From contig JAPTOF010000015.1 of the NCBI GenBank assembly GCA_028554755.1, forward strand, positions 11,016,501 to 11,080,500: a stretch of DNA of 64,000 nt, in the 5' to 3' direction. The notes below the pieces were generated by a model, which made no database searches, was not told the DNA's origin, and was given only the letters and a program-made list of their open reading frames with translations. This DNA is from Cordia subcordata (Eukaryota; Streptophyta; Magnoliopsida; Boraginales; Cordiaceae). Below are positions 1 to 64,000 of this stretch, piece by piece. The position numbers and the translations under genes are program-made. Positions within the stretch are counted from its first letter, which is position 1; every line of letters starts with the position of its first letter.

Positions 1-360
1 ACCCACAAGATAGAGAGTACATCCACTTGTTCTTTTTAATTATTATGATGAAATAGAAATTCGATACTTGATTTCTTCATTATAAATTAGATATCTGTGA
101 ACTTTAACCTTAATGCCTTCTTTGAACTAACTACACAGCCATCGAAGGTGAAGACCATTGATGTCTATTTCAAGAACATAATAGGTACCACTATCTTAGA
201 GGTTCCAGTGACCCTCAATTGTAGTGAAGCAGCTCCTTATGAAAACATTAAATTGGCTAACATTGATCTAATAGCAACCTCTGTGGATGTTGGCCCTTTT
301 TCTTCATTATGTATTAATGGCAAATTCCTAGTTCATAGGAAACTTCCCTCCCAGTTGTAG
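1..360 (+). pseudogene. Polygalacturonase (GH28) pseudogene, last exon, unit A
   Basis: An open frame from an intron-like acceptor (TTAG at 87-90) to a stop at 358-360 resembles the C-terminal exon of plant polygalacturonases, which cleave pectic homogalacturonan in cell walls. Family-like features are a valine/isoleucine-rich beta-helix strand, the stretch FKNIIGTT near residue 26, then LNCSEAAPYENIKLANIDL, matching the usual pattern of cysteine-serine, proline-cysteine, then a strand ending in aspartate-leucine. The cysteine usually following that proline is replaced by tyrosine. The upstream exon lies outside the window. The start codon is not real: this is an exon of a truncated gene. Confidence 0.72.
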
Positions 361-1079
361 CTAGATCGTAAATACATACTTAAAAGGGTCTATAGATAAT
401 TTTTTATTTAATGTTCCATTCTTTGGCATCTTTTACGAGGTCTAAAGGATGATCATTCCTTTAGATGCAAAACATGTAAGATGACATGTATCTTATAGCA
501 TTCAACTCAAATGAATATGCTAAGTCTCTTTCTTTCTATTTTCTTTTTACTTTATGAGGTATCTATTGTTTTGTTCATTGACCATGGCATGAACATAATC
601 AAATTCTTAACTATATTCTAGGTTTATGTGAACTTTGAGTCGTTAATTATAAATTTTATTATGGAATCTCAAGACTAGAGTCTTTCTTATTTACTTTTTG
701 GTCAAAGGAAGAAACTTTCATCAAGAAAAAAAGGAGTTGTAAATTACAATCTCCCCATACATCTGCTTCAGTGGTGAGACAGCTCTTCACGGCACTGGAT
801 ACGCATTAAATTCACGATGTCAATCGCCTGTAGAGAACTAAGTTTGTATCTCCTTCTTGCTAACGTTAGGTATGATTTAGGGTTGCCATCTTAGTGCAAT
901 CATGGCTCAGTAAAAGGCTTACACTTGTCCTTATGCCCCTAGGTGTAGTTTCAAGTGTCTTGGATTTTGATCTTATTCTGAGCCTAAGCTTCCATTAGCA
1001 GCTTCAACCTTTTTCTTTCCCTTCAGCTCCTAGCCTGTAATGGATACTCTTGGATTGGCTTGATCACATACTGTGCCTT
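361..1079. other. No gene: GH28 3' flank and decayed sequence, unit A
   Basis: AT-rich sequence after the GH28 stop, without a recognisable coding frame. From about 700 onward, minus-strand fragments look like the continuation of the neighbouring gypsy gag remnant, but I could not align motifs with confidence. Confidence 0.5.
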
Positions 1080-1761
1080 CTTGTTATGGCTTTAGTGGTT
1101 GGCTTTCTCATAGGTTAATCGTTACCATATACACTCCCATCTCACTTAAGAAAGGGGTTTTGTCCAAAGCCATTTCCTCAAAGATTTCAATATTACTTTC
1201 TTTAATTGCCTTCTAAATGGCGTTCCTTAAAACCACGTAGTTTTCGATATTGTGAGACTAACAGTGGTGTTACTTATAGTATTTTGGTCTAAGATTTCTT
1301 TCAATGATGGGATCTTCTTGTCTTTCAACAGGTGGTCAAATATCATCTTAGCTTTGGAGATATAGGAAAAGTAATATTTCCTCTAAGGTTTGGGGAACGC
1401 TTGGCGAACATAACCATTCTCGCCTATGATCTGCGTGAGAGAGACCATTTTTTCCTCAACACCCTTTGATAGTACATAAGTGCTTACCCTATGGTGGCTT
1501 CTATTATGTGAACTCTTATGGAGGTTAACCTCATTCTTTCTCTCTCTTCTCTATGTAGTAGCTCGTACTTGATAGCATTAGCAGCTAGCTAAAAAAGATC
1601 TATGGACAATTGCCCTTTGAATTTCTTTTATATTTCCAATTTTACATACTTGGGCTCATAAAACTATTTGTAACATCTAATATAGTACTTTTTTAAACCT
1701 CACAATAAATTGCTTTGCATAATCATTGGCATCTAGCTCATCTTGGCTAGGCCCACCTATT
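1080..1761 (-). pseudogene. Ty3/gypsy gag remnant, unit A
   Basis: The minus strand, read across frameshifts and stops, gives the C-terminal part of a plant gypsy Gag. From right to left there is a helix ending RFKKVLY, a stretch like ERKNEVNLH, then ISKAKMIFDHLLKDKKIP. These lead into a degenerate knuckle-like block (YYK, HHC, SHN) followed by an LRN-AI-KAI helix and MALDKTPF. This order matches the region between the Gag core and protease in Tat-like elements. Frameshifts and stops mean it cannot make protein. It abuts the inverted copia LTR at 1762. The exact left end is a guess. Confidence 0.6.
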
Positions 1762-3679
1762 TGAATTTTACGTTTTAAACACCACAAGCACATGGTGGTT
1801 ACTAGCTATTGGACATGATACGCTCATGATATTATTTATATGATTGAGTTTTACACAACGAACTCTTTCCATTTGCATTGATTCAGTGTATGAAGGTCCA
1901 ATGATATCGACCAATGACTTGGATGCACAGCAAGGCTAGACACAGTAGGTCCAAGTCTAGATTTGGTGATATCATAAACTAGTCCATAGCCAAATGGTGG
2001 TGGTGGATGCTTTATCAAGATAAGTCTATTGTAGGCAAGTCTCTTTGATAAGGTGATCTACCTAGTTCGTTGGATAGTTTTTCTAGACTCTAATCCTAGT
2101 GTCTATGTCATGCATTGAATAGGGCCACCATGAGTATGTCATCTAGGAACTGTACCATCAAATATAGAAGACAAATAGCTTTTGAGTTACCAATGCTCTT
2201 AATCTTGAGCATATGTGGATGAACTAATAAAGTTGGGATACAACACTTTGTTGTGCCACGGTGAGAGTTATCATTTGATATGATCATCAACATTGTACAT
2301 TAGATCTTCTGTTCTATTTAGTTATAACATGCATATGCAATAGTTGAGTCTATGCACCCTATTGGATTTGTCCAATTGATCATCAGAAATCTAGTACTAG
2401 TGATATTACTCTTCAGGGGATATTGGTCATATAGCTTGTGGGTCACTCCCTAGATCAAGAAATCTGTGACTAGTGGATAATCATTCCATGGGACAAGATA
2501 TTCTGCAGTTCCAGGTGGAGTCTTGGAGGTTATGGTACATGAAAGGACTCGCCTTTACTACGAGTATACATAGAAAGGTATTTTGATTATTTCACTCAGT
2601 TGGTGAAAGCTAGAGATCACCAGAGTGGGTGACAAGCTGCTGCGTAACAAGTGATTATTCTTTGGGTACGGCTTTGGTTTTCTGGTGAAAATAGATCGAG
2701 GTAAAAGTGGCCTTAATGTTGCCAAAGAGGTCGAGAGGGCATTTTGGTTTTTTTGAAAGTAAGGGTAATTATGTCTTTTGGTCCCTTCACTGGCCATTAC
2801 TCTATTAGATGCATCAATTTAGGAATGTTAATTACGTGGATTGCTTAATTAAGATTTGAGTTTAAAATTAAGAAGGGATTTAATTATACGGGTCTTTTTA
2901 ATATAACTCATGGACATCATAATTAGACAATCAAGCTCATATGGAAGATATTTAGTGCGTAAGCGAATATTTGGGACGGTCTTATACCAATGGGATATTT
3001 CTTTTCTAGAAGGAGTAAAGATCGGTATTATGGTGAAGCATAATATTTCCAAATCCTTATCCATATTAGGGTTGCTTAGTACTATATATTCTATGGGATA
3101 AGCATAACCCATATGGAAAAAGCGAGATCCTCTTTGAAGTATTTCTTAGAGTTTGCACAGAAATTGGCACACACTATCACTAAGTACACACATTAAATCC
3201 TATATCCTTAATTAAGCCTAGAATAATGCTTGCCTACTACGTAACACTTCATATCCTAGCAACAAAGGGTAGTAATATTGGAGAAGACCACTAAAAGGCT
3301 TGTTCGAGATTGGTATTGAGTAAAGATGCTGGTTGCATTCGAGTCACGCTACAAGGGTAATGGATCTTGACTCTACTTTTGTTGTTACTCGTGTTCTTAG
3401 TGCCCATGTGAATAATAGATTGTGCGTATGCTATATTTTTGCTCCTATTGTTATTTATATGCTTTGAGTAGCATTAGAGCTTATGTTTCTATTATTCATG
3501 TTAATGACATAAAATTGTGTAAGGATGCAATAGAATGTGTAATAATCTCGTGGGTGGCAAGATTTATAAGTTTCTATGGTGTATTTGTTATAGGTTAGCC
3601 TTTGTGCTTGCAGCACATATGTAATTTTGGTCACAGTTGATGGTTCGTATACTTGATTTAACTTTTTGAGTAGAAAAAA
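1762..3679 (+). mobile_element. Inverted copia LTR plus leader fragment, unit A
   Basis: This is the reverse-orientation relative of the copia 5' LTR at 17634-19408. Shared landmarks in inverted order include the GGTGATATCATAAA segment, the TCTAGTACTAGTGATA segment and the TATA-like block near 3083. Similarity continues past the LTR end, from about 3490 to 3679, into sequence matching the copia leader near 17400-17590. So this is a 5' LTR with the start of an internal region. The primer binding site itself is lost in a small deletion near 3465. The fragment stops where the gypsy LTR begins. Confidence 0.7.
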
Positions 3680-5100
3680 TGATGAACTTCGAAACCACCA
3701 AAAATAAGTTCCAATATCTTATCTCGCAAATTTAATTTGAGTACGTGGTGAGAAAGGGTAAAGTCAACTAGGATTGGAGGATTTAGAATATGCTAATTAT
3801 GCAAATAGATTAATTAATAAACCGCAATCAAGAGGCGGAGTTTTTAAGGCTAAAAATCAATATAACACAAAACTATCCAGTGACTAGACCCCTAAGCATG
3901 GGCACACAACTGAGCAACAAATTAGAAAACGTAAATAGCAATAAAGTCGTAGCTATGGATGCAATCTAGACCTAAATAAATGCTGGAAAATCAATATTAA
4001 ATGAGAAATCAGTGGGAATTAAGCCTAGCCTCGGGTTTAATCTCAATTTTGGTCAACAAATCAGATCCTAGATATAAAGATAACTTCCACCTATTTTGAT
4101 AAATTAGTTATGGTCATCGGCACAGTATAACAACCTCATCTTTTCTTAACGTGTTCATAATGGTTCAAGCCCCCCACAATTTTTTCCACTATCGCCTTAC
4201 CTATTAGACTGTCTAACCCTTGGAGATTCCTGCAGGGTTTATCTAACAGTAGTAATAAAAATCTAGAAAGACTTGATTCTAAAAGTCAATTCTCTGGCGG
4301 CAATTGCTCATTTAGATTATGTTTTTACACAGGTGACCTAGTTATCACTATACTTATATTAATTAAATTAATCTAATTGGCTATCTATCATCATACAATT
4401 GAATAACCACGTGCAAAATTAAACAATCATAAAACAATATTAATTCTTGAAACAGTAAACACACAAATACCAAAATGATAGTGAAAGGAGAAAAACAATT
4501 AGATCTTATAGGTTTTGAATAACCAAAAGCTGAATTAATCCTTGGCTAGAAAAGCAATTTAGAACTCTATTGTCATAAAAGTGGCACCTACAAGAGATGA
4601 AAATAACCTATTGGAAAATCTAAATATTGTCTGGATATCTCTATGAAACATATGTTGGAAAATATATAGAAGAAATTCTTAACTAGAGCCCTTATCAAAT
4701 AAGGAAACTCTTGTAAAAGTTAAAGAAAATAAAAAGGTAAAAATCCTTAATTACAATTGTTAATAAAATGAAAGTCTTGTAGAATTAATCTCCTCCCTTT
4801 CCAAAATATGGCAAGTCTTCAATACAATTCTTTTTTACAAGAGTGTTGCAAAATATTTTGAAGCTCCGATCAAAGCTAGGTCAATCCCTCATAGGCTTTA
4901 CATGGTATTTGCCAAGGTGGCAGAATCAATCTTATCAGCTACAAACATATGCAAAAAGCCTTTGAATCCATATATAATGCATCCAACTCCTTTTCCCAAG
5001 CATAAACATGTAAAAATACATTAAAAATCATTTAAGGAGCATTCAATTCCAGAATTAAGCATAAATAACTATGAATTAAAGGCTTATTTTGGACTTATCA
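3680..5100 (-). mobile_element. 3' LTR of Athila/Tat-type gypsy element, unit A (1,421 bp)
   Basis: The LTR is bounded by TGATGAAC (3680) and GACTTATCA (ends 5100), which read TGAT...ATCA on the minus strand. Immediately internal (5101-5125, minus strand) is a purine-rich AGTGTGGGGAA tract preceded by a GAGGGCAAGCATG motif, typical of plant gypsy polypurine tracts. The left end cuts the inverted copia leader, which suggests the gypsy element inserted into it. Unit A keeps about 63 bp near 4336-4400 missing from B and C. Confidence 0.72.
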
Positions 5101-7140
5101 AATTCCCCACACTTAGACCATGCTTGCCCTCAAGCATGAAACCGGTTAAGAACATACAATTTACATGTAGGATTGATCAAGAGTGTTGTTTTGCAAAGAT
5201 CAGATGCTAACTTTTCACAACCTATGAGCAAGCATACTCATGAAGCAATGCAACATTCCTTAGCATAAAACCAATGTTCTACACTTTCTGTTCACAACCA
5301 GTAGCTCATTTCATAGAGTACACATTGCTAAACACATTTAAAATATGTAGGAATCAAGACTTCAACTTATCAATTCATCCTAACAACTAGAGATTATAGC
5401 AATCAAGCATCCTTCAACTTACACTATCATTCAACACCAGAATACAATAATTCTAAACTCAATTCTCAAGACAAGAATTAATCCAAAGATAGCTCAAGTA
5501 TGCCGCATCAAACAAACATTCTCAAAGTACTTGCTAAATACACAAATCAAGCTACTTTTTTTTTCTCATCAATCATGCAATGCATCAACCTTTCAACACA
5601 TACAAAAAAAAAAAATTTGACTCTAAAAACTTTTGTAGCACTTCAATCATCAAGATTTGACTCAACCAAAAATTTTTCAAAAACCCAACTTTTCAACAAA
5701 AGAATTCCCCCGAAAACAAGCATTTTTCAGCAGTAAAACATGGCCACAGTTAGTATTTACCAAAAAGAATTCCACTAGAATTTTCCACCAAGCTTCAAAA
5801 CAACCCAACCTCCTTAGAAAGCAAACATAGTCACACAAACCTTCAAAAGTCCTTCCACCATAACTCAAAGAAACTCGAGAAGAAAAACAAAGCTAAGCTA
5901 GTTTCTAGTAGGACAAAACAATTATCACCACATGTATAAGTTACCCAAATAGCATCCAAACACTATGTAAATGAACCTCACACCAGTTAATGCACATACA
6001 AAAGATTAAAGCCAAGCATGATTATGCTAATGCACAACAGAGAAATCAAAAACACTTACCTCGACATGCAATTTTTCTCCAAAAAAAATAAGTTTGTGCT
6101 TAGGCCCAGCTGCCAGAAGATTAGATCACTTCATTGCTTCCTTTCACTTTCATAAATAACTTTCATGATTTTCCAAGAATGTCACTCATCCTTTTTACCC
6201 GATGATAAACATTTGTGATAAATACCCCAATTAATCAATTGGTCACAATTCTAGGTGGCTATTAGCTTTACTCATGGTCCCCTTTTTTTTTAGAAGACTA
6301 GCGGAGTAAGAAGACACTTATTCAATTTAATTTCATTCATGCAGCTTTTTTTTATAATTTAAAATTTCAGCACTTTTGTAGGAGTGACCTCAACCCCGAC
6401 ATAACTTTTCTAGGCACGCACTTTTTTCACAATTTTACCATAAAAAAATAAATCAAGGCAAGTACCATCAAACTCAAAATAAGCATTGAACTTCAATTTA
6501 AGCGCATGAACATTTTAAGCCCAAGTTACGTTAAGCAAGGTTCAAGCACGTCGTGTTCAAAGTAACAATCAAGGAACTAAATACAATGTGGATGGATTTT
6601 TACATGTACCAACTAACTGTTGCAAGCAAAATAAGTTTCCCGTGCATTGGGATTAGACTTTTTCCAGGAGAGGTGCCAAGTTCACAAAGAAGGAAGTGGA
6701 GTAAAAAGAAAAAGGATTTGACAAAAGAGCTTTTAAGGACTTAATAGTTTGACTTTAAACACAAAGAAACATGAACTAAAAACATTAAAGGACTCTAGAA
6801 AGACATTTTTACAAGACACTTAACAACAACAAAAAAACCTTTTTTGTCATTTTTTTGGTTTTCCTCTTTTTTTCCTATTCATAAAGACTCAAGAAGACTT
6901 GAGCAATACTAAATATAACATATGTATTCACAAAACTCAATATATCACATTAAAAACACATCTAAGCATAAAAAAGACTCAAACATAAAGGGCTAAAATG
7001 AAGCATTCCTTCCCTATATTTATGTTGCACATTGTTTTCAATGTGTAAAGAAAAGTAAGTAATAAAACAAAAGAAAGAGAAAACAAAATGAAGAAAAAGA
7101 GAAGTAAGATGACTTCCCTTAAATGAGGTGAAGGAGGTGG
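5101..7140 (-). mobile_element. 3' untranslated region of gypsy element, unit A
   Basis: Long AT-rich stretch between the env-like ORF and the 3' LTR with no coding frame. It holds a perfect inverted motif CACATTG-TTTT-CAATGTG at 7028-7045, a feature often seen downstream of the last ORF in Athila-type elements, and several homopolymer runs of T or A. Confidence 0.6.
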
Positions 7141-8589
7141 TGGAACGGGCTATCAGTCATCCGAAGTAGGGCCATGGTACCCCAAGTGTTGTACCCAACC
7201 ACAAAGTAATTGCTCCAATCTAGCAAGCGTTATGGATTGATTGGCCAATGATTTCTCTATGCAAGCCAACCGAGCCTCGTCAGTGGTGTGGGACGTGAAT
7301 GGGCCAACCATGTGGGATGCTGAGGCTTCGTATGCATCCTCCAAATGTGCTACCACTGGGTGTGTATCCTGTATAATGAAAACATATCTATCTCCCTTGA
7401 GAAGATTCATGGCTTACAAACATAATAAGTCTAAATATGCCATGTTAAATGCTTTAGTAAGGGCAGTAGAGCATGATTTAAAATGAGTATGAGTTACTGC
7501 CATGTCTGTAATGAATGACCCCTAGATTAATAGCCTCTTACTATAGCTAACAACAGCACTAAAATGTGTGAGAAGCTAATAACCAAAATTGACTTGTTTC
7601 TTGTGAACTATGCACCATAAGAAAAAGAGTTCCATTTTTGTCAACATAGTTAGATTATTGGCTTTTCTTGAAAAGGAATATGCCAAAAATCAATGAATGT
7701 AAATCAATGCTAGATTTGCAAGAAAGTGATCACGTGAAGTGCTTGGCTTATAGGGTAGAGGATCCATGGGTGCCAACTCTTTATATGCAAGTGAAGCATC
7801 AAAATCAGATGGAAATGCACATAAGCTATTCAAATACTCCTCAGATTTCAGAGAATTGCCTAGTTATGAAACCCATTATCAAATTAAACTCAGTTATAGA
7901 CAAATAACAATCCATGCTTATCATTCTAAAGCAGACCCTTTTGGTGTATTAACATTGAAAGTACTTACTGTATCAAATTTAAATGTAGCACAGAATTCTC
8001 AAGTTCAAAATAAGTAGGCTGATTAACTTTTGCATAAGTCTATAACCCAACATTACCAAGAAATTCTAGCCCTTGATTCTCTAAGTCGAGCAGTTTTAAA
8101 GCCTCAAAATCCATTGATTTACAAGCATAAAAATCACAAGACAACATTTCAGCATACCTAATGCGATGCTCCAGATTTTAAAATAGTGGAGTGGTATGCA
8201 AAGAAGCTGGTATAGAGACTTGCAAAACTCAACCAATAGAAACTTAGGCTTAACCACTCAAAGAAGGGAGTGGAGGAACAACGGGCGGCTAAAGGGCTAT
8301 TTGGCCGCCCATCGCCACTATGCCTTGGTTGCTGGCATGCATCATCTTTTCAAGGGAAGTCGTAAATGGTGTAGGTTGTGGGGTTGGGGGTTGGCTAGGG
8401 GTTCTACTTAGGGTTGGGAGCTGTTTTCTTGAACAAGAGAGGGTTTTTACCTTTAAAAATATGCGCATAGCGTTGAGCAGGTGGGGGCACTGATGATAGC
8501 GATGTGGGGGTAGGGGTTATTGGTTTAGATCTGGGTTCTTCTCGCGAGACCAGAAGGTGAAGCCTTGTCTTCCAATTTTTCTTCGCCAT
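7141..8589 (-). pseudogene. Athila-type env-like (ORF3) pseudogene, unit A
   Basis: The minus strand has an ATG at 8589 opening a basic, serine/proline-rich N-terminus (MAKKNWKTRLHLL, then PTPTSLSSVPPP). After frameshifts come segments such as AYKELAPMDPLPYKP and, near the end, SHTTDEARLACIEKSLANQS (7410-7153). Position and style fit the third ORF located between integrase and the 3' LTR in Athila/Tat elements, whose role is unproven. Several stops and frame changes make it non-functional. In unit A a stop splits the C-terminal block that is 116-117 codons long in B and C. Confidence 0.6.
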
Positions 8590-8620
8590 GATAGTTTGTG
8601 TGTTGTATTATGGAGATGAT

Positions 8621-8636
8621 TGAATATTCACAGCGA
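8621..8636. other. Unit A / unit B junction
   Basis: The TGAATATT at 8621-8628 is shared with unit C (50042-50049). After it, units A/B read CACAGCG, the inside of a copia LTR, while unit C reads TTAGAGC and stays in gypsy sequence. The breakpoint lies about 40 bp upstream of the start codon of the minus-strand env-like ORF. It therefore joins the interior of a gypsy element to the interior of a copia LTR. Confidence 0.85.
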
Positions 8637-9136
8637 ATCTTAAACATCAATACATAAGACAACAGTGTCATTGCAAGTCAAAGAATCACATAGACATATC
8701 GCAACGAATAACAAATCATTAATCCTAAGCCATGTGATTTGTTATTTATGTCACGTTCAGTGATAATATGACTAACTAATTAGCCACATGTTTGCTATTT
8801 ACATCTCATGCTTTATGGTATGTGACATACCCTCCTTTATCATTAATATCTCATATTTATCAAAGGTAGCAAACTTATGTGACAATCTATATTAGATTAA
8901 TTGAAAACCCAATCAAAAAATCTTTAGACTGAACAATTTAAGCATTCTCAATCCAAAGAAACATGTCACATATTTTTAATAACTTAAAAATATATTTGTT
9001 TTATAGAGAAATCTAAGGACTCATTCATATAAAAGGATACATGAATGATAAAAAGCCATTTAAAGAAATACAAGTTTACATCAACATACCCTTAAAAGAA
9101 GTCATCTAATTCTAGCATTAGGGCATATCTCTAACA
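8629..9136 (-). mobile_element. Truncated second copia LTR at unit start, unit B (508 bp)
   Basis: Read on the minus strand, the sequence begins TGTTAGAGATATGCCCTAATGC at 9136, a classic plant copia LTR start (TGTTxGA...ATGCCCTAA). It continues to the unit junction, where it is cut. It is a different LTR from that of the long copia element beside it, whose left LTR is itself truncated at 9137. It probably inserted into that LTR before the duplication. Confidence 0.65.
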
Positions 9137-11363
9137 TCTCTTGTCCCATAAAATGATCATCCACTGGTCACGAATCTCTTGATCTAGGGAATGACCCACA
9201 AGTTAAATGACCGATATACCCCTGAAGTGTATTATCACTAGTACTAGATTTTTGGTGATCAAGTGGACAAATCCAAGGGGGCACATAGACTCTGCTATTG
9301 CATATGCATGTCTCAACTTATTTAGAATACAACACCCAACATATGTGGCAGACAATCTTATCACATAAGACCTCTCCTTATGCTACATCAAAGTGTTACT
9401 GATGTGCTTAAACCTCAGGTCTTGTGTAGTGAAGTGTGTAAGTACGGGGTTGTTCTTCCACAGGGAGGCTACCTTAATTTAGTCTCTACATGCTCAGTGC
9501 ATAAAACTATCTATATCTGCATGTGTGTTTTCTTTAAGATCAAAAGGAGCTTGGGGAAAGAAAAATAAACTTAAGCTAACATAATCTAATGGAGGAACCT
9601 AAGGCGCCAAGCTAGGGAAAAAAAGCTCTACAAGATGGAAGGGAATCTCGTGCGATTGTGTTACAACTAGACTTGAGTTATAATATCAATTCGGTCTATC
9701 TATGGCTCAATTGCTCACTTTGGTCTTCATTAACATCCTACTCAAGAGACTAACCTATTAGTATTGTTTCAAACTAGAGATTAGACTTTTAGAACATTAA
9801 CTAGTGTTAGTGGGTACCTGTTTAGTATTATCTCAAACAAAAGTTGTACTTCTACCATACTAAGTCGTCAATTAAGCATATTAATCAACACACATTAGTT
9901 GCAAATAGCGCTCATGATGTTGGCATGGATTAAGACTAAGGTGACACCACTAACGATAGCATTTAAGCACAAAAGAACACATGCATCTTCACTTAGGCAT
10001 TTTAGCAAACATATAGACATGTTTGATTCTCAACATATAGACATATTGTTTCATGCCATTAATCAATGTAAAGAAGCATGTACCAAGAACCAATGATGTA
10101 CACAAATCCTTTACTCACAGGCCTAATCTAATATACAACAACAAATATCCAAAGATCTAGCCTAATCTAGCAACATATTTACAAGAAATAGAAAGAGAAC
10201 AAGAAGAACTCCTCCAAATTTTGCTTTCAAATCCATACAAGCCCTTCAAATCATTGTTAGATGCTTTAATCCTAGCTTAGTATAGGGTTTAGATGGTGTA
10301 TAAAGGTGCTAATTGAAGTGGGAAAAGGGTTAGGGCTAATGGGCGTAAAAGATTATTGGGTTCCCCCTTTAATTTTGAGCTGAAAAGGGCTTTTTATAGT
10401 TGTTTGCGGGGTCTGCCAGTCACCCTAATGTATTTATTGGCAAGGACATGACCCGACCAGCAAGTATTGTAGCTTTTTACCTATTCCCTGGTTATGCCAG
10501 TCACTGTTGTTGATCGACTGGCAGGGGTGACCAGCAGACTCTGCAAATTGCACAAAATCTTCGTTCCTCATCCAGTCTTTGCTCTTTAGCCTTTGCATCT
10601 TTTTCGGAAGCCTTCAAAGCCATTTTTCTTCATCTTTTCATCTTTAGATCACCCTCAAGCTTTGTAGTTAGGCCTACTCATATTCAATTAAGCTCAATTC
10701 CTTCTCCCAAAACACATCTAAAACATGAAATATGGCATTTAGTGTAGCATTTATGTATTTCAATACCTTATGCACATATATGGCTAAGTATACACAAATG
10801 TAACACCAAATATACTCAATTATGCTTAAAACACCTTTAAATGTGCATGAAAAAACTATATACAAATACACATAAATAACACACATCAGCTACACCCTAA
10901 TTTAGTTCATCCACACATGCTCAAGATTAAAAGCATTGGTCACTCGGAAGCTGTTAGTATCTTGTCTTCTATATGTGATGATATGGTTCCTACAAGACAT
11001 ACTCAAGGTGGTCTTTCCCAATGCTTGATGCACATACTAGGAGCATAGTCTAAAAAACCGTCAATGACCTAGGTAATCACCTTCTCAATGAGACCCGCCC
11101 ACTATAACTTTGTCTTGGTAGAGTCCCCAATACTACCATTTGGCTATGGACATCTTTTATGATATCACCAAATCTAGACTTGGACCAACTGTGCACCCAA
11201 ATCTTTGGTCTTTATCATTAGACCTTCATACTTTGCACCAATGCAAAAATGGAGAGACTATGCTGTGCAAAACTCAATCATATGAATGATACCATGAACT
11301 TATTATGTCTAGTATCCAGTAATCACCGTGTGCTTGTGGTCTTTAGGGCATACAATTCCAACA
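9137..11363 (-). repeat. Copia 3' LTR, truncated and interrupted, unit B
   Basis: Corresponds to about the last 740 bp of the 5' LTR (18665-19408) on the plus map. It is split by the solo LTR at 9400-10888. It ends at 11363 (coding-strand TGTTGGAATTGTATGCCC). Its left part is cut by the neighbouring copia LTR. Confidence 0.75.
9400..10888 (-). mobile_element. Solo LTR of Tat-type gypsy family, unit B (older insertion)
   Basis: A 1,489-bp block bounded by TGATGTG...CACATCA interrupts the copia LTR. It is flanked by GTTAC (9395-9399) and GCTAC (10889-10893), a 5-bp target duplication with one mismatch. Removing it restores similarity to 18900-18935. There is no internal region, so it is a solo LTR. 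It resembles the solo LTR at 32401-33965 in reverse-strand start, the AGGGAGGCTACCTTA block and the end, and is related to the LTRs at 51822 and 59474. Units B and C both have it, so it predates the duplication. Confidence 0.82.
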
Positions 11364-11376
11364 GTCTCCCATTTGT
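11364..11376 (-). other. Copia polypurine tract, unit B
   Basis: On the minus strand ACAAATGGGAGAC lies directly before the LTR start TGTTGGAATT, the expected position for plus-strand DNA priming in copia elements. Confidence 0.7.
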
Positions 11377-12500
11377 ACTAAAGATCACAACCACTAAACT
11401 GTGTTCCCAAATTGACTCAACCTGTATGGCAAACACTTTCTTTAAGAGTCATATCTCATGGGCACACATAGTTTTTCACCACGGTTATCTGATCTTCCTT
11501 CTAATTCCTTAGTAGAAAATCTTCCATTCTTTGAAAGATACTAGGATATGTGCAAATCCACAAACCTTGGGACATTGATCTTGAATTCAACTGATATCTT
11601 TTATCCAAACTCACCGCAAAATAGATAACCAAGTTTAGTGCTCAGCATGTAGTTTGTAATGCTCCCACTATGCTAAAGTTAAGAATGCTTTAAAGATCTT
11701 CTTTATCTCTCTAGGCATCAAACAACCCTAGATAAAGGCATTTCAATAGCTAGGAGGTAAAAAAACTTCTTTGGAATATTGCATGGTGATCTTAACTAAG
11801 ACCAATTTAATATAGAAAGATAGAGTTAACCTTTATTGTATATCTGTTATCTTCCTTATAAATTATTGGTCCATCAACATCTTGATAAAAAAAAAAGATT
11901 TGTTTTTCTAATCAGATTGACATCATTTATTTGATGTTCACTTAAGCCCTTAAGAGGACTTCTTCAACAGTACAAGCCACATGATCTCTGCATCTAGTAA
12001 TGCACTGGTCTAGTTATGAATCCAGATGTCCTTGTCAAACTTTTCACTCAAGAAAAGCTATCTTGTTGAACATCTATCATATCTCACTATCACTAAGGCA
12101 AGTGATAGCAATAGAGTCACTTAATGGATCCTAACATGGCTTCTGAATAGAAGGCTTACTCATAATTGATCCATTTTCTTTCTAAGTATAACCCCTCACT
12201 ATCCAGCCTTGCTATGAAGGCTCCAACCTTCCCATTAGGTCTATTTTGCTCCATGTAGACCCAACTGCATCCTACAAGTTTTACCTCTTCAGATACAACT
12301 GTAAGAGCCTAGACATAGTTAGAGTAACAAACTCTAAGTTTATTGCTATACATCAATGGAAAACATCTAAATCAGAAATTGCTTCATCGTATCTAGTGAG
12401 ACCCATAACTCAACTTTTAAAACTTGTCAAAAAAGACTTTCCATGGCATCTATTTTGTTACATGGTAATCCTTACACTACGATAAGGCTCCGAGTGTAAC
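11377..12500 (-). pseudogene. Copia reverse transcriptase / RNase H pseudogene, unit B
   Basis: Minus-strand translation from about 12282 to 12190 gives VGCSWVYMEQNRPNGKVGAF then ARLDSEG, matching the conserved lysine/valine-glycine-cysteine-lysine-tryptophan-valine entry of copia reverse transcriptases. Further down the strand are an EAMLGSI-like segment and DVQQDSF (about 12070-12050), the counterpart of the usual DVKTAFLNG. Many stops interrupt it. The catalytic YxDD motif was not found with confidence. The TACGATAAGGCTC at about 12478-12490 is the empty site of the unit C solo LTR. Confidence 0.72.
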
Positions 12501-14400
12501 AATGATAACATACAACGCTCTTCCATTTTCAAGATGATGCAGATTTATCTGAAGACTAAAAGATCTTCTATAGAGCAATTCTATAATTTGGTAACTATTG
12601 AATCATATTTATCCTTCTCTGAGTATCTAGCATAAATGCAAATAGGCATTCTCTATTCTTAGACTTATATATGATTCTGCATTCGATCCAAAAAAATGTA
12701 TTAAAAAATAACACATCTTTAACCTTTGGTTCCAACCATCGAGGACACTAACACATTAGCTAGAATATTACAAATATGGAATTTAGCACAAACAAAGTTT
12801 GTGTCAAAACCACATTTCTCATAATGTCCCATGTGTTTCCTTGAAAGGTACCAAATTAAAGATGTAAACTATCATCTTAAGATTACGCTCCCACCAAGAC
12901 ATAGGCAACAATATAAGAAATATCACAAACGTTATCATGTCTACGAGTGTTTAATTTCTCCAATCATCCATACCATTTTCCTTGTAAAGAAAAAACTTGA
13001 TGTAGATTACTAAGTCACAATCAATAATGTACAAGGTATCTCTCGAGTTCATACGTAAGGCATACTTCACTTTGATCAAGATCAAAGAGGCTTTGATGTA
13101 TTCATCTAATTTCTGCTCTACCTTAGTCTTAACCTACTAGAGACTTGTGTAGTATCAGATAATAACATTTGTATCTTGAGCAATCTCTAGTCAAAACTAA
13201 TACTCAAACCCTTACAAACTAGTTAGCTCATGGAACCTCATACATTAATGTGATCCAATTTTTAACACTTTCTGAACTCCTTGTCACCTAACGACAAATC
13301 TCTTTATGATAAAATGATCCATTTTGCAAGTTCGTTATTTCGGCTAGTTCCTACAAAGAATCGGACTAATGACGTATACAATACTTGAATTCTTGATGTA
13401 GATGCTACATAGTTGGTTCTCATCCTTTAGAGACTATGAGTGTAATAGGAGCATCCATCGACAAAAGGATCACCTCGTAGGAACTACGAGATCACCCTAA
13501 GGATGCCTTCGGCATCTAGGGGTCACGGACCGACCATAGAACCCTGTTTAATAAGTGGAATGCATTAGCTGTCCACTTTCAGGTTGGGCAGTAAGGGTCA
13601 GAGAAGGGTAATCACTCATTCTTAAAACCAGCCTATCAAAGAATTCTACGGACGATTGATTCCATGTGATACATACACTTTGGATCAAAAAAGTTTGATC
13701 AATTCCAACATAATTTCCTTTCGAATTGAAAACTTGCTCGAATTGGATTTTTTTGATTTCTATATCGAAGATATATTTACAAAGTTGTTCAATTTGTTGA
13801 TTAGCAGATTAATCGTTTTTTCCTAGATGCGTTGACATTTCTCTTTTTTTCATTCTAGTTTTTGACATGGAAAGGAATGAAGAAGATTAAAAATATAATC
13901 AAATATCTATGACTTTCATCGAATACGGCTTTCTGCAGAATTCTATATGCATCTATGAGATCGAGTATGGAATTCTGTTTACTCACTTTAAATTAAGTAT
14001 CCATTTCCCTCCAACTACATCTTTGATGCAGTGCTAGTACATCTAAGAATTCTTAATTTGCTAGTTGTAAATAGCCCCCAGGCTATGGAACAAAGGATTA
14101 TCCCAAATCTACACCGAGGGACCTTTGCAAGTCATCATCCCTCATAGAAAAGACCATTAGAAGCTATAGCTTCGAGATCTAGTAAGTTGTGAAGCCCACA
14201 CTCAACCAACTTCTTATCATGCACTTAGACAAGTTGTCTCTTACACAAGATTAGAAGTTATGTCTTCAAGATCTAGTGAGCTATGAAGCTCAAATTCGAC
14301 TAACTTTTTGTTATGCCTTAGACAAGATGCCTTATGTGTGAACGCGTCCAAAGTGTTATTAGTTAGAGAAATTATCCTTTCATGGATCAAATTTGCTCTA
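12501..14400 (-). pseudogene. Copia integrase region, heavily decayed, unit B
   Basis: Assigned mainly by position between gag and reverse transcriptase. A weak match to the copia integrase tail (FVGYPKETKGY type) is visible as a KETHG-like stretch on the minus strand near 12835-12860. The catalytic triad was not recognised. A plastid-like segment (13471-14012) sits in the middle and would interrupt any frame. Confidence 0.4.
13471..14012. other. Plastid-derived insertion (NUPT), unit B
   Basis: From memory, two blocks resemble angiosperm chloroplast inverted-repeat DNA. The first (about 13471-13635) holds a CGTAGGAACTACGAGATCAC stretch, GGTCACGGACCGACCATAGA, and AATCACTCATTCTTAAAACC, recalling the rRNA-operon intron/spacer region. 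The second (about 13636-14012) holds TTTCATCGAATACGGCTTTC and GATCGAGTATGGAATTCTG, recalling the rps12 to trnV side. Base composition differs from the surrounding retroelement. I could not search a database, so exact plastid coordinates and orientation are not given. Confidence 0.6.
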
Positions 14401-14939
14401 TGTTTTGTAGTAATAATGCAATAGGATGTTGTTAAACCTTATGTATTCTATCAAATGACAAAAGTTTCCATATCTACTGAAATTGAAACCAAAATAGCAA
14501 TACAATGTCCATGAAGTTTAAAACAAAGTTCTTTCGCATGTTTGGAACATAAATATTAACATGAATATCAAAACACTAAGTAACTCCCACTATATAACCC
14601 TATACTTTGCCTTGTTGCGCACTTTGAAAGTAAAGCTTCCTCATTTCTTATCCATGTCTCCTGAAACCTCTGCTAAAAATAGTAGTTATGGTTACCAGCT
14701 TAGGGCCTACTTATAAGTTGGATCAACTACCATAAGGGTTTCACTGTGAGAAGTGAAGCTTACATCTTTTTAGTGCTTAGATAGGTAAATGGGATGATGT
14801 ATCCTCCAGTGCTCTTACAAACCACGCTAAAAAATATTTCCCTGTGGGCTTGTCATCTGTTGCCCTCTTTTGTTTCTTTCCAGAACTGGCAATTTGCTAT
14901 TGCTCAATACTATCCAACTACCCCTTTCCATGTTCCAAT

Positions 14940-15709
14940 TGTTTCCCTTTATCACTAGACTAAATAGCACTAAAAGGTTTAACTTTAGGAATGGAAACTT
15001 GGGCCTTTTTTTTGAATAATAGACTCTACTTTCTTAAGTTCCTTCGCTAAATCGAAAAAGGTCAAGTTCAACTTGTTTGACTTAACTGTTAGCTTGAGCT
15101 TCTTGAAGGTTTCTGGTAGTGTCTCGAGTATCATCTCAATTTGAGTTGTAATGTCAATATAAGCACCTAAGGTCTTGGCAATGTCAAAGTTATCCATCAA
15201 CCTAAGCACATGCTCTTCTCTTTCTGCCATTCTAGAATTCATGATCTCTCATATGGCAGCTTGCCTAACTAGCCTACTAATGTTGTTGAATATCTTAGAC
15301 AATAAGGTCATGATTTCTGTGGTAGTCCCCATACACAACAAACTGTCGAAAAAAGATGCTAATATATAGCACTTGGCCATAGCATTAGCACTCATCCAAC
15401 CTTGTTCAGCATCTTACTGGATATTAGTAGAACCAATCCCTATCGGGAACAGGGTTGGGTAAGGACAAACTTGTACCCATTCTCACTGAGTACTTTGTCC
15501 AAGTTCCTCTTTTAGTGAACATTGTTTGGGCTGGTTAACTTATTCTCGAAGAGAATACCCGCCAAACCATTAGAGGAACTGGACAACATTTTACTGGATA
15601 CAGATATAATGATATCATAAATGAATGAGTAAAATAATATGATACAAGAATGATATGTATGTAAAAGTGGAAGACAACATACATTAAACCCTTTTACATC
15701 ATTTTCCAT
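14940..15709 (-). pseudogene. Copia gag pseudogene, unit B
   Basis: The minus strand encodes, across several stops and shifts, a plant copia Gag. Near 15570 there is GLAGILFENKLTSPN (usual substrate: 'NKLTGPNY..WKRNL'). Then come ANAMAKCYILASFFDSLL near 15380-15330, AEREEHVLRLMDNFDIAKTLG and DITTQIEMILETLPETFKK. The domain ends with LTFFDLAKELKKVESII. The last block is an 86-codon open frame (15242-14985). Gag would form the particle shell. No zinc knuckle was recognised downstream. Confidence 0.82.
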
Positions 15710-17619
15710 TTAGATGATAAACCCTCAAACTCCTGTGATGTAACAGTGTCTCAACCCTATCAACTTGAACTCCATGGATGGCATGGATGAATAAATGAAT
15801 AGCTGATTTAGGCTGTAGCTTATTTGGATAACATTTATCTAGACAGACACTATCGAATGGTATCCAATCATTATTTTGTTTGACCTCTCAAATCATCTTA
15901 GGGCCTCCACTGATGGGTTAGCCGAACCCATGATTTGAGTTGAGTGTATTTAACCACTCATTAGTGTCTCATTCCCCGTTATATATCTAGACTTGAGCCT
16001 TCTGATCGGGTAGTGACTCTTATCCCCATGTCATGAGACGATCTATGATGATGAACTTTATTGATGGGATCGTCGAACCTCATCAATGCCCTTATGAACG
16101 TACACGTTAAGTCTACCTTGCTCAATCTAGGTGATTGTAACGCCCTCCGATAGGGATGTCAATGCCACTCTATCTTAGTGTGAACCAGATATGGATGGTC
16201 GTGGGTTTCCAATCCCCTCTCCCACTTAATATTTTGACCTTAAGGGTTTTTTCTATTTATCTTGGTCCCATATGTTGTGGATCTAAACACCACCTTTAAA
16301 TTAAAAGACCTCAGAATGTTCTTGACTTGAGTCTTCTAATGGGTTTTGACATTCTTGTCAACATCCCATTAGGCAATCTTTAGTAAAAAACTCCATCGAT
16401 GGGATGGCCGAACTCACTAATACCTTTTATGCTTTAAGATTCAACTTTGTGTTTCTAAAATATTTCAAGTTACTGAAATAGATTCGACTTAATCTTGGGC
16501 CTTTAATGAACCCATGGATTGGCAACTTGACTTCCTCTATTCGCTATTGTACTTTGACTTTAGTTCTAAACACCCCTTTAAATTAAAAGATTCTCTTTGT
16601 GTCGCTAAGTCAAAATTGTACCAAAATAGGGAATCAAACCTAAATCTAGATTACAAAATCCTTGGGTTGGCAAACTTGAGTTGTCTATATCCATTGGTTA
16701 ATTAGTATCACAAGCAACTAATATCCTTAACCAATTTCATGCATTGCTTTTTAGGATTTCTAATTACTGAATAATTAGCCTAAGTAATTTCGAGAGACTT
16801 ATCAAACTCAAGCCAAACAAGATCCAAGGGTTAGCCAATTTTAAACCTTTCTTAGTTGGACATGTTGCTATGTGATCTCATTGTAATAATCTATACATGC
16901 AATCAAGCATGTATATAGATATGACAAAATAAACATCCATAGCATAAATAAATAGTCCATAATTGATGGCTCCTTGTTATACCGCTCTAAGCTCAAAGCT
17001 CAATGTAATTGAAATGCCAAAACCAAACTTTTGCTTCAAACCTACTTTAACTGCTTAAGCTTGATCAAGTTGCCAATCGATTGATTAGGTCGAACAATTA
17101 GGTCAACTGACACTTCCACTGAATCAGCATCCTAGCCAGTCGAGCAACGGCCTCCTGCTAGTCAACTCGGTCGAATAGTACTACCAAAAAGCTCCTAATT
17201 TTGCTGGTCAGGCCTAAGACTCCTGCTAGTCGATTGGCTGCTCCAAAATTGCCTCGAACTTTGTGCACAACAACGTTTTCAGCTCAGAATTGATTTATCA
17301 CAAGGAATTACATGGAAAAGCATCTCGTACAAGCTTCATATATGACAAAAAACATAAATTTGGCCACCAAATACAAGCGAATTCCCATTGTCATGCTTCT
17401 TGCAAATTGAAGCTACATTAACTTTCTATGCAAAAGTTTAAATCCATACATTCAAACCATCGATTAGGACCAAAATCACACTTATGCTACAACCACAAAG
17501 GTTTGCCCATAAACATACACCATAGAAACATATAAATCTTTCCACCTAGAAGATTATTACTCATTCTATTATTCCATTACGCAATTTTAAGCCATAAGTA
17601 TATGTATAATGGTACCAAA
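15710..17619 (-). mobile_element. Copia leader (5' untranslated region) with degenerate internal repeats, unit B
   Basis: A long untranslated leader between the primer binding site and gag, with no coding frame. A motif like GATGGGNTNGCCGAAC recurs near 15913, 16065 and 16396, and CACCNCCTTTAAATTAAAAGA recurs near 16283 and 16572, indicating old internal duplications. Near 17080-17240 there is a cluster of CCAGTCGA / GGTCGA motifs, also seen in the unrelated gypsy LTRs here. Confidence 0.6.
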
Positions 17620-17631
17620 GCTTTGATACCA
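17620..17631 (-). other. Copia primer binding site (initiator Met tRNA type), unit B
   Basis: Minus strand TGGTATCAAAGC, one base from the standard TGGTATCAGAGC of plant copia elements, which is complementary to the 3' end of initiator methionine tRNA. It sits two bases inside the LTR end at 17634. Confidence 0.85.
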
Positions 17632-17633
17632 CT

Positions 17634-19408
17634 TGTTGGATCTAGATGCTATTCCTATGGCTAGTTTTCATTCCAAATTCTAAAAAACAAAATCACATTA
17701 ACAATGATGGGAATGGTAACATAGCATAAATAAAGTCTATTATACACATGGGCATCATATTCAAACAAAAACACGAGTAAATTTAAGACCCGTTACCCTT
17801 GTAGCACCCAGATGCAAATTTGGTTTCTTCGTGTAGTACCCGCCTTGTATTATTCTTCTAGTGGTCTTCTCCACTATTTCCAAAGCTTTATTTCTAGGAA
17901 ACAATTTGCTCTATAGTAGGCAAGCAATTTTTAAGGCTAAATTAAGGTCATGGAATTTAGTGTGTGTTCTTGGTGCTAGTGTGTGAAATTTTCTACACAA
18001 ACCTATGAAGGAAATATCTCTCTCTCTTTCATTCTCATATGGGTTATGCATATCTTGTACTATTTATAGTCCAAGGTAACCTTAATAAGGATAAAGTTCC
18101 TAGAATTTTATGTTTCACTATAATACCTCTCCTTAGTCTTTCTAGAAATGGAATATTCCCTAGGGATAAGGATATCCCAAATATTTCATCTCACACACTA
18201 AATATCTTCCATGTGGGCCTTACTTATCTAAATAAGATATCCATGAGTTATATTAAGAAAACCCAGATAATTAAATCCCTTCTTAATTCTAAACTCCAAT
18301 CTTAATTGACAAACCACATAATTGATTTACCTTAATTAATTTATCAAAAAGAGTAATGGCTAATGGAGGAATCAAAAGACATAATTACCTTTGGCATCAA
18401 ATATGACCAAAATACCCTCGTCATCTCTTAGCCGACACTAAGGCCATTTTAACCTCAGTCTATTTCTGCCAGAAGACAAAAGCCACACTCCAAGGATAAT
18501 TACTGGCTAAGCAGGAGCTTGTCACCCGCTCCGGTGACCTCTGTCTTTGACCAACCAAGTAAAATGTCCAAGACGCCCCTCAATGTATACCTGTAGTCAA
18601 GGTCGATCGCAACAAGCACCATCACCCCCAAGACTACAAATGGAATCTCGAAATCTCTAGTCCCATATAATGATTATCCACTTGTCATGGATTCCTTAAT
18701 CTAGGGAGTGACCTATAAGCCAAATGATCGATATACCCCTAAGGGTATTATCACTAGTACTAGATTTCTAGTGATCAAGTGCACAAATCCAAGGGGGCAC
18801 ATAGACTCTACTGTTGCATTTGCATGTCCCAACTTAGTTAGCATGCAATACCCAATGTACGAGGTAGACAATCTTATCATACAAGACCTCTCCTTGTGGT
18901 ACATCAAAGTGCTGTATCCTAACATAGTTAGTTCATCTGCATATGCTCAAGATTAAGAGCATTGGTCACTCAGAAGCTATGAGTAACTTGTCTTCTATAG
19001 TTGACGGTACAGTTCCCAAAAGACATACTCACGATAGCCTTCTTCAATGCGTGACACACACTCTAGGAGCGTAGTCTAGAAAACCATCCAATGACCTAGG
19101 TAGATCACCCTCTCAAGAAGACTCGCCCAGTATAACCTTGTCCCCGTAGAGTAACTAATACTACCATCTGGTTATGAATATCTTTTATGATATCACCAAA
19201 TCTGGACTTGGATCTATTGTGCATCCAGCTTCACTACGCACTCAAGTTATTGGTCTATATCATTGGACCTTTATACTTTGTATTAATGCATAGATAGAGA
19301 GAATAAGTTGTGCAAAACTCAATCATATGAATGATACCATGAACATATTATGTCTACTATTCAGTACTCACCATGTGCTTTTAGTCTTTAGGGCATACAT
19401 CTTCATCA
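17634..19408 (-). repeat. Copia 5' LTR, unit B (1,775 bp)
   Basis: Starts TGTTGGATCT at 17634 beside the primer binding site. It ends ...CATCTTCATCA at 19408, where unit C has the less mutated ...CTTCAACA. The coding-strand termini are therefore TGTTG...CAACA. It truncates the 5' side of the GH28 pseudogene. An 88-codon open frame (18039-18305, plus strand) lies antisense to it. Confidence 0.82.
18061..18068 (-). promoter_or_regulatory. TATA box of copia 5' LTR, unit B
   Basis: Minus-strand TATAAATA in the context GGACTATAAATAGTACAAG, a good plant TATA box in the middle of the LTR, where the U3/R promoter is expected. Functional state is unknown. Confidence 0.5.
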
Positions 19409-19572
19409 CCTATCATTAACTTATGTTATCTCTTGATGACAGAAAATAAATCTCAAACATGGGTGTTATTCAATATAATCATCACTACAAATTAGAGATA
19501 GCATAACTTGTGAATATTCTTTTATATTTGATAATTCTTCTAAACATTCACATATGTTTATATATGTGACAG

Positions 19573-20309
19573 CATTGGTAGCTGTCACGGAGAAACAGAT
19601 GTAAAAGGAATTACCATAACCAACTATAAATTCATTGGCGCAACAAATGGAGCCAGAATTAAGACTTGGCATGATTCTTCAGTACTTTCAGCTTCAAACA
19701 TTGTCTATGAAGATTTAGTTATGAATGCGGTTGCCAACCCATTATCATCAACTAATACTACAATTCTATTGGTAGAGTAGTGGTAAGATACTATACTTTC
19801 TTGTGCTTAAGTGAATTTAAAATATTTTTTTAGTTATGATTTTGTAATTTTGATGTCCAAATATACTGAAACTTAAGAAAAGTAAGTGATTGTTTTCTCA
19901 TAAAATATTAAAGTTTATCAAACTATTTTATAGAATCATTAGCTTTCTCACCCACAAGATAGAGAGTACATCCACTTGTTCTTTTTAATTATTATGATGA
20001 AATAGAAATTTGATACTTGATTTCTTCATTATAAATTAGATATCTGTGAACTTTAACCTTAATGCCTTCTTTGAAGTAACTACACAGCCATCCAAGGTGA
20101 AGACCATTGATGTCTATTTCAAGAACATAATTGGTACCACTATCTTAGAGGTTCCAGTGACCCTCAATTGTAGTGAAGCAGCTCCTTATGAAAACATTAA
20201 ATTGGCTAACATTGATCTAGTAGCAACCTCTGTGGATGTTGGCCCTTTTTCTTCATTATGTATTAATGGCAAATTCCTAGTTCATAGGAAACTTCCCTCC
20301 CAATTGTAG
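19573..20309 (+). pseudogene. Polygalacturonase (GH28) pseudogene, two 3' exons, unit B
   Basis: After an acceptor-like ...GTGACAG the frame reads SIGSCHGETDVKGITITN, then GATNGARIKTW and ASNIVYEDLVMNAV-NP. These match the polygalacturonase blocks SIGSLG, NG-RIKTW (with the conserved substrate-binding RIK) and NPI. A one-base loss after NP (about 19740) shifts the frame. In the restored frame the next residues would be III-N then a stop (19753-19755) in place of the usual DQ/NQ. A GTAAG-like donor near 19783, about 250 bp of intron-like sequence, and a last exon (about 20040-20309) follow. The catalytic exons are missing, cut off by the copia LTR. Confidence 0.8.
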
Positions 20310-21049
20310 CTAGATCGTAAATACATACTTAAAAAGGTCTATAGATAATTTTTTATTTAATGTTCCATTCTTTGGCATCTTCTAGGAGGTCTAAAGGATG
20401 ATCATTCCTTTAGATGCAAAACATGTAAGATGACATGTATCTTATAGCATTCAACTCAAATGAATATGCCAAGTCTCTTTCTGTCTATTTTCTTTTTACT
20501 TTATGAGGTATCTATTGTTTTGTTCATTGACCATGGCATGAACATAATCAAATTCTTAACTATATTCTAGTTTTATGTGAACTTTGAGTCGTTAATTATA
20601 AATTTTATTATGGAATCTCAAGACTAGAGTCTTTCTTATTTACTTTTTGGTCAAAGGAAGAAACTTTCATCAAGAAAAAAAGGAGTTGTAAATTACAATC
20701 TCCCCATACATCTGCTTCAATGGTGAGACAGCTCTTCACGAATCGGATACGCATTAAATTCACGATGTCAATCATCAGAGAACTAAGTTTGTATCTCCTT
20801 CTTGCTAACGTTAGGTATGATTTAGGGTTGCCATCTTAGTGCAATCATGGCTCGAAAAGGCTTACACTTGTCCTTATGCCCCCAGGTGTAGTTTCAAGTG
20901 TCTTGGATTTTGATCTTATTCTGAGCCTAAGCTTCCATTAGCAGCTTCAACCTTTTTCTTTCCCTTCAGCTCCTAGCTTGCAATGGATAATCTTGGATTG
21001 GCTTGATCACATACTGTGCCTTCTTATTATGGCTTTAGTGGTTGGCTTT
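20310..21049. other. No gene: GH28 3' flank and decayed sequence, unit B
   Basis: AT-rich, without a supported coding frame. It includes a small cluster of unit B-only changes (about 20740-20880) relative to units A and C. Confidence 0.5.
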
Positions 21050-21729
21050 CTCACAGGTTAATCGTTACCATATACACTCCCATCTCACTTAAGAAAGGGG
21101 TTTTGTCCAAAGCCATTTCCTCAAAGATTTCAATATTACTTTCTTTAATTGCCTTCTAAATGGCGTTCCTTAAAACCACGTAGTTTTCGATATTGTGAGA
21201 CTAACAGTGGTGTTACTTCTAGTATTTTTGGTCTAAGATTTCTTTCAATGATGGGATCTTGTGTTCTGCTAATAGTCGCACTTGCTTGTCTTTCAACAGG
21301 TGGTCAAATATCGTCGTAGCTTTGGAGATATAGTAAAAGTAATATTTCCTCTAAGGTTTGGGGAACGCTTGGCAAACATAACCATTCTCGCCTATGATCT
21401 ACGTGGGAGAGACCATTTTTTCCTCAACACCCTTTGATAGTACATAAGTGCTTACCCTATGGTGGCTTCTATTATGTGAACTCTTATGGAGGTTAACCTC
21501 ATTCTTTCTCTCTCTTCTCTATGTAGTAGCTCGTACTTGATAGCATTAGCAGCTAGCTAAAAAAGATCTATGGACAATTGCCCTTGGAATTTCTTTTATA
21601 ATTCCAATTTTACATACTTGGGCTCATAAAACTATTTGTAACATCTAATATAGTACTTTTTTAAACCTCACAATAAATTGCTTTGCATAATCACTAGCAT
21701 CTAGCTCATCTTAGCTAGGCCCATCTATT
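21050..21729 (-). pseudogene. Ty3/gypsy gag remnant, unit B
   Basis: Same decayed Gag C-terminal region as in unit A, ending at the inverted copia LTR. It keeps the 27-bp stretch near 21263 that unit A has lost, and the block encoding the MIFDHLLKDK-like helix is changed here by several substitutions. It has no intact frame. Confidence 0.58.
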
Positions 21730-23650
21730 TGAATTTTACGTTTTAAACACCACAAGCACATGGTGGTTACTAGCTATTGGACATGATACGCTCATGATAT
21801 TATTTATATGATTGAGTTTTACACAACGAACTCTTTCCATTTGCATTGATTCAGTGTATGAAGGTCCAATGATATCGACCAATGACTTGGATGCACAGCG
21901 AGGCTAGACACAGTAGGTCCAAGTCTAGATTTGGTGATATCATAAACTAGTCCATAGCCAAATGGTGGTGTTGGATGCTTTATCAAGATAAGTCTATTGT
22001 AGGCAAGTCTCTTTGATAAGGTGATCTCCCTAGTTCGTTGGATAGTTTTTCTAGGCTCTAATCCTAGTGTCTATGTCATGCATTGAATAGGGCCACCATG
22101 AGTATGTCATCTAGGAACTGTACCATCAAATATAGAAGACAAATAGCTTTTGAGTTACCAATGCTCTTAATCTTGAGCATATGTGGATGAGCTAATAAAG
22201 TTGGGATACAACACTTTGTTGTGCCACGGTGAGAGTTATCATTTGATATGATCATCAACATTGTACATTAGATCTTCTGTTCTATTTAGTTATAACATGC
22301 ATATGCAATAGTTGAGTCTATGCACCCCATTGGATTTGTCCAATTGATCATCAGAAATCTAGTACTAGTGATATTACTCTTCAGGGGATATTGGTCATAT
22401 AGCTTGTGGGTCACTCCCTAGATCAAGAAATCTATGACTAGTGGATAATCATTCCATGGGACAAGATATTCTGCAGTTCCAGATGGAGTCTTGGAGGTTA
22501 TGGTACATGAAAGGACTCGCCTTGACTACGAGTATACATAGAAAGGTATTTTGATTATTTCACTCAATTGGTGAAAGCTAGAGATCACCAGAGTGGGTGA
22601 CAAGCTGTTGCGTAACAAGTGATTATTCTTAGGGTACGGCTTTGGTTTTCTGGTGAAAATAGATCGAGGTAAAAGTGGCCTTAATGTTGCCAAAGAGGTC
22701 GAGAGGGCATTTTGGTTATTTTGAAAGTAAGGGTAATTATGCCTTTTGGTCCCTCCACTGGCCATTACTCTATTAGATGCATCAATTTAGGAATGTTAAT
22801 TACGTGGATTGCTTAATTAAGATTTGAGTTTAAAATTAAGAAAGGATTTAATTATACGGGTCTTTTTAATATAACTCATGGACATCATAATTAGACAATC
22901 GAAGCTCATATGGAAGATATTTAGTGCGTAAGCCAGAATATTTGGGACGGTCTTATACCAATGGGATATTTCTTTTCTAGAAGGAGTAAAGATCGGTATT
23001 ATGGTGAAGCATAATATTTCCAAATCCTTATCCATATTAGGGTTGCTTAGTACTATATATTCTATGGGATAAGCATAACCCATATGGAAAAAGCGAGATC
23101 CTCTTTGAAGTATTTCTTAGAGTTTGCACAAAAATTGGCACACACTATCACTAAGTACACACATTAAATCCTATATCCTCAATTAAGCCTAGATTAATGC
23201 TTGCCTACTACGTAACACTTCATATCCTAGATACAGAGGGTAGTAATATTGGAGAAGACCACTAAAAGGCTTGTTCGAGATTGGTATTGAGTAAAGATGC
23301 TGGTTGCATTCGAGTCACGCTACAAGGGTAATGGATCTTAACTCTACTTTTGTTGTTACTCGTGTTCTTAGTGCCCATGTGAATAATAGATTGTGCGTAT
23401 GCTATATTTTTGCTCCTATTGTTGTTTATACGCTTTGAGTAGCATTAGAGCTTATGTTTCTATTATTCATGTTAATGACATAAAATTGTGTAAGGATGCA
23501 ATAGGATGTGTAATAATCTCGTGGGTGGCAAGATTTATAAGTTTCTATGGTGTATTTGTTATAGGTTAGCCTTTGTGCTTGCAGCACATATGTAATTTTG
23601 CTCCCAGTTGATGGTTCGTATACTTGATTTAACTTCTTGAGTAGAAAAAA
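21730..23650 (+). mobile_element. Inverted copia LTR plus leader fragment, unit B
   Basis: Counterpart of 1762-3679. Together with the minus-strand copia 5' LTR at 17634-19408 it forms a large imperfect inverted repeat around the GH28 pseudogene and gag remnant, with arms of about 1.8-2 kb and a spacer of about 2.3 kb. An 88-codon frame antisense to this LTR (23083-22817) parallels the one in the other arm. Confidence 0.7.
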
Positions 23651-25004
23651 TGATGAACTTCGAAACCACCAAAAATAAGTTCCAATATCTTATCTCGCAA
23701 ATTTAATTTGAGTACGTGGTGAGAAAGGGTAGAGTCAACTGGGATTGGAGGATTTAGAATATGCTAATTATGCAAATAGATTAATCAATAACCTGCAATC
23801 AAGAGGCGGAGTTTTTAAGGCTAAAAATCCATATAACACAAAACTATCCAGCCACTGGACCCTTAAGCATGGGCACACAACTGAGCAACAAATTAAAAAA
23901 CGTAAATAGCAATAAAGTCGTAGCTATGGATGCAATCTAGACGTAAATAAATGCTGGAAAATCAATATTAAATGAGAAATCAGTGGGAATTAAGCCTAGC
24001 CTCGGGTTTAATCTCAATTTTGGTCAACAAATCAGATCCTAGATATAAAGATAACTTCCACCTATTTTGATAAATTAGTTATGGTCATCGGCACAGTATA
24101 ACAACTTCATCTTTTCTTAATGTGTTCATAATGGTTCAAGCCCCCACAATTTTTTCCACTATCGCCTTACCTATTAGACTGTCTAACCCTTGGAGATTCC
24201 CTCAGGGTTTATCTAACGGCAGTAATAAAAATCTAGAAAGACTTGATTCTAAAAGTCAATTCTCTGGCGGCAATTGCTCATTTAGATTATGTTTTTACAT
24301 AGGTGAATAAACACGTGCAAAATTAAACAATCATAAAACAATATTAATTCTTGAAACAGTAAACACATAAACACCAAAATGATAGTGAAAGAAGAACAAC
24401 AATTAGATCTCATGGGTTTTGAAGAACCAAAAGCTGAATTAATCCTTGGCTAGAAAAGCAATTTAGAACTCTATTGTCATAAAAGTGGCACCTACAAGAG
24501 ATGAAAATAACCTATTGGAAAATCTAAATATTGTCTGGATATCTCTATGAAACATATGTTGGAAAATATATAGAAGAAATTCTTAACTAGAGCCCTTATC
24601 AAATAAGGAAACTCTTGTAAAAGATAAAGAAAATAAAAAGGTAAAAATCCTTAATTACAATTCTTAATGAAATGAAAGTCTTGTAGAATTAATCTCCTCC
24701 CTTTCCAAAATATGGCAAGTCTTCAATACAATTCTTTTTTACAAGAGTGTTGCAAAATATTTTGAAGCTCCGATCAAAGCTAGGTCAATCCCTCATAGGC
24801 TTTACATGGTATTTGCCAAGGTGGCAGAATCAATCTTATCAGCTACAAACATATGCAAAAAGCCTTTGAATCCATATATAATGCATCCAACTCCTTTTCC
24901 CAAGCATAAACATGCAAAAATACATTAAAAATCATTTAAGGAGCATTCAATTCCAGAATTAAGCATAAATAACTATGAATTAAAAGCTTATTTTGGACTT
25001 ATCA
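23651..25004 (-). mobile_element. 3' LTR of Athila/Tat-type gypsy element, unit B
   Basis: Same ends as in unit A: TGATGAAC at 23651 and GACTTATCA ending at 25004. It is about 67 bp shorter than in unit A, mainly through the deletion near 24304 shared with unit C. Confidence 0.72.
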
Positions 25005-27050
25005 AATTCCCCACACTTAGACCATGCTTGCCCTCAAGCATGAAACCAGTTAAGAACATACAATTTACATGTAGGATTGATCAAGAGTGTTGTTTTGCAA
25101 ATATCAGATGCTAACTTTTCACAACCTATGAGCAAGCATACTCATGAAGCAATGCAACATTCCTTAGCATAAAACCAATGTTCTACACTTTCTGTTCACA
25201 ACCGGTAGCTCATTTCATAGAGTACACATTGCTAAACACATTTAAAATATGTAGGAATCAAGACTTTAACTTATCAATTCATCTTAACAACTAGAGATTA
25301 TAGCAATCAAGCATCCTTCAACTTACACTATCATTCAACACCAGAATACAATAATTCTAAACTCAATTCTCAACACAAGCATTAATCCAAAGATAGCTCA
25401 AGTATGCCGCATCAAACAAACATTCTCAAAGTACTTGCTAAATACACAAATCAAGCTACTTTTTTTTTCTCATCAATCATGCAATGCATCAACCTTTCAA
25501 CACATACAAAAAAAAAATTTTGACTCTTAAAACTTTTGTAGCACTTCAATCATCAAGATTTGACTCAACCAAAAATTTTTCAAAAACCCAACTTTTCAAC
25601 AAAAGAATTGCCCCGAAAACAAGCATTTTTCAGCAATAAAACATGGCCACAGTTAGTATTTACCAAAACGAATTCCACTAGAATTTTCCGCAACGAGTCA
25701 AAACAACCCAACCTCCTTAGAAAGCAAACATAGTCACACAAACCTTCAAAAGTCCTTCCACCATAACTCAAAGAAACTCGAGAAGAAAAACAAAGCTAAG
25801 CTAGTTTCTAGCAGGACAAAACAATTATCACCAGATGTATAAGTTACCCGGATAGCACCCAAACACTATGTAAATGAACCTCACACCAGTTAAAGCACAC
25901 ACAAAAGATTAAAGCCAAGCATGATTATGCTAATGCACAGAAGAGAAATCAAAAACACTTACCCCGACATACAATTTTTCTCCAAAAAAAATAAGTTTGT
26001 GCTTAGGCCCAGCTGCCAGAAGATTAGATCACTTCAATTGCTTCCTTTCACTTTCATACATAACTTTCATGATTTTCCAAGAATGTCACTCATCCTTTTT
26101 ACCCGATGATAAACATTTGTGATGAATACCCCGGTTAATCAATTGGTCACAATTCTAGGTGGCTATTAGCTTTACTCATGGTCCCCTTTTCTTTTAGAAG
26201 ACTAGCGGAGTAAGAAGACACTTATTCAATTAATTTCATTCATGTAGCTTTTTTTTTATAATTTAAAATTTCAGCACTTTTGTAGGAGTGACCTCAACCC
26301 CGACATAACTTTTCTAGGCACGCACTTTTTTCACAATTTTACCATAAAAAAATAAATCAAGACAAGTACCATCAAACTCAAAATAAGCATTGAACTTCAA
26401 TTTATGCACTTGAACATTTTAAGCCCAAGTTACATTAAGCAAGGTTCAAGCACGTCGTGTTCAAAGTAACAATCAAGGAACTAAATACAATGTGGAAGGA
26501 TTTTTACATGTACCAACTAACTGTTGCAAGCAAAATAAGTTTCCCGTGCATTGGGATTAGACTTTTTCCAGGAGAGATGCCAAGTTCACAAAGAAGGAAG
26601 TGGAGTAAAAAGAAAAAGGATTTGACAAAAGAGCTTTTAAGGACTTAATAGTTTGACTTTAAACTCAAAGAAACATGAACTAAAAACATTAAAGGACTCT
26701 AGAAAGACATTTTTACAAGACACTTAACAACAACCAAAAAACCTTTTTTGTCATTTTTTTGGTTTTCCACTTTTTTTCCTTTTCATAAAGACTCAAGAAG
26801 ACTTGAGCAATACTAAATATAACATATATATTCACAAAACTCAATATATCACATTAAAAACACATCTAAGCATAAAAAAGCCTCAAACATAAAGGGCTAA
26901 AATGAAGCATTCCTTCCCTATATTTATGTTGCACATTGTTTTCAATGTGTAAAGAAAAGTAAGTAATAAAACAAAAGAAAGAGAAAACAAAATGAAGAAA
27001 AAGGGAAGTAAGATGACTTCCCTTAAATGAGGTGAGGGAGGTGGTGGAAC
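25005..27050 (-). mobile_element. 3' untranslated region of gypsy element, unit B
   Basis: Non-coding. The CACATTG...CAATGTG inverted motif is at 26932-26949. The purine-rich tract next to the LTR (minus strand, about 25005-25030) is preserved. Confidence 0.58.
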
Positions 27051-28493
27051 GGGCTATCTGTCATCCGAAGTAGGGCCATGGTACACCAAGTGTTGTACCC
27101 AACCATAAAGTAATTGCTCCAATCTAGCAAGCGTTATGGATTGATTGGCCAATGATTTCTCTATGCAAGCCAACCGAGCCTCGTCAGTGGTGTGGGACAT
27201 GAATGGGCCAACCATGTGGGATGCTAAGGCTTCGTATGCATCCTCCAAATGTGCTACCACTAGGTGTGTATCCTGTATAATGAAAACATATCTATCTCCC
27301 ATGAGAAGATTCATGGCTTGCAAACATAATAAGTCTAAATATGCCATGTTAAATGCTTTAGTAAGGGCAGTAGAGCATGATTTAAAATGAGTATGAGTTA
27401 CTGCCATGTCTGTAATGAATGACCCCTAGATTAATAGCCTCTTACTATAGCTAACAACAGCACTAAAATGTGCAAGAAGCCAAGAACCAAAATTGACTTG
27501 TTTCTTGTGAACCATGCACCATAAGAAAAAGAGTTCCATTTTTGTCAACATAGTTAGATTATTGGCTTTTCTTGAAAAGGAATATGCCAAAAATCAATGA
27601 ATGTGAATCAATGCTAGATTTGCAAGATAGTGATCACGTGAAGTGCTTGGCTTATAGGGTAGAGGATCCATGGGTGCCAACTCTTTATATGCAAGTGAAG
27701 CATCAAAATCAGATGGAAATGCACATAAGCTATTCAAATACTCCTCAGATTTCAGAGAATTGCCTAGTTATGAAACCCATTATCAAATTAAACTCAGTTA
27801 TAGACAAATAACAATCCATGCTTATCATTCTAAAGCAGACCCTTTTGGTGTATTAACAATGAAAGTACTTACTATATCAAATTTAAATGTAGCACAGAAT
27901 TCTCAAGTTCAAAATAAGTAGGATGATTAACTTTCGCATAAGTCTATAACCCAACATTACCAAGAAATTCTAGCACTTGATTCTTTAAGCCGAGCAATTT
28001 TAAAGCCTCAAAATCCATTGATTTACAAGCATAAAAATCACAAGAAAACATTTCAGCATACCTAATGCGATGCTCCAGATTTTAAAATAGTGGAGTGGTA
28101 TGCAAAGAAGCTGGTATAGAGACTTGCAAAACTCAACCAATAGAAACTTAGGCTTAACCACTCGAATAAGGGAGTGGAGGAACAACGGGTGGCTAAAGGG
28201 ATATTTGGCCGCGCATCGCCACTATGCCTTGGTTGCTGGCATGCATCATCTTTTCAAGGGAAGTCGTAAATGGTGTAGGTTGTGGGTTGGGGGGTTGGCT
28301 AGGGGTTCTACTTAGGGTTGGGAGCTGTTTTCTTGAACAAGAGAGGGTTTTTACCTTTAAAAATGTGCGCATAGTGTTGAGTAGGTGGGGGCACTGATGA
28401 TAGCGATGTGGGGGTAGGGGTTATTGGTTTAGATCTGGGTTCTTCTCGCGAGACCAGAAGGTGAAGCCTTGTCTTCAAATTTTTCTTCGCCAT
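27051..28493 (-). pseudogene. Athila-type env-like (ORF3) pseudogene, unit B
   Basis: ATG at 28493 opens MAKKNLKTRLHLL. Frameshifts break the middle. The C-terminal block is an open 117-codon frame (27407-27054) beginning MAVTHTHFKSCS and containing DRYVFIIQDTH, with a helical LACIEKSLANQS segment. This is longer than in unit A, where a stop divides it. The junction to unit C lies about 40 bp upstream of the ATG. Confidence 0.6.
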
Positions 28494-28524
28494 GATAGTT
28501 TGTGTGTTGTATTATGGAGATGAT

Positions 28525-28540
28525 TGAATATTCACAGCGA
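28525..28540. other. Unit B / unit C junction
   Basis: Same join as at 8628/8629: TGAATATT (28525-28532) followed by the copia LTR interior. Two identical junctions plus the continuing flank at 50049 show that the fused end belongs to the tandem repeat and the unfused version is the array's right border. Confidence 0.85.
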
Positions 28541-29040
28541 ATCTTAAACATCAATACATAAGACAACAGTGTCATTGCAAGTCAAAGAATCACATAGACA
28601 TATCGCAACAAATGACAAATCATTAATCCTAAGCCATGTGATTTGTTATTTATGTCACGTTCAGTGATAATATGACTAACTAATCAGCCACATGTTTGCT
28701 ATTTACATCTCATGCTTTATGGTATGTGACATACCCTCCTTTATCATTAATATCTCATATTTATCAAAGGTAGCAAACTTATGTGACAATCTATATTGGA
28801 TTAATTGAAAACCTAATCAAAAAATCTTTAGACTGAACAATTTAAGCATTCTCACACCAAAGAAACATGTCACATATTTTTAATAACTTAAAAATATATT
28901 TGTTTTATAGAGAAATCTGGGGACTCATTCATATAAAAGGATACATGAATGATAAAAACCCATTTAAAGAAATACAAGTTTACATCAACATACCCTTAAA
29001 AGAAGTCATATAATTCTAGCATTAGGGCATATCTCTAACA
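28533..29040 (-). mobile_element. Truncated second copia LTR at unit start, unit C (508 bp)
   Basis: Same length and truncation as 8629-9136. The minus-strand start TGTTAGAGATATGCCC is at 29040. The identical cut shows the truncation was already in the duplicated segment or is the duplication breakpoint itself. Confidence 0.65.
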
Positions 29041-31267
29041 TCTCTTGTCCCATAAAATGATCATCCACTGGTCACGGATCTCTTGATCTAGGGAGTGACC
29101 CACAAGTTAAATGACCGATATACCCCTGAAGTGTATTATCACTAGTACTAGATTTTTGGTGATCAAGTGGACAAATCCAAGGGGGCACATAGACTCTGCT
29201 ATTGCATATGCAAGTCTCAACTTAGTTAGAATACAACACCCAACATATGTGGCAGACAATCTTATCACATAAGACCTCTCCTTATGCTACATCAAAGTGT
29301 TACTGATGTGTTTAAACCTCAAGTCTTGTGTAGTGAAGCGTGTAAGTACGGGGTTGTTCTTCCACAGGGAGGCTACCTTAATTTAGTCTCTGCATGCTCA
29401 GTGCATAAAACTATCTATATCTGCACGTGTGTTTTCTTTAAGATCAAAAGGAGCTTGGGGAAAGGAAAATAAACCTAAGCTAGCATAATCTAATGGACGA
29501 ACCTAAGGTGCCAAGCTAGGGAAAAAAAGCTCTACAAGATGGAAGGGAATCTCGTGCGATTGTGTTACAACTAGACTTGAGTTATAATATCAATTCGGTC
29601 TATCTATGGCTCAATTGCTCACTTTGGTCTTCATTAACATCCTACTCAAGAGACTAACCTATTAGTATTGTTTCAAACTAGAGATTAGACTTTTGGAACA
29701 TTAACTAGTGTTAGTGGGTACCCGTTTAGTATTATCTCAAACAAGAGTTGTACTTCTACCATACTAAGTCGTCAATTAAGCATATTAATCAACACACATT
29801 AGTTGCAAATAGCGCTCATGATGTTGGCATGGATTAAGACTAAGGTGACACCACTAACGATAGCATTTAAGCACAAAAGAACACATGCATCTTCACTTAG
29901 GCATTTAAGCAAACATATAGACATGTTTGATTCTCAACATATAGACATATTGTTTCATGCCATTAATCAATGTAAAAAAGCATGTACCAAGAGCCAATGA
30001 TGTACACAAATCCTTTACTCACAGGCTTAATCTAATATACAACAACAAACATCCAAAGATCTAGCCTAATCTAGCAACATATTTACAAGAAATAGAAAGA
30101 GAACAAGAAGAACTCCTCCAAATTTTGCTTTCAAATCCATACAAGCCTTTCAAATCATTGTTAGATGCTTTAATCCTAGCTTAATATAGGGTTTAGATGG
30201 TGTATAAAGGTGCTAATTGAAGTGGGAAAAGGGTTAGGGCTAATAGGCGTAAAAGATTATTGGGTTCCCCCTTTAATTTTGAGCTGAAAAGGCTTTTTAT
30301 AGCTGTTTGCGGGGTCTGCCAGTCACCCTAATGTATTTAATTGCAAGGACATGACCCGACCAGCAAGTATTGTAGCTTTTTATCTATTCCCTAGTTATGC
30401 CAGTCACTGTTGTTGATCGACTGGGAGGGGTGACCAGCAGACCCTGCAAATTGCACAAAATCTTCGTTCCTCATCCAGTCTTTGCTCTTTAGCCTTTGCA
30501 TCTTTTTCGGAAGCCTTCAAAGCCATTTTTCTTCATCTTTTCATCTTTAGATCACCCTCAAGCTTTGTACTTGGGCCTACTCATATTCAATTAAGCTCAA
30601 TTCCTTCTCCCAAAACACATCTAAAACATGAAATATGGCATTTAGTGTAGCATTTATGTATTTCAATACCTTATGCACATATATGGCTAAGTATACACAA
30701 ATGTAACACCAAATATACTCAATTATGCTTAAAACACCTTTAAATGTGCATGAAAAAACTATACACAAATACACATAAATAACACACATCAGCTACACCC
30801 TAATTTAGTTCATCCACACATGCTCAAGATTAAGAGCATTGGTCACTCGGAAGTTGTGAGTATCTTCTCTTCTATATGTGATGATATGGTGCCTAAAAGA
30901 AATACTCATGGTGGTCTTTCCCAATGCTTGATGCACATACTAGGAGCATAGTCTGGAAAACCATCAATGACCTAGGTAAATCACCTTCTCAATGAGACCC
31001 GCCCACTATAACTTTGTCTTGGTAGAGTCCCCAATACTACCATTTGGCTATGGACATCTTTTATGATATCACCAAATCTAGACTTGGACCAACTGTGCAC
31101 CCAAATCATTGGTCTATATCATTGGACCTTCATACTTTGCACCAATGCAAAAATGGAGAGACTATGCTGTGCAAAACTCAATCATATGAATGATACCATG
31201 AACTTATTATGTCTAGTATCCAGTAATCACCGTGTGCTTATGGTCTTTAGGGCATACAATTCCAACA
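29041..31267 (-). repeat. Copia 3' LTR, truncated and interrupted, unit C
   Basis: Same structure as in unit B, split by the older solo LTR. It ends beside the polypurine tract (minus strand ACAAATGGGAGAC at 31268-31280). Confidence 0.75.
29304..30791 (-). mobile_element. Solo LTR of Tat-type gypsy family, unit C copy of older insertion
   Basis: TGATGTG...CACATCA, 1,488 bp, with flanking GTTAC (29299-29303) and GCTAC (30792-30796) identical to unit B, so it was inherited through the duplication rather than inserted twice. Confidence 0.82.
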
Positions 31268-31280
31268 GTCTCCCATTTGT

Positions 31281-32395
31281 ACTAAAGATCACAACCACTA
31301 AACTGTGTTCCCAAATTGACTCAACCTGTATGGCAAACACTTTCTTTAAGAGTCATATCTCATGGGCACACATAGTTTTTCACCACGGTTATCTGATCTT
31401 CCTTCTAATTCCTTAGTAGACAATCTTCCATTCTTTGAAAGATACTAGGATATGTGCAAATCCACAAACCTTGGGACATCGATCCTGAATTCAACTAATA
31501 TCTTTTATCCAAACTCACCGCAAAATAGATAACCAAGTTTAGTACTCAGCATGTAGTTTGTAATGCTCCCACTATGCTAAAGTTAAGAATGCTTTAAAGA
31601 TCTTCTTTATCTCTCTAGGCATCAAACAACCCTAGATAAAGGCATTTCAATAGCTAGGAGGTAAAAAAACTTCTTTGGAATATTGCATGGTGATCTTAAC
31701 TAAGACCAATTTAATATAGAAAAGCAGGATAGAGTTAACCTTTATTATATATCTGTTATCTTCCTTATAAATTATTGGTCCATCAACATCTTGATAAAAA
31801 AAAAGATTTGTTTTTCTAATCAGATTGACATCATTTATTTGATGTTCACTTAAGCCGTTAAGAGGACTTCTTTAGCAGTACAAGCCATATGATCTCCACA
31901 TCTAGCAATGCACTGGTCTAGTTATGAATCCAGATGTCCTCGTCAAACTTTTCACTCAAGAAAAGCTATCTTGTTGAACATCTATCATATCTCACTATCA
32001 CTAAGGCAAGTGATAGCAATAGAGTCACTTAATGGATCCTAACATGGCTTCTGAATAGAAGGCTTACTCATAATTGATCCATTTTCTTTCTAAGTATAAC
32101 TCCTCACTGTCCAGCCTTGCTATGAAGGCTCCAACCTTCCCATTAGGTCTATTTTGCTCCATGTAGACCCAACTGCATCCTACAAGTTTTACCTCTTCAG
32201 ATACAACTATAAGAGCCTAGACATAGTTAGAGTAACAAACTCTAAGTTTATTGCTATACATCAATGGCAAACATCTAAATTAGAAATTGCTTCATCGTAT
32301 CTAGTGAGACCCATAACTCAAAACTTTTAAAACTTGTCAAAAAAGACTTTCCATGGCATCTATTTTGTTACATGGTAATCCTCACACTACGATAA
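31281..32395 (-). pseudogene. Copia reverse transcriptase / RNase H pseudogene, unit C
   Basis: Same decayed frame as in unit B, with the WVYMEQNRPNGKVGAF block at about 32200-32110. The solo LTR at 32401 separates it from the upstream integrase region. Confidence 0.7.
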
Positions 32396-32400
32396 GGCTC
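32396..32400. repeat. Target-site duplication, left copy (GGCTC)
   Basis: Five-base GGCTC directly before the solo LTR, repeated at 33966-33970 and present once in the empty site of unit B. Confidence 0.9.
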
Positions 32401-33965
32401 TGATACTGCTATTTGAGCACAAGCCTAAATAGCCCGCAAGTGCATGGGACGTGTGTAGTATAGTGTGTGCAAGTGCGGGGTCGAATCAACAGGGAGGCTA
32501 CCTTAGTTTAGTCTCTATGTGCTCGGGTGCCTTAAACTAGCTACGTGCGTGTGTGTACTTAATTTAGGATGGAAGGGAGCTCGGAAAAGGGAAAATAAAA
32601 ACTAATCTATGGAGGAATTTAAGGGAACCAAACTAAGGAAGGAAACACTAATAAAGAAGAAGGGGACCTAGGGCGATTGCATTGCAACAAGACTTGGGCT
32701 ATGATAACAGATGATGTCTATCTAAGGCTCGGGACTTCTATTGCCGTTGTGTTGATCGGGGGCTCTCTTAACCAATACTAGTGGTTCAACCCGTTAGCTG
32801 GATTTAAAGCTAAGGGCCAATCCCTCCTAGCCTACGCAATCCGTGCTTAGAACTTATCCTCTTGGCTGGATTTAAAGCCAAGGACTAGCACCTAAACACT
32901 ACGTGACATTAAAGCTCAATTAACCAACACTAACATGGGTGAGGGATACTCTAGTCTAGGTTAACTTATCCACTTGGCTAGATTTAAAGCCAAGGACTAG
33001 CACCTAAACTCGACTAAGCATAGCATGTAACCTATTAGCTGGATTTAAAGCTAAAGCCTACTCTACTAAGCAAAGCCACGAGATTAAGCACAATCACATC
33101 ACCCATATAAGTAGATAAGAGCATTTGAAGCATAAATAACACATGCATATTCATTTAGGCATTTTAACAAACACATAGACATGTTTGATTTCCAATACAT
33201 AGACATATTGAATCATGCCATAAATTTATGTAAATAAACATGTATTAAGAGCCAAAGATCTACACAAATCCATTATTCAAAGCCCTAATCTAATATACAA
33301 CAACAATCAACCCTAAATCTAGCCTAATCTAGCAACATATTTACAAGAAATAAAGAAAGAACAAGAAGAACTTCCCTAAATTCTTGCTTCCAAATCCGTA
33401 CAAATCCTTCAAATCTTTGTTTAATGCTTCAATCCTAGTTTGGTGTGGGGTTTAGATGGTGGTTTAGGGTGTTTTATGAAGTGGGTAGAGGTTAGGGTTT
33501 CTTAAGATTTAAGAATAAAAGTTCCTCCCCTCGAAATTGGGCTGAAACGAGCTTTTATAGATTTCTTCCGCGCACAGCCGGTCGACCTAGCCGGTCGACC
33601 GGCTCCTCTTTCTTGCTCGACAGGCTTCAATCTTAATGCTCTCTGGATTGGCCGGTCAACCTAGCCGGCCGACCGGCTCTTCTTCTAAGTCGACCGCCTG
33701 GATCAGAAAGCTCTCTTCTTTATTTTTTTTCTTCCGGTCTTCATCTGTTAGCTCATTTCTTCCTCGCACAAGCTTAAACCTTTCCAAAACACTCCTAAAA
33801 TAAGGAATATAACACTTAGTATAGTATTTATACACCTAAATACATTAAGTACGAATATTAACAAATATGCATAAACTTTATACTAAGCGCACTCAATTAT
33901 ACTCTAAACACCCTTAAATATGCATGCAAAAACTAGATGCAAACATGCACAAATGACACACATCA
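32401..33965 (-). mobile_element. Young solo LTR, unit C only (1,565 bp)
   Basis: Begins TGATACTGC and ends ACACATCA, flanked by perfect GGCTC direct repeats at 32396-32400 and 33966-33970. The empty site is intact in unit B near 12484-12490. On the minus strand it starts TGATGTGTGTC and ends ...CAGTATCA, parallel to the Tat-type LTRs at 51822 and 59474. It holds four copies of an imperfect palindrome around GGATTTAAAGC (32794, 32862, 32973, 33034) and a cluster of GGTCGACC palindromes (about 33575-33705). No internal region is present. Confidence 0.9.
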
Positions 33966-33970
33966 GGCTC
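33966..33970. repeat. Target-site duplication, right copy (GGCTC)
   Basis: Matches 32396-32400. Sequence continues CGAG as in unit B. Confidence 0.9.
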
Positions 33971-35870
33971 CGAGTCTAACAATGATAACATACAACGCTC
34001 TTCCATTTTCAAGATGATGCAGATTTATCTGAAGACCAAAAGATCTTCTATAGAGCAATTCTATAATTTGGTAACTATTGAATCATATTTATCCTTCTCT
34101 GAGTATCTAGCATAAATGCAAATAGGCATTCTCGTTTCTTAGACTTATATATGACTCTGCATTCGATCCAAAAAATGTATTAAAAAATAACACATCTTTA
34201 ACCTTTGGTTCCAACCATCGAGCACACTAACACATTAGCTAGAATATTACAAATATGGAATTTAGCTCAAACAAAGTTTGTGTCAAAACCACATTTCTCG
34301 TAATGTCCCATGTGTTTCCTTGAAAGGTACCAAATTAAAGATGTAAACTGTCATCTTAAGATTACGCTCCCACCAAGACATAGGCAACAATATAAGAAAT
34401 ATCACAAACGTTATCATGTCTACGAGTATTTAATTTCTCCAATCATCCATACCATTTTCCTTGTAAAGAAAAAACTTGATGTAGATTACTAAGTCACAAT
34501 CAATAATGTACAAGGTATCTCTCGAGTTCATACATAAGGCATACTTCACTTTGATCAAGATCAAGGAGGCTTTGATATATTCATCTAATTTCTGCTCTAC
34601 CTTAGTCTTAACCCACTAGAGACTTGTGTAGTATCAGCTAATAACATTTGTATTCTTGAGCAATCTCTAGTCAAAACTAATACTCAAACCCTTACAAACT
34701 AATTAGCTCATGGAACCTCATACATTAATGTGATCCAATTTTTAACACTTTCTGAACTCCTTGTCACCTAACGAAAAATCTCTTTATGATAAAATGATCC
34801 ATTTTGCAAGTTCGTTATTTCGGCTAGTTCCTACAAAGAATCGGACTAATGACATATACAATACTTGAATTCTTGATGTAGATGCTACATAGTTGGTTCT
34901 CATCCTTTAGAGACTATGAGTGTAATAGGAGCATCCATCGACAAAAGGATCACCCCGTAGGAACTACGAGATCACCCTAAAGATGCCTTCAGCATCTAGG
35001 GGTCACGGACCGACCATAGAACCCTGTTCAATAAGTGGAATGCAATAAGTGGAATGCATTAGCTGTCCACTTTCAGGTTAGGTAGTAAGGGTCAGAGAAG
35101 GGTAATCACTCATTCTTAAAACCAGCCTATCAAAGAATTCTACGGACGATTGATTGCATGTGATACATACACTTTGGATCAAAAAAGTTTAATCAATTCC
35201 AACATAATTTCCTTTTGAATTGAAAACTTGCTCAAATTGGATTCTTTCGATTTCTATATCGAAGATATATTTACGAAGTTGTTCAATTTGTTGATTAGCA
35301 GATTAATAGTTTTTTTCCCAGATGCGTTGACATTTCCCTTTTTTTCATTCTAGTTTTTGACGTGGAAAGGAATGAAGAAGATTAAAGATATAATCAAATA
35401 TCTATGACTTTCATCGAATACGGCTTTCTGCAGAATTCTATATGCATCTATGAGATCGAGTATGGAATTCTGTTTACTCACTTTAAATTAAGTATCCATT
35501 TCCTTCCAACTGCATCTTTGATGCAGTGCTAGTACATCTAAGAATTCTTAATTGGCTAGTTGTAAATAGCCCCCAGGCTATGGAACAAAGGATTATCCCA
35601 GATCTACACCGAGGGACCTTTGCAAGTCATCATCCCTCATAGAAAAGACCATTAGAAGCTATAGCTTCGAGATCTAGTAAGCTGTGAAGCCCACACTCAA
35701 CCAACTTCTTATCATGCACTTAGACAAGTTGTCTCTTAGACAAGATTAGAAGTTATGTCTTCAAGATCTAGTGAGCTATGAAGCTCAAATTCAACTAACT
35801 TCTTGTTATGCCTTAGACAAGATGTCTTATGTGTGAACGCGTCCAAAGTGTTATTAGTTATAGAAATTAT
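33971..35870 (-). pseudogene. Copia integrase region, heavily decayed, unit C
   Basis: Positional assignment as in unit B, with the KETHG-like remnant near 34310-34335 and the plastid-like insert at 34951-35507. No intact frame and no recognised catalytic triad. Confidence 0.4.
34951..35507. other. Plastid-derived insertion (NUPT), unit C
   Basis: Same two-block structure as in unit B. Several bases here look closer to the plastid form I remember, for example CACCCCGTAGG, CCTGTTCAATAAG and TTCCCAGATGCG. Unit C also has a short tandem repetition of ATAAGTGGAATGCA near 35030-35058 that unit B lacks. Confidence 0.6.
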
Positions 35871-36449
35871 CCTTTCATGGATCAAATTTGCTCTATGTTT
35901 TGTAGTGATAATGCAATAGGATATTGTTAAACCTTATGTATTCTATCAAATGACAAACATTTCCATATCTACTAAAATTGAAACCAAAATAGCAATACAA
36001 TGTCCATGAAGTTTAAAACAAAGTTCTTTCGCATGTTTGGAACATAAATATTAACATGAATATCAAAACACTAAGTAACTCCCACTATATAACCCTATAC
36101 TTTGCCTTGCTGCGCACTTTGAAAGTAAAGCTTCCTCATTTCTTATCCATGTCTCCTGAAACCTCTACTAAAAATAGTAGTTATGGTTACCAGCTTAGGG
36201 CCTACTCATAAGTTGGATCAACTACCATAAGGGTTTCACCGTGAGAAGTGAAGCTTATATCTTTTTAGTGCTTAGCTAGGTAAATGGGATGATGTATCCT
36301 CCAGTGCTCTTACAAACCACGCTAAAAAATATTTCCCTGTGGGCTTGTCATCTGTTGCCCTCTTTTGTTTCTTTCCAGAACTGGCAATTTGCTATTGCTC
36401 AATACTATCCAACTACCCCTTTCCATGTTCCAATTGTTTCCCTTTATCA

Positions 36450-37215
36450 CTAGACTAAACAGCACTAAAAGGTTTAACTTTAGGAATGGAAACTTGGGCC
36501 TTTTTTTGAATGATAGACTCTACTTTCCTAAGTTCCTTCACTAAATCGAAAAAGGTCAAGTTCAACTTGTTTGACTTAACTGTTAGCTTGAGCTTCTTGA
36601 AGGTTTCTGGTAGTGTCTCGAGTATCATCTCAATTTGAGTTGTAATGTCAATATAAGCACCTAAGGTCTTGGCAATGTCAAAGTTATCCATCAACCTAAG
36701 TACATGCTCTTCTCTTTCTGCCATCCTAGAATTCATGATCTCTCATATGGCAGCTTGCCTAACTGGCCTACTAATGTTGTTGAATATCTTAGACAATGAG
36801 GTCATGATTTCTGTAGTAGTCCCCATACCCTCGTGCTGTATCAACAAACTGTCGAAAAAAGATGCTAATATATAGCATTTGGCCATAGCATTAGCACTCA
36901 TCCAACCTTGTTCAGCATCTTACTGGATATTAGTAGAACCAATCCCTATCGGGAACAGGGTTGGGTAAGGACAAACTTGTACCCATTCTCACTGAGTACT
37001 TTGTCCAAGTTCCTCTTTTAGTGAACATTGTTTGGGCTGGTTAACTTATTCTCGAAGAGAATACCCGCCAAACCATTAGAGGAACTGGACAACATTTTAC
37101 TAGATACAGATATAATGATATCATAAATGAATGAGTAAAATAATATGATACAAGTATGATATGTATGTAAAAGTGGAAGACAACATACATTAAACCCTTT
37201 TACATCATTTGCCAT
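36450..37215 (-). pseudogene. Copia gag pseudogene, unit C
   Basis: Same domains as in unit B. The C-terminal open block is slightly longer (36736-36455, 93 codons), because a one-base difference near the poly-lysine codons moves the stop. Disrupted elsewhere by stops. Confidence 0.82.
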
Positions 37216-39127
37216 TTAGATGATAAACCCTCAAACTACTATGATGTAACAGTGTCTCAACCCTATCAACTTGAACTCCATGGATGGCATGGATGAATAA
37301 ATGAATAGCCGATTTAGGCTGTAGCTTATTTGGATAACACTTATCTAGACAGACACTATTGAATGGTATCCAATCATTATTTTGTTTGACCTCTCAAATC
37401 ACCTTAGGGCCTCCACTGATGGGTTAGCCGAACCCATGATTTGAGTTGAGTGTATTTAACCACTCATTAGTGTCTCATTCCCCGTTATATATCTAGACTT
37501 GAGCCTTCTGATTGGGTAATGACTCTTATCCCCATGTCATGAGACGATCTATGATGATGAACTTTATTGATGGGATCGTCGAACCTCATCAATGCCCTTA
37601 TGAACGTACACGTTAAGTCTACCTTGCTAAATCTAGGTGATTGTAACGCCCTCCGATAGGGATGTCAATGCCACTCTATCTTAGTGTGAACCAGATGTGG
37701 ATGGCCGTGGGTTTCCAATCCCCTCTCCCACTCAATATTTTGACCTTAAGGGTTTTTTCTATTTATCTTGGTCCCATGTGTTGTGGATCTAAACACCACC
37801 TTTAAATTAAAAGACCTCAGAATGTTCTTGACTTGAGTCTTCTAATGGCTTTTGACATTCTTGTCAACATCCCATTAGGCAACCTTTAGTAAAAAACTCC
37901 ATCGATGGGATGGCCGAACTCACTAATACCTTTTATGCTTTAAGATTCAACTTTGTGTTTCTAAAATATTTCAAGTTACTCAAATAGATTCGACTTAATC
38001 TTGGGCCTTTAATGAACCCATGGATTGGCAACTTGACTTCCTCTATTCGCTATTATACTTTGACTTTAGTTCTAAACACCCCTTTAAATTAAAAGATTCT
38101 CTTTGTGTCGCTAAGTCAAAATTGTACCAAAATAGGGAGTCAAACCTAAATCTAGATTACAAAATCCTTGGGTTGGCAAACTTGAGTTGTCTATATCCAT
38201 TGGTTAATTAGTATCACAAGCAACTAATATCCTTAACCAATTTCATGCATTGCTCTTTAGGATCTCTAATTACTGAATAATTAGCCTAAGTAATTTCGAG
38301 AGACTTATCAAACTCAAGCCAAACAAGATCCAAGGGTTAGCCAATTTTAAACCTTTCTTGGTTGGACATGTTGCTATGTGATCACATTGTAATAATCTAT
38401 ACATGCAATCAAGCATGTATATAGATATGACAAAATAAACATCCATAGCATAAATAAATAGTCCTCAATTGATGGCTCCTTGTTATACCGCTCTAAGCTC
38501 AAAGCTCAATGTAATTGAAATGCCAAAACCAAACTTTTGCTTCAAACCTACTTTAACTGCTTAAGCTTGATCAAGCTGCCAATCGATTGATTAGGTCAAA
38601 CAATTAGGTCAACCGACACTTCCACTGAAATAGCATCCTAGCCAGTCGAGCAACGGCCTCCTGCTAGTCAACTCGGTCGAAAATAGTACTACCAAAAAGC
38701 TCCTAATTTTGCTGGTCAGGCCTAAGACTCCTGCTGGTTGATTGGCTGCTCCAAAATTGCCTCGAACTTTGTGCACAACAACGTTTTCAGCTCGGAATTG
38801 ATTTATCACAAGGAATTACATGGAAAAGCATCTCGTACAAGCTTCATATATGACAAAAAACATAAATTTGGCCACCAAATACAAGCGAATTCCCATTGTC
38901 ATGCTTCTTGCAAATTGAAGCTACATTAACTTTCTATGCAAAAGTTTAAATCCATACATTCAAACCATCGATTAGGACCAAAATCACACTTATGCTACAA
39001 CCACAAAGGTTTGCCCATAAACATACACCATAGAAACATATAAATCTTTCCACCTAGAAGATTATTACTCATTCTATTATTCCATTACGCAATTTTAAGC
39101 CATAAGTATATGTATAATGGTACCTAA
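37216..39127 (-). mobile_element. Copia leader with degenerate internal repeats, unit C
   Basis: No gene. Repeated GATGGG...CCGAAC motifs recur near 37419, 37571 and 37903, as in unit B. The CCAGTCGA-rich cluster is near 38590-38745. Confidence 0.58.
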
Positions 39128-39139
39128 GCTTTGATACCA
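39128..39139 (-). other. Copia primer binding site, unit C
   Basis: Minus strand TGGTATCAAAGC, two bases inside the LTR start at 39142, as in unit B. Confidence 0.85.
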
Positions 39140-39141
39140 CT

Positions 39142-40915
39142 TGTTGGATCTAGATGCTATTCCTATGGCTAGTTTTCATTCCAAATTCTAAAAAACAAAA
39201 TCAGATTAACAACGATGGGAATGGTAACATAGCATAAATAAAGTCTATTATACACATGGGCATCATATTCAAACAAAAACACGAGTAAATTTAAGACCCG
39301 TTACCCTTGTAGCACCCAGATGCAAAATTGGTTTCTTCGTGTAGTACCCGCCTTGTATTATTCTTCTAGTGGTCTTCTCCACTATTTCCAAAGCTCTATT
39401 TCTAGGAAACAATTTGCTCTATAGTAGGCAAGCAATTTTTAAGGCTAAATTAAGGTCATGGAATTTAGTGTGTGTTCTTGGTGCTAGTGTGTGAAATTTC
39501 CTACACAAACCTATGAAGGAAATATCTCTCTCTCTTTCATTCTCATATGGGTTATGCATATCTTGTACTATTTATAGTCCAAGGTAACCTTAATAAGGAT
39601 AAAGTTCCTAGAATTTTATGTTTCACTATAATACCTCTCCTTAGTCTTTCTAGAAATGGAATATTCCCTAGGGATAAGGATATCCCAAATATTTCATCTC
39701 ACACACTAAATATCTTCCATGTAGGCCTTACTTATCTAAATAAGATATCCATGAGTTATATTAAGAAATCCCAGATAATTAAATCCCTTCTTAATTCTAA
39801 ACTCCAATCTTAATTGACAAACCACATAATTGATTTACCTTAATTAATTTATCAAATAGAGTAATGGCTAATGGAGGAATCAAAAGACATAATTACCTTT
39901 GGCATCAAATATGACCAAAATACCCTCGTCATCTCTTAGCCGACACTAAGGCCATTTTAACCTCAGTCTATTTCTGCCAGAAGACAAAAGCCACACTCCA
40001 GGATAATTACTGGCTAAGTAGGAGCTTGTCACCTGCTCCGGTGACCTCTGTCTTTGACCAACCAAGTGAAATGTCCAAGACACCCCTCAATGTATACCTG
40101 TAGTCAAGGTCGATCGCAACAAGCACCATCACCCCCAAGACTACAAATGGAATCTCGAAATCTCTAGTCCCATATAATGATTATCCACTAGTCATGGATT
40201 TCTTAATCTAAGGAGTGACCCATAAGCCAAATGATCGATATACCCCTGAGGGTATTATCACTAGTACTAGATTTCTGGTGATCAAGTGCACAAATCCAAG
40301 GGGGCACATAGACTCTACTGTTGCATTTGCATGTCCCAACTTAGTTAGCATGCAATACCCAACGTACGTGGTAGACAATCTTATCATACAAGACCTCTCC
40401 TTGTGGTACATCAAAGTGCTGTACCTTAACTTAGTTAGTTCATCTGCATATGCTCAAGATTAAGAGCATTGGTCACTCAAAAGCTATGAGTAACTTGTCT
40501 TCTATAGTTGACGGTACAGTTCCCAAAAGACATACTCACGATAGCCTTCTTCAATGCGTGACACACACTCTAGGAGCGTAGTCTAGAAAACCATCCAATG
40601 ACCTAGGTAGATCACCCTCTCAAGAAGACTCGCCCAGTATAACCTTGTCCCCGTAGAGTAACTAATACTACCATCTGGTTATGAATATCTTTTATGATAT
40701 CACCAAATCTGGACTTGGATCTATTGTGCATCCAGCTTCACTACGCACTCAAGTTATTGGTCTATATCATTGGACCTTTATACTTTGTAGTAATGCATAG
40801 ATAGAGAGAAGAAGTTGTGCAAAACTCAATCATATGAATGATACGATGAACATATTATGTCTACTCTTCAGTACTCACCATGTGCTTTTAGTCTTTAGGG
40901 CATACATCTTCAACA
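39142..40915 (-). repeat. Copia 5' LTR, unit C (1,774 bp)
   Basis: TGTTGGATCT at 39142 to ...CTTCAACA at 40915, giving intact TGTTG...CAACA termini. An antisense 88-codon frame (39547-39813) is conserved from unit B. Confidence 0.82.
39569..39576 (-). promoter_or_regulatory. TATA box of copia 5' LTR, unit C
   Basis: Minus-strand TATAAATA, unchanged from unit B. Confidence 0.5.
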
Positions 40916-41079
40916 CCTATCATTAACTTATGTTATCTCTTGATGACAGAAAATAAATCTCAAACATGGGTGTTATTCAATATAATCATCACTACAAATT
41001 AGAGATAGCATAACTTGTGAATATTCTTTTATATTTGATAATTCTTCTAAACATTCACATATGTTTATATATGTGACAG

Positions 41080-41816
41080 CATTGGTAGCTGTCACGGAGA
41101 AACAGATGTAAAAAGAATTACCATAACCAACTATAAATTCATTGGCGCAACAAATGGAGCTAGAATTAAGACTTGGCATGATTCTTCAGTACTTTCAGCT
41201 TCAAACATTGTCTATGAAGATTTAGTTATGAATGCGGTTACCAACCCATTATCATCAACTAATACTACAATTCAATTAGTAGAGTAGTGGTAAGATGCTA
41301 TACTTTCTTGTGCTTAAGTGAATTTAAAATATTTTTTTAGTTATGATTTTGTAATTTTGATGTCCAAATATACTGAAACTTATGAAAAGTAAGTGATTGT
41401 TTTCTCATAAAATATTAAAGTTTATCAAACTATTTTATAGAATCATTAGGTTTCTTACCCACAAGATAGAGAGTACATCCACTTGTTCTTTTTAATTATT
41501 ATGATGAAATAGAAATTCGATACTTGATTTCTTCATTATAAATTAGATATCTGTGAACTTTAACCTTAATGCCTTCTTTGAACTAACTACACAGCCATCC
41601 AAGGTGAAGACCATTGATGTCTATTTCAAAAACATAATAGGTACCACTATCTTAGAGGTTCCAGTGACCCTCAATTGTAGTGAAGCAGCTCCTTATGAAA
41701 ACATTAAATTGGCTAACATTGATCTAATAGCAACCTCTGTGGATGTTGGCCCTTTTTCTTCATTATGTATTAATGGCAAATTCGTAGTTCATAGGAAACT
41801 TCCCTCCCAGTTGTAG
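41080..41816 (+). pseudogene. Polygalacturonase (GH28) pseudogene, two 3' exons, unit C
   Basis: Same two-exon fragment as in unit B, with the identical frame lesion after NP and the stop (41260-41262) in the following block, so the gene was already dead before duplication. The last exon (about 41547-41816) remains open for the same 87 codons with a few substitutions. It lacks the catalytic region. Confidence 0.8.
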
Positions 41817-42549
41817 CTAAATCGTAAATACATACTTAAAAGGGTCTATAGATAATTTTTTATTTAATGTTCCATTCTTTGGCATCTTCTAGGAGGTCTA
41901 AAGGATGATCATTCCTTTAGATGCAAAACATGTAAGATGACATGTATCTTATAGCATTCAACTCAAATGAATATGCCAAGTCTCTTTCTTTCTATTTTCT
42001 TTTTACTTTATGAGGTATCTATTGTTTTGTTCATTGACCATGGCATGAACACAATCAAATTCTTAACTATATTCTAGTTTTATGTGAACTTTGAGTCGTT
42101 AATTATAAATTTTATTATGGAATCTCAAGACTAGAGTCTTTCTTATTTACTTTTTGGTCAAAGGAAGAAACTTTCATCAAGAAAAAAAGGAGTTGTAAAT
42201 TACAATCTCCCCATACATCTGCTTTAGTGGTGAGACAGCTCTTCACGGCACTGGATACGCATTAAATTCACAATGTCAATTGCCTGTAGAGAACTAAGTT
42301 TGTATCTCCTTCTTGCTAACGTTAGGTATGATTTAGGGTTGCTATCTTAGTGCAATCATGGCTCAGTAAAAGGCTTACACTTGTCCTTATGCCCCCAGGT
42401 GTAGTTTCAAGTGTCTTGGATTTTGATCTTATTCTGAGCCTAAGCTTCCATTAGCAGCTTCAACCTTTTTCTTTCCCTTCAGCTCCTAGCCTGTAATGGA
42501 TACTCTTGGATTGGCTTGATCACATACTGTGCCTTCTTGTTATGGCTTT
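41817..42549. other. No gene: GH28 3' flank and decayed sequence, unit C
   Basis: AT-rich, no supported coding frame. Agrees with unit A where unit B has private changes. Confidence 0.5.
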
Positions 42550-43241
42550 AGTCGTTGACTTTCTCACAGGTTAATTGTTACCATATACACTCCCATCTCA
42601 CTTAAGAAAGGGGTTTTGTCCAAAGCCATTTCCTCAAAGATTTCAATATTACTTTCTTTAATTGCCTTCTAAATGGCGTTCCTTAAAGCCACGTAGTTTT
42701 CGATATTGTGAGACTAACAGTGGTGTTACTTCTAGTATTTTTGGTCTAAGATTTCTTTCAATGATGGGATCTTGTGTTCTGCTAATAGTCGCACTTGCTT
42801 GTCTTTCAACAGGTGGTCAAATATTGTCTTAGCTTTGGAGATATAGGAAAAGAAATATTTCCTCTAAGGTTTGGGGAACGCTTGGCAAACATAACCATTC
42901 TCGCCTATGATCTACGTGAGAGAGACCATTTTTTCCTCAACACCCTTTGATAGTACATAAGTGCTTACCCTATGGTGGCTTCTATTATGTGAACTCTTAT
43001 GAAGGTTAACCTCATTCTTTCTCTCTCTTCTCTATGTAGTAGCTCGTACTTGATAGCATTAGCAGCTAGCTAAAAAAGATCTATGGACAATTGCCCTTTG
43101 AATTTCTTTTATAATTCCAATTTTACATACTTGGGCTCATAAAACTATTTGTAACATCTAATGTAGTACTTTTTTAAACCTCACAATAAATTGCTTTGCA
43201 TAATCACTGGCATCTAGCTCATCTTGGCTAGGCCCACCTAT
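42550..43241 (-). pseudogene. Ty3/gypsy gag remnant, unit C
   Basis: Same decayed region as in A and B, including the stretch near 42773 missing in A. Several frames, none intact. Confidence 0.58.
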
Positions 43242-45164
43242 TCGAATTTTACATTTTAAACACCACAAGCACATGGTGGTTACTAGCTATTGGACATGAT
43301 ACGTTCATGATATTATTTATATGATTGAGTTTTACACAACGAACTCTTTTCATTTGCATTGATTCAGTGTATGAAGGTCCAATGATATCGACCAATGACT
43401 TGGATGCACAGCGAGGCTAGACACAGTAGGTCCAAGTCTAGATTTGGTGATATCATAAACTAGTCCATAGCCAAATGGTGGTGTTGGATGCTTTATCAAG
43501 ATAAGTCTATTGTAGGCAAGTCTCTTTTGATAAGGTGATCTACCTAGGTCGTTGGATAGTTTTTCTAGACTCTAATCCTAGTGTCTATGTCATGCATTGA
43601 ATAGGGCCACCATGAGTATGTCATCTAGGAACTATACCATCAAATATAGAAGACAAATAGCTTTTGAGTTACCAATGCTCTTAATCTTGAGCATATGTGG
43701 ATGAACTAATAAAGTTGGGATACAACACTTTGTTGTGCCACGGTGAGAGTTATCATTTGATATGATCATCAACATTGTACATTAGATCTTCTGTTCTATT
43801 TAGTTATAACATGCATATGCAATAGTTGAGTCTATGCACCCTATTGGATTTGTCCAATTGATCATCAGAAATCTAGTACTAGTGATATTACTCTTCAGGG
43901 GATATTGGTCATATAGTTTGTGGGTCACTCCCTAGATCAAGAAATCTGTGACTAGTGGATAATCATTCCATGGGACAAGATATTCTGCAATTCCAGATGG
44001 AGTCTTGGAGGTTATGGTACATGAAAGGACTCGCCTTGACTATGAGTATACATAGAAAGGTATTTTGATTATTTCACTCAGTTGGTGAAAGCTAGAGATC
44101 ACCAGAGTGGGTGACAAGCTGCTGCGTAACAAGTGATTATTCTTAGGGTACAGCTTTGGTTTTCTGGTGAAAATAGATCGAGGTAAAAGTGGCCTTAATG
44201 TTGCCAAAGAGGTCGAGAGGGCATTTTGGTTATTTTGAAAGTAAGGGTAATTATGTCTTTTGGTCCCTCCACTGGCCATTACTCTATTAGATGCATCAAT
44301 TTAGGAATGTTAATTATGTGGATTGCTTAATTAAGATTTGAGTTTAAAATTAAGAAGGGATTTAATTATACGGGTCTTTTTAATATAACTCATGGACATC
44401 ATAATTAGACAATCGAAGCTCATATGGAAGATATTTAGTGCGTAAGCCAGAATATTTGGGACGGTCTTATACCAAAGGGATATTTCTTTTCTAGAAGGAG
44501 TAAAGATGTGTATTATGGTGAAGCATAATATTTCCAAATCCTTATCCATATTAGGGTTGCTTAGTACTATATATTCTATGGGATAAGCATAACCCATATG
44601 GAAAAAGCGAGATCCTCTTTGAAGTATTTCTTAGAGTTTGCACAAAAATTGGCACATACTATCACTAAGTACACACATTAAATCCTATATCCTTAATTAA
44701 GCCTAGATTAATGCTTGCCTACTACGTAACACTTCATCTCCTAGCTACAAAGGGTAGTAATATTAGAGAAGACCACTAAAAGGCTTGTTCGAGATTGGTA
44801 TTGAGTAAAGATGCTGGTTGCATTCGAGTCACGCTACAAGGGTAATGGATCTTGACTCTACTTTTGTTGTTACTCGTGTTCTTAGTGCCCATATGAATAA
44901 TAGATTGTGCGTATGCTATATTTTTGTTTCTATTGTTGTTTATACGCTTTGAGTAGCATTAGAGCTTATGTTTCTATTATTCATGTTAATGACATAAAAT
45001 TGTGTAAGGATGCAATAGAATGTGTAATAATCTCGTGGGTGGCAAGATTTATAAGTTTCTATGGTGTATTTGTTATAGGTTAGCCTTTGTGCTTGCAGCA
45101 CATATGTAATTTTGCTCCCAGTTGATGGTTCATATACTTGATTTAACTTCTTGAGTAGAAAAAA
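43242..45164 (+). mobile_element. Inverted copia LTR plus leader fragment, unit C
   Basis: Counterpart of 1762-3679 and 21730-23650. It forms the right arm of the inverted copia pair whose left arm is 39142-40915. Confidence 0.7.
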
Positions 45165-46520
45165 TGATGAACTTCGAAACCACCAAAAATAAGTTCCAAT
45201 ATCTTATCTCGCAAATTTAATTTGAGTACGTGGTGAGAAAGGGTAGAGTCAACTAGGATTGGAGGATTTAGAATATGCTAATTATGCAAATAGATTAATC
45301 AATAACCCGCAATCAAGAGGCGGAGTTTTTAAGGCTAAAAATCGATATAACACAAAACTATCCAGCCACTAGACCCTTAAGCATGGGCACACAACTGAGC
45401 AGCAAATTAAAAAACGTAAATAGCAATAAAGTTGTAGCTATGGATGCAATCTAGACCTAAATAAATGCTGGAAAATCAATATTAAATGAGAAATCAGTGG
45501 GAATTAAGCCTAGCCTCGGGTTTAATCTCAATTTTGGTCAACAAATCAGATCCTAGATATAAAGATAACTTCCACCTATTTTGATAAATTAGTTATAGTC
45601 ATCGGCACAGTATCACAACCTCATCTTTTCTTAATGTGTTCATAATGGTTCAAGCCCTCCACAATTTTTTCCACTATCGCCTTACCTATTAGACTGTCTA
45701 ACCCTTGGAGATTCCCGCAGCGTTTATCTAACGGCAGTAATAAAAATCTAGAAAGACTTGATTCTAAAAGTCAATTCTCTGGCGGCAATTGCTCATTTAG
45801 ATTATGTTTTTACACAGGTGAATAAACACGTGCAAAATTAAACAATCATAAAACAATATTAATTCTTGAAATAGTAAACACACAAACACCAAAATGATAG
45901 TGAAAGGGGAAAAACAATTAGATCTCATGGGTTTTGAAGAACCAAAAGCTGAATTAATCCTTGGCTAGAAAAGCAATTTAGAACTCTATTGTCATAAAAG
46001 TGGCACCTACAAGAGATGAAAATAACCTATTGGAAATTCTAAATATTGTCTGGATATCTCTATGAAACATATGTTGGAAAATATATAGAAGAATTTCTTA
46101 ACTAGAGCCCTTATCAAATAAGGAAACTCTTGTAAAAGTTAAAGAAAATAAAAAGGTAAAAATTCTTAATTACAATTCTTAATGAAATGAAAGTCTTGTA
46201 GAATTAATCTCCTCCCTTTCCAAAATATGGCAAGTCTTCAATACAATTCTTTTTTACAAGAGTGTTGCAAAATATTTTGAAGCTCTGATCAAAGCTAGGT
46301 CAATCCCTCATAGGCTTTACATGGTATTTTCCAAGGTGGTAGAATCAATCTTATCAACTACAAACATATGCAAAAAGCCTTTGAATCCATATATAATGCA
46401 TCCAACTCCTTTTCCCAAGCATAAACATGCAAAAATACATTAAAAAATCAATTAAAGAGCATTCAATTCCAGAATTAAGCATAAATAACTATGAATTAAA
46501 GGCTTATTTTGGACTTATCA
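45165..46520 (-). mobile_element. 3' LTR of Athila/Tat-type gypsy element, unit C
   Basis: TGATGAAC at 45165 to GACTTATCA ending at 46520. This is the LTR of the one gypsy copy still connected to its own integrase (50480-51821). Confidence 0.74.
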
Positions 46521-48570
46521 AATTCCCCACACTTAGACCATGCTTGCCCTCAAGCATGAAACCAGTTAAGAACATACAATTTACATGTAGGATTGATCAA
46601 GAGTATTGTTTTGCAAAGATTAGATGCTAACTTTTCACAACCTATGAGCAAGCATACCCATGAAGCAATGCAACATTCCTTAGCATAAAACCAATGTTCT
46701 ACACTTTCTGTTCACAACCGGTAGCTCATTTCATAGAGTACACATTGCTAAACACATTTAAAATATGTAGGAATCAAGACTTTAACTTATCAATTCATCT
46801 TAACAACTAGAGATTATAGCAATCAAGCATCCTTCAACTTACACTATCATTCAACACCAGAATACAATAATTCTAAACGCAATTCTCAACACAAGCATTA
46901 ATCCAAAGATAGCTCAAGTATGCCGCATCAAACAAACATTCTCAAAGTACTTGCTAAATACACAAATCAAGCTACTTTTTTTTCTCATCAATCATGCAAT
47001 GCATCAACCTTTCAACACATACAAAAAAAAAAATTTTTGACTCTAAAAACTTTTGTAGCACTTCAATCATCAAGATTTGACTCAACCAAAAATTTTTCAA
47101 AAACCCAACTTTTCAACAAAAGAATTCCCCGGAAAACAAGCATTTTTCAGCAGTAAAACATGGCCACAGTTAGTATTTACCAAAAAGAATTCCACTAGAA
47201 TTTTCCACCACGCTTCAAAACAACCCAACCTCCTTAGAAACCAAACATAGTCACACAAACCTTCAAAAGTCCTTCCACCATAACTCAAAGAAACTCGAGA
47301 AGAAAAACAAAGCTAAGCTAGTTTCTAGCAGGACAAAACAATTATCACCACATGTATAAGTTACCCGGATAGCACCCAAACACTATGTAAATGAACCTCA
47401 CACCAGTTAAAGCACACACAAAAGATTAAAGCCAAGCATGATTATGCTAATGCACAGAAGAGAAATCAAAAACACTTACCCCGACATGCAATTTTTCTCC
47501 AAAAAAAATAAGTTTGTGCTTAGGCCCAGCTGCTAGAAGATTAGATCACTTCAATTGCTTCCTTTCACTTTCATACATAACTTTCATGATTTTCCAAGAA
47601 TGTCACTCATCCTTTTTACCCGATGATAAACATTTGTGATGAATACCCCGGTTAATCAATTGGTCACAATTCTAGGTGGCTATTAGCTTTACTCATGGTC
47701 CCTTTTTTTTTAGAAGACTAGCGGAGTAAGAAGACACTTATTCAATTTAATTTCATTCATGCAGCTTTTTTTTTATAATTTAAAATTTCAGCACTTTTGT
47801 AGGAGTGACCTCAACCCCGACATAACTTTTCTAGGCACGCACTTTTTTCACAATTTTACTATAAAAAAATAAATCAAGACAAGTACCATCAAACTCAAAA
47901 TAAGCATTGAACTTCAATTTAAGCGCATGAACATTTTAAGCCCAAGTTACGTTAAGCAAGGTTCGAGCACGTCGTGTTCAAAGTAACAATCAAGGAACTA
48001 AATACAATGTGGATGGATTTTTACATGTACCAACTAATTGTTGCAAGCAAAATAAGTTTCCCGTGCATTAGGATTAGACTTTTTCCAGGAGAGGTGCCAA
48101 GTTCACAAAGAAGGAAGTGGAGTAAAAAGAAAAAGGATTTGACAAAAGAGCTTTTAAGGACTTAATAGTTTGACTTTAAACTCAAAGAAACATGAACTAA
48201 AAACATTAAAGGACTCTAGAAAGACATTTTTACAAGACACTTAACAACAACAAAAAAACCTTTTTTGTCATTTTTTTGGTTTTCCTCTTTTTTTCCTATT
48301 CATAAAGACTCAAGAAGACTTGAGCAATACTAAATATAACATATATATTCACAAAACTCAATATATCACATTAAAAACACATCTAAGAATAAAAAAGACT
48401 CAAACATAAAGGGCTAAAATGAAGCAGCCCTTCCCTATATTTATGTTGCACATTGTTTTCAATGTGTAAAGAAAAGTAAGTAATAAAACAAAAGAAAGAG
48501 AAAACAAAATGAAGAAAAAGGGAAGTAAGATGACTTCCCTTAAATGAGGTGAGGGAAGTGGTGGAACGGG
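46521..48570 (-). mobile_element. 3' untranslated region of gypsy element, unit C
   Basis: Non-coding, with the inverted CACATTG...CAATGTG motif at 48449-48466 and the purine-rich tract beside the LTR (about 46521-46545). Confidence 0.58.
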
Positions 48571-50010
48571 CTATCAGTCATCCGAAGTAGGGCCATGGTA
48601 CCCCAAGTGTTGTACCCAACCATAAAGTAATTGCTCCAATCTAGCAAGCGTTATGGATTGATTGGCCAATGATTTCTCTATGCAAGCCAACCGAGCCTCG
48701 TCAGTGGTATGGGACGTGAATGGGCCAACCATGTGGGATGCTAAGGCTTCGTATGCATCCTCCAAATGTGCTACCACTGGGTGTGTATCCTGTATAATGA
48801 AAACATATCTATCTCCCTTGAGAAGATTCATGGCTTGCAAACATAATAAGTCTAAATATGCCATGTTAAATGCTTTAGTAAGGGCAGTAGAGCATGATTT
48901 AAAATGAGTATGAGTTACTGCCATGTCTGTAATGAATGACCCCTAGATTAATAGCCTCTTTCTATAGCTAACAACAGCACTAAAATGTGCGAGAAGCCAA
49001 CAACCAAAATTGACTTGTTTCTTGTGAACTATGCACCATAAGAAAAAGAGTTCCATTTTTGTCAACATAGTTAGATTATTGGCTTTTCTTGAAAAGGAAT
49101 ATGCCAAAAATCAATGAATGTGAATCAATGCTAGATTTGCAAGAAAGTGATCACGTGAAGTGCTTGGCTTATAGGGTAGAGGATCCATGGGTGCCAACTC
49201 TTTATATGCAAGTGAAGCATCAAAATTAGATGGAAATGCACATAAGCTATTCAAATACTCCTCAGATTTCAAAGAATTGCCTAGTTATGAAACCCATTAT
49301 CAAATTAAACTCAGTTATAGACAAATAACAATCCATGCTTATCATTCTAAAGCAGACCCTTTTGGTGTATTAACATTGAAAGTACTTACTGTATCAAATT
49401 TAAATGTAGCACAGAATTCTCAAGCTCAAAATAAGTAGGATGATTAACTTTCACATAAGTCTATAACCCAACATTACCAAGAAATTCTAGCACTTGATTC
49501 TCTAAGCCGAGCAATTTTAAAGCCTCAAAATCCATTGATTTACAAGCATAAAAATCACAAGACAACATTTCAGCATACCTAATGCGATGCTCCAAATTTT
49601 AAAATAGTGGAGTGGTATGCGAAGAAGCTAGTATAGAGACTTGCAAAACTCAACCAATAGAAACTTAGGCTTAACCACTCGAAGAAGGGAGTGGAGGAAC
49701 AACGGGTGGCTAAAGGGCTATTTGGCCGCGCATTGCCACTATGCCTTGGTTGCTAGCATGCATCATCCTTTCAAGGGAAGTCGTAAATGGTGTAGGTTGT
49801 GGGGTAGGGGGTTGGCGAGGGGTTCTACTTAGGGTTGGGAGCTGTTTTCTTGAACAAGAGAGGGTTTTTACATTTAAAAATGTGCGCATAATGTTGAGCA
49901 GGTGGGGGCACTGATGATAGCGATGTGGGGGTAGGGGTTATTGGTTTAGATCTGGGTTCTTCTCGGGAGACCAGAAGGTGAAGCCTTGTCTTCCAATTTT
50001 TCTTCGGCAT
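48571..50010 (-). pseudogene. Athila-type env-like (ORF3) pseudogene, unit C
   Basis: ATG at 50010 opens MPKKNWKTRLHLL. The C-terminal block is a 116-codon frame (48924-48574). Unlike in units A and B, the sequence upstream of the ATG is the genuine element (leader, then integrase), which confirms the env-like position downstream of pol. Frameshifts break the middle. Confidence 0.62.
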
Positions 50011-50479
50011 AATAGTTTGTGTGTTGTATTATGGAGATGATTGAATATTTTAGAGCTTGGGTGGTGGCTATAGAGGATTATAGGTGGTAGAAGTGGCTAG
50101 TATAGGTATACAGAGAGTGGGGGCAGCTGCTATTGAGAAAATAAGAGAGGGGGGCAATTTTTGAAAATAAGGAAAAGCTATGGTTTGTGATAAAAAATTT
50201 ATGTTTTAAAATAGACCGTAAGCTTCTCCATGCCCATGCCTAAGCCCTTAGTGTACCATTTTTTCAAAAATTAGCTCAAAAACTCACCAAAATTCCCAAG
50301 CAACTCTTCCTTACAAGTATCAAGACCTTCATAAAATACATTTAGATCAAAGTTATGGTTTCCAAGGAAAAAGATGATCAAAATTACTAGAAAAATTCCT
50401 AAAAAATAAGAAAACATTTGTAAAAATTATAAACTAACTTGAAAACTCTAGAAAACTCAAAATTAACATTTCTAACTTC
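50011..50479 (-). mobile_element. Gypsy region between integrase and env-like ORF
   Basis: No coding frame. On the minus strand it begins with GGGAGGCAACCCATG (about 50495-50480), the short motif typical of the end of pol in Tat/Athila elements, and runs AT-rich to the env-like ATG. The array border (50049) falls here. Confidence 0.55.
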
Positions 50480-51821
50480 ATGGGTTGCCTCCCACTAGTG
50501 CCTTTGTTTAACGTCGTTGGCTCGACGTTTTAGATCAATTGCTCCTATTTCGGTAGCTCTTCTAGCATGAATTTCTCACCGTTTGCAAATGAAATTCTTC
50601 ATAAAAAGGCTTTAGACAATGGCCATTCACCTTTAACACCTTGCTCGTCTCCAAACTTCAGATTTCAATTGCACCATGAACGAAAACTTTAGGAACGACA
50701 AAAAGGGTTATCCAACAAGAACGAAACTTACATGGAAACAATTTAAGGCATCATTTGTAAAGTAGCACTTTTTTCCCAACAAGAAATTGCTTCCTTGATA
50801 TTTTCTGTTCATGGAAAGCTTTCGTCTTTTCCTTGTAGATTCTGGAGCTCTCGTATGCATCATTTCGAATTCCTTCGAGCTCTTGAATTTGAAATTTCCG
50901 TTGTTCTCCCGTCTTTTCCAATTCCATATTGCATTGTTTGATCTCTTAATATGCTTTGAGCTCTAACTCCACCTGAAGATGGCATGGGTTCCCAAACATT
51001 GACGTTATTGATGTCTTGTAAGTCGCTCGATAAGCCTAAAGAGTATCGTCCAGCCTCAAACTCCAATACTTCTTATTTGAATTCACTATCTTTTCAAGAA
51101 TTGACTTACTTTCTCGATTAGACACTTCAATTTATCCATTTGTCTACGGATGGTATGCCGTGGAGGTCCTATGAGCAACACCATATCTTTTCAAGAGTGC
51201 TTCAAAAACCTTATTACAAAAGTGCATCACTTTATCACTGAGTATGGCTCATGGAACTCTATACCTATTAAAAATACATGACTTCAAATCCACAACCACT
51301 TTATCATTATCAATATGGGTAGGCTTTGCCTCAATCCATTTAGACACATAATCAACCACAAGAATGATATATGTATAACCAAGGAAGAGGGGAAAGGTCC
51401 TAGGAAATCTATCCCCTACATATCAAATATTTCACACACAAGAATAGAATTCAAAGGCATTTGGTCTCTATGTCCTAAACTTCTAGTTCTTTGACAATTA
51501 GCACATCTTTCGCAAAATTCATAGGAGTCCTAAAATAAACTTGGCCAAAACAATCCATATTCTAGAATTTATGTGCAGTTCTCTTGGGACCAAAATAGCC
51601 CCACATACATGTGTATGAAAAAATTTCAAGATAGATAGAGTTTCGGATTCAATGACACATCCCTAATAACCTGATCAGTGAAATGTTTTTACAAATAAGG
51701 GTCATCCTATACACATTAGCTAGAATTCCTTTTTATTTTATCTTTCTCATTCTTAGACAACTCAGTTGGTAATGAACCAGTGACTAAGACATTGACAATA
51801 TCAGCAAACCAAGGGGGCTAT
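50480..51821 (-). pseudogene. Gypsy integrase pseudogene (Athila/Tat type)
   Basis: The minus strand reads PPWFADIVNVLVTGSLPTEL at the start (51821-51760). Then come DDPYL, a zinc-binding CERCANCQRT (about 51528-51495), GIDFLGPFPLF (about 51417), VVDYVSKWIEAKPTH, a LSDKVMHFCNKVFEALLKRY block and an NG-IEVSNRE block (about 51130). The three acidic catalytic positions can be placed, but stops interrupt between them, for instance before GID. The C-terminal part (51066-50860) has a KEKTK-like remnant in another frame. Reverse transcriptase should lie further right but is cut off by the plus-strand element inserted at 51822. Confidence 0.85.
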
Positions 51822-53909
51822 TGATGTGTTTTGTTTTTGTGTGTGTTTGCATTGTTATTTGTCTATATTTTAGAGGTATATTAACCTTAAGTAGTTGCGT
51901 TAGTATAATACTTATCCTAGAGATAGGTTTAAACGTATACAATTGTATGTAGTTGAGTTTAAGAAGTAAATCCTACAAGAATGGCTTGTTTTGGATATTA
52001 TAGGTGAGATTGAGGATTGTTTGGGGATCAACGAAGATGAAGATGGTTTGGGAAAGGATTAAAGGCATAATTTAAGACGAAAGTGGAAGAAAATCATGTT
52101 AGGAAGCTTCCAAACAAAGAGCAAGGAAATCGGAGGCAAAATGGAGCAAAAACGAAGCCAAAAGAGAGCAAGTTTGGACTACTAGCCTAGTGGCTTCAGA
52201 GAGTTGGTCGACCCCCTCTCTATGCTGCCAAAACTAAAATGTAATCTTCTCTAGGTGGCATAAAGACCCCTTACAGGTGGTGCACCGGTTAGATGTTCCA
52301 GTAATTGCAGAAAATTAGCAATCAAAGCCCTCTTTTGGTCATCTTTAGGAGGGGGAAGTCATATATTCTTTCACTCCCATCTCCCAAAAATGCTAACCCT
52401 CTCATCAACCACTTCCAGTACATATACTGACACATACATCCACTTAGATCTAAGCCTATTTTGAAGGATTACATCATCTTTCAGTGAGGATTTACTCAAG
52501 AATGTAGAAGAACAAGCAAGGATAGAAGGGGAGCTTTCTCAATCCTCTTTCATTTTCTTTTATTTTATGCTTGAGTAGATAGATTAGGGTGACGAAACTT
52601 GTGTAATAGGTTGATTGTCATACTCTTTGTTATTGGATTCTAGTGGCTTATGTATACACATACTTGTTCATGTGAATAGCTTTTTATCTGAACATGTCTA
52701 TATGTTTGATTAAATACTTGAATGAGTAGTATGCATATAAATTAGAGTGTATTTGTTATAGAACACCTTTAATCCATTTGATATGCATGTTTTTGTGTGT
52801 GTTCATGGATTGCATAAAGTGAGTTTGCTATATTCATCTCTATGTGAATGCAAGCATGCTTTATGATAAATACTAGCTCCAATCTTGCTACTTGTTGATA
52901 CCCAATTGTTTCTAATGGTGTGAATCAAACATGACGCTGTTTTGATAATGAGTAGAACCATATATTCATAACACCTTTGCTTAGAACATGTAGGATTGTG
53001 TGTAATAGTCAAATATCCGCTATAGTGTCCGTAGACCGATGGTGCACAATTTAGGACTGGCCTAGATCGGGTCCCCTTTAGCTTTAAATACAGCTAATAG
53101 GAGTCCAGATAGGTTTAGTCGACCATAGAAACCCTAGCTCTTAGCTTTAAATCCAACTAATAGTTTAAAAGCTAGGTTAGGTTTGTTTTAGGACACATAG
53201 ATAGCTTTTTAGTCCTCTTATGGCCTTAGATACATAATGACCAGGTCGTACTTCTTAGTAGTGCACACTTAGCGATGGACCTACACCGAGTCCTAGGGTG
53301 TAATTAGGAATCTGGATAGGTTTAGTCGACCCTAGAAACCATAGGTCTTAGCTTTAAATCCAGCTGATGGTTTAGGAGCTAGGGTAGGGTTATTCTAAGG
53401 CACCTAGGTAGTGTTCTAGTCCCTCCTTTGGCCTTAGATACATAATGACTACGTCGTATTTCTAAGTGGGGCACACTTAGGGATGGACCTATGCCAAGTC
53501 CTAGGGTGTAATTAGGACACTAGCTAGTGTCTTAGTATTAGAGCATCACTTAGATAAGCCCATACCGAGATCCCATAGCATAGTAGTAGAAAGTCACCCA
53601 TTCACAAGTGTAAGTCACCCTATCACCTCCCATTGGTTTTAGTCCTTCCTTGACTAGCTTAAATTCCCATTTCCCCTTCTCTATTTTCATAGTGTAGCGC
53701 TTTTATTTTCCTCTTAACTCTCTATAATCCAAAAAGTACAAAAACATGTTAACTTAGGTTCCTTTTAGGCTTCTTGTAGAGCGTACTAGCATAGAACTTT
53801 TTCCACACATTGAGCCTCCGTATAGTTTGACACCCATATTTGTACATGCTATTCTACATGATCCGTAAGCTTGTGGGTCTTTTAGGGCTTGCACCTTAAA
53901 ATCATATCA
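51822..53909 (+). repeat. Tat-type LTR 1 (2,088 bp)
   Basis: Begins TGATGTGTTTTG right after the disrupted integrase and ends ...AAATCATATCA, seven bases before the primer binding site. It contains three TAGCTTTAAAT blocks (about 53078, 53142, 53349) where LTR 2 has two, because LTR 1 carries an extra roughly 250-bp internal duplication (about 53080-53320). Confidence 0.82.
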
Positions 53910-53915
53910 AGATCT

Positions 53916-53933
53916 TGGCGCCATTGCCGGGGA
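53916..53933 (+). other. Gypsy primer binding site 1
   Basis: TGGCGCCATTGCCGGGGA, one base from the TGGCGCCGTTGCCGGGGA common in Tat/Athila elements (probably aspartate-tRNA type; assignment from memory). Confidence 0.8.
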
Positions 53934-55830
53934 GGCACGATGGTTTGTGTTCCTTGCTTGTATGTTTTAGTAGTTGCTTTCTTTGTTTGTTTTTTCATGT
54001 TTTAATTTGTTAATTTGTCTTATATTGTCTTATCTAGCTTTTCTTTTTGCTAGTTTCTTATTTTTTGTTTTGCTTTTGTTTTCTACCTTACTTGCTTATT
54101 GTTTTTGCTTGTTTTGAGTGGTCTAGTTTCTTGTTTTAGCAGTGTTTAGGATAGTGTTTTGGTTGTTGTAGTTTTAGGATGTGTAAAGTTTTGGGGATTA
54201 CAAGAAGTGGAAGGAGATTAGGTTTAGCTTTGTCTGTTTGGTAGGCGTTCTCTTAGGAATCCTCTAGTTCTTTTACATCCCGAGCCTGAGAGAATTGTTC
54301 ATAACTTTAGGAATTTATGAGATCTTTTAGGAGAAATGGTCGATCCTACTAATCATCCTCTTAATCCTCATCCCATTCTGCCTATGCATCCTGTTCCTTC
54401 AACAAGCACCAACATGCATAAGAGCCCCTTAGACCAGACCCACCAAAAGATGATGATCTCATGCTTAGGCAATTCTTCTTCCCCAATTCCTTCGAGCATA
54501 ACTTGGCTATCCATATTCTAGGGTTGGGGGAAGCTAAGTCCGAAAGTAAGCATAGCATGTTGGCTATGCTTCCTTCCTTTTATGGGAGGAGCAATGAGAG
54601 CCCCTTAGACCATATCAGGGACTTTGTACAAATAAGTTCCACCCTTCACTTTCTCAACGTGTCTCAAGAAGCCATTCGCCTTAAGTTGTTCCCATTTTCC
54701 CTTAAGGATAAAGCTGGGTCATGGTCTCATTCTTTACCTAATGGTTGCATTACATCTTGAGGTGAGCTTCAATCTATGTTTTATCAAAAGTTTTTTCCCA
54801 CAGCTAAAACTGCCGACCTTTAGGGTTCTATTGTAACCTTCTCCCAACACAACTTAGAGACCTTCTATGAGTCTTGGGAGAGGTTCAAATTTCTTATACA
54901 ATGTCCACACCATGAGTATAGTGTTTATGACCTTCTTCAACATTTCTTTAGAGGATTGAATGAGCAAAATAGAATAATGGTGAATGCCGCATCCGGTGGT
55001 GGATTTTATAATTTGAGACCAAGTGGATAAAATGAACTTTTAGGCCAAGAACTTTTCAAAACACTGCTATGGATAGGTCAAGTTGGGGAACCAATTGAAG
55101 AGGTGTTCATGAGGTAGGAGTTTCTTCCAATTTGCCCGCGGAGGTTAGAGCGTTGACGCATAAGCTAGATTAATTCATTTCCTATATTCTTTCCTCACAA
55201 GGTCATAGGACTAGTCCCATAGGTTCGTCCTCTACCCTTTTAGTAGTTGAAGTTTGTGCATTGTGTTCTGAGTCCACTAACAACACCATAGCTTACCCCT
55301 TAGCACCACAATTTCTCTAGTTTATTCAGGAGTGAGTTTATGCCACACAGGGGTACTCACAAGAGTGCAATCCTTACTCAAACACATATAATCAGGGTTA
55401 GATTGACAACCCAAATTTTTCACAGAAACAGGTTCAATCTGAGTTTTCCCATTCCTAACCCCAGGCCCCACTCCAGTAGAGACTTTGTCCTGTTAATCCT
55501 CCAGGGTTTTATAATATCAATCAGGTTAGACTTCGTAGTACAGTACAACATCAAGCACTCCCTGTACCACCCACCCTAGCCATCCCCGTACAATCAACAT
55601 CTATTTCACTGTCTGTTCATGACGATAAGGTAAATCTTTTGATGTAGATTGTTCAAAAAAATCAATAACAATTGGCTATGATGGAGGTACAATTAGGGCA
55701 GCTTGCCAGCTAGATGCATATTAGAGACCCTATGAATTACTTTCCCAGCTAGAGGTTAACCCTAGAGTCCAATCCTATTCCTCCTCCGATCCACTTATCC
55801 CCACTTAGCTCAGGCTAAGGCACTCACCAC
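53934..55830 (+). pseudogene. Gypsy leader and gag pseudogene 1
   Basis: After a T-rich leader, frames from about 54230 resemble plant gypsy Gag: LLHPEPERIVHNFRNL, an ATG at 54336 with a proline-rich stretch, then after a frameshift FFPNSFEHNLAIHILGL (54461 on), SPLDHIRDFVQISSTLHFLN, AIRLKLFPFSLKDKAGSW and SLPNGCITS. A stop follows at 54758. The domain continues past it with FYQKFFPTAKTADL, LETFYESWERFK and YDLLQHFFRGLNEQN to about 55010. This is the Retrotrans_gag order. The C-terminal part (55060-55830) is decayed. It is non-coding as a whole. Confidence 0.85.
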
Positions 55831-56279
55831 TTTGAGGAGCGGTAGGATAATGGACAATAGGATAGGAGTTGAATATGCAGAGCCTACATCTAGTGGTCCT
55901 TCTGAGTCTAGAGAGCCTAGCCATAGCTCAGTTGAGAGAGATCATACAGAGAGTCTTGTTAAGATAATTAAGCCCATGAGAGACCATAGTAAGAGTAGTA
56001 CTTCCCACCCCCATCGGGAAGGAAAAAAGCCTATTGCTTATTCCCATGAGTGTAGGTACAAGATCCTAGAGTGACTCATCTGTCTGCCTTAGAAAGGCCT
56101 TAAACTAATGAGGATACTAGGTTTCTCGGAGTCTAGAACATATGAAGGACCTAAAGGTAAATCTTCCTTAATAGATGTAGTCCATTCTATTCCCTCGTGC
56201 TCCAAGTTCTTCAAAGACCTTTTCACAAGGAAGCGTAGGACATCGGCTATGCCAAAATGGTAAAGCTCATGGAGAATGT

Positions 56280-57573
56280 GAGTAACATATGTACTTCAGG
56301 CCTTCTGGCCAAGATGAGTAACCCTGGAGCTTTCACTATTCCTTGTAGGATCTGAGAGACATAGATTTATCATTCCTTGCTAGACTTAAGGCCCAGTGTG
56401 AACCTTATCCCTTACTCAGTCTAGCAGCAGCTAGGTATAAGAGACTTGTCCCCCGTACATGTTACTATTTAGCTAGATGATGGGTTTGATAAGAGACCTA
56501 GGGAAATAGTAGAAAATGTGCTAGTCCAAGAAGGAAAGCTTATGTACCTCGTAGATTTCATAGTGCTTGATGTGGATGTAAGTCATGACTCTAGGCATTC
56601 TACTTCTATTCTCTTAAGTCGTCCCTTCCTTGTTACCATTGATGTTATCATTCATTGTAGGTCGGGGTTATTAGAAATAAAATTTGGGAATTTGAGGTCT
56701 TCCATAAAAGTGGCAGAGGCGGTGGACAAAGCAACTGTAGATGAAGATAATGATAAGAAAGATTGCTTTGTGGTCAAGGTGATAGACCTATTTGTTGAGG
56801 ACCATGACAAGGAGACCATGATAGAGGATGATGAATTAAGAAAGATTGACGCTCTAGCTAGCTTTGACCGAGAAACCATTGAGTGGGGTTGTGCAGCCTC
56901 CACTTCTAGAGGTCATGATCAAAGGTTTGACAAGTCCTTTGAGGTTAATTCTTTTGATCTTGATGTGAGAGATGTGGACAATTATGATTGCACACATAGG
57001 ATTAATCTTAAAGGTGGAGATGAAAATAGAGGTTTTAAGGTGCATGTGATAGAATCTTGTATTGATGAATGTGGTTATAAGAAAATATCCTCTAGCTATG
57101 AGTTTATTAAAGAATTTGGTGAAATATTAGCTAGAATGAATTTGGAGACACCTGTTAAGGAGAGCATCATGTCTATCTTAGATTCTAGGCCCGATAAGTC
57201 CGTTGGAGTTGTAGGATCTGATGTTGAAGTAAATGATAAATCTATAAAGACTTTTATGGAAGAGATTGAGAAACTAGAGATTATGATATATAGGTCTTTA
57301 GGTATCTTTGATAAGTCATTATTAGAACCTTTTTCTAAACTCTCGACTAAGGAATTACTTGTTGAGGTGAGCCGGTTCTTGGATGTATATGTGCCATCCC
57401 TTAAGGAGAGTGAGCCCAATACCCTTACTCCCAATTCTTCCTCTTCCGAGTCTATTCCTTTTTGCTCTCTAAATGATTCCATCTTATCCAATTCCATTCC
57501 ATTAGATGATTCTTCTCTCTTTCTTTCCATTAAGTCTCTCCCTAGTGAGCATATTTTTATGCCATCCACTTGA
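56280..57573 (+). CDS. Aspartic protease remnant with 351-codon open linker ORF, element 1
   Basis: Upstream frames (56280-56515) give NPGAFTIPCRI and LLDLRPSVNLIPYSV, the place of the protease active-site motif DLGAS. Here it is DLRPS with the glycine lost. The long open frame 56518-57573 starts in the C-terminal half of the protease (VDFIVLDVDV, then ILLSRPFLVTIDVII, the ILGRPFLAT block). It continues for about 250 residues as an acidic linker that normally leads to reverse transcriptase. It ends in a serine-rich tail (SSSSESIP) with no polymerase. The start codon is arbitrary within the pol frame. The length of open frame is unusual for this window. Confidence 0.7.
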
Positions 57574-59449
57574 AGCACGTTCATGTAGGGTTTGTTCACA
57601 CTCCTCCTATTCTTTGTGCTTTGAATTCTTAATTGACCCATAGGCACGGGGTATGGGCATCCATTGATCACCAAAAGAAGGCAATAGGATGGTTAGTAGT
57701 GGAAACTAAGCTTGCTAGGTTAGGATTAGCGTAGAACAAGAGACTTAGACCTTCAGATTTTTTCATGCACTATGACACCTTATAGCATTTTCATTCTATA
57801 TTTGATGTGTCAGGCTTTTCATTTGTCCCTTTTCACATGTGCCTGAAAAGGATTGTAATGTGCATGATTTGATTGATCTTACACCGTATGATCCTTTTTC
57901 TTCTAAGTTGTGCCTTGACAAGTTCATATGTCGATTTGTGCACAAGGACTACAAGTATCATTGGCCTTAACATTGTTGCCTGGTTGCAGGCATTAAATCC
58001 AATGCTGCTAGGAGGCACCCTAGACATTTGTTGATGAGTAAATGATCACCTGGCTGACAGCATCTTGGTTAGTGCTACGAAGAGGCAACCTAGGTTCAAT
58101 TTTGAAATTTTACATTTTTCTTAGTTTGTTTTCCTTTTATTTGTGTTCTTTTTTTTTTCACCCACACCAAAGTGTTGAATCCCAATCCTCTACCCCATGG
58201 AATACATTTTAGCTTATTAGTTGCACATGCCAATGTGTGCTCGCATGGCAATGCTGCCAATGTGTGCTCGTATGACAATGCTGCTAATCTTGTGTCTTAT
58301 GAGTAGTTGTGGATTATAAGTCATAGGGTTAGTAGTTTGGTGATTTATCAGTGGCTTGGAGAGCTTTAAAGACAATGAAAGATTGTATCAATACTTTCTC
58401 CAATTGTTCCCCATTTCTCTGCCTCGTCTCCACCACTCTCACCTACTTTGTGTAGATCATTTGCTTGTCGTATGGTTTTATTTTATTTCTTTAAAGACAA
58501 GAAAAATTTAGGTTTAAGGGTGTGGGAGTTTGGTTCTTATTGCTTTATGTTTTTATTGAGGTAAAGTGCATTATGTTTATAAAAAAGATGAAAATATTTC
58601 AATTTTTTTATATGCAGAGTTGTTTATTTCTTTGTTGATCAATGTGTTGGCTTTTGTGATTAACTCCATTGATTGGTGAATATAAGTTGCATTGTAGGGA
58701 GTGAATGAAGTGGATTAAAAATCGGGACTTAGAGAAGATGTCCTTAAAAGTTGAGAGGAGTGAGTACCTTTAATAATACCCCTTGTAGCCACCCCATGGT
58801 TTGGTAGGAAAAAGTGTAGAAAAAAGGGTTGTTGATGTGAGTGCCGCTTCCTTGGTTGGTTCTTTTTCATATGCCTTAGCCTTTCTTTTTCTTTTCTTTT
58901 TGTATAAATGCAATACAAAGCATGACAAATCCAAAAAAAATGAAAAAGGCAAAAACAATGCAAAAAGATGAGAAAAGAAGTTGAAAAAAGTGAAAAAAAT
59001 TGATTGAAAAAGTGAAAAAATGAAAAGCACCAAAACGTTTTGTGAAAAAGTGCATAAGTGACACAACGTCAACTTAGTACAAGCTATCCTCTTTGTAGAA
59101 ATGTGAATAAGGCTTTTATAAGCTATTGCATTTGCGTATTCTCTTTTCTTGTCTTTGAGGCTTTGTTCATGTTGGTGAGGCCATGTTAGTCGAGGGGGCA
59201 AGAAATATCAACATTCCGTGTAGTGAGTTAGAATCCTACGCTTGTGGTGGTTTGGCGACTTGGGAAGTTCCCATGAGGTTCGAGGCCTTTTATGAGTAGA
59301 GGAAGGATCCAAAGAGGCTTAGGGATCTCTCCATAATAGGATTGGCCCCTTTATGCTTCTCAAGCTAACCTTGATAGTGAGTCAATCCCTTAGGCAAACC
59401 TTTGCATTGGCTTTAGAAATAAACTTAAGATTAGGCTTGGTTGGGGACA
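57574..59449 (+). mobile_element. 3' non-coding region of element 1 (pol absent)
   Basis: No reverse transcriptase, RNase H or integrase motif is visible. GGAGGCAACCTAGG near 58083 and GGAGGCACCCTAG near 58010 recall the end-of-pol motif of full Tat elements, so the join from linker to 3' region has skipped the polymerase. Low-complexity A-rich sequence occupies 58920-59055. Open minus-strand frames here are by-products of A-richness. Confidence 0.6.
58920..59055. repeat. A-rich low-complexity tract
   Basis: Repeated GAAAAAG/TGAAAAA-type words. This drives spurious phenylalanine-rich frames on the minus strand. Confidence 0.75.
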
Positions 59450-59473
59450 AGCAAGGAGAAGGTTTGAGGGTAT
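59450..59473 (+). other. Polypurine tract of element 1
   Basis: GGGGACAAGCAAGGAGAAGG (59443-59462) and TTTGAGGG directly before the LTR start TGACGTG, as in plant gypsy elements. Confidence 0.7.
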
Positions 59474-61352
59474 TGACGTGTTAGGTTTTTCTGTGTGTTT
59501 GCATAGTTATTTGTCAATATTTTAGAGGTGTATTGAGCTTAAATAGTTGCATTAGTGTAGTACTTATGCTACAGATAGGTTTAAGCATATACAATTGTAC
59601 ATAATTGAGTTTAAGAGGTAAATGTTACACAATTGGCTTGTTTTGCATATAATAGGTGAGATTGAGGATTGTTTGGGGATCAACAAAGATGAAGATGGTT
59701 TGGGCAAGGATTAAAAGCATACTTGAAGATGAAAACTGGAAGAAAATCATGTTGGAAAGCTTCCAGATAAAGGGCAAGGAAATCGGAGGTAAAATGAAGC
59801 AAAAACAAAGTCGAAAGAGAGCAAGTTTGGACTACTGGCCTAGTAGCTACAAAGAAGCAGTCGACCCCCACTCTATGCTGCCATAACCAAAATGTAATCT
59901 TCTCTAGGCGGTATAAAGACCCCTAGGAGGCAGTGTACCGGTTGGGTGTTTTGGTAGTCATGGAAAATTAATTGTAAAAACCCTCTTTTGGTCATCTTTA
60001 AGATAGGGAAGTCATATATTTTTTCACACCAATCTCCCAAAAATGCTAAGCCTCTCTTCAACCACATCTAACATACACACTAACACATACACCCACTTAG
60101 ATCTAAGCCTATTTTGGAGGATTACAGCAACTTTTGGAGAGAATTTACTCTAGATTGTAGAAGAACAAGCAAGGATAGAAGGGGAGCTTTCTCAATCCTC
60201 TTTCATTTTCTTTTATTTTATGCTTGAGTAGATACATTAAGATGACCAAACTTGTGTAGTAGGTTGATTTTCATGCTATTTGTTATCAGATTCGATTGGC
60301 TTATATATATACATACTTTGTTCTTCATGAGAATAGCTTTTTATCTAAACATGTCTATTTGTTTGATTAAACACTTGAATGAGTAGTATGTATATAAATT
60401 GGAGTGCATTTGTTATAGAACACCTTTAATCCATCTAATATGCATGTCTATGTGTGTGTTTATGGATTTCATGAAGTGGGTTTGCAATATTCATGTCTAT
60501 GTGAGTGTGAGCATGTTTTATGATAAATACTAGCTGCAATCTTGCTACATCTTGATGCCCAATTGTTTCTAATGGTGTGAATCAAGCATGACAATAGTGA
60601 GTAAAACCATATGTTCATAACACCTTGACTTAGAACATGTAGGATTGTGTTTAATAGTCAAATATCCACTATAGTGTCCCTAGAATGATGGTACACATGT
60701 TTAGACTAGCCTAGATCAAGTCCTTTTTAGCTTTAAATCTAGCTAATAGGAATCTGGATAGGTTTAGTCGACCCTAGAAACCATAGGTCTTAGCTTTAAA
60801 TCCAGCTGATGGTTTAGGAGCTAGGGTAGGGTTATTCTAAGGCACCTAGGTAGTGTTCTAGTCCCTCCTTTGGCCTTAGATACATAATGACTACGTCGTA
60901 TTTCTAAGTGGGGCACACTTAGGGATGGACCTATGCCAAGTCCTAGGGTGTAATTAGGACACTAGCTAGTGTCTTAGTATTAGAGCATCACTTAGATAAG
61001 CCCATACCGGGATCCCATAGCATAGTAGTAGAAAGTCACCCATTCACAAGTGTAAGTCACCCTATCAGCTCCCCATTGGTTTTGGTCTCTCCTAGACTAG
61101 TTTAGATTCCAACTTCCCCTTCCCTATTTTCATAGTGTAGCCCTTTTATTTTCCTCTTAACTCCCTATAATCCAAAAAGTACAAAACATGTTAACTTAGG
61201 TTCCTTTTTAGGCTTCTTCTAAAGTGCACTACAATAGAACATTTTCCACACATTGAGCATCCCTGTAGTTCAATAACCATATTTGTACATGCTATTCTAC
61301 ATGATCTATATGCTTATGGGTCTTTTAGGGCTTGCACCTCAAAGGCATATCA
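59474..61352 (+). repeat. Tat-type LTR 2 (1,879 bp)
   Basis: TGACGTGTTAGG at 59474 to ...GGCATATCA at 61352, again seven bases before a primer binding site. It is clearly diverged from LTR 1 over most of its length, except for the near-identical tract listed separately. Confidence 0.82.
60747..61068 (+). repeat. Near-identical tract shared by LTR 2 and LTR 1 (53308-53628)
   Basis: From AATCTGGATAGG to CACCCTATCA I see a single base difference (CGGGATCC here, CGAGATCC in LTR 1) over about 310-320 bp. Sequence on both sides differs every few bases. This patch is the expected footprint of gene conversion. Confidence 0.8.
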
Positions 61353-61358
61353 AGTTCT

Positions 61359-61376
61359 TGGCGCCGTTGCCAGGAA
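61359..61376 (+). other. Gypsy primer binding site 2
   Basis: TGGCGCCGTTGCCAGGAA, the same site as at 53916 with other substitutions. Its presence directly after LTR 2 shows a second internal region starts here. Confidence 0.8.
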
Positions 61377-63680
61377 GGCATAGTGGTTTGTGTTCCTTGC
61401 TTGTGTGTTTTAGTAGTTGCTTCCTTTGTTTGTTTTTTCTTGTTTTAGCTTGTTAATTTGTTTTATATCTTCTTATCTTGCTTTTCTTTTTGCTAGTTTC
61501 TTATTTTGTGTTTGCTTTTGTTTCCTAGCTTACTTGTTTATTGTTTTTGCTTGTTTTGAGTAACTTTATTATTTTAGTAGTTTTTAGGATAGTGTTCTGT
61601 TTGTTGTAGTTTTAGGATGTGTAAAGCTTTTTCGGTTACAATAAATGGAAGGAGATTAGGTTTAGCTTTGTATGTTTGGTAGGCATTCTCTTTGGAATCC
61701 TCTAGATCTTTTACACTAGAGCCTGAGAGAATTGTTCATCACTTTAGGAATTTAGGAAATCTTTTAGGAGAAATGGCCAATCCTGCTAATCCTCCTCTTA
61801 ATCCTCCTCCCATTCCTTTTATGCATCCCGTTTCTCTAACATGCATAAGAGCCTTTTAGGCCAGACCCACCCATAGATGATAAGCTCATGCGTAAGCAAT
61901 TCTTCCTCCCTAATGCCTTGGAGCCTACCTTGGCTATCCATATTCTGAGGTTAAGAGAAGCTAATTTTGAGATTAAGCATAACATATTGGCTATGCTTTC
62001 TTTCTTTAAAGGGAGTAGTAGTGAGAGCTCCTTGGACCGTATCAAGGACTTTGTAGAAATAAGTTCCACCTTTCAGTTCCCCAACATGTCGCAAGATGCC
62101 CTTTGCCTTAAGTTGTTCCCATTTTCCTTATGGATAAAGCTAGGTCATGGTATCATTCTTTACCTAGTGGTTGCATTACATCTTGCAGTGAGCTTCAATC
62201 TAGGTTTTATCAAAAGTTCTTTCCTATAGCTAAGATTGCCGACCTTAAGGCTTCCGTTATATCCTTCTACCAACACGACTTAGAGACCTTCCATGAGGCT
62301 TGGGAGAGGTTTAATGAATTTCTTAGGCAATGTCCATACCACAGGTATAGTGTTTATGACCTTCTTCAATATTTCTTGACAGGATTGAATGAGCAAAATA
62401 AAATGATGGTGAATATCGCATCCGATGGTGGATTTTATAATTTGAGATTGAGTGAAGCTTGGGATAAAATGAACTTGTAGGCCAAGAACTCTTTTCAAAA
62501 CACTGCTATAGATAGGTCAAGTTAGGGAACCAATTGAAGAGTTGTTCTTGAGATAGCAGTTTCTTCCAATTTGCCCACTGAGGTTAGAGCGTTGATGCAT
62601 AAGCTAGATCAATTCATTTCCTTGACTCTTTCCTCACAAGGTCATAGGACTAGTCCTGTAGGTTCGTCCTCAACCCCATTAGTAGTTGAAGTTTATGCAT
62701 TGTGTTCTGAGTTTACTTAGGAGACCATAGCTTGCCCTTTAGTACCACAATTTCCCGAGTTCATTCAAGAGCGAGTTTATGCCACACAGGGGTACTAACG
62801 GGAGTACAATCCTCCCTCAAACACAAATAATCGAGGTTGGAGAGACAACCTAAAGTTGTCATGGAAATAGGGTCAGTCCGAGTTTTCCTATTCCCAGCCC
62901 CAAGCCTCACTCTAGTAGAGACCTCGTTCTACTAATCCTCTAGGGTTTTATAATATCAATCAGGCTAGACTTTCTAGTACATCGTAGCATCAAACACTCC
63001 CTGTACCACCTGCCCTAACCATCCTTGTACAGTCAACACTTATTTCACAGTCTATTCATGACGAGAGGGTAGATCTTTTGATGCAAATTGTTCAACAAAA
63101 TTAGTAACAAATGGCTAGGATGGAGGCATAATGAGGGCCACTTGCCAATCAGATACACATTAGAGACCCTAGGAAATAACCTTCCCAGCCAGAGTTTAAA
63201 CATAGAGTTCAGTCGTATTCCTTCTCTAATCCCACTCATTCCCACTTAGTTCAAGCTAAGGCACTCACCACTTTAAGGAGTGGTAGGATAGTGGACAATA
63301 GGATAAGAGTTGAATATGCAGAGCCTAGCTAGAGCCTCGTTGAGAGAGATCATAGAGAAAGTCCTGTTGAGCGAATTAAGCCCATGAGAGATAGCAGTGA
63401 GAGTAGTACTTCTTGTCCCCATTTGGAGAAAAAAGAGCCTGTTGTTGATTCCTATGAGTCTATCGGTGTTGAGCCTAGAGTGCCTTATCTGTTTGGCATA
63501 GAAAGGCCTTAACCTAATAAGGATACTAGGTTTCTCAGAGTCCTAGAACATCTCAAGGGCCTAAAGTTCAATCTTTCTTCAATAGAAGAAGTTCGTTCTA
63601 TTCCCTCGTACTCCAAGTTCTTCAAAGACCTTTTCATAAGGAAGCGTAAGACATTGACCACGCCGAAGAAGGTAAAGCTC
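61377..63680 (+). pseudogene. Gypsy leader and gag pseudogene 2
   Basis: Leader, then Gag-like frames: QFFLPNALEPTLAIHILRL (about 61895), SLDRIKDFVEISSTFQFPN, then after a frameshift MDKARSWYHSLPSGCITS, FYQKFFPIAKIADL, LETFHEAWERFNEFLRQCPY and LQYFLTGLNEQNKMM to about 62480 (116 codons open at 62130-62480). Less damaged in the core than copy 1, which has a stop in this part. The C-terminal region to 63680 is broken. Confidence 0.85.
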
Positions 63681-63689
63681 ATAGAGAAG

Positions 63690-64000
63690 GTGAGTAAAAT
63701 ATGTACTTCAGGCCTTCCGACCAAGATGAGCTACCCCGGACCTTTCATTATTCCTTGTAGGATTTGAGAACCTAGATTAATCATGCTTTACTAGACTTAG
63801 GGTCCAATGTGATCCTCATCCCTTACTCAGTCTACCAGCAGTTAGGTATAAGAGACTTGGCTCCCATACATGTTACTCTTCAACTAGTTGATAGGTCTTA
63901 AAGGAGACCTAAGGGAGTAGTAGAAGATATGCTAGTTCAGGTAGAGGAGTTTATGTACCCCGTAGATTTCATAGTGCTTGATATAAATATGGGTCATGAC
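63690..64000 (+). pseudogene. Gypsy aspartic protease remnant 2 (runs off window)
   Basis: Frames give PGPFIIPCRI, LLDLGSNVILIPYSV (the active-site block, with DLGSN where DLGAS is usual), then LGIRDLAPIHVTLQL and, after a stop, VVEDMLVQVEEFMYPVDFIVLD at the window edge. Compared with copy 1 the glycine is kept. Continuation is outside the window. Confidence 0.75.

What the first reader, a model, noticed from the sequence alone, without database searches (positions are those of the whole stretch)
1..50049. Head-to-tail tandem duplication of a 20-kb retroelement-rich block
At least 2.4 units of about 19.9 kb lie in direct order, each containing the same nest of copia, gypsy, GH28 and plastid-like pieces. 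Units differ by scattered substitutions and private indels, so they are not simple assembly copies. Large tandem units made of dead retroelements are not typical satellites and may be a young amplification, with more units left of the window.
Basis: seen in the sequence. Interest (0 to 1): 0.75.

Follow-up and report, generated by a model that had tools for sequence, protein, structure and literature searches.

The report
Three tandem copies of transposon graveyard
A 20-kb stretch of dead transposons and a gene fragment in a plant chromosome appears to have been copied in place into three head-to-tail units, an ordinary kind of DNA duplication whose edges and timing happen to be readable.

Summary
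The repeat is real and larger than reported. Fetching the flanks shows exactly three complete head-to-tail units: 19,975, 19,904 and 21,517 bp. The first begins 11.3 kb left of the window. No fourth unit was found in 60 kb to the left or 34 kb to the right. The three unit pieces I searched in the 472-Mb assembly occur at 96% or more only here. The outer edges look ancestral: other copies of the two repeats they cut run across them (left 5 of 5 sampled; right 1 of 6 in one piece). So the block was duplicated where it lay. The internal junction is the same both times; the breakpoints share only 4 bp (TATT) and no long homology. The units are equally diverged (2.0-2.1%) without mosaic pattern, so one became three within roughly the first 13% of the array's age (95% bound, one model). 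C-to-T changes concentrate in CG and CHG, as in methylated, silent DNA. GH28 pieces and a weak copia gag piece are in the unit; gypsy and plastid pieces were not confirmed there. Best explanation: a non-homologous tandem duplication, a fast second step, then independent decay. Long reads are still needed as proof.

The parts
1..8628 (+). unit 1, right-hand 8,628 bp (the other 11,347 bp lie left of the window, in L011 and L012)
8629..28532 (+). unit 2, complete, 19,904 bp
28533..50049 (+). unit 3, complete, 21,517 bp with a private 1,570-bp insertion
8625..8629 (.). junction unit 1|unit 2, with 4-bp microhomology TATT shared by unit end and left flank
28529..28533 (.). junction unit 2|unit 3, the same joint as the first
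50049..50050 (.). right edge of the array; a C15 paralogue aligns across it in one piece, so the edge looks ancestral
8629..9140 (+). truncated dispersed repeat X at the start of unit 2 (same in unit 3); in unit 1 it continues leftward to about -12216
25000..28532 (+). part of dispersed repeat Y, cut by the junction; its continuation lies right of 50049
32404..33961 (.). private insertion in unit 3, flanked by an imperfect 11-bp direct repeat (ATAAGGCTCTG / ATCAGGCTCCG); partly related to 29327-30792 in the same unit
14988..15248 (-). copia-type gag fragment (PF14223, 25.5 bits, cut-off 27), unit 2 copy
19544..19777 (+). GH28 (polygalacturonase) piece, unit 2 copy
20040..20306 (+). second GH28 piece, unit 2 copy
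17423..19390 (+). 2-kb repeat left of the GH28 pieces
21744..23647 (-). the same 2-kb repeat inverted (about 72% identical), right of the GH28 pieces

Best explanation
One 20-kb stretch of silent, transposon-laden plant DNA was duplicated in place by joining a point inside repeat Y to an upstream point inside the unrelated repeat X, with only 4 bp (TATT) in common. This points to end joining or microhomology-mediated template switching, not recombination between long repeats. [quoted passage not shown] Since then the three units have decayed independently as methylated heterochromatin, with no detectable exchange among them. Shown: three units, exact shared junction, no long homology at the breakpoints, equal divergence, C-to-T spectrum. 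Supported but less firm: both edges ancestral (left strong, right on one paralogue that spans it in one piece). Inferred: the repair pathway, the second step, the age and the methylation.
For: Three units in the array, and the searched pieces at 96% or more nowhere else among the candidates scored. Same joint twice, with TATT. P(4 bp or more) = 0.022 for random pairs, and no significant match between the 3-kb breakpoint neighbourhoods, best E 1.1. Left edge: 5 of 5 sampled dispersed copies and one local copy align across it. Right edge: C15 paralogue L030 aligns over 48558-51369 as one HSP (77.9%), while queries built on the two internal junctions stop 161 and 13 bp before the joint. Distances 2.144, 2.011, 2.025%. 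Singletons 208/213/185, chi-square 2.21; 257 of 500 shuffles reach the observed breakpoint score. Mosaic fraction f 0.03, interval 0-0.09. C>T 13.0% CG, 13.9% CHG, 2.8% CHH.
Against: 4 bp of microhomology is modest: about 1 random pair in 46 does as well. At the right edge only 1 of 6 loci held for this test (C15) spans in one piece; C21 has pieces on both sides at nearly the expected spacing, C8 and C45 have short pieces on both sides about 0.6 kb too close, and C56 and C1 show nothing on the unit side in the 1-1.5 kb held. The C15 paralogue is only 50-54% identical in the 60 columns on either side of the edge. No reads were available, so an assembly fault is not formally excluded. Gene conversion that reset all units at once would also give a star.
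Confidence: 0.8

Rival explanations
1. Assembly artefact: haplotypes or overlapping contig ends were laid side by side.
For: No reads or depth could be examined; divergence of 2% could in principle be allelic.
Against: Three units, not two; the same base-exact junction twice, which is hard to get from an assembler without reads that hold it; equal three-way divergence; no further near-identical copy found elsewhere in the assembly.
Confidence: 0.05
2. Non-allelic homologous recombination between two copies of the same retroelement flanking the block made the first duplication.
For: Both breakpoints lie in dispersed repeats, and this is a usual cause of tandem duplications (general knowledge).
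Against: The two repeats are unrelated: the 3-kb neighbourhoods give no significant match (best E 1.1) and share 4 bp at the joint.
Confidence: 0.04
3. A circular DNA formed from the block, was multiplied by rolling circle and went back into the home locus, giving three copies at once.
For: Would explain equal divergence and identical junctions in one step.
Against: Outer edges appear continuous with the ancestral repeats on both sides, so reinsertion would have to be by homology at the home locus.
Confidence: 0.08

Closest known systems
Large tandem duplications in Arabidopsis ddm1 and ddm1 polIV plants (PMC10462705, passages read)
   Same: Large plant segmental duplications of 34-56 kb, reported as tandem, one of them in a repeated region
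   Different: Those are recent and two-copy, in hypomethylated mutants (no SNPs between copies in the one examined); this one is old, three-copy and shows a methylation-type C-to-T spectrum
CUP1 tandem arrays of yeast (PMC4232551, abstract, opening text and one results section read)
   Same: Units bounded by unrelated sequences, with no or at most 3 bp of homology at the joint; the authors infer non-homologous origin
   Different: The common unit is 2 kb and carries a metallothionein gene; here 20 kb of dead repeats without an evident gene
Tandem triplication of human 20q11.21 (PMC8165465, passages read)
   Same: Head-to-tail triplication with equal units, same breakpoints and short microhomology; the authors' break-induced replication model gives the third copy
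   Different: About 0.75 Mb, in cultured human cells
Grey locus of the horse, two- and three-copy alleles (PMC11362437, passages read)
   Same: Head-to-tail copies, 6-bp microhomology, one to three copies
   Different: 4.6-kb regulatory unit with a phenotype
Composite satellites from 'transposon graveyards' (review PMC12628747, passages and one section read)
   Same: Tandemisation of a block that holds remnants of several transposons
   Different: Only three units of 20 kb and no spread; not a satellite

Membership tests
In-situ tandem segmental duplication | direct head-to-tail order at one locus | tested here: met
In-situ tandem segmental duplication | left outer edge continuous with ancestral flank | tested here: met
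   5 of 5 sampled dispersed copies and one local copy align across it; L008 in two pieces, split 136 bp from the edge
In-situ tandem segmental duplication | right outer edge continuous with ancestral flank | tested here: met
   1 of 6 loci spans in one HSP (C15), one more collinear with expected spacing (C21), the rest shortened or without match on the unit side; low identity close to the edge
In-situ tandem segmental duplication | junction present in the molecule (reads) | not testable with these tools
   no reads held
Duplication by homologous recombination between repeats | long homology between the two breakpoints | tested here: not met
Microhomology-mediated duplication | short shared sequence at the joint | tested here: inconclusive
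   4 bp, P = 0.022 by chance
Satellite DNA | many copies kept alike by exchange | tested here: not met
   three copies, no exchange detected
Tandem LTR retrotransposon (shared LTR) | unit is LTR plus internal region | tested here: not met
   unit edges lie in two unrelated repeats

The most novel reading that the evidence does not exclude
The array is a frozen first step of a composite satellite made from a transposon graveyard: one silent 20-kb block became three in a single replication-based burst and then stopped, with no exchange, giving a dated natural record of how such blocks begin.
Probability: 0.25. Interest if true: 0.4.

Novelty: new member of a known kind. Interest (0 to 1): 0.22.

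Why it matters
It is a well-preserved case in which the edges, the joint, the copy number and the pace of a large non-genic tandem duplication can be read from one assembly. A recent review proposes that tandemised transposon graveyards seed composite satellites (PMC12628747); this would be an early, arrested stage. It is otherwise an ordinary structural variant with no sign of function.

Tried and rejected
Homology between the breakpoints was sought and not found. A mosaic unit 2, expected if the third copy arose late by unequal exchange, was sought and not found. Plastid content: a RuBisCO large-subunit search was meant to find a plastid contig for comparison. It gave 17 matches, none covering the whole family and 13 of 17 with stops inside, so no plastid contig was recognised and no comparison was made. 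Domain scans covered all 59 stop-free pieces of 60 aa or more of unit 2 (tally) and 80 of 42-59 aa. They gave the copia gag piece, two GH28 pieces and two matches below cut-off that I regard as chance (PF09035 at 0.0018, PF04068 at 0.016). Units 1 and 3 were not scanned separately, save one unit-3 piece without a match. Genome searches with the GH28 region and with 11400-14900 did not complete, so genome copy numbers of those parts are unknown.

Full report
What was checked. The window is C7:11016501-11080500 of an unnamed 472-Mb assembly in 62 contigs. That it is a plant is inferred from the CG/CHG mutation pattern, the GH28 pieces and the broken RuBisCO pieces. Self-comparison confirms direct repeats with offsets of 19.9, 21.5 and 41.4 kb at 97.2-97.7% identity. 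With 60 kb of left and 20 kb of right flank added, the array is exactly three units, from window coordinate -11346 to 50049, of 19,975, 19,904 and 21,517 bp. The first 1,001 bp of the unit occurs at 97% or more at three places, all in this array; 37 further listed matches cover roughly its first 510 bp at 81-88%, and one covers a short later part (only 40 of 3,029 candidates were scored). The last 450 bp and 3.4 kb near the end occur at 96% or more only at the same three places (40 of 229 and 40 of 440 candidates scored). The rest of the unit was not searched genome-wide.

The edges and the joint. The first base of the unit lies inside a 1.4-kb dispersed repeat, X. Five of five sampled copies elsewhere (the best-matching loci) and one copy 21 kb to the left run across this edge; one of the five (L008) aligns in two pieces, split 136 bp from the edge. 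The last 3.5 kb of the unit belongs to another dispersed repeat, Y (57 listed matches, three of them the array, the others at 69-89%). A copy on C15 (L030) aligns as one piece from 48558 to 51369, across the right edge, at 77.9%, whereas queries centred on the two internal junctions match it only up to 161 and 13 bp before the joint. Five other loci with matches to the right flank were held. C21 has pieces on both sides at nearly the expected spacing (977 against 962 bp). C8 and C45 have short pieces on both sides about 0.6 kb closer than expected. C56 and C1 show nothing on the unit side in the 1-1.5 kb held. Close to the edge identity to C15 falls to 50-54% in 60-column stretches and 60-66% in 300-column stretches, although the alignment stays collinear. 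Both outer edges are therefore best read as ancestral and the duplication as in situ, the right one with less certainty. The joint is the same in both places, and left flank and unit end share TATT. Random position pairs in the region share 4 bp or more in 2.2% of cases, and the two 3-kb neighbourhoods have no significant similarity.

History. Over 19,864 gap-free columns, 606 two-state sites divide into 208, 213 and 185 unique to units 1, 2 and 3 (chi-square 2.21, 2 df); columns with three states, five by the table, were left out. A search for one recombination point found nothing (257 of 500 shuffles as good). Runs of like sites were not unusual (149 and 139 of 1,000 shuffles as high). In a model in which unit 2 is a chimera made by a later unequal exchange, the best extra fraction is 0.03 and the upper 95% profile bound 0.09. 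By my own arithmetic, f = 2(T0-T1)/(2T0+T1), this puts the second step within the first 13% of the array's age. K2P distances of 0.0204-0.0218 give 1.5-1.6 million years at 7e-9 and about 0.8 at 1.3e-8 per site and year (both rates recalled, and unsuited if the plant is slow-growing). There are 38 indel blocks; the largest is a 1,570-bp insertion in unit 3 with an imperfect 11-bp direct repeat at its ends.

State of the DNA. Polarised by majority, C-to-T changes hit 13.0% of CG, 13.9% of CHG and 2.8% of CHH cytosines, against 0.83% transitions at A/T sites. That is the expected mark of CG and CHG methylation, so the block has probably been silent since it was copied. No intact gene was found in unit 2: only two GH28 pieces and a weak copia gag piece have credible Pfam matches. 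I see no reason to give the array a function.

Mechanism and comparison. The data fit a non-homologous tandem duplication, by end joining or microhomology-mediated break-induced replication, with a rapid second step. Precedents are the CUP1 arrays of yeast (PMC4232551), the human 20q11.21 triplication (PMC8165465), the Grey locus of the horse (PMC11362437) and large tandem duplications in Arabidopsis methylation mutants (PMC10462705), each seen in passages or single sections. It differs from satellites in copy number and in the lack of exchange, and from shared-LTR tandem retrotransposons because the unit edges lie in two unrelated repeats. A review proposes that tandemised transposon graveyards become composite satellites (PMC12628747); this array could be such a beginning that went no further, but nothing here shows it will or did become one.

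Verdict. A well-defined, ordinary tandem segmental duplication of mostly dead repeats, real as far as an assembly without reads can show; new as an instance, not as a kind.

Noticed in passing
51816-64000 (continuing to about 68272 in L013): A separate, older tandem of about 7.4 kb period that looks like LTR-internal-LTR-internal-LTR of a retrotransposon: three LTR-like copies 12-14% apart, primer-site-like motifs (recalled) at 53916 and 61359, and a gag domain (PF03732) at 62112-62480.
   Followed up: partly
L019 (window coordinates -59999 to -50038): Two direct copies of a 613-bp stretch, 9.3 kb apart, 99% identical: possibly the LTRs of a recent insertion some 39 kb left of the array.
   Followed up: no
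17423-23647 and, right of the window, coordinates 79283-83652 (L014): The GH28 pieces sit between inverted copies of a 2-kb repeat (about 72% identical), and a region related to 19408-21820 at about 82%, with the same kind of neighbour, lies 29 kb right of the array: perhaps remnants of an older gene cluster or of a gene-carrying transposon. Genome searches for it did not complete.
   Followed up: no
32404-33961: The private insertion of unit 3 has diverged relatives in parts of 29327-30792 of the same unit (72-83%), so one family may have inserted both before and after the duplication; no direct terminal repeats were seen in it.
   Followed up: partly
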